DNA of 64,000 bases, from positions 20,336,001 to 20,400,000 of the forward strand of contig NC_071331.1 in assembly GCF_010183535.1 (NCBI RefSeq), in the 5' to 3' direction. The DNA is from Caenorhabditis remanei (taxonomy: Eukaryota; Nematoda; Chromadorea; Rhabditida; Rhabditidae). Positions 1 to 64,000 of the stretch are shown in pieces. The position numbers and the translations under genes were made by a program. The notes under the pieces are model-generated. The model had not been told where the DNA came from and searched no databases. It saw only the letters and a list, made by a program, of their open reading frames with translations. The number at the start of each line of letters is the position of its first letter. Within the stretch, counting starts at the first letter, position 1.

Positions 1-1
1 A

Positions 2-365
2 CTAGGGAAGGCCCTCGACTCGGTCTGGAGTTATGGGTCGTGACCCATATCTTTGAAAGCTGAGAAAACGCCGATTCCAAATATATATTCATTTTTTGCC
101 CTCGAGGCCTGGAATTCGAGAAAAACAAGATCAAAGTTTGTAAAAATGACAAATTATTGCCTTTCTGACACGCGAAAAACGTTTTTAAATTTTTTTGCGA
201 TAAAAAGGCAATAATTTGTTAGTTGTCCAAACTTTGACCTCATTTTTCTCAAAAACCAGGCCTCGAGGGCAAACTGAATATATAATTGGAATCAGCGTTT
301 TTTCAGCTTTTCAATGATATAGGTCTCGATCCATAACTCCAGACCGAGTCCATGACCTTCCCTTG
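2..365. mobile_element. Palindromic MITE with C(T/A)AGGGAAGG ends, copy A
   Basis: The two halves are inverted copies of each other. The left end reads CTAGGGAAGGCC and the right end, reverse-complemented, CAAGGGAAGGTC; both continue into GACTCGGTCTGGAGTTATGG. Further matching blocks around the centre carry CCTCGAGGGCAAA and AGGCAATAATTTG. A TTA follows the right end (366-368). In copy B a TTA also precedes the left end, which suggests a 3-bp target duplication. No transposase is encoded. Confidence 0.8.
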
Positions 366-1606
366 TTAGAAATGAAAAATTTTTTGAAGCAGCAATTTTT
401 ATGTCAAAAAATAGAAGGACGCTTAGAAAAATGATACATATATGTGGCCTATGATAGCTAATTTCAAAAAAACGAGAATTAAAATTACATTGTCCAGTTA
501 ACAACACGTTTTGAAATTTTCTTGAAACAGAGAGTTTTTTTGAAAATTTGCTATTGGAAATATATATTTTCGCAGGGTAATTTGATAACATGGAGATCTA
601 GATTAGCGTTGCTTATTCAATTCTGAGAAATTAGAAATTGATAAATGAAAGCAAAGAACGGATAGATCCTGAAGAACTACTTTATACAAAACTTAATTTC
701 AGAAGTTTCTCATCTGAAACCGCAAATTTTTGAAAATTCTGTAAATTAAGCAAGTTTCAAAGAAATCTAATAAAAAACATTGGAATAGAATGTTAAAATA
801 AAAAACGTTCTGTAGCAGGCACATCTTAAATAAAATCATCCAAAATCTCATAATTTGAATTTATTTTAAAACAGAAATTTGTTTTCCTAAAAAATGAAAG
901 AGTTTGATTTTAAAGTGAATAGAATACATTAGCATTAAAATGCTATGAATAAAAATATAGCGAACGAGTGATTCGACATTTGAACAAGATTCTCAATTTT
1001 TGATTAGACATATTCATTTTTTGAAACAGCAACAAAAAATCTCTCATCCCTTTCTGTTCCCATCCAAAATGAGCAAGAGACATATGAATGATTCAGAAGA
1101 ACGCGACTAGGACTACTCTCTCTCTCCTCTCTGATCCCCCCTCCTTTCCCCAACGGATTACATCAAATCCCCTCGTTTCCCAACAAGCCCCGCCTCCTTT
1201 TAGGCGGGCTCAAAGAGCAATTCCCCTTTTTTGTGCGCTCATTTGAATAGAGATGGGATATGTTTGATGAATGGAATTGAAAAAAACGGGAAAAAATGTA
1301 ATGGAAAAAATGATGATGAGGGGTTGTTGCAGATAGAAAATTGAGGGAAAAGAAGTCAAATAATTGGGAAAAGAGAGAGAAGAAGTGCAAAGAAGGGATC
1401 ATTAGAAAAGGACGAAACCTTTGAAGAAAAGGATTCAGAGCTCTGAAAAAAAACATGTGATTTTTAAAGATGAGGGGTTTCTAGAAAAAGCAGATTTGAC
1501 TGAAATAACTTTTTCACTGTTTCAAACATTCATGTTTCATTATTTGAATTTTGGAACAGAAGTTTTGGATGGTAAGGGCAGAAGGAAATGAAATTTCGTG
1601 TTATAC

Positions 1607-1738
1607 TAGCTCACCACAGTTTATACAACTGCGCTCCACCAAAATTCCCTTGAAAAATGTCTCTTTTTCTCTGAGTCTCTCAATTTCGCAAACTACTTCC
1701 TTAGGTCTCGGTAGAGCGTGGTTGTAAGCAGCGTGCTA
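1607..1738. mobile_element. MITE of the CAACCGCGCTCTACC family
   Basis: Short palindromic element: the left end contains ACAACTGCGCTCCACC, the right end GGTAGAGCGTGGTTGTAAGC. The middle carries the family hallmarks TCTCTTTTTCTC and GTCTCTCAATTTCGCA. It is bounded by TAGC and GCTA. About ten full or partial copies occur in the window. An identical copy is at 14734-14865. Confidence 0.7.
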
Positions 1739-1902
1739 CTGTTCCAAAATACTTACTTTTTAGAGTTTTTTTCTCAAATTCATGATCATTTACTTTTTTA
1801 TGAAATAATACGACCCAGTGACGGAAAATATCTTGTTCCCATTTTAAAATTTTTTTGAAACCGTAACTTTTTTGGAAAACATTTCAAAAAGGTACATATT
1901 TG

Positions 1903-2016
1903 TGCATAAATATTCTTACAACCGCGTTCCACCTAACTCCTTTGCAAAATTTCTCTTTTCTCTTAATTTCTCTTTTAGTTTCGATAGAGCGCGATTGTGT
2001 GAAGAGTGATGTGCTA
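1903..2016. mobile_element. MITE of the CAACCGCGCTCTACC family
   Basis: Shorter relative with CTTACAACCGCGTTCCACC at the left and CGATAGAGCGCGATTGTG at the right around a TTTCTC-rich middle. An identical copy lies at 15030-15143. Confidence 0.65.
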
Positions 2017-2149
2017 ATATGTATTCATGAATTGAAAGAGAAGTCGTATTATCGCTGTGATTGACATTGTTGATAATGTCTCTATTTTTAAAACAGAAAT
2101 TTTTATGTAAAATTTGAAAACCATAAAACGAAATAGACAAAGGATTTTC

Positions 2150-2862
2150 AGTGTCTGAAACGTTTTACTGTTTAAAAAAAATGAAAACAAAATTCATTAA
2201 GAACATGTAGATATAAGAGATGGTGAATTTCAAACAAAAATTCCCACAAATTAGATAAAGGATTTACAGTGTATCTCCTAGATTACTAGACTCAATATTT
2301 TGAATATAATCTACACACATTTTTTAAATATGTCCATTTTGTTCATCGCATCAAAATGTACTTTTGATTAAAAAAACAGTGTTTCAGTGAATGGCTTCTA
2401 GAATGCACCGGATCTGTATTCTCTTTGAAAAAATTGAATAGCCACCATGAGACCTTTTTGTTTTCCTTGGAAATAATTTTCTTTTTTCAAATAAATTTTA
2501 CATGACGCTGGCAATATTTTGGGAATACGTATTGTACTTCCTCAGAAAACTTCATATTCATTTCGAAGGAAAACAAAAAGATCTCATCGTGGCTATGTAA
2601 ATAAGTACTCTTATTCACTAAAAAACTGTTTTTTACAGACTATCGAAAGTACATTTTGATGCGATAAACAAAAGGGACATATTTAAAAGATGTGTGTAGA
2701 TTATATTCAAAATATTCAGTCTAGTAATCTAGGAGACACAATGTAAATCCGTTATCTAATTTGTGGGGAATTTTTTTTTTGAAATTCACAATCTCTTATA
2801 TCTACGTGTTCTTAACAAATTTTGTTTTCATTTATTTAAAAACAGTAAAACGTTTCAAAAAA
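2150..2862. repeat. 0.7-kb palindrome, copy A
   Basis: Two arms of about 340 bp are inverted copies. For example AACGTTTTACTGTTTAAA (2158) pairs with TTTAAAAACAGTAAAACG (2837), AGATATAAGAGAT with ATCTCTTATATCT, and GAATATAATCTACACACA with TGTGTGTAGATTATATTC. The centre is near 2506. No coding content. Probably a MITE or foldback element inside the left 2.4-kb tandem unit, since the right unit (4426-6835) lacks it. Confidence 0.75.
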
Positions 2863-3981
2863 TTTCAGTTTTACTAAAACTATCTCAAAAATCTGTCAGT
2901 CATTCTTTCTCCTCTCCTTAAAAAGGCATCCAGATTTTTAGTGTACACTGAATAAAGAATGAGATGACAAGTTTTCTGCAAAAACAAATCCTCCGGTTTC
3001 ATTTGACATATTTCTTTTTCAGCTTCTAAGAAACTTTTTTGACTGGTCTAGACACTTTTTATTAGAGGCAATATTCCATGATTTCCAGTTAACTTGAGTG
3101 ACACAAGTGTGATGTGATTCTTCTCCAGAATCAGTTGGAACATGCATATATTTATTGGCTGGTGCGCTTTTGGCGCGATGTCAGAAGATAACCATCAATT
3201 TTAAAAGTTAAGAACAAAACAAAATTTGTTGGACTTCAATTTTCTAAGCTATTACTATTTTCTGTTTCGATTATAAATCAAATTTTGAAAATTTTGACCT
3301 TGTAATTATTCAGCTAACAAATACCCATACTCCTTATTCCAGCTTTTCTTAAGGAATAGTTAGCACAGTAAAACTTCTCCATTAAAAAAATAATTTCTGT
3401 TCCAGCAAACTATGAAAAATTTCGCTAATAAGATAATGTCGCTTTCAATGGTAAACTTTATGGTCCTTTGAAATATTCACCTGACTGGCGTGCCTTGAGC
3501 TAAGCAAAGTTTGATGTTATACATATTTCGTCTGCTTTCTATCAAATTACTTACAATTTTATTTATTTACTTGAAAAACAATTACCGAATAGCGGAAACT
3601 AAAAATCAAATACAACCGATAACTCAATTGTTTTCCAGAAGTTTTGAAACACGGTACTTTTTTTTAATACGGTAAAAATGATTTCTGTTTTAACAAACTA
3701 TGAATAATTTTTCTGCAAAAAACTCACTACGGAGTATTTTGAATTTGGAACGTTCATCAGAGAGAAAATTATTCATAAACTTTTGTTGTTTTTTCGGGAA
3801 ATTTTGAAACCGTTTTCTTTTTGTTCTAGTATTCAATTCCTTCTGTTTCAATAATTACAGAAATAATTTGACTAGAAAGCATGATAGTGTTTCTATGTTT
3901 AAAACAACTATGTTTCTAAAAAGACACACCTGGTGCGACTTGGGCGCGTTTAATTTCAAATTATTTATGGCAATCAGATAT

Positions 3982-4117
3982 TAGCACGGCACGCTTCTCA
4001 CAACCGCGCTCTACCGGAATCGAAAAAACTGTGTACGAAATTGAGAGACGCAGGGAAAAGTTGACATCTTTCAAGCGCATTTCGATGGAGCATAGTTGCA
4101 AGAACTGTGCCAAGTTA
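3982..4117. mobile_element. MITE of the CAACCGCGCTCTACC family
   Basis: Left end TAGCACGGCACGCTTCTCAC then CAACCGCGCTCTACC; right end GATGGAGCATAGTTGCAAG then AACTGTGCC. The middle has ATTGAGAGACGCAG and ACATCTTTCAAG. An identical copy is at 17109-17244. Confidence 0.7.
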
Positions 4118-6343
4118 ATATAGTAAACTTTAATTCAACTTTTACAAATATAAGTTGTACTGTTTCAGTTAGAAACGGAAAATCTTCATGATAAGAAAAA
4201 AATGCTGGGCAAAATGCAGAAAAGAGTTGTCTGACGCAGGAGTCTTTTTCAGCAGAGTTCTGATTTTCTTTCAATAAATGGTAAGCATCATTGCAAATTT
4301 AGCAAATTTATGTTTGGGAAATTCAGAAACAGGATATTTATTATATGTCAACTAAAAGTTATATAATCTCAGTCCCCGATCTGGTGCACCTCAGGCGCTT
4401 TCAGTTACACTGCTGAAAAATGTTATTCACGGATTGAAAGAGAAGTCATTCTATCGTTGTGATTGACATTGTTGATAATTTCAAATTTTTTGAAACATAA
4501 ATTTTATGTGAAACTTAAAGACCAGCTTCTCATATCAGAAAATCAGAAATAATCTGTAAAGAATGCGTGCTAAAAACGGCGAATTTTGACTATTTTGAAA
4601 TCTCTTGGACTACCCGAATAAACTCTTCCGATTTACAAGCTTCTCTTTGAAACAGAAAAAATAAAATAAAATGTCTAAAGTTTTCCTTTGAATACACTCA
4701 TTGATGGAACTATTTTCATCACTGAATTGATATTTTGTTGAAACAGTATCTATGTTTTCAGATTACCACGTTTTCACAGTTTCAGAGAATTTACGACTTC
4801 ATAAGCCTGAAACTGGTTTTTGATTGTCTTCTCTTGTCTACAGCAAACATTCACTGTTTCAGAATCCGAAAAAGATTAAATTAGTTATGAAATTTTCACT
4901 GTCGAAAATATTGTTTTCAATTTTTTTTCTGTTTAGTGTTGGTAAAAGACATTCACTCGAAACAGTAAACATTTCCAAAAAGTTTTCAGTTTCTCTCAAA
5001 CTAGAAATTTCAAAAACTAATTAAAACTTGGCTAAGATGCCGGCGAAATCCAAATGTCAGACACGAAATCTCTCCTCCTTTCTCCTCTCTTTAAAAAGGC
5101 ATCCAGATTTCTAGTGTACACTGAATAAAGAATGAGATGGCAAGTTTTCTGCAAAAACAAACTTCTTTCTTATGAACACTCTAAATATTCTCCAGTTTCA
5201 ATGGCATATTTATTTTTCAGCTTCTAAGAAACTTTTTTGACTGGTCTAGACACTTTTTATTAGGGGAAATATGCCATGATTCCCAGTTAACTTGTGTGTC
5301 ACAAGTGTGATGTGATTCTTCTACAGAATCAGTGGGAGCATGCATATATTTATTGGCTGGCGCGCTTTTGGCGCGATTTCAGAAGATAACCTTCAATTTT
5401 AAAAATTAGGAACCAAACAAAATTTGTTGGACTTCAATTTTCTAAACTATTTTCTGTTTCGATTATAAATCAAATTAAGAAAATTTTGACCTTGTAATTA
5501 TTCAGCTAACAACTACCCATACTCCTTATTCCAGCTCTTCTTAAAGAATAGTTAGCACAGTAAAACTTTTCCATTTAAAAATAATTTCTGTTCCAACAAA
5601 CTATCAATAAATTCCACTAAAAGATAATGGCGGTTTCCTACCTATTTTGATTGAATCTGAAAAATACATCTGACTGGCGTGCCCTGCGCGTTTTTAAGCG
5701 AAGTTTAATCCTGCATTTCTTTTACTTGTTATTAAAATACGTACATGACTCAATTGTTTTCCAGATGCTTTGAAACAGTTACATTTTTATTTGAATTCGG
5801 TAAAAATGATTTCTGTTTCAACAAACATGAATAATTTTTCTGCAAAAACTCACTACTGCGACGGACTATTTTGACGAATAGCTTATCAGAGAGATCATTA
5901 TTCATAAACTTTGAAACTTCCCAACTTTCCAAAAAATTTCAGTTTCAGTTGAAAATTAACTAATTCTATTTGAAGTAATGCTCATACATCAATTAAAAAA
6001 AATGTAGCTGGCGCGCTTTCAAAAATGTTACAATTTCATGTTGTGAAGATGAGGTAATTGACGAAACAAAATTGAATTTTCGTATTATTTTTTCTGGAAA
6101 TTTTGAAACCATTTTCTTTTCGCTGTAAAATTCTTTTTTTTTCTCTTTCAATAATTACTGAAATAACTTTTGACTAGAAACCATGATAGTGTTTTTAAGG
6201 TTCGATGTCGAAAATCAAGTTCTCAAAAAGACACACCTGGTGCGACTTGGGCGCGTTTAATTTCAAATTATTTATTGTGAAGTAACTCAAAACTTTGTGA
6301 AATTATATTGTTGCTGTTTTATAGAAACAAAAATTTATGAACA

Positions 6344-6480
6344 GTACGGTTCCTTCAACCGCGCTCTACCGAAACCAAAGAAAATTGTGTGCGAAATTGA
6401 GAGACTCAGAGAAAAAGAGACATTTTTCAAGGGCATTTCGGTGGAGCGCCAAACAAAAAGCGAGAACTATGCCGAGCTAA
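6344..6480. mobile_element. MITE of the CAACCGCGCTCTACC family
   Basis: Contains CAACCGCGCTCTACCGAAAC, ATTGAGAGACTCAGAG, CATTTTTCAAGGGCATTTCG and GTGGAGCGCC, ending GCCGAGCTAA. The outermost left part is degenerate. An identical copy is at 19471-19607. Confidence 0.65.
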
Positions 6481-7427
6481 TCCAAAAAAACTTTGATTCG
6501 ACTTCTACAAATTAAATTTGTACTGTTTCAATTAAAAATTGAATATTTTCATATAAAGAAAAAAATGTTCATATTATCATTCAATGACTCAAAAAAATTC
6601 GTCTGGAAAACCATTTTTTTAAATATAAATCGTAAAAAATCCTCTGGCACACCGTTGACGCGTTTAGGCAGAGTTTTGCTTTTCTCACAATAACTGGCAA
6701 GCACTATTGTACTAAATTTTTATTTGAGAAATTCAGAAACAGGAGATTTTTTTATATGTCAACTGAAAATTATGTATATAATTTCAGCCAGGGGCACGGT
6801 TGCACCTTAGGTGCTTTCAGTTGCACATTTGAATTTTTAAGTAGAAAACTAACAAAATTTTGATTCTAGGGAAATTTTTTCGTAATAATTTGAAACAAAT
6901 TTTTTCTGTTTCGACGAAAAATCAAAAAGTTTACCTTCGAGAAAATAATGATTGGTGACAATTACTATTTTCAAAAACGAAGAGATGTAGCTGGTGCGCC
7001 TTTGGAGCGTAAAAATGAGGGATGTAATGGAAACTTTCGAATCACTGAATTCACATATGATAACATTTTTTGAATAGAAAATTGAAACAGTGAATTTTTT
7101 GCTCAGAATTTTTTACCGTTTCTGGTTGATGTGGTAATACGAGAACTCAAGTTTCTCCAATAATAATAATAAAATTCCAGCAAACCGGATGTGGTTTTTG
7201 TCTACAAAACTGGTCACTTTCTCTTCTCCCAAATGAAAAAAGTCAGAAACCAATAATGTGCATGATTCAGTTATCGAATCGACGTGTGAGTGAGAAAGAA
7301 GCCGAGAAAAACAACACTATTATTACATGCTGAAAACAATTAACTTGTTGGTTTTCTTTCTTAGTTTTTTGCTCACGGATTTTAGTTTTTTCTCGCTTTT
7401 TGTTCAGAGAACGGAGTTTGAGGAACA

Positions 7428-7553
7428 ATGGAATGTGATGGAGAGAGACTGGGAGAGGAGGAAATTTTGAAACTGAAGAAGACTGTTTCAGAGAGGTTTA
7501 GAAGGAAGTGGAGTAATTATTCAGGACATTATGAATTTTTGAACGACAGGTAG
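7428..7553 (+). CDS. Coding-like exon of unknown gene, repeat copy A
   Basis: ATG at 7428, preceded by GTTCAGAGAACGGAG, opens a 41-codon frame beginning MECDGERLGEEEILK and containing RKWSNYSGHYEFLNDR. It ends just where CGACAG|GTAGTC could act as a splice donor. A second coding-like stretch follows an ATTATCAG acceptor at 7782-7883 (33 codons, with PIRRRTRVLRKPVLYI), but its phase does not match the first donor. The composition looks protein-like, yet I recognise no family. One Ruby core (7483) lies within the frame, which argues for chance or overlapping use. Duplicated at 20555-20680. Confidence 0.25.
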   Translation: MECDGERLGEEEILKLKKTVSERFRRKWSNYSGHYEFLNDR

Positions 7554-8286
7554 TCATTTACCAAAAATTTGTATGGTCACAGTGTTAGTAAAGAAACAAT
7601 TAAACAAAAAAGTTTAAAATGAGAAATAGTGATAATGAACAGGAACAAGATGGGGAAGCTTATTTGTGATTTTTAGAAAAATTTACTGTTTCAAAAAATC
7701 AAAAAATATAAAATACCAATTTTTATAATGTTTCTCACAAAACACTTGTTGTTACTGTTTCCTAAAAATATTGATTATCAGTCATTTTTCGTAAATGAAC
7801 AAGCCAACCAACCTATCCGAAGACGAACACGAGTACTCCGGAAGCCTGTACTGTATATTCTTAAGCGAAATAATTGTTTCTAGAATTTTTCAAACCATAA
7901 TTGGAGAGCACATACATACTGATGCTATTATTTTTTGAAAGCATTGAAATGTTTGCTGAAACAGTAAAGTTTTCGAATTTCCCATTGAATTTTTGTTAGG
8001 TTCGATAAAGCACATTAACATAGTCAAAAAGGTAAAAAATTATCAAACAATTCCATGTATACCGAAAATAGTTTTCCGAAAGTTTTGAAACAATTAAGCA
8101 AGGAAAAGTGGAGATTCGAATTTCATGTAAAAAACATTTAAATGTTGCTGAAAATGAACATTTAAATGCTGCTGAAACAGTGAAGATTTTGAAATTTCAG
8201 TGACGCGTTCCTCTAATAAAAACAATGTTTCATGAGTTTCTGTTGAACAATAAGTGTTTGATAATTTACTTATAATTACGGCTGTC

Positions 8287-8440
8287 AGAAGTCGCGGCCG
8301 GCCGGCCCCGGCTTTTTCCTGAAAATCTCAAACAGCCGCGACTTTCTAGAGTTTCAACTAAAAACATGACTTTATATACTTTTGACAATTTGGTACCAGT
8401 CTGACCAACAGGGTTTGACCCCCACTGGTGCCAAAACTAT
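8287..8440. repeat. Two short GC-rich inverted repeats
   Basis: AGTCGCGGC (8289) pairs with GCCGCGACT (8335) around a GGCCGGCCGGCC core. Immediately downstream TTTGGTACCAGT (8389) pairs with ACTGGTGCCAAAA (8423). Both look like remnants of small foldback transposons. Identical copies at 21416-21567. Confidence 0.45.
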
Positions 8441-9145
8441 TTTACGGCCGTACGACAGTTTTGCTTGCAATTTCAGGATGCAACTACCATTAAAAACTTA
8501 TTCAGAGACCACTTCTGTTTCCGACTTTTGTGTCTACACGCTCATTCAGTTACAAGAGATCGCATTCGTCATTGTGTCACCATTTCTAGACACTCCTTTT
8601 GAACAAAATTTGAAAAAAAACTTGTCAAATAAGAGCTAGAAAAAAACCTAGATCATGAATAATTCAGTTCAAAAACTTCAAAAGAGTTGCGGCAAAAAAT
8701 AACACATTTTTGGTCAGAATGAGCAGAAATCTAGATTTCGAGTGACTTCTCAATTTCGAGAAAGTTGAGTTTTTTGTTTCAAGATTTTTAGAAAACTAGT
8801 TTGAGTTCATATGGAATTGTTTCAATGTTGGATACTTTAGGCCATTTTGATTATGTAACTGCGATCAAACAAGTTCGAGAGCTAAAAAACCATTTCAAAG
8901 AAAAAGTTTCAAAATTTTTACTGTTTCAGCAAAATTCGAATATTGTTAAGAATAATATAGTTTCAGTAAGACTATTGCTTTAAAAACTCCAAACTCTCTA
9001 AACATAAAATTCGAATCACCATTTTCCCTTATTTCAATGTTTCAGGACTTTTTTCAGGTAATTATTCTGGGTAAATATGGAATTGCTAGATTTTGAAATT
9101 TTTACGTCGGTCTATACAATGACAGAGATTGCATAAAAACCTCAC

Positions 9146-11610
9146 TCACCGACAACTTTTACCGCGTGGTGAGACCAGAAGATTAGTGTAAAAGTAGATC
9201 ATAGAGAATTGAGTCAAATAAATAAAGTATAAGAAGGCATCGAGATACAAATAGACATGTGTAGACGTTCTCAAACTGAATATCTCATCACACAACTGTA
9301 ATGTGTAGTATGGAGCATTGAGGGACACTTGAATAGTCGCCATCATCAAACATCGCCTCATTGCTTGATGTCTCCGTCGATTCGATTGTTTTATCGATTG
9401 AGATGACTGGATTTTGACGGTTTCATTCACTTGGAGCAGGACACTGTGTTCCGTTCGAATGTTTTCAGCCGACATTACCACGAAACTGAAATTAACTTCT
9501 GATTCATCATGAGAATATTGAGTAGCTGCTGTGAGCCTTGAAAAGGAACTTTGGAAACGGGAGAAAATTGTTTCAAAGCGTAAAGCATTGAAGACTATTT
9601 TTCCATTCATAAGCTAAAGAGTGATTGAATTTTTAATTTTTATAAAAATTTCTATATTTCATTGAAACAGTAAATTGTTTCAATTAAGCTTATAATAACC
9701 AGTGGTTGGCTGCCATGATTAAAATTGATAAGTTTATCACTAAAAACTGATTATAGTTCTGTTAGAACCCTTTTCAGATGACAAAATCCAGTTTCAAGAA
9801 TCTACTATAATAATTTAATTACACTGTGCAATTTGAAATTTTCATATTCTAGATAATTCTTACAGTTTCAGAATTTTCTTATAGATTCTACAAACTTCTA
9901 AAAGTTCAATAGAAGTCTTGCAGTTACTCCGATTTCTTATAACAATTACTGTACTCACCTCGAATTAGCCGATTGATACAGTACTGCAATATCCATGACA
10001 ATAGTTAGAAGAAATGGGAATGCGTAGGTGATGAATGCTTCTCCGATTGCAAGGATACGGTAGCCGAAGTCACTGAAATAACTGTGTTTTTATTTCGTTT
10101 GACAGTTTTCTCACTGTTCCAAGATTTCCTAATTATCAAATTGTTTTGATAAGTTATGATCTAGTTGGAAGTACGATTTTGTTTGAAAATAGTTAATTCA
10201 AAATGATGTTTTACACTCCAGAAATATTCTGTTTCATAAATAGAAGATAGTTGTTTCAATTTGTTGTGAATTTGTTTGTAAGAGAAATTTAATCAAAGTT
10301 TCGAACCCTCTTTGCAACACTTTTTCTTTTTCCAATATTTGATTAATCGTTTTAAAATGGTTTTAAAATGGCAATCAATTAGAGCACCCATATAATAATG
10401 TTTTAAAGAAAATTAATTTTAATAAAATTTTGAAAAACCCCCATTGTTCTATTTGTTTTTTTTTTCACTGTTTCAATAACTATTGTTCTCGAATCGGTCA
10501 GAAGCAATGAGCATATGTACTTCAAAAACCTATTTCCAACAAATGACAAAAAAAACAGTTCTACATGGGATGTTATAGAGATCTTTCAGAAAATTCCTGT
10601 TTCAAAAAACTCAATTAGTTACAAAAATGTAATTTCCATTGTTTCCGGAAATAAAAATTTTCAATTAAATTCAGTTCTTAGCCTAATTATGTTTTTTATT
10701 AATTGTTCATTAGTTTTTCTCCTATATATGTAACTCTGATCGGACAAATAACTTAATTTAGTAACAAAGACACTTTACCATTGTTAAATTTTTAATACAT
10801 TTTCTGTTTCAAAAATTCTGAATTAATGATCCAAGCAGAGTATTTTAATGAGCCAAGCAATAATTCGACATCTTATTTTAACAATTTTAGGTACCTACGT
10901 ATATTTATTAGACACAATTTTCTCCAAAAGCTTACCTCATAATATCAACATCCCGTTCACAAACACCAATCAGTTGATCATCGTCAGTTAACATTGTGAC
11001 TTCTTCAATGAATATCAATGACCAACTCTGCAAGAATATCTTTGTACTCTTCTTCTTTTTATCCCATCTTCATCCTCTTCATACCTGCGTCAGAAGTGCA
11101 AAACAAGCGGTCGCAAGAATCAGTTTCTTCCCAGACCTCATAAATCCAAAGAATCCATGAGAAGACCGTTTCATCGGGTAAAAAAGAATGAAAAATCTCT
11201 GAGAGAAGAGACATAACCAGATCCAATTTATGAAACACGCGGCGCTGTTCGAGAAGAAAAGTTCCAGTTTGCAGACGAGCGTTCCTGGAAAAAAATATAA
11301 GATTGAAAACTACTTTAGCTGTTTTTAAATTTATGAAAATTTGAAACGGGAGCTTTAATTTTAATACTTCTTGCTTTGACTCACCTTTAAACGAAAAGTT
11401 AAAAATATCGAATAGAATAATGAGAAGAGTGATAACATTAGCAGCAATGATACTTATCAAGAATACGAAATAATTGGATCTCTTCCTCTTAATCAAATTG
11501 AAAAATGCTTTGGCGACTAGAAGTAAAGAGATCAAGACGGTGCAGAGGATGATCCAGAATTGACATTTCGATATGAACATCCATAGTTTCATGTGCTCCG
11601 AACCATTCAT
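9146..11610 (-). CDS. Rhodopsin-like G protein-coupled receptor, 5 exons
   Basis: Exons on the minus strand: 11610-11385, 11284-11085, 11027-10936, 10072-9959 and 9485-9146. All junctions are GT-AG and in phase; the product is 323 residues. Seven hydrophobic segments are visible, starting near residues 14, 46, 82, 126, 178, 235 and 272. Cys80 at the start of TM3 and Cys165 in the second extracellular loop can form the class A disulphide. The DRY position reads SQRF (103-106) and TM6 has the pattern CLMMATIQVSLNAPYY, as in nematode peptide-type receptors. TTTCCAG ends four bases before the ATG, consistent with an SL trans-splice acceptor or a missed 5' exon. The stop overlaps a good donor (TCG|GTGAGT), so the C-terminus might extend. 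I cannot name the subfamily; the ligand is unknown. It is the only intact receptor gene in the Ruby-motif domain. Confidence 0.8.
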
Positions 11611-12914
11611 TTTCCTGGAAATTTGAAATTATCAACAAAGTGAGAATATTTTAAAGAACAACACGAGTAGAAAACGGAATCACCAATTTCAAAATGAGGG
11701 CGGGGTATCTGGACCTTTTGAAACAGTATTTAATTTTTTCAGGGGTTGCAGTTCATAAGATTCAAATTATCGCGTTTATTTGAAAAACTGTTTACCTAGA
11801 ATTCATCGTTTGAAGATCACTATATAATTCATTTCAAGTTTCGATTCATTGGGAATTTCAAAATATAGACTCGTTGAAACTGTATATTTGTTCTTGAAGG
11901 TTACTGTTTCAAGCGACTGATTACTATAATCAAATGTGGTTGCCAATGGACATTCACTTCACAAAAAAGTTATTTCACAAAAAGCAATAGTTATTCACAA
12001 AACTGGAATTCCTATTGTTTCTGGAAATTAAAATGCTCTTGAATGAATGTTGAATTGAATTCTATAATAAAGTTAGTTCCGATTTATTGGGAATTTCAAA
12101 ATATGGACTCGTTGAAACTGTAAATTTTTCATGAAGGTTACTGTTTCAAGCGACTGACTACTGTAATCAAATGTGGTTGCTATAGTTCGAGTAATCTCAC
12201 TTCCTTCATATTCTGATAATTTTAGAGGTGGTAAACATGTGTTATTGAGTACAAGAAGTGCAGAAATTAAAAAACCATATGCTACTATTCGCAAATCGGG
12301 AATTGGTGTATCTAGAGTTTTTGAAACGGAATTTAATTTTTGGCTCCGCGGCAATTCGCAACTGCGACATTCCGCAACTGCGACATTTCGCAACTCACGT
12401 AGGTTTCGCAACTGCGACACTTCGCAACTGCGACATTTCGCAGCTAGCCATTTCGCAACTACGACATTCCGCAACTACGACATTTCGCAACCACGACGTT
12501 TCGCAACCACACCGCATTTGCATATTTAGGTCAGTTGAAAATGTTGAAACCGAAGGGTCTGGGAACATATTTGAAAACATTAAATAGGAGAAAAAGTTAT
12601 CTGACCCATTTTTAGACAAAACTAGGTAAAAATATTGCTAGTTCTATGGTTGCGAAACGTCGTAGTTGCGGAATGTCGCAGTTGCGAAACGAACAGTTGC
12701 GAAATGTCGCAGTTGCGGAATGTCGCAGTTGCGGAATGTCGCAGTTGCGAATTGTCGCGGAGCCTAATTTTTAGGGGGGAGCAGTTCATAAGCTTAAAAT
12801 AATTAAGATTATTTAAAAAACTTTTAGTTTGAAATTTATCACATGAAGAACACCGATAAATCAAATATAGCTCCGATTTATTGGAATTATTACAATTTCG
12901 ACTCTTTGAAACAG
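9663..12914. promoter_or_regulatory. Ruby-motif field 2 (single-copy spacer)
   Basis: Exact plus-strand cores start at 10229, 10468, 10597, 10804, 11904 and 12141; minus-strand cores at 9663, 11719 and 12907. Three plus cores (10468, 10597, 10804) lie in one intron of the minus-strand GPCR gene and one (10229) in the same intron nearer its 3' end. This nesting of piRNA-type promoters inside introns, on the strand opposite the host gene, is as expected for chromosome IV-type clusters. Confidence 0.8.
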
Positions 12915-12990
12915 TAAATTTGTCTTTGAAGATTATTGTTTTATCGAACTGTTGATTGTAATCAAATATGGTTTCTATAGTTCATGCGTT
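11697..12990. repeat. Three diverged tandem blocks between GPCR and repeat B
   Basis: Blocks at about 11697-11945, 12070-12185 and 12300-12980 share TTCAAAATATAGACTCGTTG-type and AAGCGACTGA(T/C)TACT sequence followed by AATCAAATRTGGTTGC. Block 1 contains TTTAATTTTTTCAGGGG, the unoccupied equivalent of the site where block 3 carries the MITE at 12342-12764. Minor coding potential only. Confidence 0.65.
12342..12764. mobile_element. Palindromic hAT-type MITE built from a 16-bp satellite
   Basis: Terminal inverted repeats begin GGCTCCGCGGCAATTCGC and end GCGAATTGTCGCGGAGCC. They are flanked by a perfect 8-bp target duplication, TAATTTTT, at 12334-12341 and 12765-12772; eight bases is the hAT-superfamily signature. 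Each arm is a small array of GCAACTGCGACATTTC units, in opposite orientation left and right of a spacer at about 12515-12640. Open frames across the arrays (RNCDISQLRHFA-like repeats) are by-products of the 16-bp unit. A related fragment is at 35163-35225. Confidence 0.85.
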
Positions 12991-13128
12991 GTTTTTGGAG
13001 CCCTCATTCATATTATTCTGGATGTAAAAAATGACTGAATTAACTTTCCGTTGGTTTATTGCTTTTGAGCTGAATATGTTGTCTGAACCACATTATTGGA
13101 AAATTTAAATAAGGTTCTGAGCAGCTTA

Positions 13129-13492
13129 CTAGGGAAGGCCCTCGACTCGGTCTGGAGTTATGGGTCGTGACCCATATCTTTGAAAGCTGAGAAAACGCCG
13201 ATTCCAAATATATATTCATTTTTTGCCCTCGAGGCCTGGAATTCGAGAAAAACAAGATCAAAGTTTGTAAAAATGACAAATTATTGCCTTTCTGACACGC
13301 GAAAAACGTTTTTAAATTTTTTTGCGATAAAAAGGCAATAATTTGTTAGTTGTCCAAACTTTGACCTCATTTTTCTCAAAAACCAGGCCTCGAGGGCAAA
13401 CTGAATATATAATTGGAATCAGCGTTTTTTCAGCTTTTCAATGATATAGGTCTCGATCCATAACTCCAGACCGAGTCCATGACCTTCCCTTG
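13129..13492. mobile_element. Palindromic MITE with C(T/A)AGGGAAGG ends, copy B
   Basis: Identical to the element at 2-365. Here the left flank is visible: TTA at 13126-13128 and TTA at 13493-13495 flank the element, consistent with a 3-bp target-site duplication. A 3-bp T-N-A duplication is typical of PIF/Harbinger or CACTA-type transposition, but the assignment is inference. Confidence 0.8.
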
Positions 13493-15276
13493 TTAGAAAT
13501 GAAAAATTTTTTGAAGCAGCAATTTTTATGTCAAAAAATAGAAGGACGCTTAGAAAAATGATACATATATGTGGCCTATGATAGCTAATTTCAAAAAAAC
13601 GAGAATTAAAATTACATTGTCCAGTTAACAACACGTTTTGAAATTTTCTTGAAACAGAGAGTTTTTTTGAAAATTTGCTATTGGAAATATATATTTTCGC
13701 AGGGTAATTTGATAACATGGAGATCTAGATTAGCGTTGCTTATTCAATTCTGAGAAATTAGAAATTGATAAATGAAAGCAAAGAACGGATAGATCCTGAA
13801 GAACTACTTTATACAAAACTTAATTTCAGAAGTTTCTCATCTGAAACCGCAAATTTTTGAAAATTCTGTAAATTAAGCAAGTTTCAAAGAAATCTAATAA
13901 AAAACATTGGAATAGAATGTTAAAATAAAAAACGTTCTGTAGCAGGCACATCTTAAATAAAATCATCCAAAATCTCATAATTTGAATTTATTTTAAAACA
14001 GAAATTTGTTTTCCTAAAAAATGAAAGAGTTTGATTTTAAAGTGAATAGAATACATTAGCATTAAAATGCTATGAATAAAAATATAGCGAACGAGTGATT
14101 CGACATTTGAACAAGATTCTCAATTTTTGATTAGACATATTCATTTTTTGAAACAGCAACAAAAAATCTCTCATCCCTTTCTGTTCCCATCCAAAATGAG
14201 CAAGAGACATATGAATGATTCAGAAGAACGCGACTAGGACTACTCTCTCTCTCCTCTCTGATCCCCCCTCCTTTCCCCAACGGATTACATCAAATCCCCT
14301 CGTTTCCCAACAAGCCCCGCCTCCTTTTAGGCGGGCTCAAAGAGCAATTCCCCTTTTTTGTGCGCTCATTTGAATAGAGATGGGATATGTTTGATGAATG
14401 GAATTGAAAAAAACGGGAAAAAATGTAATGGAAAAAATGATGATGAGGGGTTGTTGCAGATAGAAAATTGAGGGAAAAGAAGTCAAATAATTGGGAAAAG
14501 AGAGAGAAGAAGTGCAAAGAAGGGATCATTAGAAAAGGACGAAACCTTTGAAGAAAAGGATTCAGAGCTCTGAAAAAAAACATGTGATTTTTAAAGATGA
14601 GGGGTTTCTAGAAAAAGCAGATTTGACTGAAATAACTTTTTCACTGTTTCAAACATTCATGTTTCATTATTTGAATTTTGGAACAGAAGTTTTGGATGGT
14701 AAGGGCAGAAGGAAATGAAATTTCGTGTTATACTAGCTCACCACAGTTTATACAACTGCGCTCCACCAAAATTCCCTTGAAAAATGTCTCTTTTTCTCTG
14801 AGTCTCTCAATTTCGCAAACTACTTCCTTAGGTCTCGGTAGAGCGTGGTTGTAAGCAGCGTGCTACTGTTCCAAAATACTTACTTTTTAGAGTTTTTTTC
14901 TCAAATTCATGATCATTTACTTTTTTATGAAATAATACGACCCAGTGACGGAAAATATCTTGTTCCCATTTTAAAATTTTTTTGAAACCGTAACTTTTTT
15001 GGAAAACATTTCAAAAAGGTACATATTTGTGCATAAATATTCTTACAACCGCGTTCCACCTAACTCCTTTGCAAAATTTCTCTTTTCTCTTAATTTCTCT
15101 TTTAGTTTCGATAGAGCGCGATTGTGTGAAGAGTGATGTGCTAATATGTATTCATGAATTGAAAGAGAAGTCGTATTATCGCTGTGATTGACATTGTTGA
15201 TAATGTCTCTATTTTTAAAACAGAAATTTTTATGTAAAATTTGAAAACCATAAAACGAAATAGACAAAGGATTTTC

Positions 15277-15989
15277 AGTGTCTGAAACGTTTTACTGTTT
15301 AAAAAAAATGAAAACAAAATTCATTAAGAACATGTAGATATAAGAGATGGTGAATTTCAAACAAAAATTCCCACAAATTAGATAAAGGATTTACAGTGTA
15401 TCTCCTAGATTACTAGACTCAATATTTTGAATATAATCTACACACATTTTTTAAATATGTCCATTTTGTTCATCGCATCAAAATGTACTTTTGATTAAAA
15501 AAACAGTGTTTCAGTGAATGGCTTCTAGAATGCACCGGATCTGTATTCTCTTTGAAAAAATTGAATAGCCACCATGAGACCTTTTTGTTTTCCTTGGAAA
15601 TAATTTTCTTTTTTCAAATAAATTTTACATGACGCTGGCAATATTTTGGGAATACGTATTGTACTTCCTCAGAAAACTTCATATTCATTTCGAAGGAAAA
15701 CAAAAAGATCTCATCGTGGCTATGTAAATAAGTACTCTTATTCACTAAAAAACTGTTTTTTACAGACTATCGAAAGTACATTTTGATGCGATAAACAAAA
15801 GGGACATATTTAAAAGATGTGTGTAGATTATATTCAAAATATTCAGTCTAGTAATCTAGGAGACACAATGTAAATCCGTTATCTAATTTGTGGGGAATTT
15901 TTTTTTTGAAATTCACAATCTCTTATATCTACGTGTTCTTAACAAATTTTGTTTTCATTTATTTAAAAACAGTAAAACGTTTCAAAAAA
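15277..15989. repeat. 0.7-kb palindrome, copy B
   Basis: Same palindrome as 2150-2862, shifted by 13127. An assembler can easily collapse or misjoin such arms, so the two copies deserve attention when the 9-kb duplication is checked. Confidence 0.75.
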
Positions 15990-18900
15990 TTTCAGTTTTA
16001 CTAAAACTATCTCAAAAATCTGTCAGTCATTCTTTCTCCTCTCCTTAAAAAGGCATCCAGATTTTTAGTGTACACTGAATAAAGAATGAGATGACAAGTT
16101 TTCTGCAAAAACAAATCCTCCGGTTTCATTTGACATATTTCTTTTTCAGCTTCTAAGAAACTTTTTTGACTGGTCTAGACACTTTTTATTAGAGGCAATA
16201 TTCCATGATTTCCAGTTAACTTGAGTGACACAAGTGTGATGTGATTCTTCTCCAGAATCAGTTGGAACATGCATATATTTATTGGCTGGTGCGCTTTTGG
16301 CGCGATGTCAGAAGATAACCATCAATTTTAAAAGTTAAGAACAAAACAAAATTTGTTGGACTTCAATTTTCTAAGCTATTACTATTTTCTGTTTCGATTA
16401 TAAATCAAATTTTGAAAATTTTGACCTTGTAATTATTCAGCTAACAAATACCCATACTCCTTATTCCAGCTTTTCTTAAGGAATAGTTAGCACAGTAAAA
16501 CTTCTCCATTAAAAAAATAATTTCTGTTCCAGCAAACTATGAAAAATTTCGCTAATAAGATAATGTCGCTTTCAATGGTAAACTTTATGGTCCTTTGAAA
16601 TATTCACCTGACTGGCGTGCCTTGAGCTAAGCAAAGTTTGATGTTATACATATTTCGTCTGCTTTCTATCAAATTACTTACAATTTTATTTATTTACTTG
16701 AAAAACAATTACCGAATAGCGGAAACTAAAAATCAAATACAACCGATAACTCAATTGTTTTCCAGAAGTTTTGAAACACGGTACTTTTTTTTAATACGGT
16801 AAAAATGATTTCTGTTTTAACAAACTATGAATAATTTTTCTGCAAAAAACTCACTACGGAGTATTTTGAATTTGGAACGTTCATCAGAGAGAAAATTATT
16901 CATAAACTTTTGTTGTTTTTTCGGGAAATTTTGAAACCGTTTTCTTTTTGTTCTAGTATTCAATTCCTTCTGTTTCAATAATTACAGAAATAATTTGACT
17001 AGAAAGCATGATAGTGTTTCTATGTTTAAAACAACTATGTTTCTAAAAAGACACACCTGGTGCGACTTGGGCGCGTTTAATTTCAAATTATTTATGGCAA
17101 TCAGATATTAGCACGGCACGCTTCTCACAACCGCGCTCTACCGGAATCGAAAAAACTGTGTACGAAATTGAGAGACGCAGGGAAAAGTTGACATCTTTCA
17201 AGCGCATTTCGATGGAGCATAGTTGCAAGAACTGTGCCAAGTTAATATAGTAAACTTTAATTCAACTTTTACAAATATAAGTTGTACTGTTTCAGTTAGA
17301 AACGGAAAATCTTCATGATAAGAAAAAAATGCTGGGCAAAATGCAGAAAAGAGTTGTCTGACGCAGGAGTCTTTTTCAGCAGAGTTCTGATTTTCTTTCA
17401 ATAAATGGTAAGCATCATTGCAAATTTAGCAAATTTATGTTTGGGAAATTCAGAAACAGGATATTTATTATATGTCAACTAAAAGTTATATAATCTCAGT
17501 CCCCGATCTGGTGCACCTCAGGCGCTTTCAGTTACACTGCTGAAAAATGTTATTCACGGATTGAAAGAGAAGTCATTCTATCGTTGTGATTGACATTGTT
17601 GATAATTTCAAATTTTTTGAAACATAAATTTTATGTGAAACTTAAAGACCAGCTTCTCATATCAGAAAATCAGAAATAATCTGTAAAGAATGCGTGCTAA
17701 AAACGGCGAATTTTGACTATTTTGAAATCTCTTGGACTACCCGAATAAACTCTTCCGATTTACAAGCTTCTCTTTGAAACAGAAAAAATAAAATAAAATG
17801 TCTAAAGTTTTCCTTTGAATACACTCATTGATGGAACTATTTTCATCACTGAATTGATATTTTGTTGAAACAGTATCTATGTTTTCAGATTACCACGTTT
17901 TCACAGTTTCAGAGAATTTACGACTTCATAAGCCTGAAACTGGTTTTTGATTGTCTTCTCTTGTCTACAGCAAACATTCACTGTTTCAGAATCCGAAAAA
18001 GATTAAATTAGTTATGAAATTTTCACTGTCGAAAATATTGTTTTCAATTTTTTTTCTGTTTAGTGTTGGTAAAAGACATTCACTCGAAACAGTAAACATT
18101 TCCAAAAAGTTTTCAGTTTCTCTCAAACTAGAAATTTCAAAAACTAATTAAAACTTGGCTAAGATGCCGGCGAAATCCAAATGTCAGACACGAAATCTCT
18201 CCTCCTTTCTCCTCTCTTTAAAAAGGCATCCAGATTTCTAGTGTACACTGAATAAAGAATGAGATGGCAAGTTTTCTGCAAAAACAAACTTCTTTCTTAT
18301 GAACACTCTAAATATTCTCCAGTTTCAATGGCATATTTATTTTTCAGCTTCTAAGAAACTTTTTTGACTGGTCTAGACACTTTTTATTAGGGGAAATATG
18401 CCATGATTCCCAGTTAACTTGTGTGTCACAAGTGTGATGTGATTCTTCTACAGAATCAGTGGGAGCATGCATATATTTATTGGCTGGCGCGCTTTTGGCG
18501 CGATTTCAGAAGATAACCTTCAATTTTAAAAATTAGGAACCAAACAAAATTTGTTGGACTTCAATTTTCTAAACTATTTTCTGTTTCGATTATAAATCAA
18601 ATTAAGAAAATTTTGACCTTGTAATTATTCAGCTAACAACTACCCATACTCCTTATTCCAGCTCTTCTTAAAGAATAGTTAGCACAGTAAAACTTTTCCA
18701 TTTAAAAATAATTTCTGTTCCAACAAACTATCAATAAATTCCACTAAAAGATAATGGCGGTTTCCTACCTATTTTGATTGAATCTGAAAAATACATCTGA
18801 CTGGCGTGCCCTGCGCGTTTTTAAGCGAAGTTTAATCCTGCATTTCTTTTACTTGTTATTAAAATACGTACATGACTCAATTGTTTTCCAGATGCTTTGA

Positions 18901-20554
18901 AACAGTTACATTTTTATTTGAATTCGGTAAAAATGATTTCTGTTTCAACAAACATGAATAATTTTTCTGCAAAAACTCACTACTGCGACGGACTATTTTG
19001 ACGAATAGCTTATCAGAGAGATCATTATTCATAAACTTTGAAACTTCCCAACTTTCCAAAAAATTTCAGTTTCAGTTGAAAATTAACTAATTCTATTTGA
19101 AGTAATGCTCATACATCAATTAAAAAAAATGTAGCTGGCGCGCTTTCAAAAATGTTACAATTTCATGTTGTGAAGATGAGGTAATTGACGAAACAAAATT
19201 GAATTTTCGTATTATTTTTTCTGGAAATTTTGAAACCATTTTCTTTTCGCTGTAAAATTCTTTTTTTTTCTCTTTCAATAATTACTGAAATAACTTTTGA
19301 CTAGAAACCATGATAGTGTTTTTAAGGTTCGATGTCGAAAATCAAGTTCTCAAAAAGACACACCTGGTGCGACTTGGGCGCGTTTAATTTCAAATTATTT
19401 ATTGTGAAGTAACTCAAAACTTTGTGAAATTATATTGTTGCTGTTTTATAGAAACAAAAATTTATGAACAGTACGGTTCCTTCAACCGCGCTCTACCGAA
19501 ACCAAAGAAAATTGTGTGCGAAATTGAGAGACTCAGAGAAAAAGAGACATTTTTCAAGGGCATTTCGGTGGAGCGCCAAACAAAAAGCGAGAACTATGCC
19601 GAGCTAATCCAAAAAAACTTTGATTCGACTTCTACAAATTAAATTTGTACTGTTTCAATTAAAAATTGAATATTTTCATATAAAGAAAAAAATGTTCATA
19701 TTATCATTCAATGACTCAAAAAAATTCGTCTGGAAAACCATTTTTTTAAATATAAATCGTAAAAAATCCTCTGGCACACCGTTGACGCGTTTAGGCAGAG
19801 TTTTGCTTTTCTCACAATAACTGGCAAGCACTATTGTACTAAATTTTTATTTGAGAAATTCAGAAACAGGAGATTTTTTTATATGTCAACTGAAAATTAT
19901 GTATATAATTTCAGCCAGGGGCACGGTTGCACCTTAGGTGCTTTCAGTTGCACATTTGAATTTTTAAGTAGAAAACTAACAAAATTTTGATTCTAGGGAA
20001 ATTTTTTCGTAATAATTTGAAACAAATTTTTTCTGTTTCGACGAAAAATCAAAAAGTTTACCTTCGAGAAAATAATGATTGGTGACAATTACTATTTTCA
20101 AAAACGAAGAGATGTAGCTGGTGCGCCTTTGGAGCGTAAAAATGAGGGATGTAATGGAAACTTTCGAATCACTGAATTCACATATGATAACATTTTTTGA
20201 ATAGAAAATTGAAACAGTGAATTTTTTGCTCAGAATTTTTTACCGTTTCTGGTTGATGTGGTAATACGAGAACTCAAGTTTCTCCAATAATAATAATAAA
20301 ATTCCAGCAAACCGGATGTGGTTTTTGTCTACAAAACTGGTCACTTTCTCTTCTCCCAAATGAAAAAAGTCAGAAACCAATAATGTGCATGATTCAGTTA
20401 TCGAATCGACGTGTGAGTGAGAAAGAAGCCGAGAAAAACAACACTATTATTACATGCTGAAAACAATTAACTTGTTGGTTTTCTTTCTTAGTTTTTTGCT
20501 CACGGATTTTAGTTTTTTCTCGCTTTTTGTTCAGAGAACGGAGTTTGAGGAACA

Positions 20555-20680
20555 ATGGAATGTGATGGAGAGAGACTGGGAGAGGAGGAAATTTTGAAAC
20601 TGAAGAAGACTGTTTCAGAGAGGTTTAGAAGGAAGTGGAGTAATTATTCAGGACATTATGAATTTTTGAACGACAGGTAG
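20555..20680 (+). CDS. Coding-like exon of unknown gene, repeat copy B
   Basis: Identical to 7428-7553 and therefore supported by the same weak evidence: an in-frame ATG, protein-like composition and a possible donor. The downstream coding-like stretch is at 20909-21010. Unknown family; may be a gene relic carried along by the duplication. Confidence 0.25.
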   Translation: MECDGERLGEEEILKLKKTVSERFRRKWSNYSGHYEFLNDR

Positions 20681-22295
20681 TCATTTACCAAAAATTTGTA
20701 TGGTCACAGTGTTAGTAAAGAAACAATTAAACAAAAAAGTTTAAAATGAGAAATAGTGATAATGAACAGGAACAAGATGGGGAAGCTTATTTGTGATTTT
20801 TAGAAAAATTTACTGTTTCAAAAAATCAAAAAATATAAAATACCAATTTTTATAATGTTTCTCACAAAACACTTGTTGTTACTGTTTCCTAAAAATATTG
20901 ATTATCAGTCATTTTTCGTAAATGAACAAGCCAACCAACCTATCCGAAGACGAACACGAGTACTCCGGAAGCCTGTACTGTATATTCTTAAGCGAAATAA
21001 TTGTTTCTAGAATTTTTCAAACCATAATTGGAGAGCACATACATACTGATGCTATTATTTTTTGAAAGCATTGAAATGTTTGCTGAAACAGTAAAGTTTT
21101 CGAATTTCCCATTGAATTTTTGTTAGGTTCGATAAAGCACATTAACATAGTCAAAAAGGTAAAAAATTATCAAACAATTCCATGTATACCGAAAATAGTT
21201 TTCCGAAAGTTTTGAAACAATTAAGCAAGGAAAAGTGGAGATTCGAATTTCATGTAAAAAACATTTAAATGTTGCTGAAAATGAACATTTAAATGCTGCT
21301 GAAACAGTGAAGATTTTGAAATTTCAGTGACGCGTTCCTCTAATAAAAACAATGTTTCATGAGTTTCTGTTGAACAATAAGTGTTTGATAATTTACTTAT
21401 AATTACGGCTGTCAGAAGTCGCGGCCGGCCGGCCCCGGCTTTTTCCTGAAAATCTCAAACAGCCGCGACTTTCTAGAGTTTCAACTAAAAACATGACTTT
21501 ATATACTTTTGACAATTTGGTACCAGTCTGACCAACAGGGTTTGACCCCCACTGGTGCCAAAACTATTTTACGGCCGTACGACAGTTTTGCTTGCAATTT
21601 CAGGATGCAACTACCATTAAAAACTTATTCAGAGACCACTTCTGTTTCCGACTTTTGTGTCTACACGCTCATTCAGTTACAAGAGATCGCATTCGTCATT
21701 GTGTCACCATTTCTAGACACTCCTTTTGAACAAAATTTGAAAAAAAACTTGTCAAATAAGAGCTAGAAAAAAACCTAGATCATGAATAATTCAGTTCAAA
21801 AACTTCAAAAGAGTTGCGGCAAAAAATAACACATTTTTGGTCAGAATGAGCAGAAATCTAGATTTCGAGTGACTTCTCAATTTCGAGAAAGTTGAGTTTT
21901 TTGTTTCAAGATTTTTAGAAAACTAGTTTGAGTTCATATGGAATTGTTTCAATGTTGGATACTTTAGGCCATTTTGATTATGTAACTGCGATCAAACAAG
22001 TTCGAGAGCTAAAAAACCATTTCAAAGAAAAAGTTTCAAAATTTTTACTGTTTCAGCAAAATTCGAATATTGTTAAGAATAATATAGTTTCAGTAAGACT
22101 ATTGCTTTAAAAACTCCAAACTCTCTAAACATAAAATTCGAATCACCATTTTCCCTTATTTCAATGTTTCAGGACTTTTTTCAGGTAATTATTCTGGGTA
22201 AATATGGAATTGCTGGATAATTTTATGCCATTTAAATTATGTAAATGTGTTCTATCGAACACTAAAATAATTCATTGGGAAACTCGAAGACTTTA

Positions 22296-22527
22296 CTGTT
22301 TCAGCAAAACTTGAATGTCCTTAGAACTAATATTACCAACAGTGAAGAAAAATTTATCGAAAAAGTCTTCGAAAATTGTTTGACAAAATCTGGATTGTTG
22401 GAAATTATTGGAGGTTTATAGAAGAAAATAATAATAAATAAATAAATAAATTCCCTAAAATTGCTCATAATTAAGATTTTATAAGAAAACAAAATCAAAT
22501 ATATGTCTGTAATTGTTTACTGTTTCA
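22296..22527 (+). promoter_or_regulatory. Two Ruby motifs just right of the long repeat
   Basis: Exact CTGTTTCA at 22296-22303 and 22520-22527, both plus strand. After the second there is no exact core until 25698; the gap corresponds to low-repeat sequence plus the inserted element at 23125-25667. Confidence 0.75.
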
Positions 22528-23124
22528 GATTCAATTCAAAACTTTTAGAAAACGACCATTATCCACTCGATGCTCTGAGAACGCAATAATTATTAAACAG
22601 GAAATTCGAATCACCACACTTTTCTCTACATAGTTTCAAATCCGTTCGATCTTTTTCATAAAGTCAAAAACTCTGACGCTAGTCCGGATGTATTGAGGAT
22701 GATCGAAGAGAAATTCAAGAAATGCATTAAAAATTTAAGAACTATTCATGAGACGTCTTCCGGTTTCGAGAATCCTTTTGCAAGGTTTTTTCAAAGTCAA
22801 AAAAAAGATTTTTGAGAACTAGTTGAGGGATGTCTGAAGAGAGGAAGGTATACTGAGTAGTGAGATCAATGTGTGTTAGTTGTTGATGTGAATAGGGAGT
22901 AATCAGAAAGATACAATATTTGTAACTGGTTGTGGTTTAAGAAGCGTTTACGAATGAGGTTCAAGGTAAATAGACATGACTAACAAGACAACTAGAAACA
23001 GATTTTAAAAAAAATCCATCGAATTTGACATACTAACTTTATACTTTATAGGATAGCAATTAGAGAGTTCACAGAGAAATCAGCCGTTCTAGCCTCTGTT
23101 TCTATGTATAGGAGAATATTATAG
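22528..23124. other. Unique AT-rich stretch without recognised content
   Basis: Between the last motif of field 3 and the first large inserted element. Short open frames only, no splice-consistent gene, no exact Ruby core, and no inverted repeat longer than a few bases was noticed. Confidence 0.5.
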
Positions 23125-25667
23125 TACCAGTCGGTTAACGCAGCCTAACGGCTGCTCAACCTCCTTCTCTACACCACTTTTCTGGGTGTTACAGCGCCTG
23201 CGGCGCTTCTCAAATAGTTCCGACTATCGAGGTCTCAGAATTCCCTGCTACTCCTGGATCGTAAAACGTCTTCACTTGTCGGTAGTTTTTGTTAACTAAG
23301 AGAGGCGAGCGGAATTATTCACTTTTTTCTTTCCGCCTTCCACTTTCTTCTTTCCGCCAACAATTTTCCTATTTTCGCTTTCCGTCATTTTAAGAATTTT
23401 TTCCTCTGCTTAGAGAATATCAGTTTGAAAAATTAGTTCGCTTACTCGAATTTACTGAGATTTTTTGCACCGAAGCTATCGGTTTTTCCAAAAAAGGTTT
23501 TCACAACAAAATAAAAACAAAATCGTCTTCTGAAATATGACTTCTTATTCTGCCTTCCGCATTCTGGCATTTTAAAAACCACATTCCGCTCAACTCTGGT
23601 AACTAAGCAGCCTGTTCCGGTAGCGAACAGTTAAATTCCCTCTTCAAGAGGCGAGTGATCTTTCAAATATCCATTTTAAGTTTCGACTTCCTTATTCACA
23701 AATCACCATCACTTTTTGAGTAGTATTCTTTCATTCAGAATACTCCTAGTTGGCTTCTGGGTGTTTTTCACTGTCTTTCTTTGGCTTGAGACTATGAAAC
23801 CTTTACCAAAATCATTTTGCTGAAATTTGGTTTACTATGTTTTTTCGCTATTCTATTCACGTCTTCAAAAAATGCACTTCAAGTAGGGACCGCAATGAAC
23901 GTGGGCGGAGTTTTTCATTTTCTTCTCTTGGGACGTCATGGGGAGGTTATCGAAATGTTTGGTGGACTGCCTTGAGAGCCCAGTACGATAAAACAGAATG
24001 AAAACTTTTTACCCCTATGTAATCGAGTACGTAGAATTCGATGAGCATATTTTCCTTTCACCCAATTGTATGGTTTTCTCAGAAAACTGAAAAAAACGTT
24101 TTGCTTTTTTCAGAAAAATGTCACGTTTAATTTGTTCTAGGCCGAACACGCATCATTTTTTGACAGTTTCTAATAGTCTCGGACATACTCTAATATGTTT
24201 TGAAAGAAAATTCGTTTTTCGTGCTGTCGAATTTTTTTGAGAGCCATCTGAACTTCGAGGCATCACATCAAAAAACTTTCTGTGATAACTTATCTATTTT
24301 CTGACATATTCTTTTTGGACATTTCTTCAGGTACCTGGGCCCAAAATTTTGAAGCTCATTAATTCGTAAAATGTAGTTTCCTCTGTGTCGGAAGACAACA
24401 GACTCAGAAAGAAAATCAGTTTTCCCGACAGTTCAGGTTAATGCAGGTCAAATACGCATCATTTCTTGACGCATTCAGATTCTACGCAAAATTTCGATCT
24501 AGATGCGCTTGGGAACAAAAAATTTTGTGCTGTCGAATTTTAGATATTTGATGTTTTATCTCAAAATATGCTGAATATCCTTCAAAAAAATTCTCTTGAA
24601 TTTTAAGAAATCACGTCAAAAATATATTTTCTATTATCCGCGTCACATTTGTGGTCATTTGGTTCAGTGCATAACACGCGGGGGTTTTAATCAAAGGGTT
24701 TCTGGTTCGAACTTTCCTAAATTTTGCAAAAATTTGACTGACTGAACGTGAAAATAGAAGATATTTTTTGCGTGGTCAGGAAAACAAAAGAATTCTCTAA
24801 GAGAATTCAGTAGAAACCATGGCTGAGTAAAAGGTACTGTAACTTCGGAGACTGTGAATATTTTCGGGAAAAAATTTGGGAATGTACTTCCATTTACCTG
24901 AAGAACAGGCCAGGATGGAAATTTTTTATGAAAAAAATGAGTTTGAAAAAAATGTTGCGGTCTCTAACTTCAAGTAATCTTTTTAAGTGTTTGATTGATC
25001 GGCGGCAATGCCGCGTCCCTCCTCCAAAATCTTTCAAGATTGTTTAGTATGTTTTTATCCAAAAAATTCTGCTTCCTGAATTTTTGACTGTTCGTCGGTA
25101 ATGGCTGCTTATATTTCTAAGTTAAAAAGTTAAAAAAAACCACCTTATTATTTTCTCAAAATGTCGAGTGAATGAAAATCACCATCTGAAAGTAGTCAGA
25201 TTCCTTACTATTAGCAGATAAACAACAGATTGGTTGAATATTATCTAACCTGCACTTCAACATCTGACTCGCCTCATCCACATCCAGCTGTTTATAGCAA
25301 AAAACAGGTCAACGTTTGCAGAATAGATCTGACCCAAGATTTGTAGTACAAACCTTTTAAAACATTATGAAATTTTGAAGAAATGAATTCATTTGAACAA
25401 TGAAAAGTTTCTATAACTATTTTTCCCGTGAACTCCTATTTCCCTATTTCGAAAATGAAAGGCAATGAAAGGCTTGAAAACCACGTTTTTTTCACGTAGT
25501 GACCTAATTTCGAACTATTTGAACTAAAAAAATAGACGGGCATCATCCGGGACAAATTTCCAAACGATCTGTGTAAGTTTCATTAAAAACGGTTCAGTAC
25601 AGAGGGCGCTAGAGTCGGCGACAAACGGACAGACAAACGGATCTGGTGAATATTATTAGTAAAGATA
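23125..25667. mobile_element. Dispersed 2.5-kb element, copy 1
   Basis: Starts TACCAGTCGGTTAACGCAGC and ends TATTATTAGTAAAGATA. Copy 2 (38886-40883) has the same ends and shares internal blocks: TGTTACAGCGCCTG, AAGAGGCGAGTGATCTTTCA, GGCAATGCCG and the near-identical last 290 bp with GACAGACAAACGGATCT. The ends are not inverted repeats of each other. No transposase or reverse transcriptase frame is visible, so it is non-autonomous; class undetermined (Helitron-like or a 3' retroelement fragment are possible). Confidence 0.65.
23884..24966. mobile_element. hAT-like element nested in dispersed element copy 1
   Basis: The ends are TAGGGACCGCAA and, inverted, TAGAGACCGCAA. They are flanked by identical 8-bp duplications ACTTCAAG at 23876-23883 and 24967-24974. 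Copy 2 of the host element has the empty site (around 39622-39640). The 1083-bp interior has no transposase frame. It contains a tRNA-like patch near 24655-24705 with a B-box-like GGTTCGAAC. Confidence 0.8.
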
Positions 25668-25861
25668 GTCAACTACATTAAGTTACCCTTTTATCTCTGA
25701 AACAGTTAAAATCAATAATCTATTCAGGAAAAAAAGATATCTGACATGTGATGGTCATGAAGCATTTATGCCACTCTTATTGTTTTAAAAATTGATGTGG
25801 GAAGTTTTCTATTGTTACACTTTTCTTTGAAACAAGATTTATTGAAGTATCCAATGAATAT

Positions 25862-26110
25862 TTCCAGCGTCTCATTATAAAGACAAATTGTGAAACAGTA
25901 AATTTTAGTAAGCATATAAAAAGATATACAAGTAAGAAAAGCTGCACATTTATTGAACACGCTCCTGAAATCGATGAAGCAGTTTGACAAGTTTTGAAAC
26001 AGTAATTTTCAATTTTTTGTTATAAAGAGAAGATGTGAGTTAAAAGCTACTGGTGACGGTACATATCACCTGTAGATGACACTATTTCGAAAAAGTGAAG
26101 TGTTCTTAAA
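25862..26110. repeat. Duplicated block, copy 1 (partner at 29088)
   Basis: CCAGCGTCTCATTATAA through CACCTGTAGATGACACTATT recurs at about 29090-29308, in the same orientation and with several gaps. Each copy carries minus-strand Ruby cores in equivalent places, so the block duplicated piRNA-type promoters. Minus-strand frames in both copies are similar but accumulate replacement changes, so coding function is not supported. Confidence 0.65.
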
Positions 26111-26216
26111 ACTTTTTTCACGAAAAATGTAATGTTGACCATTTCCAAATGATTTTCTATTATTTCATATAATTTTGAAACAGAAAGTTTTAGTTTCAAT
26201 TCTGATAGGCGCTATT

Positions 26217-26660
26217 AGCAGTGCACACCTCGCACAACTGCGCCCCATCGCAAACGAGAGGCGAGAGACGCAGAGTTTTTTCGCGCGCCGATACAGATTC
26301 CGTAGCTTTTGACCTATTCTCGCATTTTTTCATAAGAATTCACAAAAAATACTTTGAAAAAATGCAATTTTTTTATATAAACATTTTTGTTTGGCAGCTG
26401 GTTGTAACGGATTTTTTGGAGTTTTCAAAAAAAATAAGTTTTTTCTGTTAAATGGGAAAAATACGTGAAACTATTCAAAACGGTATCATCCGTTTGAAAA
26501 TATATTTTGAAACAGTAAAAATTTGATTAGGGTTTTCACAAAGTACGTACGTCCACAAGTAGGAAAAAGCACGTTTCTGTTCTTTATGTTTTAGTAAATA
26601 GACGCAAAGAAATAATCATTTGCTGACTGGGATTTCGGTGTAGCACGGTTGTAAAAACCA
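26217..26660. repeat. Decayed ends of a CAACCGCG-family MITE
   Basis: A left-end-like part (TTAGCAGTGCACACCTCGCA, ACAACTGCGCCCC, GAGAGACGCAGAG) is at 26217-26282. A right-end-like TTTCGGTGTAGCACGGTTGT is at 26634. They may be halves of one element split by about 350 bp of unrelated sequence, or two fragments. The rest of 26300-27330 is AT-rich with no gene seen. Confidence 0.4.
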
Positions 26661-27332
26661 AAATGACATGATAGAAACACAGTTGGGAAATTGGGAAAAT
26701 AATTCAACTAATTATGAAACTGTACAAAAACTTTTTATCGATTCCTTGGAATGTTTTCAACACAAATGATTTTAGGGAATTTTCAGTCGCGAAAACAAAA
26801 GCTCGTTTTAAATCTCACCCAATGCTTTCAAAATGTGTTTTACTCTTACATAACTTTTTGAAACAGTAAAATGTTACTTTTTCATCTAATATACCAAAAA
26901 ATGTTATGGTGATGACCAACATCCTTCCGTATTGAATATCCGAGTGAAACACGGAACTAATAGGAATGTCAGGTATCTTCCGGTAGTAAAGAACCCCGCC
27001 GGAAATTAAGAAATTGAGTTTTCCAGGAAATTGGAATTTCGAAAAAAAATTGGGGTCGAAAAAAAAACAATGACAAATTTTGTCTGAGAAATAATGCTTG
27101 ACTGAAACTGATCCATTTTTACAGAGTTCACAAGTTTTGTGAGAAAATTTTAGAAAATTAGTTAATTTTTTTTTTTTAATGGCAATATCGACTTTTCAAA
27201 TATAATAATTATAATTCATAGCTGATTAAAACAGAAATTTTTTCTCAAAATAATTGCTAAACTTACAAACTTGTTAGTTCGAAACAATACAATTTATATT
27301 CAGATATTATATTTTGGAAACAAGGAATGAAA

Positions 27333-27596
27333 CATACTTGCAACAGGCCGGGCCTTGACGAGAATTTCCAAGGCCCGGCTGAAAAATTTGAACTGAAATT
27401 TTGAACGAAAATTTGAATTTTTTCCCAAAAATGTCGCATTTTTGACTATACTTCAGAATTCAATGAAAAGATAGTTATGCGTCAAAAAATTGAAATTTTT
27501 AATGTAAAATTTCAAAAAATTTCAAAAAATTTGGTAAAAAATAGGTACCTTTTTTGAAGCCGGGCCTTCGGGCCGGGCCGTAAATTTGCAAGTATG
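27333..27596. mobile_element. CATACTTG-ended GGCCCG palindromic MITE
   Basis: Ends CATACTTGCAACAGGCCGGG and, inverted, CATACTTGCAAATTTACGGC. Flanking 8-mers GAATGAAA and GAAAAAAA are an imperfect target duplication (6/8). GC-rich ends surround an AT-rich middle. Same family as 33067, 43778, 44322 and 53309. Confidence 0.75.
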
Positions 27597-28170
27597 GAAA
27601 AAAAATTTATTCTGAGAAATCGCTTTTCTTCCTTCTAATTACTATTTTCTTTTATTGCATAGAGGAGCTGATCAAATTATAAGATAATTACAAAAGGGAA
27701 AATAAAAGAAGATTTTTTCTATTTTTTTGATTCTAAAACGAGATCTTTTCCTCTTTCTTCTCTCTTTGTCTATTATTCTTTCGAAAAGAATAAATATTTA
27801 TGAAGGTAGGGAGGAACGTGAATAAAATATGTGTAATTGAGAAGAAGTGAGAACAAATTTCAGAAAAGACGAGGAAGAAGAAGAGGAGAAAGAAAGAACA
27901 ATGAGAATTCGGATGGACAGAAATCAGGATATCGGGTTTACTCACTAGTCAGCAATTAATATACGGATTATTGGAGAAAAAATATGAATACTAGAAACGG
28001 AAGTTATGAAACCGTGAAAATTGGGTAACTTTGTTTCCCTGGTAAACTGTCATATCGGCTTCTGTGAGCTGACTTTCAAAAAATATTAAGGAAACAGAAA
28101 TGAGCAGAAGATTTAATTGAGGAACCAATATTGAAAAAAAAAACTAGTAGTCGTTAAAACAAAAGTTCTG

Positions 28171-28495
28171 ACAAGGGAACCTTTTGGGGTCGCAAGTTTG
28201 GAATCGTTCCAAATTGCTACCAGGTATTAAGGACAGCTTGAATAGGCATGTCTAAAATTTTTGTTTTGTGCTCGTCACTTGCCGCTGAGAAAAACAATCT
28301 CAAAGGTTCACTCCTGTAGTTAAACGCTGTAAAAGCCTGAAAATGGCTTGTAAAACCAGAGATGAATACGGTTTTTCTCAGCGGCAATTAACGAGTACAA
28401 AACAAAAATTTGGGATATGCCTATTCAAGCTGTCCTTAATGCCTGGTAGCAATTTGGAACGATTCCAAACTTGCGACCCCTTGAGGTTCCCTTGT
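28171..28495. mobile_element. Palindromic MITE with ACAAGGGAACC ends
   Basis: Ends ACAAGGGAACCTTTTGGGGT and, inverted, ACAAGGGAACCTCAAGGGGT. Both continue into CGCAAGTTTGGAATCG, GCTACCAGG and TTAAGGACAGCTTGAATAGG. The flanks read TGA before CAAGGG and after CCCTTG, a possible 3-bp duplication as for the element at 2-365, with which it shares the CAAGGGAA terminus. It is therefore probably the same superfamily. Confidence 0.75.
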
Positions 28496-28559
28496 GAATC
28501 AGTAAATATTTTACTTCAAAAAATGTCCCGGTACTGAAATAAGAACACCAAGCTATGGG

Positions 28560-29085
28560 ACAGGTATCATGTTCTGAACATGACAAAATGACCACAACTC
28601 TCTAGGGAGTGTCCGCACGAAAAAGTTGCCAACTACAAAAATGGAGCTCTACCTTTTTTCTGTATGGTTTATACATAATTTACTTTGGGGGATAATCAGT
28701 GATACCGTAACACCCTCCTCTTGGTCGTTTTCAACTGAGAAAAGGCCAGATTGAATACCTTACTGCACGATACTGTATGTAGACGTAAATGGGATACAGT
28801 ATACTTACATATCTCCTTGGCCGACGCCGTCTACTACCAGCTTATCTTGCCTCTTCTACGTGTCAATGTCAATGTAGGAGGGAGAAAATATAAGAATCTT
28901 CATCTCATTGACAAGAGAATAGTCGACAGTCAGTCAAACGTTCACCATCTGCCAATACAATAAACTTTAAAAATAAAATTTTTTGGAACAGTAATTTTTC
29001 ATTTGCAAACTGGTAGAAAGAGAATACGGAATTTAAAAAAAAGGTATGAGCTTCACCAAACCTATTGCAAAAAGTTACCTCCTAA
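28560..29085. other. Unassigned stretch with weak coding-like frame
   Basis: A plus-strand frame (28751-28963) ends in KRIVDSQSNVHHLPIQ shortly before AATAAA. It has no acceptable ATG or acceptor at its start, and no family is recognised. Otherwise AT-rich sequence. Confidence 0.25.
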
Positions 29086-29087
29086 AA

Positions 29088-29330
29088 ATCCAGCGTCTCA
29101 TTATAAGCACAAATTGTGGAACAGTACTTGTTAGTAAGCATATGAGAATTTAAACAAGTAAGAAACAATTCACAGATATTGAATACGCTTCTGGAATCGA
29201 TAAAACTACTTGACGCATTTTGAAACAGTACTTCTTCTTTTTGAAGAGAGTTTGTGGGAACAAAGCTACTGGTGACAGTACATATCACCTGTAGATGACA
29301 CTATTTTGAAACAGTAAAGTACTCATTAAC
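29088..29330. repeat. Duplicated block, copy 2 (partner at 25862)
   Basis: Direct, diverged copy of 25862-26110, including GCTACTGGTGACAGTACATA and the Ruby cores at 29221 and 29307 (equivalents of 25995 and a degenerate site near 26091). Confidence 0.65.
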
Positions 29331-31460
29331 TTTTTTTCAGAGTAGACTATTATTCGAAGATTATGAATTAGATAGAGAAATCGGATAGAGTCAAATAAAG
29401 AAAGGCCTTTGAAGATTGATCATTAGAAAATGCAACAATTTTTAAATTTTTAGACATTTAGAAACAGGTGAAAATATGGAAATAGATGTACTGAGTCCGT
29501 TGGTCTAGAAAAGTCTAAATTACTTATTTGAAACAGTAAAATTTTCCATTCTCAAGCTGTTTAGGAACAGCGGGTGAGCATTTGTTTTTCATCCGATAAT
29601 GTATGAAATACCGATTAAACAGTTCAGAATGATTCGTAAGAATTTTCAAGTATTACTGTATTACAAGGAATGAAATAGATAGAAAAATTCGAAAAATTCG
29701 AAATAAGTGCGACTGCAGTGTTAGAATCATAACTGAAGATTGCAGAAAAGTTCAAAGATAGATAGAAACATTGAAACAGTGGAATTTTTTGGATTTACAA
29801 AGAAATTATTATTTTTCAGATATTATGAAGTTCGAATCATCTTCAAAAGCTACGACTTTTAGGAATAATTGGATTTACAAAAAGTGCTTATAGCAAGATA
29901 ACAATAATTGAAGAAACTCGTAAAGTTTAGAGATAAACATTTTGAAACAGGAACATTTTAATTCCAAAATCACATAATCTAATAATAGTTTGTTTTTGGC
30001 CGAACTAAAAATAATTACCAGAAAAACTAACCTTTATAGTTTTTTAAAATTAGTAATTCATTTGAAACAGTAAAAATTTAAGATAAAGTTTGAAAAATTT
30101 GACCGACCCGGACTTCTGCGAGTCCGGAAACTATGAGGAAACTCAAAAGAGTTAGAAACTTTATCTAAAAACTTGTAATAAGATTAAAAACTAATAAAAA
30201 TCAGTCAGTGTGCGAAAAAAATCGACGTAGTACCAATAAGAACGGTAAAAATTTTAGATCCTTATTTTGAAATAGTGAAAATTTCTCATAATAATAAAAA
30301 AATTTTAGTAAAAACCTGCCAGCGTTTGAAAAAGTTGAAGTTTTTGGTAAATGTTTACTAAAACAGTAACATTTTTAATTTAAAAATCACGAGTTTCACA
30401 ATTATTGAAAAAGTATGGCTTATACATTGGAAAATGGGTATGACGAACATATTAATGAAAATTTAAGAAAGTTTTCAAAAAGTAAATCGCTGAAACAGTA
30501 ATGTTTTTCAACTTTAAAAAAGTATTGAAACGGATTCTTAGAAAATAAATGAAGATGTAAGCAGATAAACTAAAATGACTCAATTTTATAAGTTTTGGGA
30601 GAAACATAAAAATTAATTGTGCATCATATCAATTAAGGCATATGCTGACTAATTTAATAAACATTTCCGTGAAAATTTTTTTTGAAGCAGTCAAATTTAC
30701 CTTTTTTATGACATCAAGTCTGGTTCTTCACCCGCGCTCTATATCTGAATTTATTGAATTTCGAAAATCCAGATTTTTAAAATAGAAAGTTGCACTCATC
30801 AAGAGAAAACTTCTGATCTTTTGATCCAACTTCAAAGAATTTTCAAACATTAAAAACTATATTTTTACAAACTTTTTCTCTTTTTTTCCATAAATCGAGT
30901 GACCAAAAAAAAGTAGAAAATAAATACAAATAAGGATGTCTTCTTCTTCCTAGAAAATGTACATTGTGTTTAGGTAAACAAACATTTCAGAGGGATTAGT
31001 ATCATCATCTAGGAGATCGAGGGGAGATGAGAGCTAATGCATTTCTGAGAACGTTTGTGGATGGTGAATATTTGAAAAAAAAAACTATTGAGTATTCTAC
31101 TATGGTATACGACTGGAAAATAATGAAAAAGAACATTTGAAACAGAATAAATTTGATTTGTTGGAACAGATTTATTGTGTTGAACATTGTTTCTGATAGG
31201 AACTACTCCAATTCTTACAATTTTTAAAACAGGGATTGGAATTGCTTTCAGAAATCCTTTTTATCGTTGGTACAAAAAGTTCAACAGGGATTAAAAATTG
31301 TTTTGATTTTGGTGGAACTTCTGAAAATTTGGAGAACAGGACCCTGTCATGAGACAGGAAGTTCTGGATAGGATTAATACCAAAATTTTAAAAATAGAGA
31401 AGGGGAAATCCTATCTTTGATTAAAAAAAAGTTCAATATGGAAAAAATATTGTATTTTGA
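29331..31460. other. AT-rich, gene-less Ruby-motif DNA
   Basis: Long A and T runs alternate, with minus-strand Ruby cores at 29529, 29772, 29943, 30063, 30491 and 31138. No splice-consistent gene was seen. A small hairpin, CCGGACTTCTGCGAGTCCGG, lies at 30107. Confidence 0.55.
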
Positions 31461-31479
31461 CTCTTCGGATACTTGGAAG

Positions 31480-31770
31480 TTGGAATCCCTGCAACGAGGC
31501 TTATCAGTGAATTACCTATTTTGCATATATTAATCCCTCATATTCAAATAAATATGTACTTACATATAATCTCCTATCGTGTTACCTAGATTTTACCTAT
31601 TTTCGAAGACGCAAACATTATTTTCAATGCTTTTTTAAAGATCGCTGGATTACACGAGGCTTATCAATATTCTATTGTGCATATATATGAATCCCTTATA
31701 TCAAAGGAAATCTACACTTATGATAATCTTTGTACGTATTACCCGGAACCTACGATGGCATAGCCATTAC
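31480..31770. repeat. Two diverged tandem copies, about 150 bp each
   Basis: Blocks near 31495-31615 and 31650-31755 share CGAGGCTTATCA, TTTTGCATATAT / TTGTGCATATATATGAATCC, CATATAATCT / TGATAATCTT and a GT(G/A)TTACC tail. Old local duplication. Confidence 0.55.
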
Positions 31771-33066
31771 ATGGTACTCTTTCAAAATTCGTCTAATAGA
31801 TTTTCGCAATTTATTATAATCCGTACTGTAAATTGCTGAAATCAACTCATTGAACATGTTTTCCCTATTAAAACCTCTTCCCGGTATTTAATTGAGTGAA
31901 ATCAAATCAAATATAACCCCAATTAAATGTATCTAATTATCTCAATCTTAATTCACATAACTTCAAATCTACCAGCCCTCTTACTTTATCAATGACTAGA
32001 AAGATAGTATCAATAATGGAAAAAAAATCTGAAAGTGAGAACTAAACATTCAGTTACATTTTCAGAAATTCTGAAACAGTGATTTTCATAGAAAAATTTG
32101 AAATCTTATCTTATCACTGTCCATAATTTTTCACTGTTTCAAAATCTTGTTATTAATATTTGCCTAGGTCATTTATTTTGTTTGGTTAAATACATCTAGT
32201 AGTTCCAACTCCAACGTTTCAAAATCTCCAAAAATCCAAAATTTCCGGTCACAAAAACACAAATTTTGAAAAAATTGAGAACACTGCCAAAATGTGTGTC
32301 CTCTTTCCTATTCGAAAGCAAATTTAAAAAATTGAATTTTCAACTAAAAAAGTTGGTCTCTCTTCCTCTCTTTTTGTATCTTTTTTCCCTTCTTCTTCTT
32401 CTTTTCAAATAAATGCTTCGGGCCATATTTTTCAGCCGCGTTCCTTATTTATTGTACGGATTTTTTGGATGAAACTAATTGTGAAAAAATGGGAAAAAAA
32501 ACGAAAGTCAAGTAATGTTTGGTCAAATAAAGTATATGAAAGGTGGGGTCTTAGTCATAAGAAATGTAAAAAGTGATTGATTAAATGTCTATCGTCGATA
32601 ATCAACTCAATTTATTCTACAAGCCCAAACATAATTGCTCGCACAGCTTGATAATTAGGTTGGACTCTCGAAAATTCATGGACTTTTTATTTTTTTCCGC
32701 AGAAAAAAAACATGCGGATGTCTGTTGAATGGAAGTTAGAAAACACAAGTTCAAGAGCCCTCATCATTTGTAGAAAAGAATAAAAAAGATGGATGGGTGC
32801 AGAGTCAAAAAGTCGTTTAGTTCCGCATGTCATCATGTACTTACTTTTTTGGAAAAAAGATAGATTGGATGGGGTTTTTGAAGAGAGAAAGAGGACGTCA
32901 TTAGGAATGGTTAAATGGGAATTTTTATTTTTGGAATTGGGATGTTTGGAGTTTTTGGGAAATTTCAGGGGTAAAATTGAAACAAAAATTGCTCAAGTTT
33001 TGGGATATAGACCTAAAACTGAAATAAAATTCATCATGTTTGCTACGTGTCAGGTTTTCAAACGAC
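31771..33066. other. AT-rich stretch with two Ruby cores, no gene seen
   Basis: Contains the outward-facing Ruby pair 32072/32134 and a CT-rich tract at 32355-32406. The frame at 32793-33143 runs into the MITE at 33067 and has no supporting splice signals. Confidence 0.5.
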
Positions 33067-33380
33067 CATACTTGCAAACCGGGCCAAAACGGGCCGATCC
33101 GGGCTGGCTCGTAACTCGCTTCAAACGCAATATTATGAGCTGAAAAATATACCAAAATGTAGATCTCGACGAGTTCTATGTCACTGATATTATACGGGCC
33201 GGATGGCTACTTGTTAATGTGCCGCGGACCGGGAAAAAGTACCAAAAAACGCAATAATGGCAATTCTAGCCCGGCCCGTGGCACATTAACGAACAGTATA
33301 ATATCTTCATTTTGGGATATTTTTCAGCTCATAACATTGCGTTTGAAGCGAGTTACGAGCCGGCCCGGTTCGCAAGTATA
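33067..33380. mobile_element. CATACTTG-ended GGCCCG palindromic MITE
   Basis: Ends CATACTTGCAAACCGGGCC and, inverted, TATACTTGCGAACCGGGCC. Flanking 8-mers CAAACGAC / GAAACGAT match in six positions. The interior shares TGAAAAATATACCAAAATG and ATCTCGACGAGTTCTATG with the copies at 43778 and 53309. Confidence 0.8.
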
Positions 33381-33877
33381 GAAACGATGTGTTTTGGAAT
33401 GTCTTGGAGCTACAAAATTGAGATTTCTGGAATTTTAGAACATTTTCGATATATCTATGACTATCCAAAACATAACGTTTCAAAATTGTGGAATTGTTTG
33501 AAACAGAAATCTTTTTATCGAAAAATGTTTCTAATGTTCATTATCGACAAAAAAAATGTTTGCATAGTTTAAAATTGTTCAGAAACAGTAAAAAATTTGG
33601 CTACATCGCTTATAGTAAGTGTTAAAATATTTTCTGTTTCAAAAATTTTATCAAAGAAAAATTTATAATTTCCTGATAGTCTTGTTCTTCCTTTCGCTAT
33701 CAGAAAACTTTCGGAACCATAAAAAACTCACGGTTTCAAAATTTCACTTTCTAAATGTCGATGCTGCAAATGATTATTTTCTATTATTTTCTGAATAAAG
33801 AAATTAAAGTTTTTGTTTCCACAGTAATTAATTTCAATTAGTACATAGGCCAGATCAGGGTTTTCAGAACATTTATT

Positions 33878-33950
33878 AGCACGCTACGCTTCTCACAGCG
33901 CTCCACCGGAATGCCCTTGTAAATGTCTCCTTTTCTCTGTTCGACTTGAC
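33878..33950. mobile_element. Truncated CAACCGCGCTCTACC-family MITE
   Basis: The left end TTAGCACGCTACGCTTCTCA is followed by a shortened AGCGCTCCACCGGAATG and the TGTCTCCTTTTCTCTG core. The inverted right half is missing. Confidence 0.55.
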
Positions 33951-34695
33951 ACTGCTCTCATAGTCCAACAAATTTGTTTAAATTTCTTACCTAAACTCCA
34001 GCGATTACTAATATATTTTTACAGTTTCAACAAAACCTGATTTCAAATATTTCATAGACAAGAGCAGTAGATAATTGCTGAAAGATATATTCTATTATCG
34101 TCATAAACAAGAAGAAATTTAAAAACCTACTGTTTCAAAAAACCGTTACCTAGAAGTGGATATGAAATTGTTCAATGCGTAGATTAAAAAAGTCTCTTCA
34201 TTCCTATTGGTAACATCGATTAATTTTTTTCAATTCATACCATGAAGTCTAAAATAATCAAAATGTACTGATTCCCAGAATTTTCTTAATGAGTTTCTAT
34301 GAAACTTTTTAAATTTGAATCCACCAAAAATACCTTTCTTACAAAATCAACATTTTTTTGTTCTCTTAACACGGTTTCATTTTTTGTAGTAAAATAGTAA
34401 ATGTATTCTTTTTTCTAATAGAAATGAAGATGAACCCAATACCTACAGTAAAATGATCAGCTAGTAATAAAATTAATTTGAAACAGGGAGAAAATTCAGA
34501 AGAAATGTTTTCGTGAAGTGATAGTAAGAAGTTATTGCATTCAGAAAACAATGTATAATTCACAGTGCATAATGAGTATCAGTAATATTCCTATCATGGT
34601 AAATATAGTTTTGAAACGGAAAAATATTAAAAATTATGTTATAGCTAATAAGAACTGCGAATAAGAACTGGTATAAAGCGAAACTACCAAATTGA

Positions 34696-34939
34696 GATGT
34701 ATTTAGTGCTAATTCGGGGCAATTTTGATTGCAGCATGTTTCAAAAGTTCAAAGCCGCAAAAAACAGAAACGACTGGCAAATCCAGAGATTTCCGCCTTT
34801 AAAGGGACATGTGAACGGGATTAGAGACGACGTCAAAGTCCACGAAACATCAAAACGGATATTATGCACACACGGCTTACTTCTTCTCTCTGTTGCTCAC
34901 TTTTTGCCACTTTTTTTCCAAAAAAAAGAGAGTGAATGA
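34696..34939 (+). other. Weak coding-like stretch
   Basis: After TGATTGCAG (34733) two overlapping frames look protein-like: one with ATG at 34737, one reading HVSKVQSRKKQKRLANPEIS. Neither continues through convincing splice sites and no family is recognised. Possible relic. Confidence 0.2.
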
Positions 34940-35125
34940 CAGAAAATATGGAAAACGAAGGCTATTAGGTGGAAAGAGAGAGAGGGTAAAAGAGTGTCAA
35001 AAAAGGTACAAAAAGACAAGAAGAAAAAGTGTATTGGATGGATGAACAAAATGGGGGAAACGAAGGGGACAATTGGATTTAAAGGAGACAGAGAGGGGCT
35101 ATTTTTGGGATGGAGGGATGGACTT

Positions 35126-37111
35126 TGAAACAGTGGGAAAATGATGGAAAGATGGCTGGAATTGTCGCTCCGCGACGTTTTGCAACTGAGACATTTTGAA
35201 ACTAATAGGTTTCGCAACAATAAAAGAAGCAACAGTTAACCTAGTTTTGTCAAAAACGGTCATATTTTTCTTCTATACAATTAATTAAATTGATCAATGA
35301 CTGTGATATTTTTTGTCAGAAACAGTAAGATTTTTAAAAAACTTGTTTCAAAACTTTAAAAAAGAGAACAATCGGAAAACGTTAAATTAGAACAACTGGA
35401 AATATATATGTAGATGAAATACAGTACATTCTGGAAATAAAATTCTCACTGTTTCAGAAAATATTCAAATTTTCACACGATCTCGTTTTATTCGTAAATA
35501 AGTTTTTTACTCTTCAACCAAAAAAAAATGCTTGAAATATTGAAGTTTTGGTTTTTTTCTTCTGTTTCACATACTTTAATGAACAAAATGAATGGAACGG
35601 AATCAAATTAATGTTTTTGAAAGTCATTTTGCTAACATAAAACTTTGCGAGCAGTAATTCAATAGAACTCACTCAGATGTGTATCAGTTCTTATTAGGCG
35701 TGGCCCGAGAAACATAATTTTAAATATATTTCTGTTTCAAAACCATAATTTCTATGATAGGGATATTTAACCTGATTGATATGAAATTTTACAGTTTTCT
35801 GACTGCAAAAACTTCTTTATCATGATTTCATTTTACGAAATTCTTTTATTTTAACTGTTTCAAAACTTTATTTTAAAAAAGAGAACAATCGAAAAGTGTT
35901 GAATGAACACAACTGGGAATATATATGTAAAGGGAATGCAGTACATTCTGGAAATAAAATTCTCATTGTTTCAGAAAATATTCAAATTTGACACGATCTC
36001 GTTCTTTAATACTTTCATTCATGAATAAGTTTTTCTAACAATACGATTTCATCATCACTTTAACTGGCTAAAACATGAAAATAATTGTCTGAGGCAGTAA
36101 CTTTTTCAAAACTATATTTGACTGTTTTAATAAGTTTATGATACAAAAAAAAAGTTGAATGGAATATTAGAGATACAATAGAGATATGAAACAACTTGCT
36201 TTTTCAATTTTTTGTATGCATTTAAAGCTCTCTGATTAATACAAGACGTGAAAATAATTGTCTGTTTCAATTTTTCTTGATAATAGAGAGGAGTTGAATG
36301 GTGTATTTCTGACGTTTCAAACTTTTCAAATTTTTTTTAAAAAGCCTAAAAAATTCTATTTAAAAAAAACAGATTTAAAAAATTTGTCACTGTTTCAGAA
36401 AAACTCTAATTCAAACACAATTCTGATCTGTTCGCTGCGTAAATAATCCGGTATTCTGTACTAGATCTTATTGAAAAAATTGCTGAAACAGTAAAGTTCT
36501 GGTTAACACTCTTAAAGTCTTCAAAGCATAGATATTTTTTGCTCAAAAAGTTTATAGAAACATTGAAACAGTATCCATGTTTCCGGAACAGTCAAACATT
36601 TTCTTGTTAGGGAGCATAATAAATTGCATTCTCCAAGTGTGCTTCTTCTTTTATGTTTAAAATTTTTATGGGATCTAACAAAGGAAGTCTTTGGAGGCGC
36701 CACTTTCAAACGATCTAACAATTTGGTCATAGGTATTTTCGACCACGGGGAGTCCATTTCTGCAGTCAAAACCTGCTAAATGTCTCTGCGAGCCGAGCAA
36801 TGAGCTCTCAAACTTTTTATATGACTACCAGCTTTTTCACATGGTATTTCAAATCGGTGGTATATACGCCACAGTGCGGTTCCATTTGTGTTTACCAGCG
36901 GTTCACATGTGCTCGTACGTTGCAAAAGTGAGAATATCTTGCATATATTACTTGTCGATTTGGAATTCCATGTAAAAAAAGCTTATCCGTATGAAAAGTT
37001 TCAGAGCTCATCACTCGGCTTGTAAATAAATAAATAAATAGGATTTTCAAAATTTCTACTTTTAGAGTACTCTGAACCAGTGGAATTTTAAACTTATTTT
37101 TCACTGTTTCA
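35126..37111. promoter_or_regulatory. Ruby-motif field 6, mainly plus strand
   Basis: Exact plus cores at 35450, 35562, 35732, 35855, 36262, 36390 and 37104; minus at 35126, 36484 and 36564. Part of this field is an old duplicate of 43.0-44.9 kb, and several cores are shared by both copies (35450/43242 and 36564/44169). Confidence 0.8.
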
Positions 37112-37640
37112 GAATAGTTTCTGATGAACAGAATAAACATTTTGCTAGTTTCTCTGCCAGTTTCTTGAGAAGTAATTATCCAAATTAAAAAAAAACCAAA
37201 CCTCTGACGAATGTTGTGAGCTATCATTTGTTTGATTATGTTGAAAAATATAAACACTGATAATTATTTACAAAATCAAAAAGGAAAACTGTCATTTCAG
37301 CTTGAAATTATATCTGAAACCAGGATTTCCTTCACAATTTGTTGTGAACTTTGAAAATAAGTCAATCCAATTAAGACATCACACAACTTCTTTTTGAAAG
37401 ACCAAATTTCATAAAGCAACTTCATATATGTATACATATGTTTTCTTCTAACACACCGATTCCTGGAACCAGTCTAACATTTTGCACTCCCACAAGATCT
37501 GTTGATTAGAGAAGGTTTCCGATTCAATTAGTGTCCTCTTGAACAAGAGAAATCTCGAGAACTTTTCGTGAATCTTTTGGGAGATTGAAGATTACATATT
37601 TACGTAAACTTTTTGAGATTAAACACCAAAATATTGTTCA
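35231..37640. repeat. Segmental duplication, left copy
   Basis: Ordered blocks recur at 43043-44875: AACAGTTAACCTA and GATCAATGACTGTGATATTT (35233/43047); TGAAATACAGTACATTCTG (35415/43207); AACATTGAAACAGTATCCAT (36559/44164); and a long near-identical stretch around ACACACCGATTCCTGGAACC (37452/44672). Intervening parts differ by indels. Within the copy, 35340-35480 and 35860-35990 are themselves tandem relatives. Confidence 0.75.
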
Positions 37641-37739
37641 GACTGATGCGGAGAAATACAAAAAAGTCGGTGAGATAAAATTGTAATGGTCGACCAACTT
37701 TCTGAGTAGAAACGTCGAGTTCAATAAAAGTCGAGTAGT

Positions 37740-38127
37740 ATGTCTTCCTACGGGTCCAGGTCATATAAGAGAAAATTTAACGGAGAAGGGGCCACAGGCA
37801 AGGAAAAGGCTTAAATACAGTCGTTTTGTTCCAGGTTTACAAGCAGCGGGGTGTGCGGTCACCTCGAGAGCATTCAAACGAGAATTGTTTGGTGGTTGCA
37901 TCTACCAAGTCTCGTGTCCCGTTTTTTGTCACTGCCGAATGCAGAAAAACACGTCAATTAGATGTTTTCTAGCGAAGCCCATAAGGAAAATATTACGTTT
38001 CTTTTCAGTCGATTTTGGAAAGAGAAATCTAAATCTTTTGTCAGGAGCGCCGGTTTCCAACCACAGTGGTAGAGCGAACACATCAGTATGCGCAATGAAG
38101 TCTTGGTGGCGATGCTAGACTTTTCAA
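37740..38127 (+). pseudogene. Coding-like fragments of an unidentified gene
   Basis: Three adjacent stretches look protein-coding. 37740-37814 starts ATG and reads MSSYGSRSYKRKFNGEG. 37835-37972 follows TTCCAG and includes NENCLVVASTKSRVPFFVTA. A third after TTTTCAG (from 38010) reads RFWKEKSKSFVRSAGFQPQW, meets TAG, then continues SEHISMRNEVLVAMLDF. Splice phases do not join and one internal stop is present, so a decayed gene or transposon remnant is the simplest reading. No family recognised. Confidence 0.3.
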
Positions 38128-38885
38128 GATAAACCTTTTTAGTTTCTAGCTACCAAAAACAACGCCACTAATGCCTAAAAACAAGCAATAAAACTGTAAA
38201 CGTTGTGTTTACTGTAGAATCTTCGTTTCTATTCGAACGATACCGAAACAGGAAAATGTATTATCCCAACCCGAATGGGGAGGAATAATAGTTATTCTCC
38301 TGTGAGAAAGAGAGAACCGAGTTTCGAGAGAGAGACGCAGAGTGTGCGATTAAAGGCGCTTACAATTATGAGCAAAGGTCCCGCCGCGATCGGGATGCTA
38401 ACAGAGCGGCGAACAGAGAAATTTGAACCATTCTATGTGCGTTTCGTTACGAACTTTCCACTACAACTATAAAAAGTTAAAAAATATTCTGTTTCGTCTG
38501 ACAATGAAACAGAAAAACCTTTTTTAGTTCTAACTTTTCGATGGTAGCCTACTAAAATCAATCTAGAAAAACAAAAGTTTTATTTCAACAGAATTTTCTG
38601 TAGAAGCAACATTTATCGTCATGGTTTTAAATTTTGCAGTTTGTTTCTTGATAAACCTTAACAACTTTCGGAATAGTGCTGAACCAAATTCGTAGACCCA
38701 CAAGCGAACCACTATAAGAAAAAAGTTCAAGAAACTTATGTTTCATCTGAAACAGAAAAAAATATTTGTTCATCAAACTTTTCAGTCTGCTTTTCTTCAC
38801 CGAATGTGGAATTCAATCGAGTATCAAACCTCTGCAATAAATTTCTGTTTTATTTGAAAAAAAAGGTTTTTTACAACTCTAATTA
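38128..38885. other. AT-rich sequence between gene relic and element copy 2
   Basis: Contains minus-strand Ruby cores at 38505 and 38748. A block at 38560-38690 (ACAGAATTTTCTG, AGCAACATTTAT, TTTAAATTTTGCAG, CCTTAACAACT) is repeated around 41310, 46510, 46690 and 47350. Confidence 0.5.
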
Positions 38886-40883
38886 TACCAGTCGGTTAAC
38901 GCAGCCTAACGGCTGCTCAACCTCCTTTTCTACACCACCCTTTTGGGTGTTACAGCGCCTGTGGCGTCTCTCAAATTGTTCAGAGTATCGAGGTCTCAGA
39001 ATTTTCTCCTTCCCCTGGATCGTATTAATTTTCTTCACTTGCCGGTAGTTTTTGTTAGCTAAACAGCTCGTTCCGGTAGAGAAAAATTAAAACATCTCTT
39101 CTTTTCTGATACGATTTCGACAAATTTACTCAAGGACATTTCTACCCTGATCAAAAATGGATTTCAATATGAGCAGTTTTCAATTCACTATTCAGAACTG
39201 TATTCATTTTTTTTCTTTATCTAACATACTATTTTAAAAGAACAGGAACTTTTCTCCTTTTCTCCCTCCTCAAGAGGCGAGTGATCTTTCAAATATTAAT
39301 GTCAAATTTCGGCGGCAATGCCGTCTCCCTCTATGAATATGGCAGACTGAGACCATGTTTTAACAAATCCTCATCCTAGAAGTTATTGCCTTTTGAAGGT
39401 AATCGATCAACGACAAATTTACTTATTCACAAATCACCACCACTTTTTGAGTAATGTTTTTTTCATTCAATTTATTTCTATTAAGCTTATGACTGTAGCA
39501 ACTTCTTTAATGATGGAGACATCCGAAGTCTCAGAATGAATTGTACTAAACACAGAAAATGACCAACTCTTTTACTGAAGCTTAGAAATTTGGAAACTTT
39601 CCTATTCACATCTTTAAAAAATTAACTTAAAGTATTACTTTTAAGTTTTTGACTGATCGGCAGCAATGCCGCTTCCCCCCCCCCCCCCCCCCAAAATCTT
39701 TCAAAATTGTTTTTCATATACACGGAAATCTTCTCTTCAGTCTGGTTTGATCTGAAAAGTTTTGTTTCCTGAATTTTTTCTCTGAAAGACTTCAAAACTA
39801 TTCTACATATTTCTAAGTTTAAAAGTTAGACAGCCGCTAAAAATGGAGTACAGTAATGGCCATAAATCAAACAACTTTGACCGTTTTCAGTTAAAATGTC
39901 CAACTTTGAAAGAGTGTCAAGAAAAAAAGACTATATTGAAAACTCGAACGTCTCAAAAAACACTAAGACGTTCCTTAAACATTTAAGCACCTTTTAAAAC
40001 ACTTAGACATCCCTCAAAACATTTAAACGTTCTTTGGGGTACTAAAACCGTTTAGATGTCCCATAAAATGTTTAGACGTTCCTTGAAATCCTGAAATTTG
40101 CTTTAACTAATTAGTTGTCCAAAAAATATTCGGACGTCCTTTGAACTTTCAAAACCAAGAGATTGCTGTGACACCTATAAGTAGTGATTGTCTAAAAACA
40201 AAAACGTCTTTGAATCTTGACACTGTTCTTAGGCTCCGCACACGGAAGTAGTGGATTTCTTAACACAGAAACATCAAGCTTAAAGTTATGGAAAAAAGTG
40301 CAAGCAAGTATCAGTGTGTCTCTGTTTTAAGGAAACCACTACTTCCAGGGTGCTGAGCCTTTGGAATTTCTTGGAAACGTCTAAACATTTTATGGAACTT
40401 TTAAACATTTTTTGGGACGTTTAAACATTCGAAAGGACGTTTTAACTTTCGGAAAAAAATTAGGTCATGATAGGACGTTTAAGTGTTTCAAGGGACGTCT
40501 AAGTGTTTCATGGGACGTTTGAGTTTTCAAAGGACATCTAACCTGGAATAGAGCCAAAAAATAGTTTGAAACCCACGCATTTTCTAGACGATTTGAAGAA
40601 ATGAATTTATTTGAAGAATGAAAAGTTTCTATAACTATTTTTCCCGTGAACTCCTATTTCCCTATTTCGAAAATGGAAGGCAATGAAAGGCTTGAAAACC
40701 ACGTTTTTTCACGTAGTGACCTATTTTCGAACTATTCTATCTAAAAAATAGACGGGCATCATCCGGGGAAAATTTCCAAGCGATCTGTGTAAGTTTCATT
40801 AAAAACGGTTCAGTACAGAAGGCGCTGGAGTCGGCGACAGACGGACAGACAAACGGATCTGCTGAATATTATTAGTAAAGATA
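38886..40883. mobile_element. Dispersed 2-kb element, copy 2
   Basis: Same termini and internal blocks as 23125-25667. It lacks the nested hAT-like insertion but carries an 18-base C run (39675-39692) and a palindromic minisatellite (39940-40550) that copy 1 lacks. Divergence from copy 1 is large in the middle and small in the last 290 bp. Confidence 0.65.
39940..40550. repeat. Inverted minisatellite with central hairpin
   Basis: The left arm holds degenerate units of the type AGACGTTCCTTAAACATTTA. The right arm holds the inverse, TTTAAACATT / GGGACGTCTAAGTGTTTC. The centre is another hairpin: AGGCTCCGCACACGGAAGTA (40232) pairs with CACTACTTCCAGGGTGCTGA (40335). The whole is a foldback structure of about 600 bp with no coding content. 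Confidence 0.6.
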
Positions 40884-42837
40884 AAGATAAAGATACATTG
40901 TACAGTCACCGGTTTTTTCTTAGATAACACTTTCCTGACGGTTTTGAGGAATTGAAGGAAAAGTAGAAAAGTGTGGAGAAATATGAAAAAATCGGTGATA
41001 AAATTGAAAAAAAAATGAAATGGACGGCTACCACTATGAAAATTATGAACTACCACTATGAAAATTATGAACATTTTTTGGTTCCAATTTTATAATGTCT
41101 CTTCCATTTTGATGAATGAAAATTAATCCTTTCCATTCTTTTAGGAAACTACAAAACCGAAAATGCATTATGTTGTGAAAGCTTTTTTGTTAACCAGCAT
41201 ACTTTTGAAATATTGAAAAATATTTCATTTTGTCTGAAACAGGGAATATGTTATTATCATGTCGATTGAAACATTCAACTATTCTGTCGGCTTAGATGCC
41301 CAAAAATCTACTAAATCAATTTAGAAATACAAGACTCTTATTACAACAGAATTCGCTTGAGGAGCAATATTTATTTTCATTTTTAATCGGAGCAAGCAAA
41401 TTTTGAAAATTATTGATATCTTTTCAGTACTTTCTATCATTTCATTTCAAATTTCTATCATTTAAAAGATTTCTGTTTCAATGGAAACCAAAAGATTCTT
41501 ACATTTTATACATTTTAGTAAAAGTGGTTTAAAATTTTCCAAGTCATTATTGAAATTTGGTTAAAAAGGTTAAAAATTTAAGGTTAAAAATAACTATCAG
41601 ATTAGTGCGGAAACCAAATATATCGCCGAATCACTACTTCAAGAAAAATATTCGAAAAACTTTTGTTTCATCTCAAACAGAAAATACTGCTATTTTTTCT
41701 AATTTATTCTTTTTTTATCGTATTTTTATTAAATAGAGTATCAAATCCGGGTCCTCTGGGAAATACCGAAGCAAAAATGTTACTATCTACGAGAAATTTC
41801 TGTTTCATTTGAAACATATTATTTTTCACAATTCTAATAATATACTTAAATTGGAATGAACGCTCAACTTTGTGTAACTTTCTTGAGATGAAAACTTCTG
41901 ATTTCAAAACGAAAATTATACATGCATCGTGAAAAACAGAGATACCTGTCAAGTAATGCGGGGACAACCAACTTTCTGGGTTTCCGTAAAACTTGCTTTG
42001 ATTATTTGATAGCGTGTTTATTTGGATGAAAGTCTTGTGACAGGAACATCAAAAATTCATCATCCATTATAAGTTCTACCGACTGCCGCAATGAAAATTG
42101 TAAAAAAAATTCTGTTTCATTTGAAACAGAAAATGTGTTTCGATTCTAATTTTTCATTAAGGGAACTATTATTATTCCTATTTCTTGTATTGAAAATCCC
42201 AAAAACTGATAATAAACTATGTGAAAGTAATATTTTTGCTGAAAAATCAAAACTGTGGTAGTTTAGTCAAACTAGGGATGTATGTGGAGCAGCATCAACA
42301 TTCCCCGTTTCATTGACAACCTATAACAATGTCAGATGGGCTCACAAACGATAGGACAGCCATCTTTTCTTGTTCCCGTAAAATCTGGAACTCTCGAAGT
42401 GGGATTTTCCTAGTGCTTCAGAAAATTATTATTATTATTATTTGTTTACGCATTCTCGATACGTGAAGGTTAATCAATCAAATATAGAATACAAAAAAGT
42501 ACAATAAGTACAATTTTGAAAAATATTTTGTTTCATCTGAAACAGAAATCTTTTCTACTGTACCTGGTATTCATTCCAAGTGAATTCTCTGGAATAGCCA
42601 CGAAAAATTTCAGAAAAACGGAACAAACTAATTTGGTATGACAATCACTGTGTATAGAGATCATGTCTGGATTTTTTTTGTAAAATAAACTAAGCTACCG
42701 TATCTACTTTCATAGATCTGCCACACCATGCTTCAACTTTCACAATTCATAAATGTTGTTGGAAAAACGTTGCATTTAGAGACTTTTGAAAGTTAGAGCC
42801 AAAGATGTACAAGCCACCTTTAGAAACCCAGGTAGGG
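40884..42837. repeat. Old repeated block (partners near 46.4 and 47.3-48.4 kb)
   Basis: TTCAACTATTCTGTCGGCTT (41273) recurs at 46449 and 47276. CTTTGTGTAACTTTCTTGAG (41871) through TAGCGTGTTTATTTGG recurs at 47900-48060. Each unit carries the hairpin CTGTTTCATTTGAAACAG or a decayed form of it. No gene seen. Confidence 0.65.
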
Positions 42838-43041
42838 TTATAGACTTTCAGTCATGAATCATTCTTTCTATCTGTTTTAATTGAATTCTTTCACCTACAA
42901 CCAGATGTTAATTTAAGTGTGCCGGTGTATTAGAGTATAGCTCTTTTGAGATCAGAGAGGAACTGTAGGAGAATAAAGGGGTGGGGGAAAGAATTTAATT
43001 AAAACAGATAGAAAAAATGATTCAAGACTGAAAGTCTATAA
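42838..43041. mobile_element. Palindromic MITE with TTATAGACTTTCAGTC ends
   Basis: The left end TTATAGACTTTCAGTC is inverted as GACTGAAAGTCTATAA at the right. The arms continue with GAATCATT, CTATCTGTTTTAATT and GAATTCTTTC. About 204 bp, flanked by TA-rich sequence. A one-sided copy lies at 48506-48646. Confidence 0.75.
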
Positions 43042-43777
43042 TAAGCAACAGTTAACCTAATGGAATTAATTAAATTGATCAATGACTGTGATATTTTTTG
43101 TCAGAAACAGTAGGTTTTTTTTTTAACTGGTTCAAACCTTTATTTAAAAATAAGAACAGTCGAAAAATGTATTGTTGTGATAACACAGTTGGAATTAAAT
43201 ATGTGGATGAAATACAGTACATTCTGAAAACGAAATTCTCACTGTTTCAAAGAATATTCAAATTTTCACACGCTCTTGTTTTTAATACTTTTATTCGTGA
43301 AAAATATATTTTAACTAGTTCTCTCTCAAACCACCACTGGCTAAAACAAAAGAAAATAATATTCTGAAACAGTAACTATTTCTAAATGTTCATGAAAGAG
43401 AAGAAGAGTGGAATGGAATATTAGGCATAAAATCAACACAATCGTAAAAGTCTGTAAATTTAGTAAGTTTTTTTGAAAACTTGCCTTTACTAGATTATAA
43501 TTTTTTATCGGTAAAAACTGGTTCTCCGATTGTTTTTAGTACATCACTTGAGATTCAACTATCTTTTTCTCCAGTTTTACAGTTACTGAATTTCTTGTTT
43601 TTTTCAATAGTCCACGATATCTGGTTGTTCTGTCAATAAAGAGCAACAATAAGAATTAAAGAAAGTTTTGAAACCGAAATTGTTGAAAACGAAGTTCTCA
43701 CTGTTTCAGAAAATTTTAAAGATTTAAACACACATCCTAATACTTCCATTTTCACAACTCCCAGCCGTAGTTTTTTC

Positions 43778-43979
43778 CATACTTTTCATCCGGGCCGAAA
43801 CGGGCCGGCGCGTAACTCGCGTCAAAATGAATATTATGAGCTGAAAAATATACCAAAATGTAGATCTCGGCGAGTTCTATATCCGTGATATGCTACGGGC
43901 CGCATGGCTATTCGTTAATGTGCCGCGGGCCGGGAAAAAGTGCCAAAAAATGCAAAAATGGCCAAAAAAGCTATTCTAG
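43778..43979. mobile_element. Half copy of the GGCCCG palindromic MITE
   Basis: Begins CATACTTTTCATCCGGGCCG and runs through CGTAACTCGCGTCAAAATG, the ATCTCGGCGAGTTC block and ATTCGTTAATGTGCCGCGGG to GCTATTCTAGC. There it stops at the centre of the palindrome; the right arm is absent. Confidence 0.75.
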
Positions 43980-44321
43980 CATTTATCTGATATATCAAAA
44001 TTTATCTAATATATCAAAGTGTTGGATACTTTTTTCTGTTTCACATACTTTTAATGTACAAAATGGATCAAACGGAATCTAATCGATGCGGTAGACTAAG
44101 TCAGCGATTTTGGGAACAATCAGACTTGTATTGTTGATTCTCCTCGCTCAAAAAATTTATAAAAACATTGAAACAGTATCCATATTTCCGGAACAGTCCA
44201 ACAGTTCTTTGACACAGACAGAGCATAATAAAATGCACTCTCAAAGTGTATTGGGCGTTTTTCTCTTATGTAAAAAATTGTTTGATCACTGTTCTTTCAC
44301 TTTTAAAACCATTCTAAAAAG

Positions 44322-44365
44322 CATACTTGCAAATTTACGGCCCGGCCCGGCCCGTTGCAAGTATG
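44322..44365. mobile_element. 44-bp minimal GGCCCG MITE with perfect 8-bp TSD
   Basis: CATACTTGCAAATTTACGGC at one end and GTTGCAAGTATG at the other enclose a few GGCCC units. Identical 8-mers CTAAAAAG flank it (44314-44321 and 44366-44373). It is the smallest copy of the family in the window. Confidence 0.8.
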
Positions 44366-44875
44366 CTAAAAAGGAGTTTGGTTGAGACAGAAGTTGAGGT
44401 TTTTATTCTTTCAAAACACGAAATTTTATTAGGACGAATTTTTTTTAAATTTCATAACTCATGAGCAAATATTACAGGGTTTATTAGCCTATCAAAGTTT
44501 ATTTTCTCTTAAACAAAACATAAAGTCGTTGAAACAGTGAATATTTTTCAAAGTATTACTTTTTTTGAATTTTGAAAATAAGTCAATCCGATTAAGACAT
44601 CACACAACTTCTTTTTTAAAAAGCAAACTTCAAAAGACAACTTCATATATGTATACATATGTTTTCTTCTAACACACCGATTCCTGGAACCAGTCTAACA
44701 TTTTGCACTCCCCTAACAAGATCTGTTGATTAGAGAAGGTTTCCGATTCAATTAGTGTTCTCTTGAACGAGTGAAATCTCGAGAACTTTTTGTGAATCTT
44801 TCGGGAGATTGAAGATTTCATATGTACGTAAACTTTTTGAGACTAAACACCAAAATATTGTTCAGAGTGATTTGA

Positions 44876-47800
44876 TGACGATTCTAAACAGACATGAAAA
44901 ATGAATTGATTTAAAAAAAAGAATTTCACATTCAAAAAAATTTGAAACTGCAAAATTTTAGTTTGGAACAGATACGGAAATGGGTAAGGCTTCGACATTA
45001 GCACTGCTCTTTTTTAATCTGAAACACCACTAACTTTGAGTGTTTCCAAAATAACTTTTAGTATTAGCACGACACAGCTCTTACAACAGCGCTCTACCGA
45101 AATCAAAGAAAATTTGTGCAAAATTGAGAGGCGCAGAGATAAAGAGACATTTTTCAAGAGGAATATCGATGGAGCGCAGTTGTAAGAACTGTGCCGAGCG
45201 AATAGATAAATGACAAATAACCTACATATATTTTCAGCTCCGATTCTTGAGGAAGTATCAAAAAATAAAGATAAGGAGAATTTCAGAAACTTGAAACAGA
45301 ACATTTTTCAAGTTTTTTTTTTTTTAGAATGTGGAAAACAAGACTTTCAGGAATAAGTAGAATTCAAGTATGTTCATATGACTTTTGCAAGAAGGCTTCA
45401 AATTTGTTCTGTCTCTTGCACAAGCCTTACCAAATATTAGGTTAGATCATTTACGTTACGGTATTTTTGATCATTCACCGATTCGTTGAGGTATTTTGAA
45501 TAAATGGATCCAATAAAAAGAAATGAACAATCTCAAGAAAAATGTTCGAAAGACTTCTGCCTCATCTGAAACAGAAAATATTGCTCTCTTATAACCTTCC
45601 AGTCTGATTTTCTTTACCACCGTAGGTTTCATTTTATCGATTATCAAATCTAAATAACACGATGTGCTTCTGCAACCTATGTGTGAGTTATTTCCTAGTT
45701 AGCATGAAAGATTGTTTAAGCAAAAATGTTAGTGCTTGTAAAAAGATTGTTACACTCTACAACAAATTTCTGTTTCATTTGAAACAGATATTTTTTCACA
45801 ACTCTAATCATACACTCATCGTTTAGCATTCCGTTGGCGGTTTTGAAGAATTCATGGAAAATGAGAAAAACGTGGAGAAGTAAAAATAGCCGGTGAAAAA
45901 ATTGAAATGTTCCAGCAGTTTCCTGAATTCCCTGATCTACTACCACTAGGAAAATTATGAAAATGTTATGTTTCGTTTGAAACAGAAAACAATTTTTGGT
46001 TCTAATTTTTTAGTGATTTCGATTTGTCCCGAATTAAAAAAGTAACCCTCTCCATTCTTCTAGGAAACTACAAAAAGGAAAATGCATTATGTTTAAGAAG
46101 AGAAGGTTGCAGACATCTGTGTTTTCTTCTGTAGATAACATTTCCATGGCAGTTAGGGATTGATGGAAAAATAGAAAAACGTACAAAAAAGAGATACAAA
46201 AAAAAGTCCGCGATAGAATTGAAATGACCAGTCAACTTTGTAGAAGTACTGACTTACTACCACAAAAAACATTATGACAGCTTTCTGTTCCGTTTGAAAC
46301 AGAAAATATTTAATGACTCCTCCATTTAGATAAATGAAAATTAATCCTATCCATTCTTGTAGGAAACTACAAAAGGGAAAATTCATTATGTTCTGAAAGT
46401 TTATTTGAAACCAGTATAGTTTCGAAATGTAGAAAAATATTTCATATCGTCTGAAACATTCAACTATTCTGACGGCTCAGATGCACAAGAATCTACTAAA
46501 TCAATATAGAAATACGAGTGTCTTATTACAACAGAATTCGCTTGAGAAGCAACATTTATTTTCATTTTTAATCGGAGTAAGCAAACCATGAAAATTGCTA
46601 ATATCTATTCAGCAGTTCAAAGATTTCTGTTTCAATGGAAACCAAAAGATACTCACATTTTTTATATTTCAGTAAACTTTCGTTATGTGGTTTTAAATTT
46701 TGCAGTTTTTATGTTTCTTGATAAACCTTAACAACTATCAGATTTGTGAAGTCCCAAACCAGAACCATTACTTCAAGAAAAGTGTTCGAAAAACTTCTGT
46801 TTTATCTGGAACAGAAAATATTGTTGTCTTCTAAACTGTTCTTCCTCATCGTATGTTTTTAATACAGTATTAAATCCAAATCTTCAAAAAAATACCGAAG
46901 CAAAAACGTTACTTTCTACAACAAATTTCTGTTTCACCTGAAACAGATTATTTTTCACAAATCTAATTATACACTAACTATACATCTGTGTTTTCTTCCG
47001 TAGATAACATTTCCATGGCGGTTAGGAGAAGTACTGGAGAAGTTAGGAGAAGTATCACAACAAGAATTATGAAAGCTTTCTGTTTCGTTTAAAACAGAAA
47101 ATATTTTTTGGTTCCAATTTTTTTGATGACTCTTTTATTTCTTTAATTAAAAAATTAATCCTTTCCATTCTTCTAGAAAACTACAAAAGGGAAAATTCAT
47201 TGTGTTGTGAAAGCTACATTAATAACCAGCATAATTTTGAAATGGAGAAAAATATATCATGTCGATTGAAACGTTCAACTATTCTGTCGGCTTAGATGCA
47301 CAAAATCTACAAAATCGGTCAAGAAATTCAAAAGTCTGGACGTTCAACAGAATTTTCTGGAGGAGCAACATTTATTTTTATGTTTAATTGGAGTTAGCAA
47401 ACCATGAAAATTACTGATATCTATTCAGCATTTTCTATCAAACTGGGCAACATTTCAAATTTCTGTTTCAATGGAAACCAAAAGATTCTTACATTTTATA
47501 TATTTTAGTAAGAGTGGTTTAAAATGTTCCGAGTCAGTATTGAAGTTTGTTATGTTTCTTGCTTAAACTTTTAAGGTTAAAAATAACTATCAGATTAGTG
47601 CGGAAACCCAATATATTGCCGAATCACTACTTCAAGAGAAATGTTCGAAAAACTTCTGTTTTATCTGAAACAGAAAATATTATTGTCTTATAAACTGTTC
47701 TTTCTCATCGTATGTTTTTAATACAGTATTAAATCCAAATTAAAAAAAATACCGATGCAAAAAAGTTACTTTCTATGAGAAGTTTCTGTTACATCCGAAA

Positions 47801-48505
47801 CAGATTATTTTTCAAAACTCTAATTATACACTATACTCTTAGTATTTCTTGTAGTTAGCATTTCAAAAAAGTCGGTGCTATAATTGAAATGACCGGTCAA
47901 CTTTGTGTAACTTTCTTGAGATGAAAAGATCTGATTTCAAAACGACAGTTATTTATGCATCGTGAAAAACAGAGATACATGCCAAGTAATGTGAGGGCAA
48001 CCAATTTTTAGGTTTCCGTAAAATTTGCTTCTATTATTTAATAGCGTGTTTATTTGGGTAAAAGTCTTGTGACGGGAACTTGAAAAAATAATCATCCGTT
48101 CAAAAATGTAATGGCAACTGAATGGCAACTGAAAAACTTTTAAATTTTCTGATTCATTTGAAACGGCAAGTGTTTTTAATTTTAAACGTTTATTAGGGCG
48201 CTTGGGTGAAAGTAAATGCAGAGATCGTTATTTCTTGTATTGAAGGAATAATAAACTGATTATAAGTTATGGTGAAAAATTTAAACTAGGATGGTTTTGT
48301 CAAACTAGGGGGTCCAGGTGGAGCATCATCAACATTCTCCGTTTTATTTACAATCTATACCACTCTGGACAGGATAGCAGTCTTTTCATGTTCTGGAGTT
48401 CTCTAAGTGGAATTTTTTTAGTGCTTCAGAAAATTTTTGAAAAATATTTTGTTTCATCTGAAACAGAAATCTTTTTTACTGTATCAGATACTATTCCAGG
48501 TAGAG
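44876..48505. repeat. Array of diverged repeated blocks with paired Ruby motifs
   Basis: Apart from the MITE at 45063-45205, this interval is made of diverged copies of the 41-42.6-kb blocks. Examples: TCCATTCTT(C/G)TAGGAAACTAC-type sequence at 46046 and 46350; GATTTCTGTTTCAATGGAAA at 41469, 46623 and 47459. No splice-consistent gene was found. Confidence 0.6.
45063..45205. mobile_element. MITE of the CAACCGCGCTCTACC family, best-preserved copy
   Basis: The left end reads TTAGCACGACACAGCTCTTA then CAACAGCGCTCTACCG. The middle carries AATTGAGAGGCGCAGAG and ACATTTTTCAAGAGG. The right end is GATGGAGCGCAGTTGTAAG then AACTGTGCCGAGCGAA. Nearly complete inverted ends, about 143 bp. Confidence 0.75.
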
Positions 48506-48646
48506 TTATAGGTTTTCAGTCTTGAATCATTATTTTTATCTGTTTTAATTGAATTCTTTCTCCCGACAACCAGATGTTAATTTAAGTGTGCCGGTCTATT
48601 AGAGTATAGATCTTTTTGGTGACATGAACTGTAGGAGAATAAGGAA
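48506..48646. mobile_element. One-sided MITE copy just upstream of the cecropin-like gene
   Basis: Matches the left arm and centre of the MITE at 42838-43041 (TTATAGGTTTTCAGTCTTGA, TCTGTTTTAATTGAATTCTT, CCAGATGTTAATTTAAGTGT, AACTGTAGGAGAATAA). Homology ends about 150 bp before the start codon, where TGATAA begins. The proximal promoter of the peptide gene therefore abuts transposon-derived DNA. Confidence 0.7.
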
Positions 48647-48649
48647 GTA

Positions 48650-48655
48650 TGATAA
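48650..48655 (+). promoter_or_regulatory. TGATAA GATA-factor site
   Basis: TGATAA about 148 bp upstream of the peptide start codon matches the core bound by intestinal GATA factors such as ELT-2, which control many nematode gut immune genes. A second GATA (GGATAA) is near 48706. Single short motifs are weak evidence. Confidence 0.4.
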
Positions 48656-48747
48656 AAGAGATATGAGAAACCGTAAATATTTGAAACGGAAAAACAATCA
48701 GAGCGTGGATAAATATTCTAGGTAAATAAACACTTAGGGTCAGGGAG

Positions 48748-48756
48748 TATAAAAAA
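48748..48756 (+). promoter_or_regulatory. TATA box of the cecropin-like gene
   Basis: TATAAAAAA 50 bp upstream of the ATG would place transcription initiation at about 48775-48785, leaving a short 5' leader. No trans-splice acceptor (TTTCAG) is seen between it and the ATG. Confidence 0.5.
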
Positions 48757-48797
48757 ATGGACAATGGGGAACAGAAAAAAAACCAGTTTGGATCGAA

Positions 48798-49064
48798 ATG
48801 AAAGTACAAATAATATTCATTCACCTAATTCTGTCTGTTCTTCTCATTTCTACTGTAATGGCTCAGGTATATTGACAAACTTTAAAAGAATAAACCTAGC
48901 GGTAGAGCGCACTTGCATAGCCTACTTTAATCCTCTGTGTGTTTCAGCCAATCGAGCATCATCGTGTCAAACGTGGATTTTTCAAGAAACTGGGAAAGGA
49001 TATTGGAAGGATTTTCAGACAACTCGGAAATGTGAACACCTCTGTTCAACTAAATGGACGTTGA
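48798..49064 (+). CDS. Cecropin-like secreted antimicrobial peptide precursor
   Basis: Two exons, 48798-48866 and 48948-49064, joined in phase 0 at CAG|gtatat...tttcag|CCA, encode 61 residues. Residues 1-22 (MKVQIIFIHLILSVLL... ending VMA) are a classical signal peptide. Residues 23-32 are a propeptide ending RVKR, a furin/kex-type site. The mature 29-mer starts GFFKKLGKDIGRIFRQLG and ends LNGR. Trimming Arg and using Gly for amidation would give an amidated C-terminus. The N-terminal G-[aromatic]-x-KK-x-GK-x-I pattern, positive charge (three Lys and two or three Arg against one Asp) and amphipathic spacing match cecropins of insects and Ascaris. The role would be disruption of bacterial membranes after secretion; this is inferred, and a neuropeptide-like precursor is the alternative. 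AATAAA follows at 49095. No paralogue was seen in the window. Confidence 0.75.
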
Positions 49065-50508
49065 TTTTTTAAATAATTCATATACCAGTGGAAGAATAAA
49101 TGACTGATTGAATTTTGCTCCATATGCTAATGATTCTCTGAAACTGAAAACTAGAGTTCATCATAAAGAATACTGCTACAATTATAAAGTTTTAAAAGCA
49201 AAATTTATTCCAGGAACTTCTTGTCTAAAACCTTGTAATGATAATAATAGGGAAGAAATGTCACGTTTCAAGGATGATGTGATTGCTGAAAAGAGGGATA
49301 CCTGGGAAGTTAGGTTCGTTTTGAAAAATTATATACAATTAAAGGCATGGACCGTCTAGGGTTTATTCTTAAAAATATTCGGAGGATAAAAACGGAGGGG
49401 CAGATTTGAATAGCTTTAGGTAAGATATAAGCACGTCACGCTTCTTACAACCGCGCTCTACCGTTTCAAGGGCATTTGTAAGAACTCTGCCGAGCAAACA
49501 TTCCAAAAACATTTACAGCTCAAAATTCGGAAAATTTTTTCCCTAAATTGAAAAAAATAGGGTCACCGAAAAAATAGGCACCTGGCCAATTTTCTGATAG
49601 TAAGCCAAATGATAAAAGTGAACGGGGAAAAAATACTATTGCTGGTCTAGAAAACTGACGAAAAATCTCAGCCAGTACTTACAATTTTAGAATTTTGTTT
49701 AGCGTTTTGAGATGTTTATTGAGTATCGAAATAATACTTTTCTTTAAAAGAAAAAGAAAAATATGTCAATGAATCACTGCCAAGCTCTGGCAAATTACTA
49801 TTTTTTAGAAACAGTAAGGGTTCAAAACACCCACAACTCTCTTCAGATTACACTTCACACTTTGTACATTTAATCCAAATCCTTCTTCCTCTTGCCAACT
49901 AAAAAGTAATATAAATGTTATCCGTCTTTGACGCAGTCATTTTAAAAGAATGTGACATTTGAATACATTCTTTATCCGTGTTGGCTTATCCAAAGATTTG
50001 ACCAATTTAATGTAGTTCCACGCGAACAAATCCGCAGATTTGGAGAGAGATCTTACGAAAATAAATGTAGTTATGGGAGTCTTTTAGATTTAATTTGGGA
50101 AAAGCGGGAGAGGGAATTGGTGAGTAATTTAGTTTTTGAACTTGAAGGGCCGGAGATGTTTTATCGGGATGCCAGAAAACAAGAAGCGTCTCCTCTTAAC
50201 TTTTAACGACTAAAGAGGGACTAATGAGCAGATGTTGAGAAAGAAGTACTACACTACAATTTTTGTTGTTTGCGGTTTGTTTAAAAAGGGAATAGAGTAG
50301 TGGGTCCGAAAAGAAATTCAGGGAACTTTTGGAAAAATAGCAAACGAAATTACTATAAAAAATTCGAACCAACATTTTATTTATATCCGTGACCTTCCCT
50401 TCCTCTTCAAGAAGTTGAGGGCAGCCTTCTTCATTTCCCACGAAAGTAATCATTACCTGTGAATTCGACAATCGAAATACGACGAATCGACTTGCGGAGG
50501 ATAGCAAA
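49065..50508. other. Intergenic region before WSN gene 1
   Basis: Holds the deleted MITE at 49427-49497. A coding-like plus frame at 49952-50206 (with PREQIRRFGERSYENKCSYG) has no splice or family support. From about 50395 to the ATG at 50509 the sequence is highly similar to 59405-59501 upstream of WSN gene 2 (TTCTTCATTTCCCAC, GTGAATTCGACAATCGAAAT, GGAGGATAGCAAAATG). This probably marks the common promoter and 5' leader. Confidence 0.55.
49427..49497. mobile_element. Internally deleted CAACCGCGCTCTACC-family MITE
   Basis: Only about 71 bp: the ends AAGCACGTCACGCTTCTTAC / CAACCGCGCTCTACCG and CATTTGTAAGAACTCTGCCG remain, joined by TTTCAAGGG. The central 70 bp of the family are gone. Confidence 0.65.
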
Positions 50509-53308
50509 ATGCATCATCTGAATCCGTTTTTATGGATAACAATATGCATTGTTGTAAGTAATGGTAAGTGAATTCAGGAGGAAGAGGTTGAGTTGAAAAT
50601 TTCAGGTCTTCTCGACAAGCAAGTTGATCCCGACTCTCGAGATCCCTCGTCTTCCGGATACGGTGAGTTGGATTATCCCTTATCCAAAATTTTACTATTT
50701 TTCAGATCAAAATCTGAAAGTCGACTTTTCCAATTCTCTAAGTTTCCCCGAATATCTTCGTAATGCGAGAAACGGTATGGTGTTTTGATCTACTTTTCCA
50801 GACTAATCCTTTATATTTCAGCAAACGACAAGTCAACCGAATACCTAAATCACATCACTTCCATCGCCCACATCACCAATGGAATCGCTCTCCAGAATGG
50901 GTTGATGAATGGAAATGTTCCAATCGATGGAGTGATTGAAGAACTTCTCAATTTTGGCACCGTCAAACTGTCCTCCGTCATACAATTCAAAACGGATAGA
51001 ATCAAAAATTTCGTAGCCAAGTTGAAGGGTGTTTCTGGAAAATTCGATGGCTCGGCGGCTGAACTGGAGAAACAAGCATTGAAGTGGAATAAGTGGTACA
51101 ATAAATACTTGTCTGTCAAGGATGTCACGTTCGATAAGATCCCGAGAAGTTCGGAGTACTTTGTTGGTGCAAAAACCATCAATTCTTCAACAATTCTGGA
51201 AAATGTTAATAAGCTAAGAGAAGATATTAGGAATATGGCATATGATATAGTAATGATTGAGAACAATATGCAAAAGAAGTTTGAAGGATACACTATCAGT
51301 TACCTTTCAATTGCTTTTAAATACGTTCACGTTAAAGCACAGGGATTGCCCAAAACAATCGATGCAATTGAAGTGGAAATTAAAAATAAACTGTCACAAA
51401 GTCTATTGAAAGAAGGTCATGTGATATTTGAATCACTGGAATCGATGCTAAAAGTGATAAAAAGCAGGAAAGTGATTGTACAGAGTACTGATGCATTGAT
51501 TACAACCATAAAAAACAATGTCGAGATAGCTGTTGGTTTGGCAAAGGATTCGACTGCAGCTGATACTGATATATCTCTAATCACCGAGTTAATGAAGAGC
51601 CAAAATGAGAGAAAAACTAAAAAACACACGATTGGATTTCCAAATGGCGCCTCTGATATGAAACAATTGAAAAGGGATGCTGTTGATTCATGGATTGCGA
51701 AGATTCTGAATCTGGATGTGACCCGATTGAATGCATTATGGGATAGTTTATTCCCCCTATTCCAAATTAATGAGAAGTTGGATGGACTGGATGGGAACAT
51801 GAGATCAATTGTGTCCGATAACTCATATGAATCACTGCTAAAACTCCAAGAGATCCAGAAAGTACTCGCAGCAGTATCTGACGAATCAATCGTATCCATT
51901 GATGTACTAAAAGTTTACGACACATGCTTTAATATACCAAGACCCGACGACACAGATTTCAAAATAAGTGAAGATTTTATTGCGAATGTACATTTATTGA
52001 CGAACAAATTAATTGATATAGAATCATTGATTCATGTTTTGAAGGATGATACATTGAAACAAGAAGTTGATGAATACTTGAAATCTCTTGGTTTCACGAA
52101 CATTGTCGACGACACAACAGTTAAGAAAGAGCTACCAGAGGCCGTAAAAAGATACAATGGCGGAAATAATTTGGATAAAATCAAGAAACGCGTCAACGAT
52201 TTAATCGCCAAAATTGATGATATTGGTTTAGCAGCTCTTCAATCAAAACTGTCAAATATGGCAAATCACAGTGTGAAAATTATTGATCAACTATTCAATG
52301 ATGACTTAATTAGACTTGGAGGAATACATGATTGTCTTAAAGACTGCCTAGCTAGTTCTGACAATCATCGAAGGCAATTCTAGCTATCCATATGCTGCAA
52401 GATTTGAAAATGTCAGATATCGATAATGTGACAACACTTGCAACAGCCATTTCTGATCTCTCGGAAAGCTTAATTGGTATCAAATCAATTCCTGATGACA
52501 TGAATAAAATTGCCAAGAATGTGACAGTTGATGTTAACAAATTGGATAATTCAATGGCCAAATCGAGAGCAGTTGGACAGTCAGTGGTTTCCCTTAAACA
52601 AGTGTATGAATTGAAACAACTGAAAATAGAAATTGCTCATCTTAAAAGTCTGAGGGATACTGTTGAAGTGGAAATTCGAAATGTTGCGAGCTTAAAAGAG
52701 AAGGTGGTAATCAGGAATGAATGGGGTGATCATAAGAAGGATATCTATGAACTCGAGAACTTTTTAGCTGAAATCGAGTCATTTGATGCAGAATTAGATG
52801 TGACGTAGGCTAAAACAATGGAAGAATATGGGAATCCTTTGAAAGAATTGGTTACTTTCAGTGATGTCAAAATTGATTTCTATAAAAAGGCGAACGCTCT
52901 GAGATCTCTCATCAATCAACCGACAATCAATTCAAATGTCACATCAGATCTGGAAAATGCCAAAGAGACACTCGAGAAATTGTCAAGACTAGATCTGTTA
53001 TTCTCGAAATACAGAACCAAGTATAGCAGAGTTCCGAGTGATTTACGAGGACTTCACGAGTTTTTGGTTCAATTCTTGACACCTGAAGCAGTGAATACAG
53101 TAATCAGTGGAAATAATGACAAGTGAGTTTTGTCAAATTTCAGCAAAATCTAATTATGAACTTTCAGGTATTATTACGTTGCTATCGGCATAATCTTCTT
53201 TGCTCTTTTCGTCGCTGTTGTTGTGCTTGTTCTGCTTTACTGCAACCTACTTTGCTTCAAAAATCGGAGCCTATGCTCAGTTGTCGACATGGATGCAGAT
53301 GATAAAAC

Positions 53309-53685
53309 CATACTTGTCAACGGGCCGAAACGGGCCGACACGGGCCGGCTCGTAACTCGCGTCAAAATGAATATTATGAGCTGAAAAATATACCAAAATG
53401 TAGATCTCGACGAGTTCTATGCCCGTGACCTACTACGGGCCGGATGGCTATTCGTTAATGTGCCGCGGGCCGGGAAAAAGTGCCAAAAAATGCGAAAATG
53501 GCCAAAAAAGCCATTCTAGCCCGGCCCGCGGCATATTAACGAATAGACATCCGGCCCGTAGTAGGTCACGGGCATAGAACTCGTCGAGATCTACATTTTG
53601 GTATATTTTTCAGCTCATAATATTCATTTTGACGCGAGTTACGCGCCGGCCCGTGTCGGCCCGTTTCGGCCCGTTGACAAGTATG
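53309..53685. mobile_element. Full-length GGCCCG palindromic hAT-type MITE in an exon
   Basis: Perfect inverted ends CATACTTGTCAACGGGCCG / CGGCCCGTTGACAAGTATG, with an 8-bp duplication GATAAAAC at 53301-53308 and 53686-53693. Arms are almost fully palindromic around a centre near 53497. The surrounding exon reads in one frame on either side once the element and one duplication are disregarded, so it entered a previously open exon. The insertion adds 385 bp, which is not a multiple of three, and brings stops. Confidence 0.9.
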
Positions 53686-54052
53686 GATAAAACTGTTGAA
53701 CCATTGACGGAAGATCTGATTGTGATCATGATATGCAAGCACATATTGCTTACTCATTTGCAATTTTTTGAGTTATGGGCGGAACTTGTGAGAACGGTTA
53801 TTAACGAGAATAGAAGTGAGAATAGACGTTTCCCATATGTTAGTCTGGGTCATAGAAAGTATTGGTGAGTTTAGACAGATAGAGAAATTCAATTTGAATT
53901 GGATTATTTTCAGGAGTTTTGAAATAAAACTGAATCCGGGGACGGCAGCCCAATCCATCAGAATGCATGCGAATGTTTTTATGACTCGGTTGAGGAACAT
54001 ATTCACAGTTGCTCAGGTATGTAGTTTGGAAGTATTCGAGATACATATGCAC

Positions 54053-54428
54053 CAGAGTTGTACGGAATGACATTTTTCGATTTCCGGAATCCGGAATCCG
54101 GAACCGGAATGAGATCTTACATTTTCCGGAATACGGAATCCGGAATCGGAATCAAATTTTCGGAATCCGGAATCCGGAATGATTCGATAAATTTGCACGG
54201 CCAAGTCATTTTTCGAGTATTTTTAATGATAAATAAAGTATAAAACTACTTTTGATGATCAAAATCGAAAAAAAGTATTATAGTTGTCTTTTAAACTCAA
54301 AAAAAATTTTAAATTTCAACTTCTGGATTCTGGAAAAAGGAAACTCAAAAAACCAGAATCCGGAATCCGGAACCGGAATGCCGAAAAAAAAACCCGGAAT
54401 TCCGTAATCCGGATTCCGGACAACTCTG
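54053..54428. mobile_element. hAT-type MITE made of CCGGAAT repeats, in an intron
   Basis: Ends CAGAGTTGTACGGAATG and, inverted, CAGAGTTGTCCGGAATCC. Flanked by a perfect 8-bp duplication ATATGCAC (54045-54052, 54429-54436). Both subterminal regions are arrays of GGAATCC / GGAACC; the middle is AT-rich. It sits in the 646-bp intron 54017-54662 of the disrupted phosphatase gene. Confidence 0.85.
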
Positions 54429-55503
54429 ATATGCACTGTTCAAATTTAACCCCGGCACGGCGGTAGTTCGTTAGTGTAAACTTGTGACTGGCTGGATGAC
54501 TCGCCCGTTTAGCATCTCCACAGTTTCATCCTTTTTATTAAAGCGAAAAACTATCATTTCTATACCTAATGTTAGACTTCGCCCACAAGTTGTTATCAGT
54601 GCGCGCCGAATAGATTCTGCTAGTAATCCTAACCATAACTGAATAAATTTCTCAATTTCCAGGGACCAATGAATGCATCCGATTCTCATGATGACACTCG
54701 TATCGATTTCCTCTCATTGATTATCAAGGACGAGTCGGAATACGCAGTGATGATTGGACAAGCTCAATCAGCAGATGGTCCGAAGAACCCCAACCTGTGT
54801 GCCGCCTATTTCAGTCAAGGTCCAGGTGGATCTTTGAAAATTGGTCCGTTTACTGTGGAGACACTGGACGAGGCACCATTTATGTGCCAGGGAACAGTCC
54901 AGATTGATGTGACTTTGCGGACTCTGAAGATTACGGACAAAAGAAAGAAGAAGAAGGTCTCTCGGACAATCAAACACTTCCATATGCCTACTTGGAATGA
55001 TGAGGATATTCCGCCGTTTGGATATGAGACATGTTATCAGGTTATGCAGACAATTATTAAGTCAAAAGTGAGTATATGTCATCTGTTTTCAGTCTGAAAA
55101 TATATTGATTATATTTCAGAAGCCCATCCTGGTCCACAACACAAAAGGAGTTGGCAGTGCGATGGCTTTTGTGGGACTGGAATACACTTCGAGAATGATG
55201 GAATACCATGAGGAGTACACGTACAAGGACGCATTCGGAAAACTGATTGAAAAACGTTATTGCTCGTTCCAAAATGTTCGCCAAATCGGATGGATGCACG
55301 TGGGATCTGTGTACTTCACCACCCGCAACTACGACCTGGATCCTTATATGTACGAACAAATGCAGAAGACGTTCTCTGAAATGATTGAGACAGGAACTGG
55401 ACTCCCGGCAGATCAAGATGGAATCAAATGGATGAATTGAATGGAAGTAGTCGGATATGTGTAAAAAATTATTTAATCTGAATGTTTTCCTGGGAACTTT
55501 TTG

Positions 55504-55509
55504 AATAAA
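55504..55509 (+). terminator. Polyadenylation signal of WSN gene 1
   Basis: AATAAA 64 bp after the phosphatase stop codon, the usual nematode distance. Confidence 0.6.
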
Positions 55510-55650
55510 GAGCTTGATTATTGTATATCTTCTGTAAAAATGGGATAAGAGATTTTCTTCACTAGCCAGAAAAACTTTCAATATTGACATGGCAAGTTTC
55601 TTACAACCGTGCTAATGTGTGCGAAATTGAGAGGCTTACTGTCGAAAAAA

Positions 55651-55884
55651 TAAAGTTTCGACAACGATTTTCAAAAAAAAATTTTGCGGGCTGGAACACG
55701 CAAGCGCATAAAGTTGTGGGCGGAGCTTAAACTGCAAGCGGCGCGGTTCTTAATTTGGAAAAAACAACTGGAATTAGAACCGCGCCGCTTAATTAAGCTT
55801 GCAGTTTAAGCTCCGCCCACAACTTTATGCGCTTGCGTGTTCCAGCCCGCGAAATTTGTTTTGAAAATCGTTGTCGAAACTTTA
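55651..55884. mobile_element. Palindromic MITE with TAAAGTTTCGACAACGATTT ends
   Basis: TAAAGTTTCGACAACGATTT at the left is inverted as AAATCGTTGTCGAAACTTTA at the right. The arms also share GCGGGCTGGAACACGCAAGC, GCATAAAGTTGTGGGCGGAG and CTTAAACTGCAAGC. An imperfect AATAAAG overlaps the ends. Confidence 0.8.
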
Positions 55885-57258
55885 TTTTTTTGTTACTTTT
55901 TTAAATGGTTTTTTGGAAGCTATTATAGAAATTTTATGTACCACCATCAACGTCATTCGCTTCTGAATTCCTTTCAACTGATGATTATAAGAAAGATTTT
56001 GAGGTGCCCCCAGGTGGAATGTATATAATGTGGAGAGATCAGTTGATGGCGATGTAAAGCTTCCAAAAACATAAAAAAGAAAACATTTAAAAATAAACAA
56101 AAAAAATGGTGCGGGGGTCGAACATAGATTGAACATAGAAAAAATTTTCAACACCTAGACGATATGCGCCTGCGCCATTTGATCACATTTTCGGAGTGTC
56201 ACCGCAGTTTATTACAAACGTGAGGAGGCGAGAGAGGGAGATGCAGCAAATTAATGGTAAAAATAGTCAATTTTCAGATGGAAATTTCAGACACTTACAG
56301 GTCACGGAAGCAACTTTTGAAAGTTGATTTATAGGTTTTCAAACATGCTCTTTCCACCTGTATAGGTCGTTTTTGCTGGCATTGAGGACCACTTAAAAGG
56401 TTTCCTTGTTAGAGAAAAAGATATATTTTTCAAGGTGATTTCGGTGGAGCGCATTTGTAGGAAATGTGTTGAGCTAATAGATTTTCAGATGGTTTCGGGA
56501 TGATTCATAAGTCTTCTGACGGTGAGATCAATATTCACTATCTTTCTTTTTTTTTAACCTTGAATTTACAAAAAGCGTGAAATATGGTGACCTTTAGAAA
56601 AACAATTTACTTTTTTCTGCGTGGAGACCGTACTGTATGCTTGTATCCCCACAAGATGGGGCATGGGGGTTGAATTTTGAATGCGTGTGACCTCGGGATT
56701 TTTCACCATTCTTTTTTCGCGTGTTAGTTGACCTTCGAATATTTAAATAATTCGGTTTTCCAAATTTCATTTTATTGTTTTCGTCGACGTGGAATGTCTG
56801 CGGAGCAGTTTTAAGGACCCCTTCCGCGATCGGCAGAAGGATTTGTGCAAAGAAAGTCATAGAAGCCAAATTATTGAACGATCTATCCACTTGAATTTGA
56901 TTTTATTTCCTTATTAACTCTGAATATTTTTTCTGTCAACAATAAAAATTGGTGTTCACACAGATCTCTATTACTGGGGGAAAAGCGTACACATAGGATG
57001 AAATTTTGGGAGGGGGTGCCCCTAAAAATTTTTTTCGGGGATTTAGAATCAGTGTGCTGAAAGATGAACAAAGTTTACATAACCTGTGTAATTCTTGTGG
57101 GGGATCACTTTTCACCACTCTCTTAGTCTTAGGTTTCTTAGAAACCCGGGAAAAGAATTGACAAAAACGGTTATATGTTTGTCAATTTCTTCTCTGAATT
57201 TCTATGAAACCTATGACAACAAAAAGTGCTTTTCCTACTACTTCAGCCCACGCCTTCA
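55885..57258. other. Intergenic region with repeat fragments and a coding-like relic
   Basis: A right-half MITE of the CAACCGCG family is at about 56400-56480 (TTTCGGTGGAGCGCATTTGT). GTATCCCCACAAGATGGGGC (56643) is the inverse of a patch at 59350-59375. On the minus strand 56886-56725 a frame containing PIAEGVLKTAPQTFHVDENN looks protein-like and ends at a possible donor, but no gene could be assembled. Mostly low-information AT-rich sequence. Confidence 0.45.
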
Positions 57259-59051
57259 GCTCTGACTCCGCCCCTTGGCTTAGCACCTTAGAAGTAGCGA
57301 TTACTTTTAAACAGGGACACCCTGGAGCTTGCTCTGACTCCGCCCCTTGGCTCAGCACCTAGAAGTAGCGATTACTTTTAAACAGGGACACCCTGGAGCT
57401 TGCTCTGACTCCGCCCCTTGGCTCAGCACCTAGAAGTAGCGATTACTTTTAAACAGGGACACCCTGGAGCTTGCTCTAACTCCGCCCCTTGGCTCAGCAG
57501 CTTAGAAGTAGCGATTACTTTTAAACAGGGACACCCTGGAGCTTGCTCTGACTCCGCCCCTTGGCTCAGCAGCTTAGAAGTAGCGATTACTTTTAAACAG
57601 GGACACCCTGGAGCTTGCTCTGACTCCGCCCCTTGGCTCAGCACCTTAGAAGTAGCGATTACTTTTAAACAGGGACACCCTGGAGCTTGCTCTGACTCCG
57701 CCCCTTGGCTCAGCAGCTTAGAAGTAGCGATTACTTTTAAACAGGGACACCCTGGAGCTTGCTCTGACTCCGCCCCTTGGCTCAGCACCTTAGAAGTAGC
57801 GATTACTTTTAAACAGGGACACCCTGGAGCTTGCTCTGACTCCGCCCCTTGGCTTAGCACCTTAGAAGTAGCGATTACTTTTAAACAGGGACACCCTGGA
57901 GCTTGTTCTGACTCCGCCCCTTGGCTCAGCACCTAGAAGTAGTGATTACTTTCAAACAGGGACACCCTGGAGCTTGCTCTAACTCCGCCCCTTGGCTCAG
58001 CACCTAGAAGTAGCGATTACTTTTAAACAGGGACACCCTGGAGCTTGCTCTGACTCCGCCCCTTGGCTCAGCACCTAGAAGTAGCGATTACTTTTAAACA
58101 GGGACACCCTGGAGCTTGCTCTAACTCCGCCCCTTGGCTCAGCAGCTTAGAAGTAGCGATTACTTTTAAACAGGGACACCCTGGAGCTTGCTCTGACTCC
58201 GCCCCTTGGCTCAGCACCTTAGAAGTAGCGATTACTTTTAAACAGGGACACCCTGGAGCTTGCTCTGACTCCGCCCCTTGGCTTAGCACCTTAGAAGTAG
58301 CGATTACTTTTAAACAGGGACACCCTGGAGCTTGTTCTGACTCCGCCCCTTGGCTCAGCACCTAGAAGTAGCGATTACTTTTAAACAGGGACACCCTGGA
58401 GCTTGCTCTGACTCCGCCCCTTGGCTCAGCACCTAGAAGTAGCGATTACTTTTAAACAGGGACACCCTGGAGCTTGCTCTAACTCCGCCCCTTGGCTCAG
58501 CACCTAGAAGTAGCGATTACTTTTAAACAGGGACACCCTGGAGCTTGCTCTGACTCCGCCCCTTGGCTTAGCACCTTAGAAGTAGCGATTACTTTTAAAC
58601 AGGGACACCCTGGAGCTTGTTCTGACTCCGCCCCTTGGCTCAGCACCTTAGAAGTAGCGATTACTTTTAAACAGGGACACCCTGGAGCTTGCTCTGACTC
58701 CGCCCCTTGGCTTAGCACCTTAGAAGTAGCGATTACTTTTAAACAGGGACACCCTGGAGCTTGTTCTGACTCCGCCCCTTGGCTCAGCACCTTAGAAGTA
58801 GCGATTACTTTTAAACAGGGACACCCTGGAGCTTGCTCTGACTCCGCCCCTTGGCTCAGCACCTAGAAGTAGTGATTACTTTCAAACAGGGACACCCTGG
58901 AGCTTGCTCTAACTCCGCCCCTTGGCTCAGCACCTAGAAGTAGCGATTACTTTTAAACAGGGACACCCTGGAGCTTGCTCTGACTCCGCCCCTTGGCTCA
59001 GCACCTAGAAGTAGCGATTACTTTTAAACAGGGACACCCTGGAGCTTGCTC
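57259..59051. repeat. Minisatellite of 71/72-bp units, about 25 copies
   Basis: The unit runs from AGAAGTAGCGATTACTTTTA through AACAGGGACACCCTGGAGCT and TGACTCCGCCCCTTGGCTC to AGCACCT(T). Units are 71 bp (one T) or 72 bp (two T); runs of 72-mers keep a 24-residue frame open on both strands. Variants (CAGCTT for CACCTT, TTCTGAC for CTCTGAC, AGTGATTACTTTCAA) recur in blocks; the last appears at 57941 and 58871, 930 bp or 13 units apart, showing higher-order duplication. It separates the two WSN genes. Confidence 0.9.
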
Positions 59052-59204
59052 TCCCCCCGTATTTATGCTCAAAGCAGAGCCGGGATACTGTTTTTACGAA
59101 CCCACTAGAAAAAGGTGAACGAATACATGCTCACGTACCTAAAAGTTAAATTTTCAGAAATTAAAATCGCGTGAAGTTGTATTAACCATAAAATCCGATA
59201 ATTA

Positions 59205-59280
59205 GCGTGTTCACTTGGAGAAGTGGATAACACGGATGATTGTGAAACGCAACATCCGGGGTTCGGTTCCTACTGAGTAA
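59205..59280 (+). other. tRNA-like sequence, probably pseudo
   Basis: ACTTGGAGAAGTGGATAACA resembles an A-box/D-arm and GGGGTTCGGTTCC a B-box/T-arm. The T stem has mismatches and no acceptor stem pairs, so this is at best a tRNA relic or SINE head. Confidence 0.3.
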
Positions 59281-59501
59281 AAAAGTGTTTTGTGGGTAAT
59301 CGAATTAGCGAAAAAAAATCAACCCCTACGCCCCCAGGAAATCAACCCCCATGCCCCAAATTGTGGGGATACGGGCGCGTGACCGTACTGTATTCATTTT
59401 CCACGAATCGAGGGCAATCTTCTTCATTTCCCACCAAATCAATCATTACCTGTGAATTCGACAATCGAAATACAACGAATCGACTTGCGGAGGATAGCAA
59501 A

Positions 59502-62500
59502 ATGCATCATCTGAATCCGTTTTTATGGATAACAATATGCATTGTTGTAAGTAATGGTAAGTGTATTCAGAGGATGAGTTTGAGTTTTAGAAACGTTTGA
59601 AATTTTCAGGTCTTCTCGATGAGAATTCTGATCCAGATTCTCGAGATCTCTCATCTTCTGGATATGGTGAGTTGGATTTCCCTTTACCAAAAACTTTACT
59701 ATTTTTCAGATCAAAACCTAAAAGCCGACTTTTCCAACTCTCTAAATTTCACCGAATATCTTCGTAATCCGAGAAACGGTATGTTGTTTTCATCTACTTT
59801 TCCAGACTAATCCTTTATATTTCAGCCAAAGACAAGTCATCAGAATATCTCAATCACATCACTTCCATCGCCCACATCACCAATGGAATCGCTCTCCAGA
59901 ATGGGTTGATGAATGGAAATGTTCAAATCGATAGTGTCATTGAAGAACTTCTCAACCTTGGCACCGTCAAATTATCCTCCGTCCTCCAATTCAAACCGGA
60001 TAAGATAAAGAATTTTGGATCCAAGTTAAAGATTGTTCCCGGTAAATTTGACAACTCGGCGGCTGAACTGGAGAAACAGGCATTAAGATGGAATAAGTGG
60101 TACAATAAATACTTGTCTGTCAAGGATGTCACGTTCGATAAGATCCCGAGAAGTTCGGAGTACTTTGTTGGTGCAAAAACCATAAATTCTTCGAAAAGTT
60201 TGGAGAATTTCAAGATGCTAAAGGAAAGTGTGAATGGGATAGCACAGGATATTACTCTTGCTGAGACCAGAATAAAAGAAAAGCTAGAGGGATCCGCAAT
60301 AGCATTGCTTGCGGCAACGTTCACAGGTCTCCATGAAAAAGCCGAAAAATTTTTCAATTCCTATAATTCGCTCAAAAAAGAAATTGAAGAAAAACTGGCA
60401 AATAGTCTATTGATAGAAGGTCACGTGATATTCGAACCATTGGAATCGATGCTCGAAGTGATGAAAGGTCGGAAAGTGATTGTACAGAGTACTGATGCAT
60501 TGATTACAACCATAAAAAGCAATGTCGAGATAGCTGTTGGACTGGCTAAGGATTCGACTGCAGCTGATACTGATATCTCTTTAATCACTGAATTGATGAA
60601 GAGCCAAAATGGGATAAAATCCAACCAACATACAATAGGATTTCCAAATGGTGCCTCTGATATGAAACAATTGGAGAAGGATGCTGTTGACTCATGGATT
60701 GCGAAGATTCTGAATTTAGATGTGACCCGATTGAGTGCTCTATCCGATAGTCTGAAGCCTCTATTCCATATTAATGAGAAATTGGATGGACTGGATGGGA
60801 AGGTGAAGTCGATTGCATCCGATAAGTCATATGAGTCACTGCTAAAACTTCAAGAGATCCAAAAAGATCTCGTTGTGGTATCTGATGATTCAGCCAATTC
60901 CGTCGGTGTACTGAAGGAATACGATGAATGCATTACAACAGCAAAATCAGCCAGCGACACAACAGTAAGTGATGATTTCATCTCAAATGTCCACGAATTA
61001 ACAAAAGGATTAATGGATATTGAGAAGTTAGTTAACGACTTAAAGGATGATACATTGAAACAGGAAGTCGATGAATATTTGAAGTCTCTTGGTTTCACGA
61101 ACATCGTCGATGAACCTACAGTCAGAAGTCAACTACCACAGGCCGTTGAAAGATATAATGGAGGTAATAACCTCGAGAAAATCAAGAAACACGTCACTGA
61201 TCTACAATCCAAACTTGCTGTTGTTAATGGTGCCGACCTTCAATCAAAACTATCAAGTGTCGTAGCAGCAAATGGAAAAATCACTGATCAAAATTTCAAA
61301 GATGAAATAGGTACACTTGGAAAAATACACGATTGTCTGCAAAAGCACCTCGCTAATTCCGATAAGTCTTCCAAGGCAATTCAAGCCATCCAGAACTTGA
61401 AAGGTATTGACACAAAAAGTATCGATGACGTGGAATCTCTGGCGACAACAATTTCTGAAATCTCGAAAGGTCTCTCTGGTATTCAATCGATTCGAGATGT
61501 CATGAAGAAAGATGTGAAGGAGGTGACAAAAGAAATCAATAAGTTGGATGATTCGACGACTAAATCAGAAGTAATCGGACAGTCAATGGTCTCACTCAAG
61601 TATGCACTTGGATTGGTAGAGCTGGAAACGGAGATTGGTCTTCTCAAAGGTCTTGGGGACGCTGTCGAAGCAGAGATTCGGAAATTAGTGGTTTTCAAGG
61701 AGAAGATGGGAATCCAGAAACAATGGGGTGATCATAAGAAGGATATTGATGATCTGGAAAAGTCGTTGGCCGGAATCAAGTCATTCGATCGGAAACTTAA
61801 TGTATCAATGAATGGAACACTGGTAGAATACAGTACTCCGCTGACCCAACTGACCAGTTTCAATGATGTCAAAGTGGATTTCAAAGGGAAGTCGAAGGCT
61901 CTGGAAGCTCTGATCACTCAACCGAAAATCGATCCGAATCTCAAATCGGAGCTGGAAAAAGCTCAGAAGACACTCGATAAGTTATCGAATCTTGATCTTG
62001 AGTTCTCCAGCCACTCGGTTCAATACACAAGTGCTCCGAGTGCTTTCCTAGCTCTTCAGGATTTCTTGACCAAGTTCTTGTCCATTGACCATAACATAAC
62101 AGTTATCGAGGAGAAGGCAGCAGCGTTAGTTTTAGATAAAAATAACTATACTAATATAATACAAATTTCAGATTCCCATGGACCATCGTTGCTGGAGTAG
62201 CACTCTCTTTGATCATCTTATTCTTCACTGGAATGACTGCTTCGTTCTTTTGGGAGCGACACAAAAGTCGACGTGGATACATGAAGGCGAGACTGAATGC
62301 GTGGCGTGAGAAGGGAGCGTCGAGTGATGAGCTGATGTTGTGGGTACGTGGGAGACGGTATAAAAGTTCAAAGAAGTGGTCCGAAGTTCACAATGGGACA
62401 GAAACGATTGTGAGACATAAGGAGAGACAGTGTGAGAAGGTGAAGATTCCGAAGAAGTTTAAGAAAGTTAGCAGGTAAGTTGGTGAAATAGAAAGTGCAA

Positions 62501-64000
62501 ATGCATATGAAATGCATATTAGTTTGTCACAGTTCTTACAACTGCGCTCCACGGAAAAAATTTCTATTTTCTTTGAATCTCTCAATTTTTCACAAAATTT
62601 TTTTATCGTGCCGGTAGAGCGCGGTTGTAAGAAGCATGTCGTAGTCAAAAATGCTCGAATCCAAAAAACTTTTGGTTTTCAGGAAAACCAAATTTCCGCG
62701 CATTTTTTGTAACTTCCGGATTCACATTGAGCCACCTATTTAGCTCCGGATCCTCTCTGGAAAGACAAAAGTCGATGCTCAGCGAATTGGTCCTAGTAAA
62801 TAAGTTCTAACTGGTTCATAAAACCTGAGAATCCGCGCTCCAATAGACTTAGAAATTTTAAACTCCGTATCTTCTCCGACGCCTCCTGAGTCGATACTCA
62901 GCAAATTCGTATGACGAAGTGATACGCAGGATGATCCCTGACAAGATAGTGAATCCTCAGGACCCGCGCCCCCGCTCAATTTGGCGGAAAAATCAAATTT
63001 TACTCTCATTTATTCACGTACATTTTCTGTGACTTCCGGGTTTTATAAGTCATTTTGAGCCAATTATTTAGCTCCGTATCCTCTCTGGAACGGCGAGAGT
63101 CGATGCTCAGCGAATTAGCTCCTCTTCGACATTCAGCAAATTTGCGCGGCTATCATCAGATAGGTGATACGCAGAATGACCCCTTCGTGGGGTGCGTTAT
63201 CCTCAGAAACCGCGCCCCGCTACACTTGGCGGGAAATTCAAGTTTTATTGGCTGCGTCATTGTAGAGAATTGATACGTAGCTTAATTGCACTGTATTTTT
63301 GAAATCCTTCCTCCTGAAAATGAATTTGAAACTTACTGTAAAATACTTTTGAAATCTTTTAAGCTCCGCGCCAATTTTTTTACCGAGTACGGCAGGGCGC
63401 GATTGCTTAAAAGTGCTCATCCAACACAAATTTGGGGATTTCGTATTTACGCCTCGCTTTTTCGGCGATAGATACTGAGAGTCGCTACGCAGCAAAAACC
63501 TCAACTCCTCAACCAAATTTGTTTCAGAAGCCCCGGTGTGATCCGCTGCAATCCGGCTACCGCAGTCTCCTACAAATACGGTATCTTCCCATGGACTAGA
63601 CTAACAATCCACGCAAATTGGATCGTCACAGCCGATGGAAAAGAGTTCATTGCGACGCAGGCACCTGTGAAAAATGAAGATGGATTGAGGAATACAGATG
63701 TAGACTTTTGGAGAATGGTGATCATGTCCAAATCGGATACAATCGTCATGCTGTGTAAAAAGATGGAAATGTTTGAAGGGAAAGAATTCCGAGTGTGTGG
63801 AGAGTACTTTAGTGAGGAAGAGGCAACACAAATACAGTGTGGACCCTATACGATCGCTACACTTTGTGTAATGCCACTGGCTAACGATGTGATCAAGAGA
63901 ACCCTTAGTGTTACCTATAAGAAGTGAGTTTTCAAATTTTCAGATTTTCAGATAAGACTCAATTTCTTGTAGTTTCACAAAAGAGATCACCCACTATCAA
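59502..64000 (+). CDS. WSN-domain receptor-type protein tyrosine phosphatase, paralogue 2 (3' end outside window)
   Basis: Exons 59502-59556, 59610-59666, 59710-59778, 59826-62124, 62172-62474, 63528-63923 and 63973 onward are all in phase, giving at least 1069 residues. Residues 1-19 are a signal peptide. A WSN domain lies at about 62-125 (ITNGIALQNGLMNGNVQIDS...). Residues 130-825 are a helical, charged ectodomain. A TM helix (VAGVALSLIILFFTGMTASF) lies at about 831-851, followed by a basic juxtamembrane stretch (RHKSRR). The PTP domain starts at about 928: HANWIVTADGKEFIATQAPV, DVDFWRMV, IVML, ending at the visible edge with ITHYQ, the segment before the WPD loop. The QGP motif is QAP here. 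The active-site loop is beyond the window, so activity cannot be judged. The donor of exon 4 (GC|GTTAGT) is weak; reading through would give a secreted form ending at 62200. Role, if active: dephosphorylating phosphotyrosine at the membrane in response to an unknown ectodomain ligand. Confidence 0.85.
62475..63527 (+). other. Long intron of WSN gene 2
   Basis: 1053-bp intron holding the MITE at 62518-62640. It also has two diverged tandem blocks (about 62705-62995 and 63030-63250) sharing TTAGCTCCGGATCCTCTCTG-type sequence, GTCGATGCTCAGCGAATT and GTGATACGCAG. No exon with matching phase was found inside. Confidence 0.6.
62518..62640. mobile_element. CAACCGCGCTCTACC-family MITE in an intron of WSN gene 2
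   Basis: Left half TCTTACAACTGCGCTCCACG and right half CGGTAGAGCGCGGTTGTAAG around a TTTCTATTTTCTTTGAATCT centre. It lies in the 1053-bp intron 62475-63527, showing that the family also inserts into genes. Confidence 0.65.

Follow-up and report, generated by a model that had tools for sequence, protein, structure and literature searches.

A probable type I piRNA cluster edge on the right arm of Caenorhabditis remanei chromosome IV, where copied cassettes appear to keep the promoter core and change the guide

Type I 21U-RNAs are 21-nt, 5'-U piRNAs bound by PRG-1, and their loci are bound by PRDE-1/SNPC-4/TOFU-4/5 in H3K27me3 chromatin; type II loci are without the Ruby motif and lie at ordinary gene promoters. 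Male-type 21U-RNAs of C. elegans have C at core position 1, are enriched in the male germline and depend on SNPC-1.3. Amniote pachytene piRNA loci are long precursor loci. The C. elegans type I clusters lie on chromosome IV at 4.75-7.5 and 13.5-17.5 Mb, and both are described in PMC9683057 as syntenic with the left-end cluster of C. briggsae. The same source places a C. briggsae right-arm cluster at 13.0-15.0 Mb of chromosome IV, apart from the larger left cluster; its expression is reported to be raised at low temperature (PMC9641977), and the two clusters are described as responding to temperature reciprocally. In C. elegans, changing the upstream A/T sequence is reported to have a modest effect and changing the downstream sequence a large one (PMC11822377). 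C. remanei itself is reported to produce 21U-RNAs (PMC6468775). How new nematode piRNA genes originate, and what maintains upwards of 20,000 of them as their sequences change, is stated to be an open question in PMC9683057.

The window analyzed here is a 64,000-nucleotide stretch of C. remanei PX506 (chromosome IV, 20,336,001-20,400,000, right arm). Judging by its sequence, it is very probably the right-hand edge of a right-arm type I piRNA cluster in which cassettes duplicate, the core tends to stay and the guide changes. A sequence-only reading had counted about 100 Ruby cores, with none in the last 15.5 kb, and had taken them for a type I cluster, an interpretation that the analysis supports. 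The count stood: the exact octamer (CTGTTTCA/TGAAACAG, both strands) occurs 102 times, 101 of them within 523-48466. The claimed absence did not, since one core lies at 61056 on the minus strand, the only one in the final 15.5 kb. That reading had put the chance expectation at about two and proposed a comparison with shuffled sequence; 100 dinucleotide-preserving shuffles of the window gave a higher mean of 4.60 (sd 2.21, max 11), and none reached 102, so the enrichment is clear. Its suggestion that almost the whole non-coding part of the window may be a piRNA factory was too broad, as the final 15.5 kb lies outside the cluster. The reversed control octamer ACTTTGTC was found in none of the sixteen 4-kb bins of the window, and the whole genome has 19,000 occurrences of the octamer vs 6,781 of the control. 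The 102 cores represent 85 distinct sequence contexts, 84 of them in 523-48466 and the 85th being the outlier at 61056; the other 17 are exact copies made by tandem duplication. The cluster continues leftward, where the two neighboring 10-kb stretches contain 24 and 25 cores, and it ends sharply on the right, where both such stretches contain 0. The order of strands is near random overall (31 runs vs 37.4 expected, p 0.08), and the longest same-strand run, of 15 cores, was equaled or exceeded in a fraction of 0.0026 of 5000 strand shuffles (75 sites).

523-48466, both strands: part of a predicted type I piRNA (21U-RNA) cluster with 101 exact Ruby cores, extending left beyond the window
25698-32079, minus strand: 15 consecutive minus-strand cores, the longest same-strand run

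Over the contiguous cluster, CTGTTTCA occurs at 123 distinct sites (3.8 expected) vs at most 22 for any single one-mismatch version. The ATG, GTG and TTG versions together occur 39 times (20.8 expected), so that C at core position 1, as in male-type loci, predominates. Some one-mismatch cores are nevertheless in excess (CAGTTTCA 21 vs 3.8 expected, CTGTTTTA 18 vs 5.0, CTGTTCCA 13 vs 1.5), which means that the exact octamer undercounts or that some cores have decayed.

The spacing from core to predicted 21U start is also that of type I loci. The sequence-only reading had named a lack of YRNT enrichment at the right distance as the result that would count against it; 95 of the 123 distinct cores have a YRNT whose T lies 45-47 nt downstream, vs a mean of 31.2 in 16 control windows and 30.2 at 71 other offsets (sd 6.3, max 42). 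Among the sequence compared, 61 of the 123 cores have a detectable paralog and 62 do not, and 51 of these 62 have the YRNT (control 15.7); since paralog-free cores show the same enrichment, repeats do not account for it. Within the window, the top offset is T at +46 from the C of the core (37 of 85 contexts, offset mean 7.3), and a YRNT T lies at +44 to +49 in 76 of 85 contexts vs 31-42 across seven control windows; 6 of 76 deduplicated window cores are without one. A T at +46 puts the core G 44 nt upstream of it, which PMC3597512 gives as the most frequent position in C. elegans. Between paralogs the T at +46 is no better conserved than the flanks (9 of 51 differ), and neighboring Ts can serve. 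The AT-rich pausing signal expected after the 21U is weak here: GC falls from 0.322 in the 21U to 0.282 over the following 9 nt (95 sites).

Type II loci were ruled out by the Ruby motif at these loci. None of the 15 open frames of at least 75 codons tested inside the cluster matched Pfam; the window gave no Rfam match at the gathering threshold and no tRNA. At the level of protein family, the genome has 67 exon-level Piwi-domain matches and nine SNAPC1-family matches at four places. A 10-bp A/T periodicity (PATC) was considered as a mark of the cluster and ruled out, as the signal is inconsistent among stretches: period-10 power is about twofold at 22.3-48.6 kb (where it is the best period), 1.1 at 1-13.1 kb and 2.8 in a quiet stretch (L019), so it does not distinguish the cluster.

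Motif, spacing, YRNT, density, boundary, promoter form, duplication, core conservation and 21U divergence can all be read from the sequence; beyond these, we infer that the cluster is transcribed and processed, that its products load on PRG-1, and that it depends on ATTF-6 and is biased by germline sex. Each piRNA gene would be autonomous and span about 80 bp; SNAPc/USTC (in C. elegans SNPC-4, PRDE-1 and TOFU-4/5) would bind CTGTTTCA, and the upstream A-tract and T-tract and the downstream A-rich stretch would form an A/T element like the ATTF-6-linked one of C. elegans. Pol II would start at a YR about 44 bp downstream, and the resulting capped precursor, about 28 nt long, would be trimmed to a 21U-RNA starting at the T and then loaded on PRG-1. 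Local segmental and tandem duplication would multiply the genes by copying the entire promoter-plus-guide cassette, after which the core would tend to persist while the guide changes.

The behavior of core and guide was read from paralogous segments, many of which exist besides a 13.1-kb tandem copy, at up to 97% identity. An attempt to pair cores by gapped similarity was dropped because most pairs looked unrelated in the AT-rich DNA, and the final pairing is BLAST-based. The paralog survey covered 115 core occurrences, 68 of whose partners have an exact core; damaged cores were also seen. Core mismatches between paralogs are about a third of the flank level (71/920 vs 751/3090, not deduplicated). 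For divergence, 73 of 86 pairs were kept after removal of the near-identical L026/L050 pairs and of any pair retaining fewer than 6 of the 8 core bases, and 16 of 23 paralog groups had enough data. Divergence over the predicted 21U is about 1.5 times that of the flanks, while the core is conserved: in the BLAST alignments the mismatch rate is 0.274 in the 21U vs 0.183 in the flanks, a ratio of 1.50 (1.32-1.74, 16 groups), and 0 of 5000 group-coherent draws were as high. Flank rates corrected for base composition predict 162.9 mismatches in the 21U, and 244 were observed. Three genes display the pattern.

41473-41539, plus strand: predicted piRNA gene (core 41473-41480, 21U 41519-41539), a paralog of the next two
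46627-46693, plus strand: predicted piRNA gene (core 46627-46634, 21U 46673-46693)
47463-47529, plus strand: predicted piRNA gene (core 47463-47470, 21U 47509-47529)

The genes at 46627 and 47463 are nearly identical in core and spacer (3 of 30 spacer bases differ) and differ at 11 of 20 aligned bases in the 21U body, apparently through an indel after the first 21U bases; the predicted 21U at 41473 is close to that at 47463. The kind of change depends on the alignment. Upon realignment of 43 pairs in 15 groups, BLAST-like scoring gave a 21U excess of 1.39 (1.20-1.74) in substitutions and 2.10 (1.41-2.98) in gap openings, gap-permissive scoring 1.06 (0.83-1.24) and 2.13 (1.79-2.92), and very permissive scoring 1.12 (0.88-1.37) and 1.80 (1.53-2.34). 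An excess of substitution as such was dropped when it shrank to 1.06; because it depends on the scoring, the claim is one of excess divergence, and indels may carry most of it.

Whether this excess is mutational, for example from indels left by paused or terminating Pol II, instead of selective seems to be an even call. The mutational account draws on the gap-permissive result, in which gap openings and not substitutions are in excess, and on the overlap of the divergent interval with the transcribed stretch. The excess is also the same in exact-core pairs (98/355) and in pairs whose partner core is damaged (146/534), a result that fits mutation and, taken by itself, does not separate it from selection. 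Against it, the excess is gone by positions 67-72, where a small sample is at flank level (50/264), before the expected end of the precursor.

The largest copy is a head-to-tail tandem duplication with a unit of 13,127 bp and 26 cores per unit.

1-9091, plus strand: tandem duplication copy 1, starting outside the window at window position -4044
9083-22218, plus strand: tandem duplication copy 2

Comparison of the copies over 13,136 bases gave 2 mismatches, both located where the unit ends overlap by 9 bases, and such near-identity could mean that the duplication is an assembly error. This seems unlikely, since the short, imperfect 9-base overlap at the junction fits a real duplication, and probing gave no further copy on another contig: a 601-bp interior probe matched the two tandem copies and nothing else in the genome. 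Three findings go beyond the sequence-only reading: this duplication, the promoter form of the right arm and the extra divergence over the 21U.

Right-arm promoters favor a CTG core with an A/T block (AAAnnTTTaCTGTTTCAaa), and were compared with 105 kb of sequence sampled from left/central chromosome IV. In the contiguous cluster, 61 of the 123 cores have both the A-block and the T-block (11.3 when slid upstream), and the A fraction of 0.63-0.68 at -9 to -7 vs 0.34-0.46 at -12 to -10 sets the block off from its neighbors. The full right-arm form occurs 67 times in the genome, 65 of them on the right arm of chromosome IV, and the CTG core with the block is nearly confined to 19.3-20.4 and 23.2-23.95 Mb of that chromosome.

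7677-7694, plus strand: full right-arm form AAAWWTTTACTGTTTCAA, by motif search, with a tandem copy at 20804-20821
26507-26524, minus strand: full right-arm form, by motif search
29528-29545, minus strand: full right-arm form, by motif search
30062-30079, minus strand: full right-arm form, by motif search
42112-42129, both strands: palindromic double core CTGTTTCAnnTGAAACAG, a possible divergent promoter, with others at 45770-45787 and 46929-46946

The double core CTGTTTCAnnTGAAACAG is found at four genomic places, all on the chromosome IV right arm and three in the window (reversed control 1). The left/central cluster uses CTGTTTCA and CAGTTTCA, and also CGG and CCG. It has T.T at +17/+19 more often (49/137 vs 29/173 on the right arm, p 2e-4) and is less dense, with eight of ten stretches at 5-10 exact cores per 10 kb and the other two at 0 and 1. 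The A/T-rich core flanks expected of type I loci are present, and at CTG cores they are stronger here than at left/central CTG cores. It is rather improbable that there is no separate right-arm promoter class, that is, that block and second core base covary everywhere and the regions differ in AT content or mixture. Right-arm GC is lower (0.325 vs 0.353), and the block occurs at CAG/CCG/CGG cores both left/central (26/70, slid control 5.5) and on the right arm (20/57, 5.1), which rules out the block as exclusive to the right arm. Yet at CTG cores the block is found in 91 of 173 on the right arm (control 15.9) vs 7 of 67 left/central (6.0), and CTG makes up 130 of 158 YRNT-bearing CNGTTTCA cores on the right arm vs 49 of 100 left/central (p 3.5e-8); the sharp edge of the block and the 65 of 67 full forms also argue for a distinct class. 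It is CTG and block together, not the block alone, that are almost restricted to the right arm. No earlier description of this promoter form, or of divergence centered on the 21U, was found for C. remanei in a partial literature search.

A dead or silent cluster, with motifs but no transcription, is very unlikely: damaged cores among the surveyed paralogs do look like decay, but the low core mismatch and the YRNT retained at most cores indicate that the genes were maintained until recently. Scarcely credible is an octamer carried in a dispersed or tandem repeat (transposon, MITE or satellite) without piRNA function, for while the 13.1-kb copy, the paralogous segments and the 61 cores with paralogs attest to local duplication, the 62 paralog-free cores have the same YRNT and A/T-block enrichment, which refutes the idea for singletons, the 85 contexts are without a strong consensus outside the motif, A/T flanks and start site, and the cores, which occur on both strands, are better conserved than the surrounding DNA. 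A transposon or dispersed repeat family was ruled out because 62 of 123 cores have no detected paralog and the flanks show no strong consensus.

A type I cluster that copies its cassettes offers a sequence-level answer, which can be tested, to how piRNA genes arise and are kept up: cassette duplication, core retention and guide change. The promoter difference between the chromosome IV clusters is a candidate cis-element for cluster-specific, temperature-dependent expression of the C. briggsae type, and right-arm vs left/central promoters provide a naturally occurring comparison in which to study the A/T element and ATTF-6. More tentatively, the right arm might be a separately wired battery with its own grammar, AAAnnTTTaCTGTTTCAaa, regulable apart from the left/central cluster, as the right-arm cluster of C. 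briggsae is by temperature. It might at the same time be an engine of birth and rewriting: duplications of between about 0.2 kb and 13 kb would copy cassettes, the promoter core would be retained, and guide sequences would change more quickly than the surrounding DNA, largely by indels falling within the guide, through diversifying selection or targeted mutation.

With the C. elegans type I clusters, as described in PMC3597512, the C. remanei cluster shares the CTGTTTCA core, G at -44 from the 21U T, the A/T-rich spacer and autonomous units, and it shares the chromosome IV location (PMC9683057). Unlike them, it favors CTG with the A-block and T-block, and it shows runs of cores biased to one strand as well as a tandem copy of recent origin. 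It resembles the C. briggsae right-arm cluster, for which PMC9683057 describes a position on the chromosome IV right arm, the Ruby motif and strong A/T-rich motifs upstream and downstream. The left/central cluster of C. remanei (about 1.5-13 Mb) has the Ruby core and YRNT at +45 to +47 as on the right arm, but a mixed second core base, more T.T at +17/+19, block-free CTG cores and lower density. Amniote pachytene piRNA loci, described in PMC9925758 as structural-variation hotspots, are similar in their fast guide divergence and in the duplication that feeds turnover; unlike in those loci, each 21-nt guide in C. remanei is served by a promoter of its own, which allows divergence to be located base by base. 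Worm piRNA clusters of this kind are already known, and it seems to be its own promoter form, together with cassette copying and guide change, that sets the C. remanei cluster apart.

Exact CTGTTTCA/TGAAACAG octamers, the Ruby core of the C. elegans type I piRNA (21U-RNA) promoter, were found 102 times in the window, against 4.6 times in shuffled sequence (sd 2.2, max 11). The sequence-only reading had placed about 100 of them in the first 48.5 kb and proposed the shuffling comparison; 101 lie within 523-48466 and the excess stood, while its chance expectation of about two was too low and the last 15.5 kb, described as empty, holds one core at 61056. The reversed octamer, used as a control, was absent from all sixteen 4-kb bins of the window, and across the 130.47-Mb genome (186 contigs) the octamer occurs 19,000 times and its reversal 6,781 times. 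The first 50 kb have a GC of 0.29-0.36, the rest 0.38-0.46.

Start sites were evaluated on the contiguous cluster minus the second copy of a tandem duplication, 123 cores. At 95 of them a YRNT places its T at +45, +46 or +47, counted from the C of the core, against a mean of 31.2 in 16 control windows (71 other offsets: mean 30.2, sd 6.3, max 42), which is the enrichment that the earlier reading had required at its predicted distance. Among cores with no detected paralog the count is 51/62 (control 15.7), so copying is not the source of the signal. With the T at its commonest place, +46, the core G falls at -44, the same as in C. elegans (PMC3597512); AT-richness downstream of the 21U is only slight. 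C. elegans piRNA precursors are 28-nt long, and carrying that length over, those of C. remanei would be too (PMC7917550). C. remanei was previously reported to produce 21U-RNAs (PMC6468775). The octamer excess and YRNT spacing identify 523-48466 as part of a predicted type I piRNA gene cluster, an already known kind of locus, and the first reading was correct in kind.

Part of the cluster is a 13,127-bp unit repeated head to tail, with 26 cores per unit:

Window -4044..9091: tandem unit copy 1, head to tail with copy 2
Window 9083..22218: tandem unit copy 2, head to tail with copy 1

The copies have two differences in 13,136 compared bases, both at unit ends. An interior probe found exactly two copies, and a junction probe found one junction match plus its two halves. 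Judged from the sequence, this copying appears recent, and it goes beyond the first reading. Older paralogous segments are numerous (84 alignments 100 bp or longer, averaging 78% identity and reaching 97%). Two stretches of the same cluster 30 kb apart, C4:20150001-20153000 and C4:20120001-20123000 (C4 being chromosome IV), each with several cores, are 98% alike over 1473 and 753 bp, and are another recent duplication. There is also an inverted match (82%) between window 4-369 and 13125-13490; position 1 has its tandem copy at 13128, so the stretch at 4-369 would be near-palindromic with itself, perhaps an old foldback element.

Outside the cluster edge, window 50417-63924 holds a duplicated gene module:

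50764-52380: long open frame, WSN domain
54639-55094: protein-tyrosine-phosphatase match
59768-62197: long open frame, WSN domain
63472-63924: protein-tyrosine-phosphatase match

Between two related genes there, at 57259-59052, sits a minisatellite in which a 72-bp unit recurs 25 times, the copies being about 96% alike and open in several frames.

The paralogous segments were used to compare the parts of the piRNA cassette. With pairs counted from both sides, 71/920 aligned core bases differ, about 0.20-0.24 of flank bases, and 436/1342 bases of the 21U body. Counting every pair a single time and discarding those nearly identical or with fewer than 6 of 8 core bases left 73 of the 86 pairs, with data in 16 groups; 61 of the 73 belong to the single contiguous cluster at the window. 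In this set 21U divergence was 0.275 versus 0.184 for flanks (ratio 1.50, 1.32-1.74 over groups) and exceeded the flanks in 13/16 groups. The 20-nt windows from 45, 50 and 55 are the highest in the entire profile (0.256-0.271), none of 5000 null draws of other windows reached the 21U value, and 244 mismatches were seen versus 163 predicted from composition-corrected flank rates. Divergence in the seed (67/315) is below that at guide positions 9-21 (177/574), and the excess is gone at 67-72 (50/264). With the core low and the 21U above its flanks, the predicted guide is the fast-changing part of the cassette, a further step past the first reading that draws on sequence comparison. A gap-permissive alignment gave a 2.1-fold excess of gap openings and no excess substitution in the 21U. 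This is explained by cases like the 46627/47463 pair, where core and spacer are nearly identical and an apparent indel just inside the guide changes most of it; indels may be the main route of guide change. Either selection or local mutation may lie behind the guide excess.

The right arm of chromosome IV begins at 17.1 Mb in C. remanei PX506 (PMC10461856, Table 1), so the window, at C4:20,336,001-20,400,000, belongs to it. Twenty 10-kb stretches of the chromosome were surveyed: next to the window, 24 and 25 cores were counted in the pair on its left and none in the pair on its right; eight at 1.5-12 Mb hold 5-10 apiece, six at 15-22.5 Mb hold 0-2, and those at 0.5 Mb (L005) and 13.5 Mb (L014) hold 0 and 1. 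Samples of 3 kb from the cluster's surroundings gave 3-8 cores each at 19.40, 20.10, 20.12, 20.15, 20.25 and 20.28 Mb, none at 20.20, 20.27, 20.29 and 20.30 Mb, none in four at 19.80-20.05 Mb, and 0-2 in six at 20.45-20.80 Mb. The other five chromosomes gave one core in total over seven such samples. This patchiness fits the "clusters-of-clusters" of C. elegans (PMC6436959).

Double cores that form a palindrome around a 2-bp gap lie at 42112-42129, 45770-45787, 46929-46946 and C4:19398810-19398827, four genome-wide, all in this right arm (reversed control 1); each could drive two opposite-direction piRNAs from one site. Chromosome V carries two genes of the SNAPC1 family that score almost alike, on opposite strands and 46 kb apart (C5:10239642-10239953 and C5:10286087-10286398), with further matches at two places on chromosome II. 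In C. elegans, SNPC-1.3, a piRNA factor of males, is among the SNAPC1 variants.

Around the window cores, positions -9..-7 are mostly A (0.68-0.72), positions -4..-2 mostly T (0.53-0.79) and positions +8/+9 mostly A again (0.61). The upstream A-block and T-block occur together at 74/145 right-arm versus 7/57 left/central exact cores (p 1.8e-7), and in the largest sets at 91/173 (15.9 when slid) versus 7/67 (6.0). A pair of Ts at +17 and +19 is commoner in the left/central set (49/137 versus 29/173, p 2e-4). Among YRNT-bearing CNGTTTCA cores, CTG makes up 130/158 in the right arm versus 49/100 in the left/central set (p 3.5e-8), which accepts other second bases: CAGTTTCA has YRNT in 32/40 left/central cores (control 9.2) versus 11/28 right-arm cores (control 6.4). 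The A/T block as such was ruled out as exclusive to the right arm, since it accompanies 26/70 left/central cores whose second base is A, C or G (control 5.5), and likewise 20/57 such right-arm cores (control 5.1); within the left/central set it is associated with second bases other than T (p 0.0003). It is the joint form, CTG core plus A/T block, that apparently marks the right arm, which again extends the first reading. Genome-wide, AAAWWTTTACTGTTTCAA, the strict form, has 67 matches and its reversal none: on chromosome IV, 16 fall within 19.3-20.4 Mb, 49 within 23.18-23.95 Mb and one at 2.08 Mb, and one is on chromosome II; with CAG for CTG there are 7. A stretch chosen for its AAAWWTTTACTGTTTCAA matches (L053, C4:23655001-23658500) holds 18 cores in 3.5 kb, denser than the window. 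Sixteen of these succeed one another on the same strand over 2.6 kb, at intervals of about 70 bp and more, and the stretch has a repeat spaced 215 bp (88% identity, cores in both copies).

Core position 1 is mostly C, which in C. elegans is associated with male-germline expression (PMC3597512, PMC7884074); the right-arm piRNAs are predicted to be expressed there. When A/T positions downstream of one C. elegans core were changed to G/C, its piRNA fell more than 21-fold; upstream changes had a modest effect only, and ATTF-6 is proposed to act at the A/T element by the core (PMC11822377). The C. briggsae right-arm cluster is reported to rise in expression at low temperature, and the left cluster to fall at high temperature (PMC9641977). 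That right-arm cluster, at 13-15 Mb of chromosome IV, is described as flanking its Ruby motif with strong A/T motifs (PMC9683057), and resembles the C. remanei cluster in arm and A/T-flanked core.
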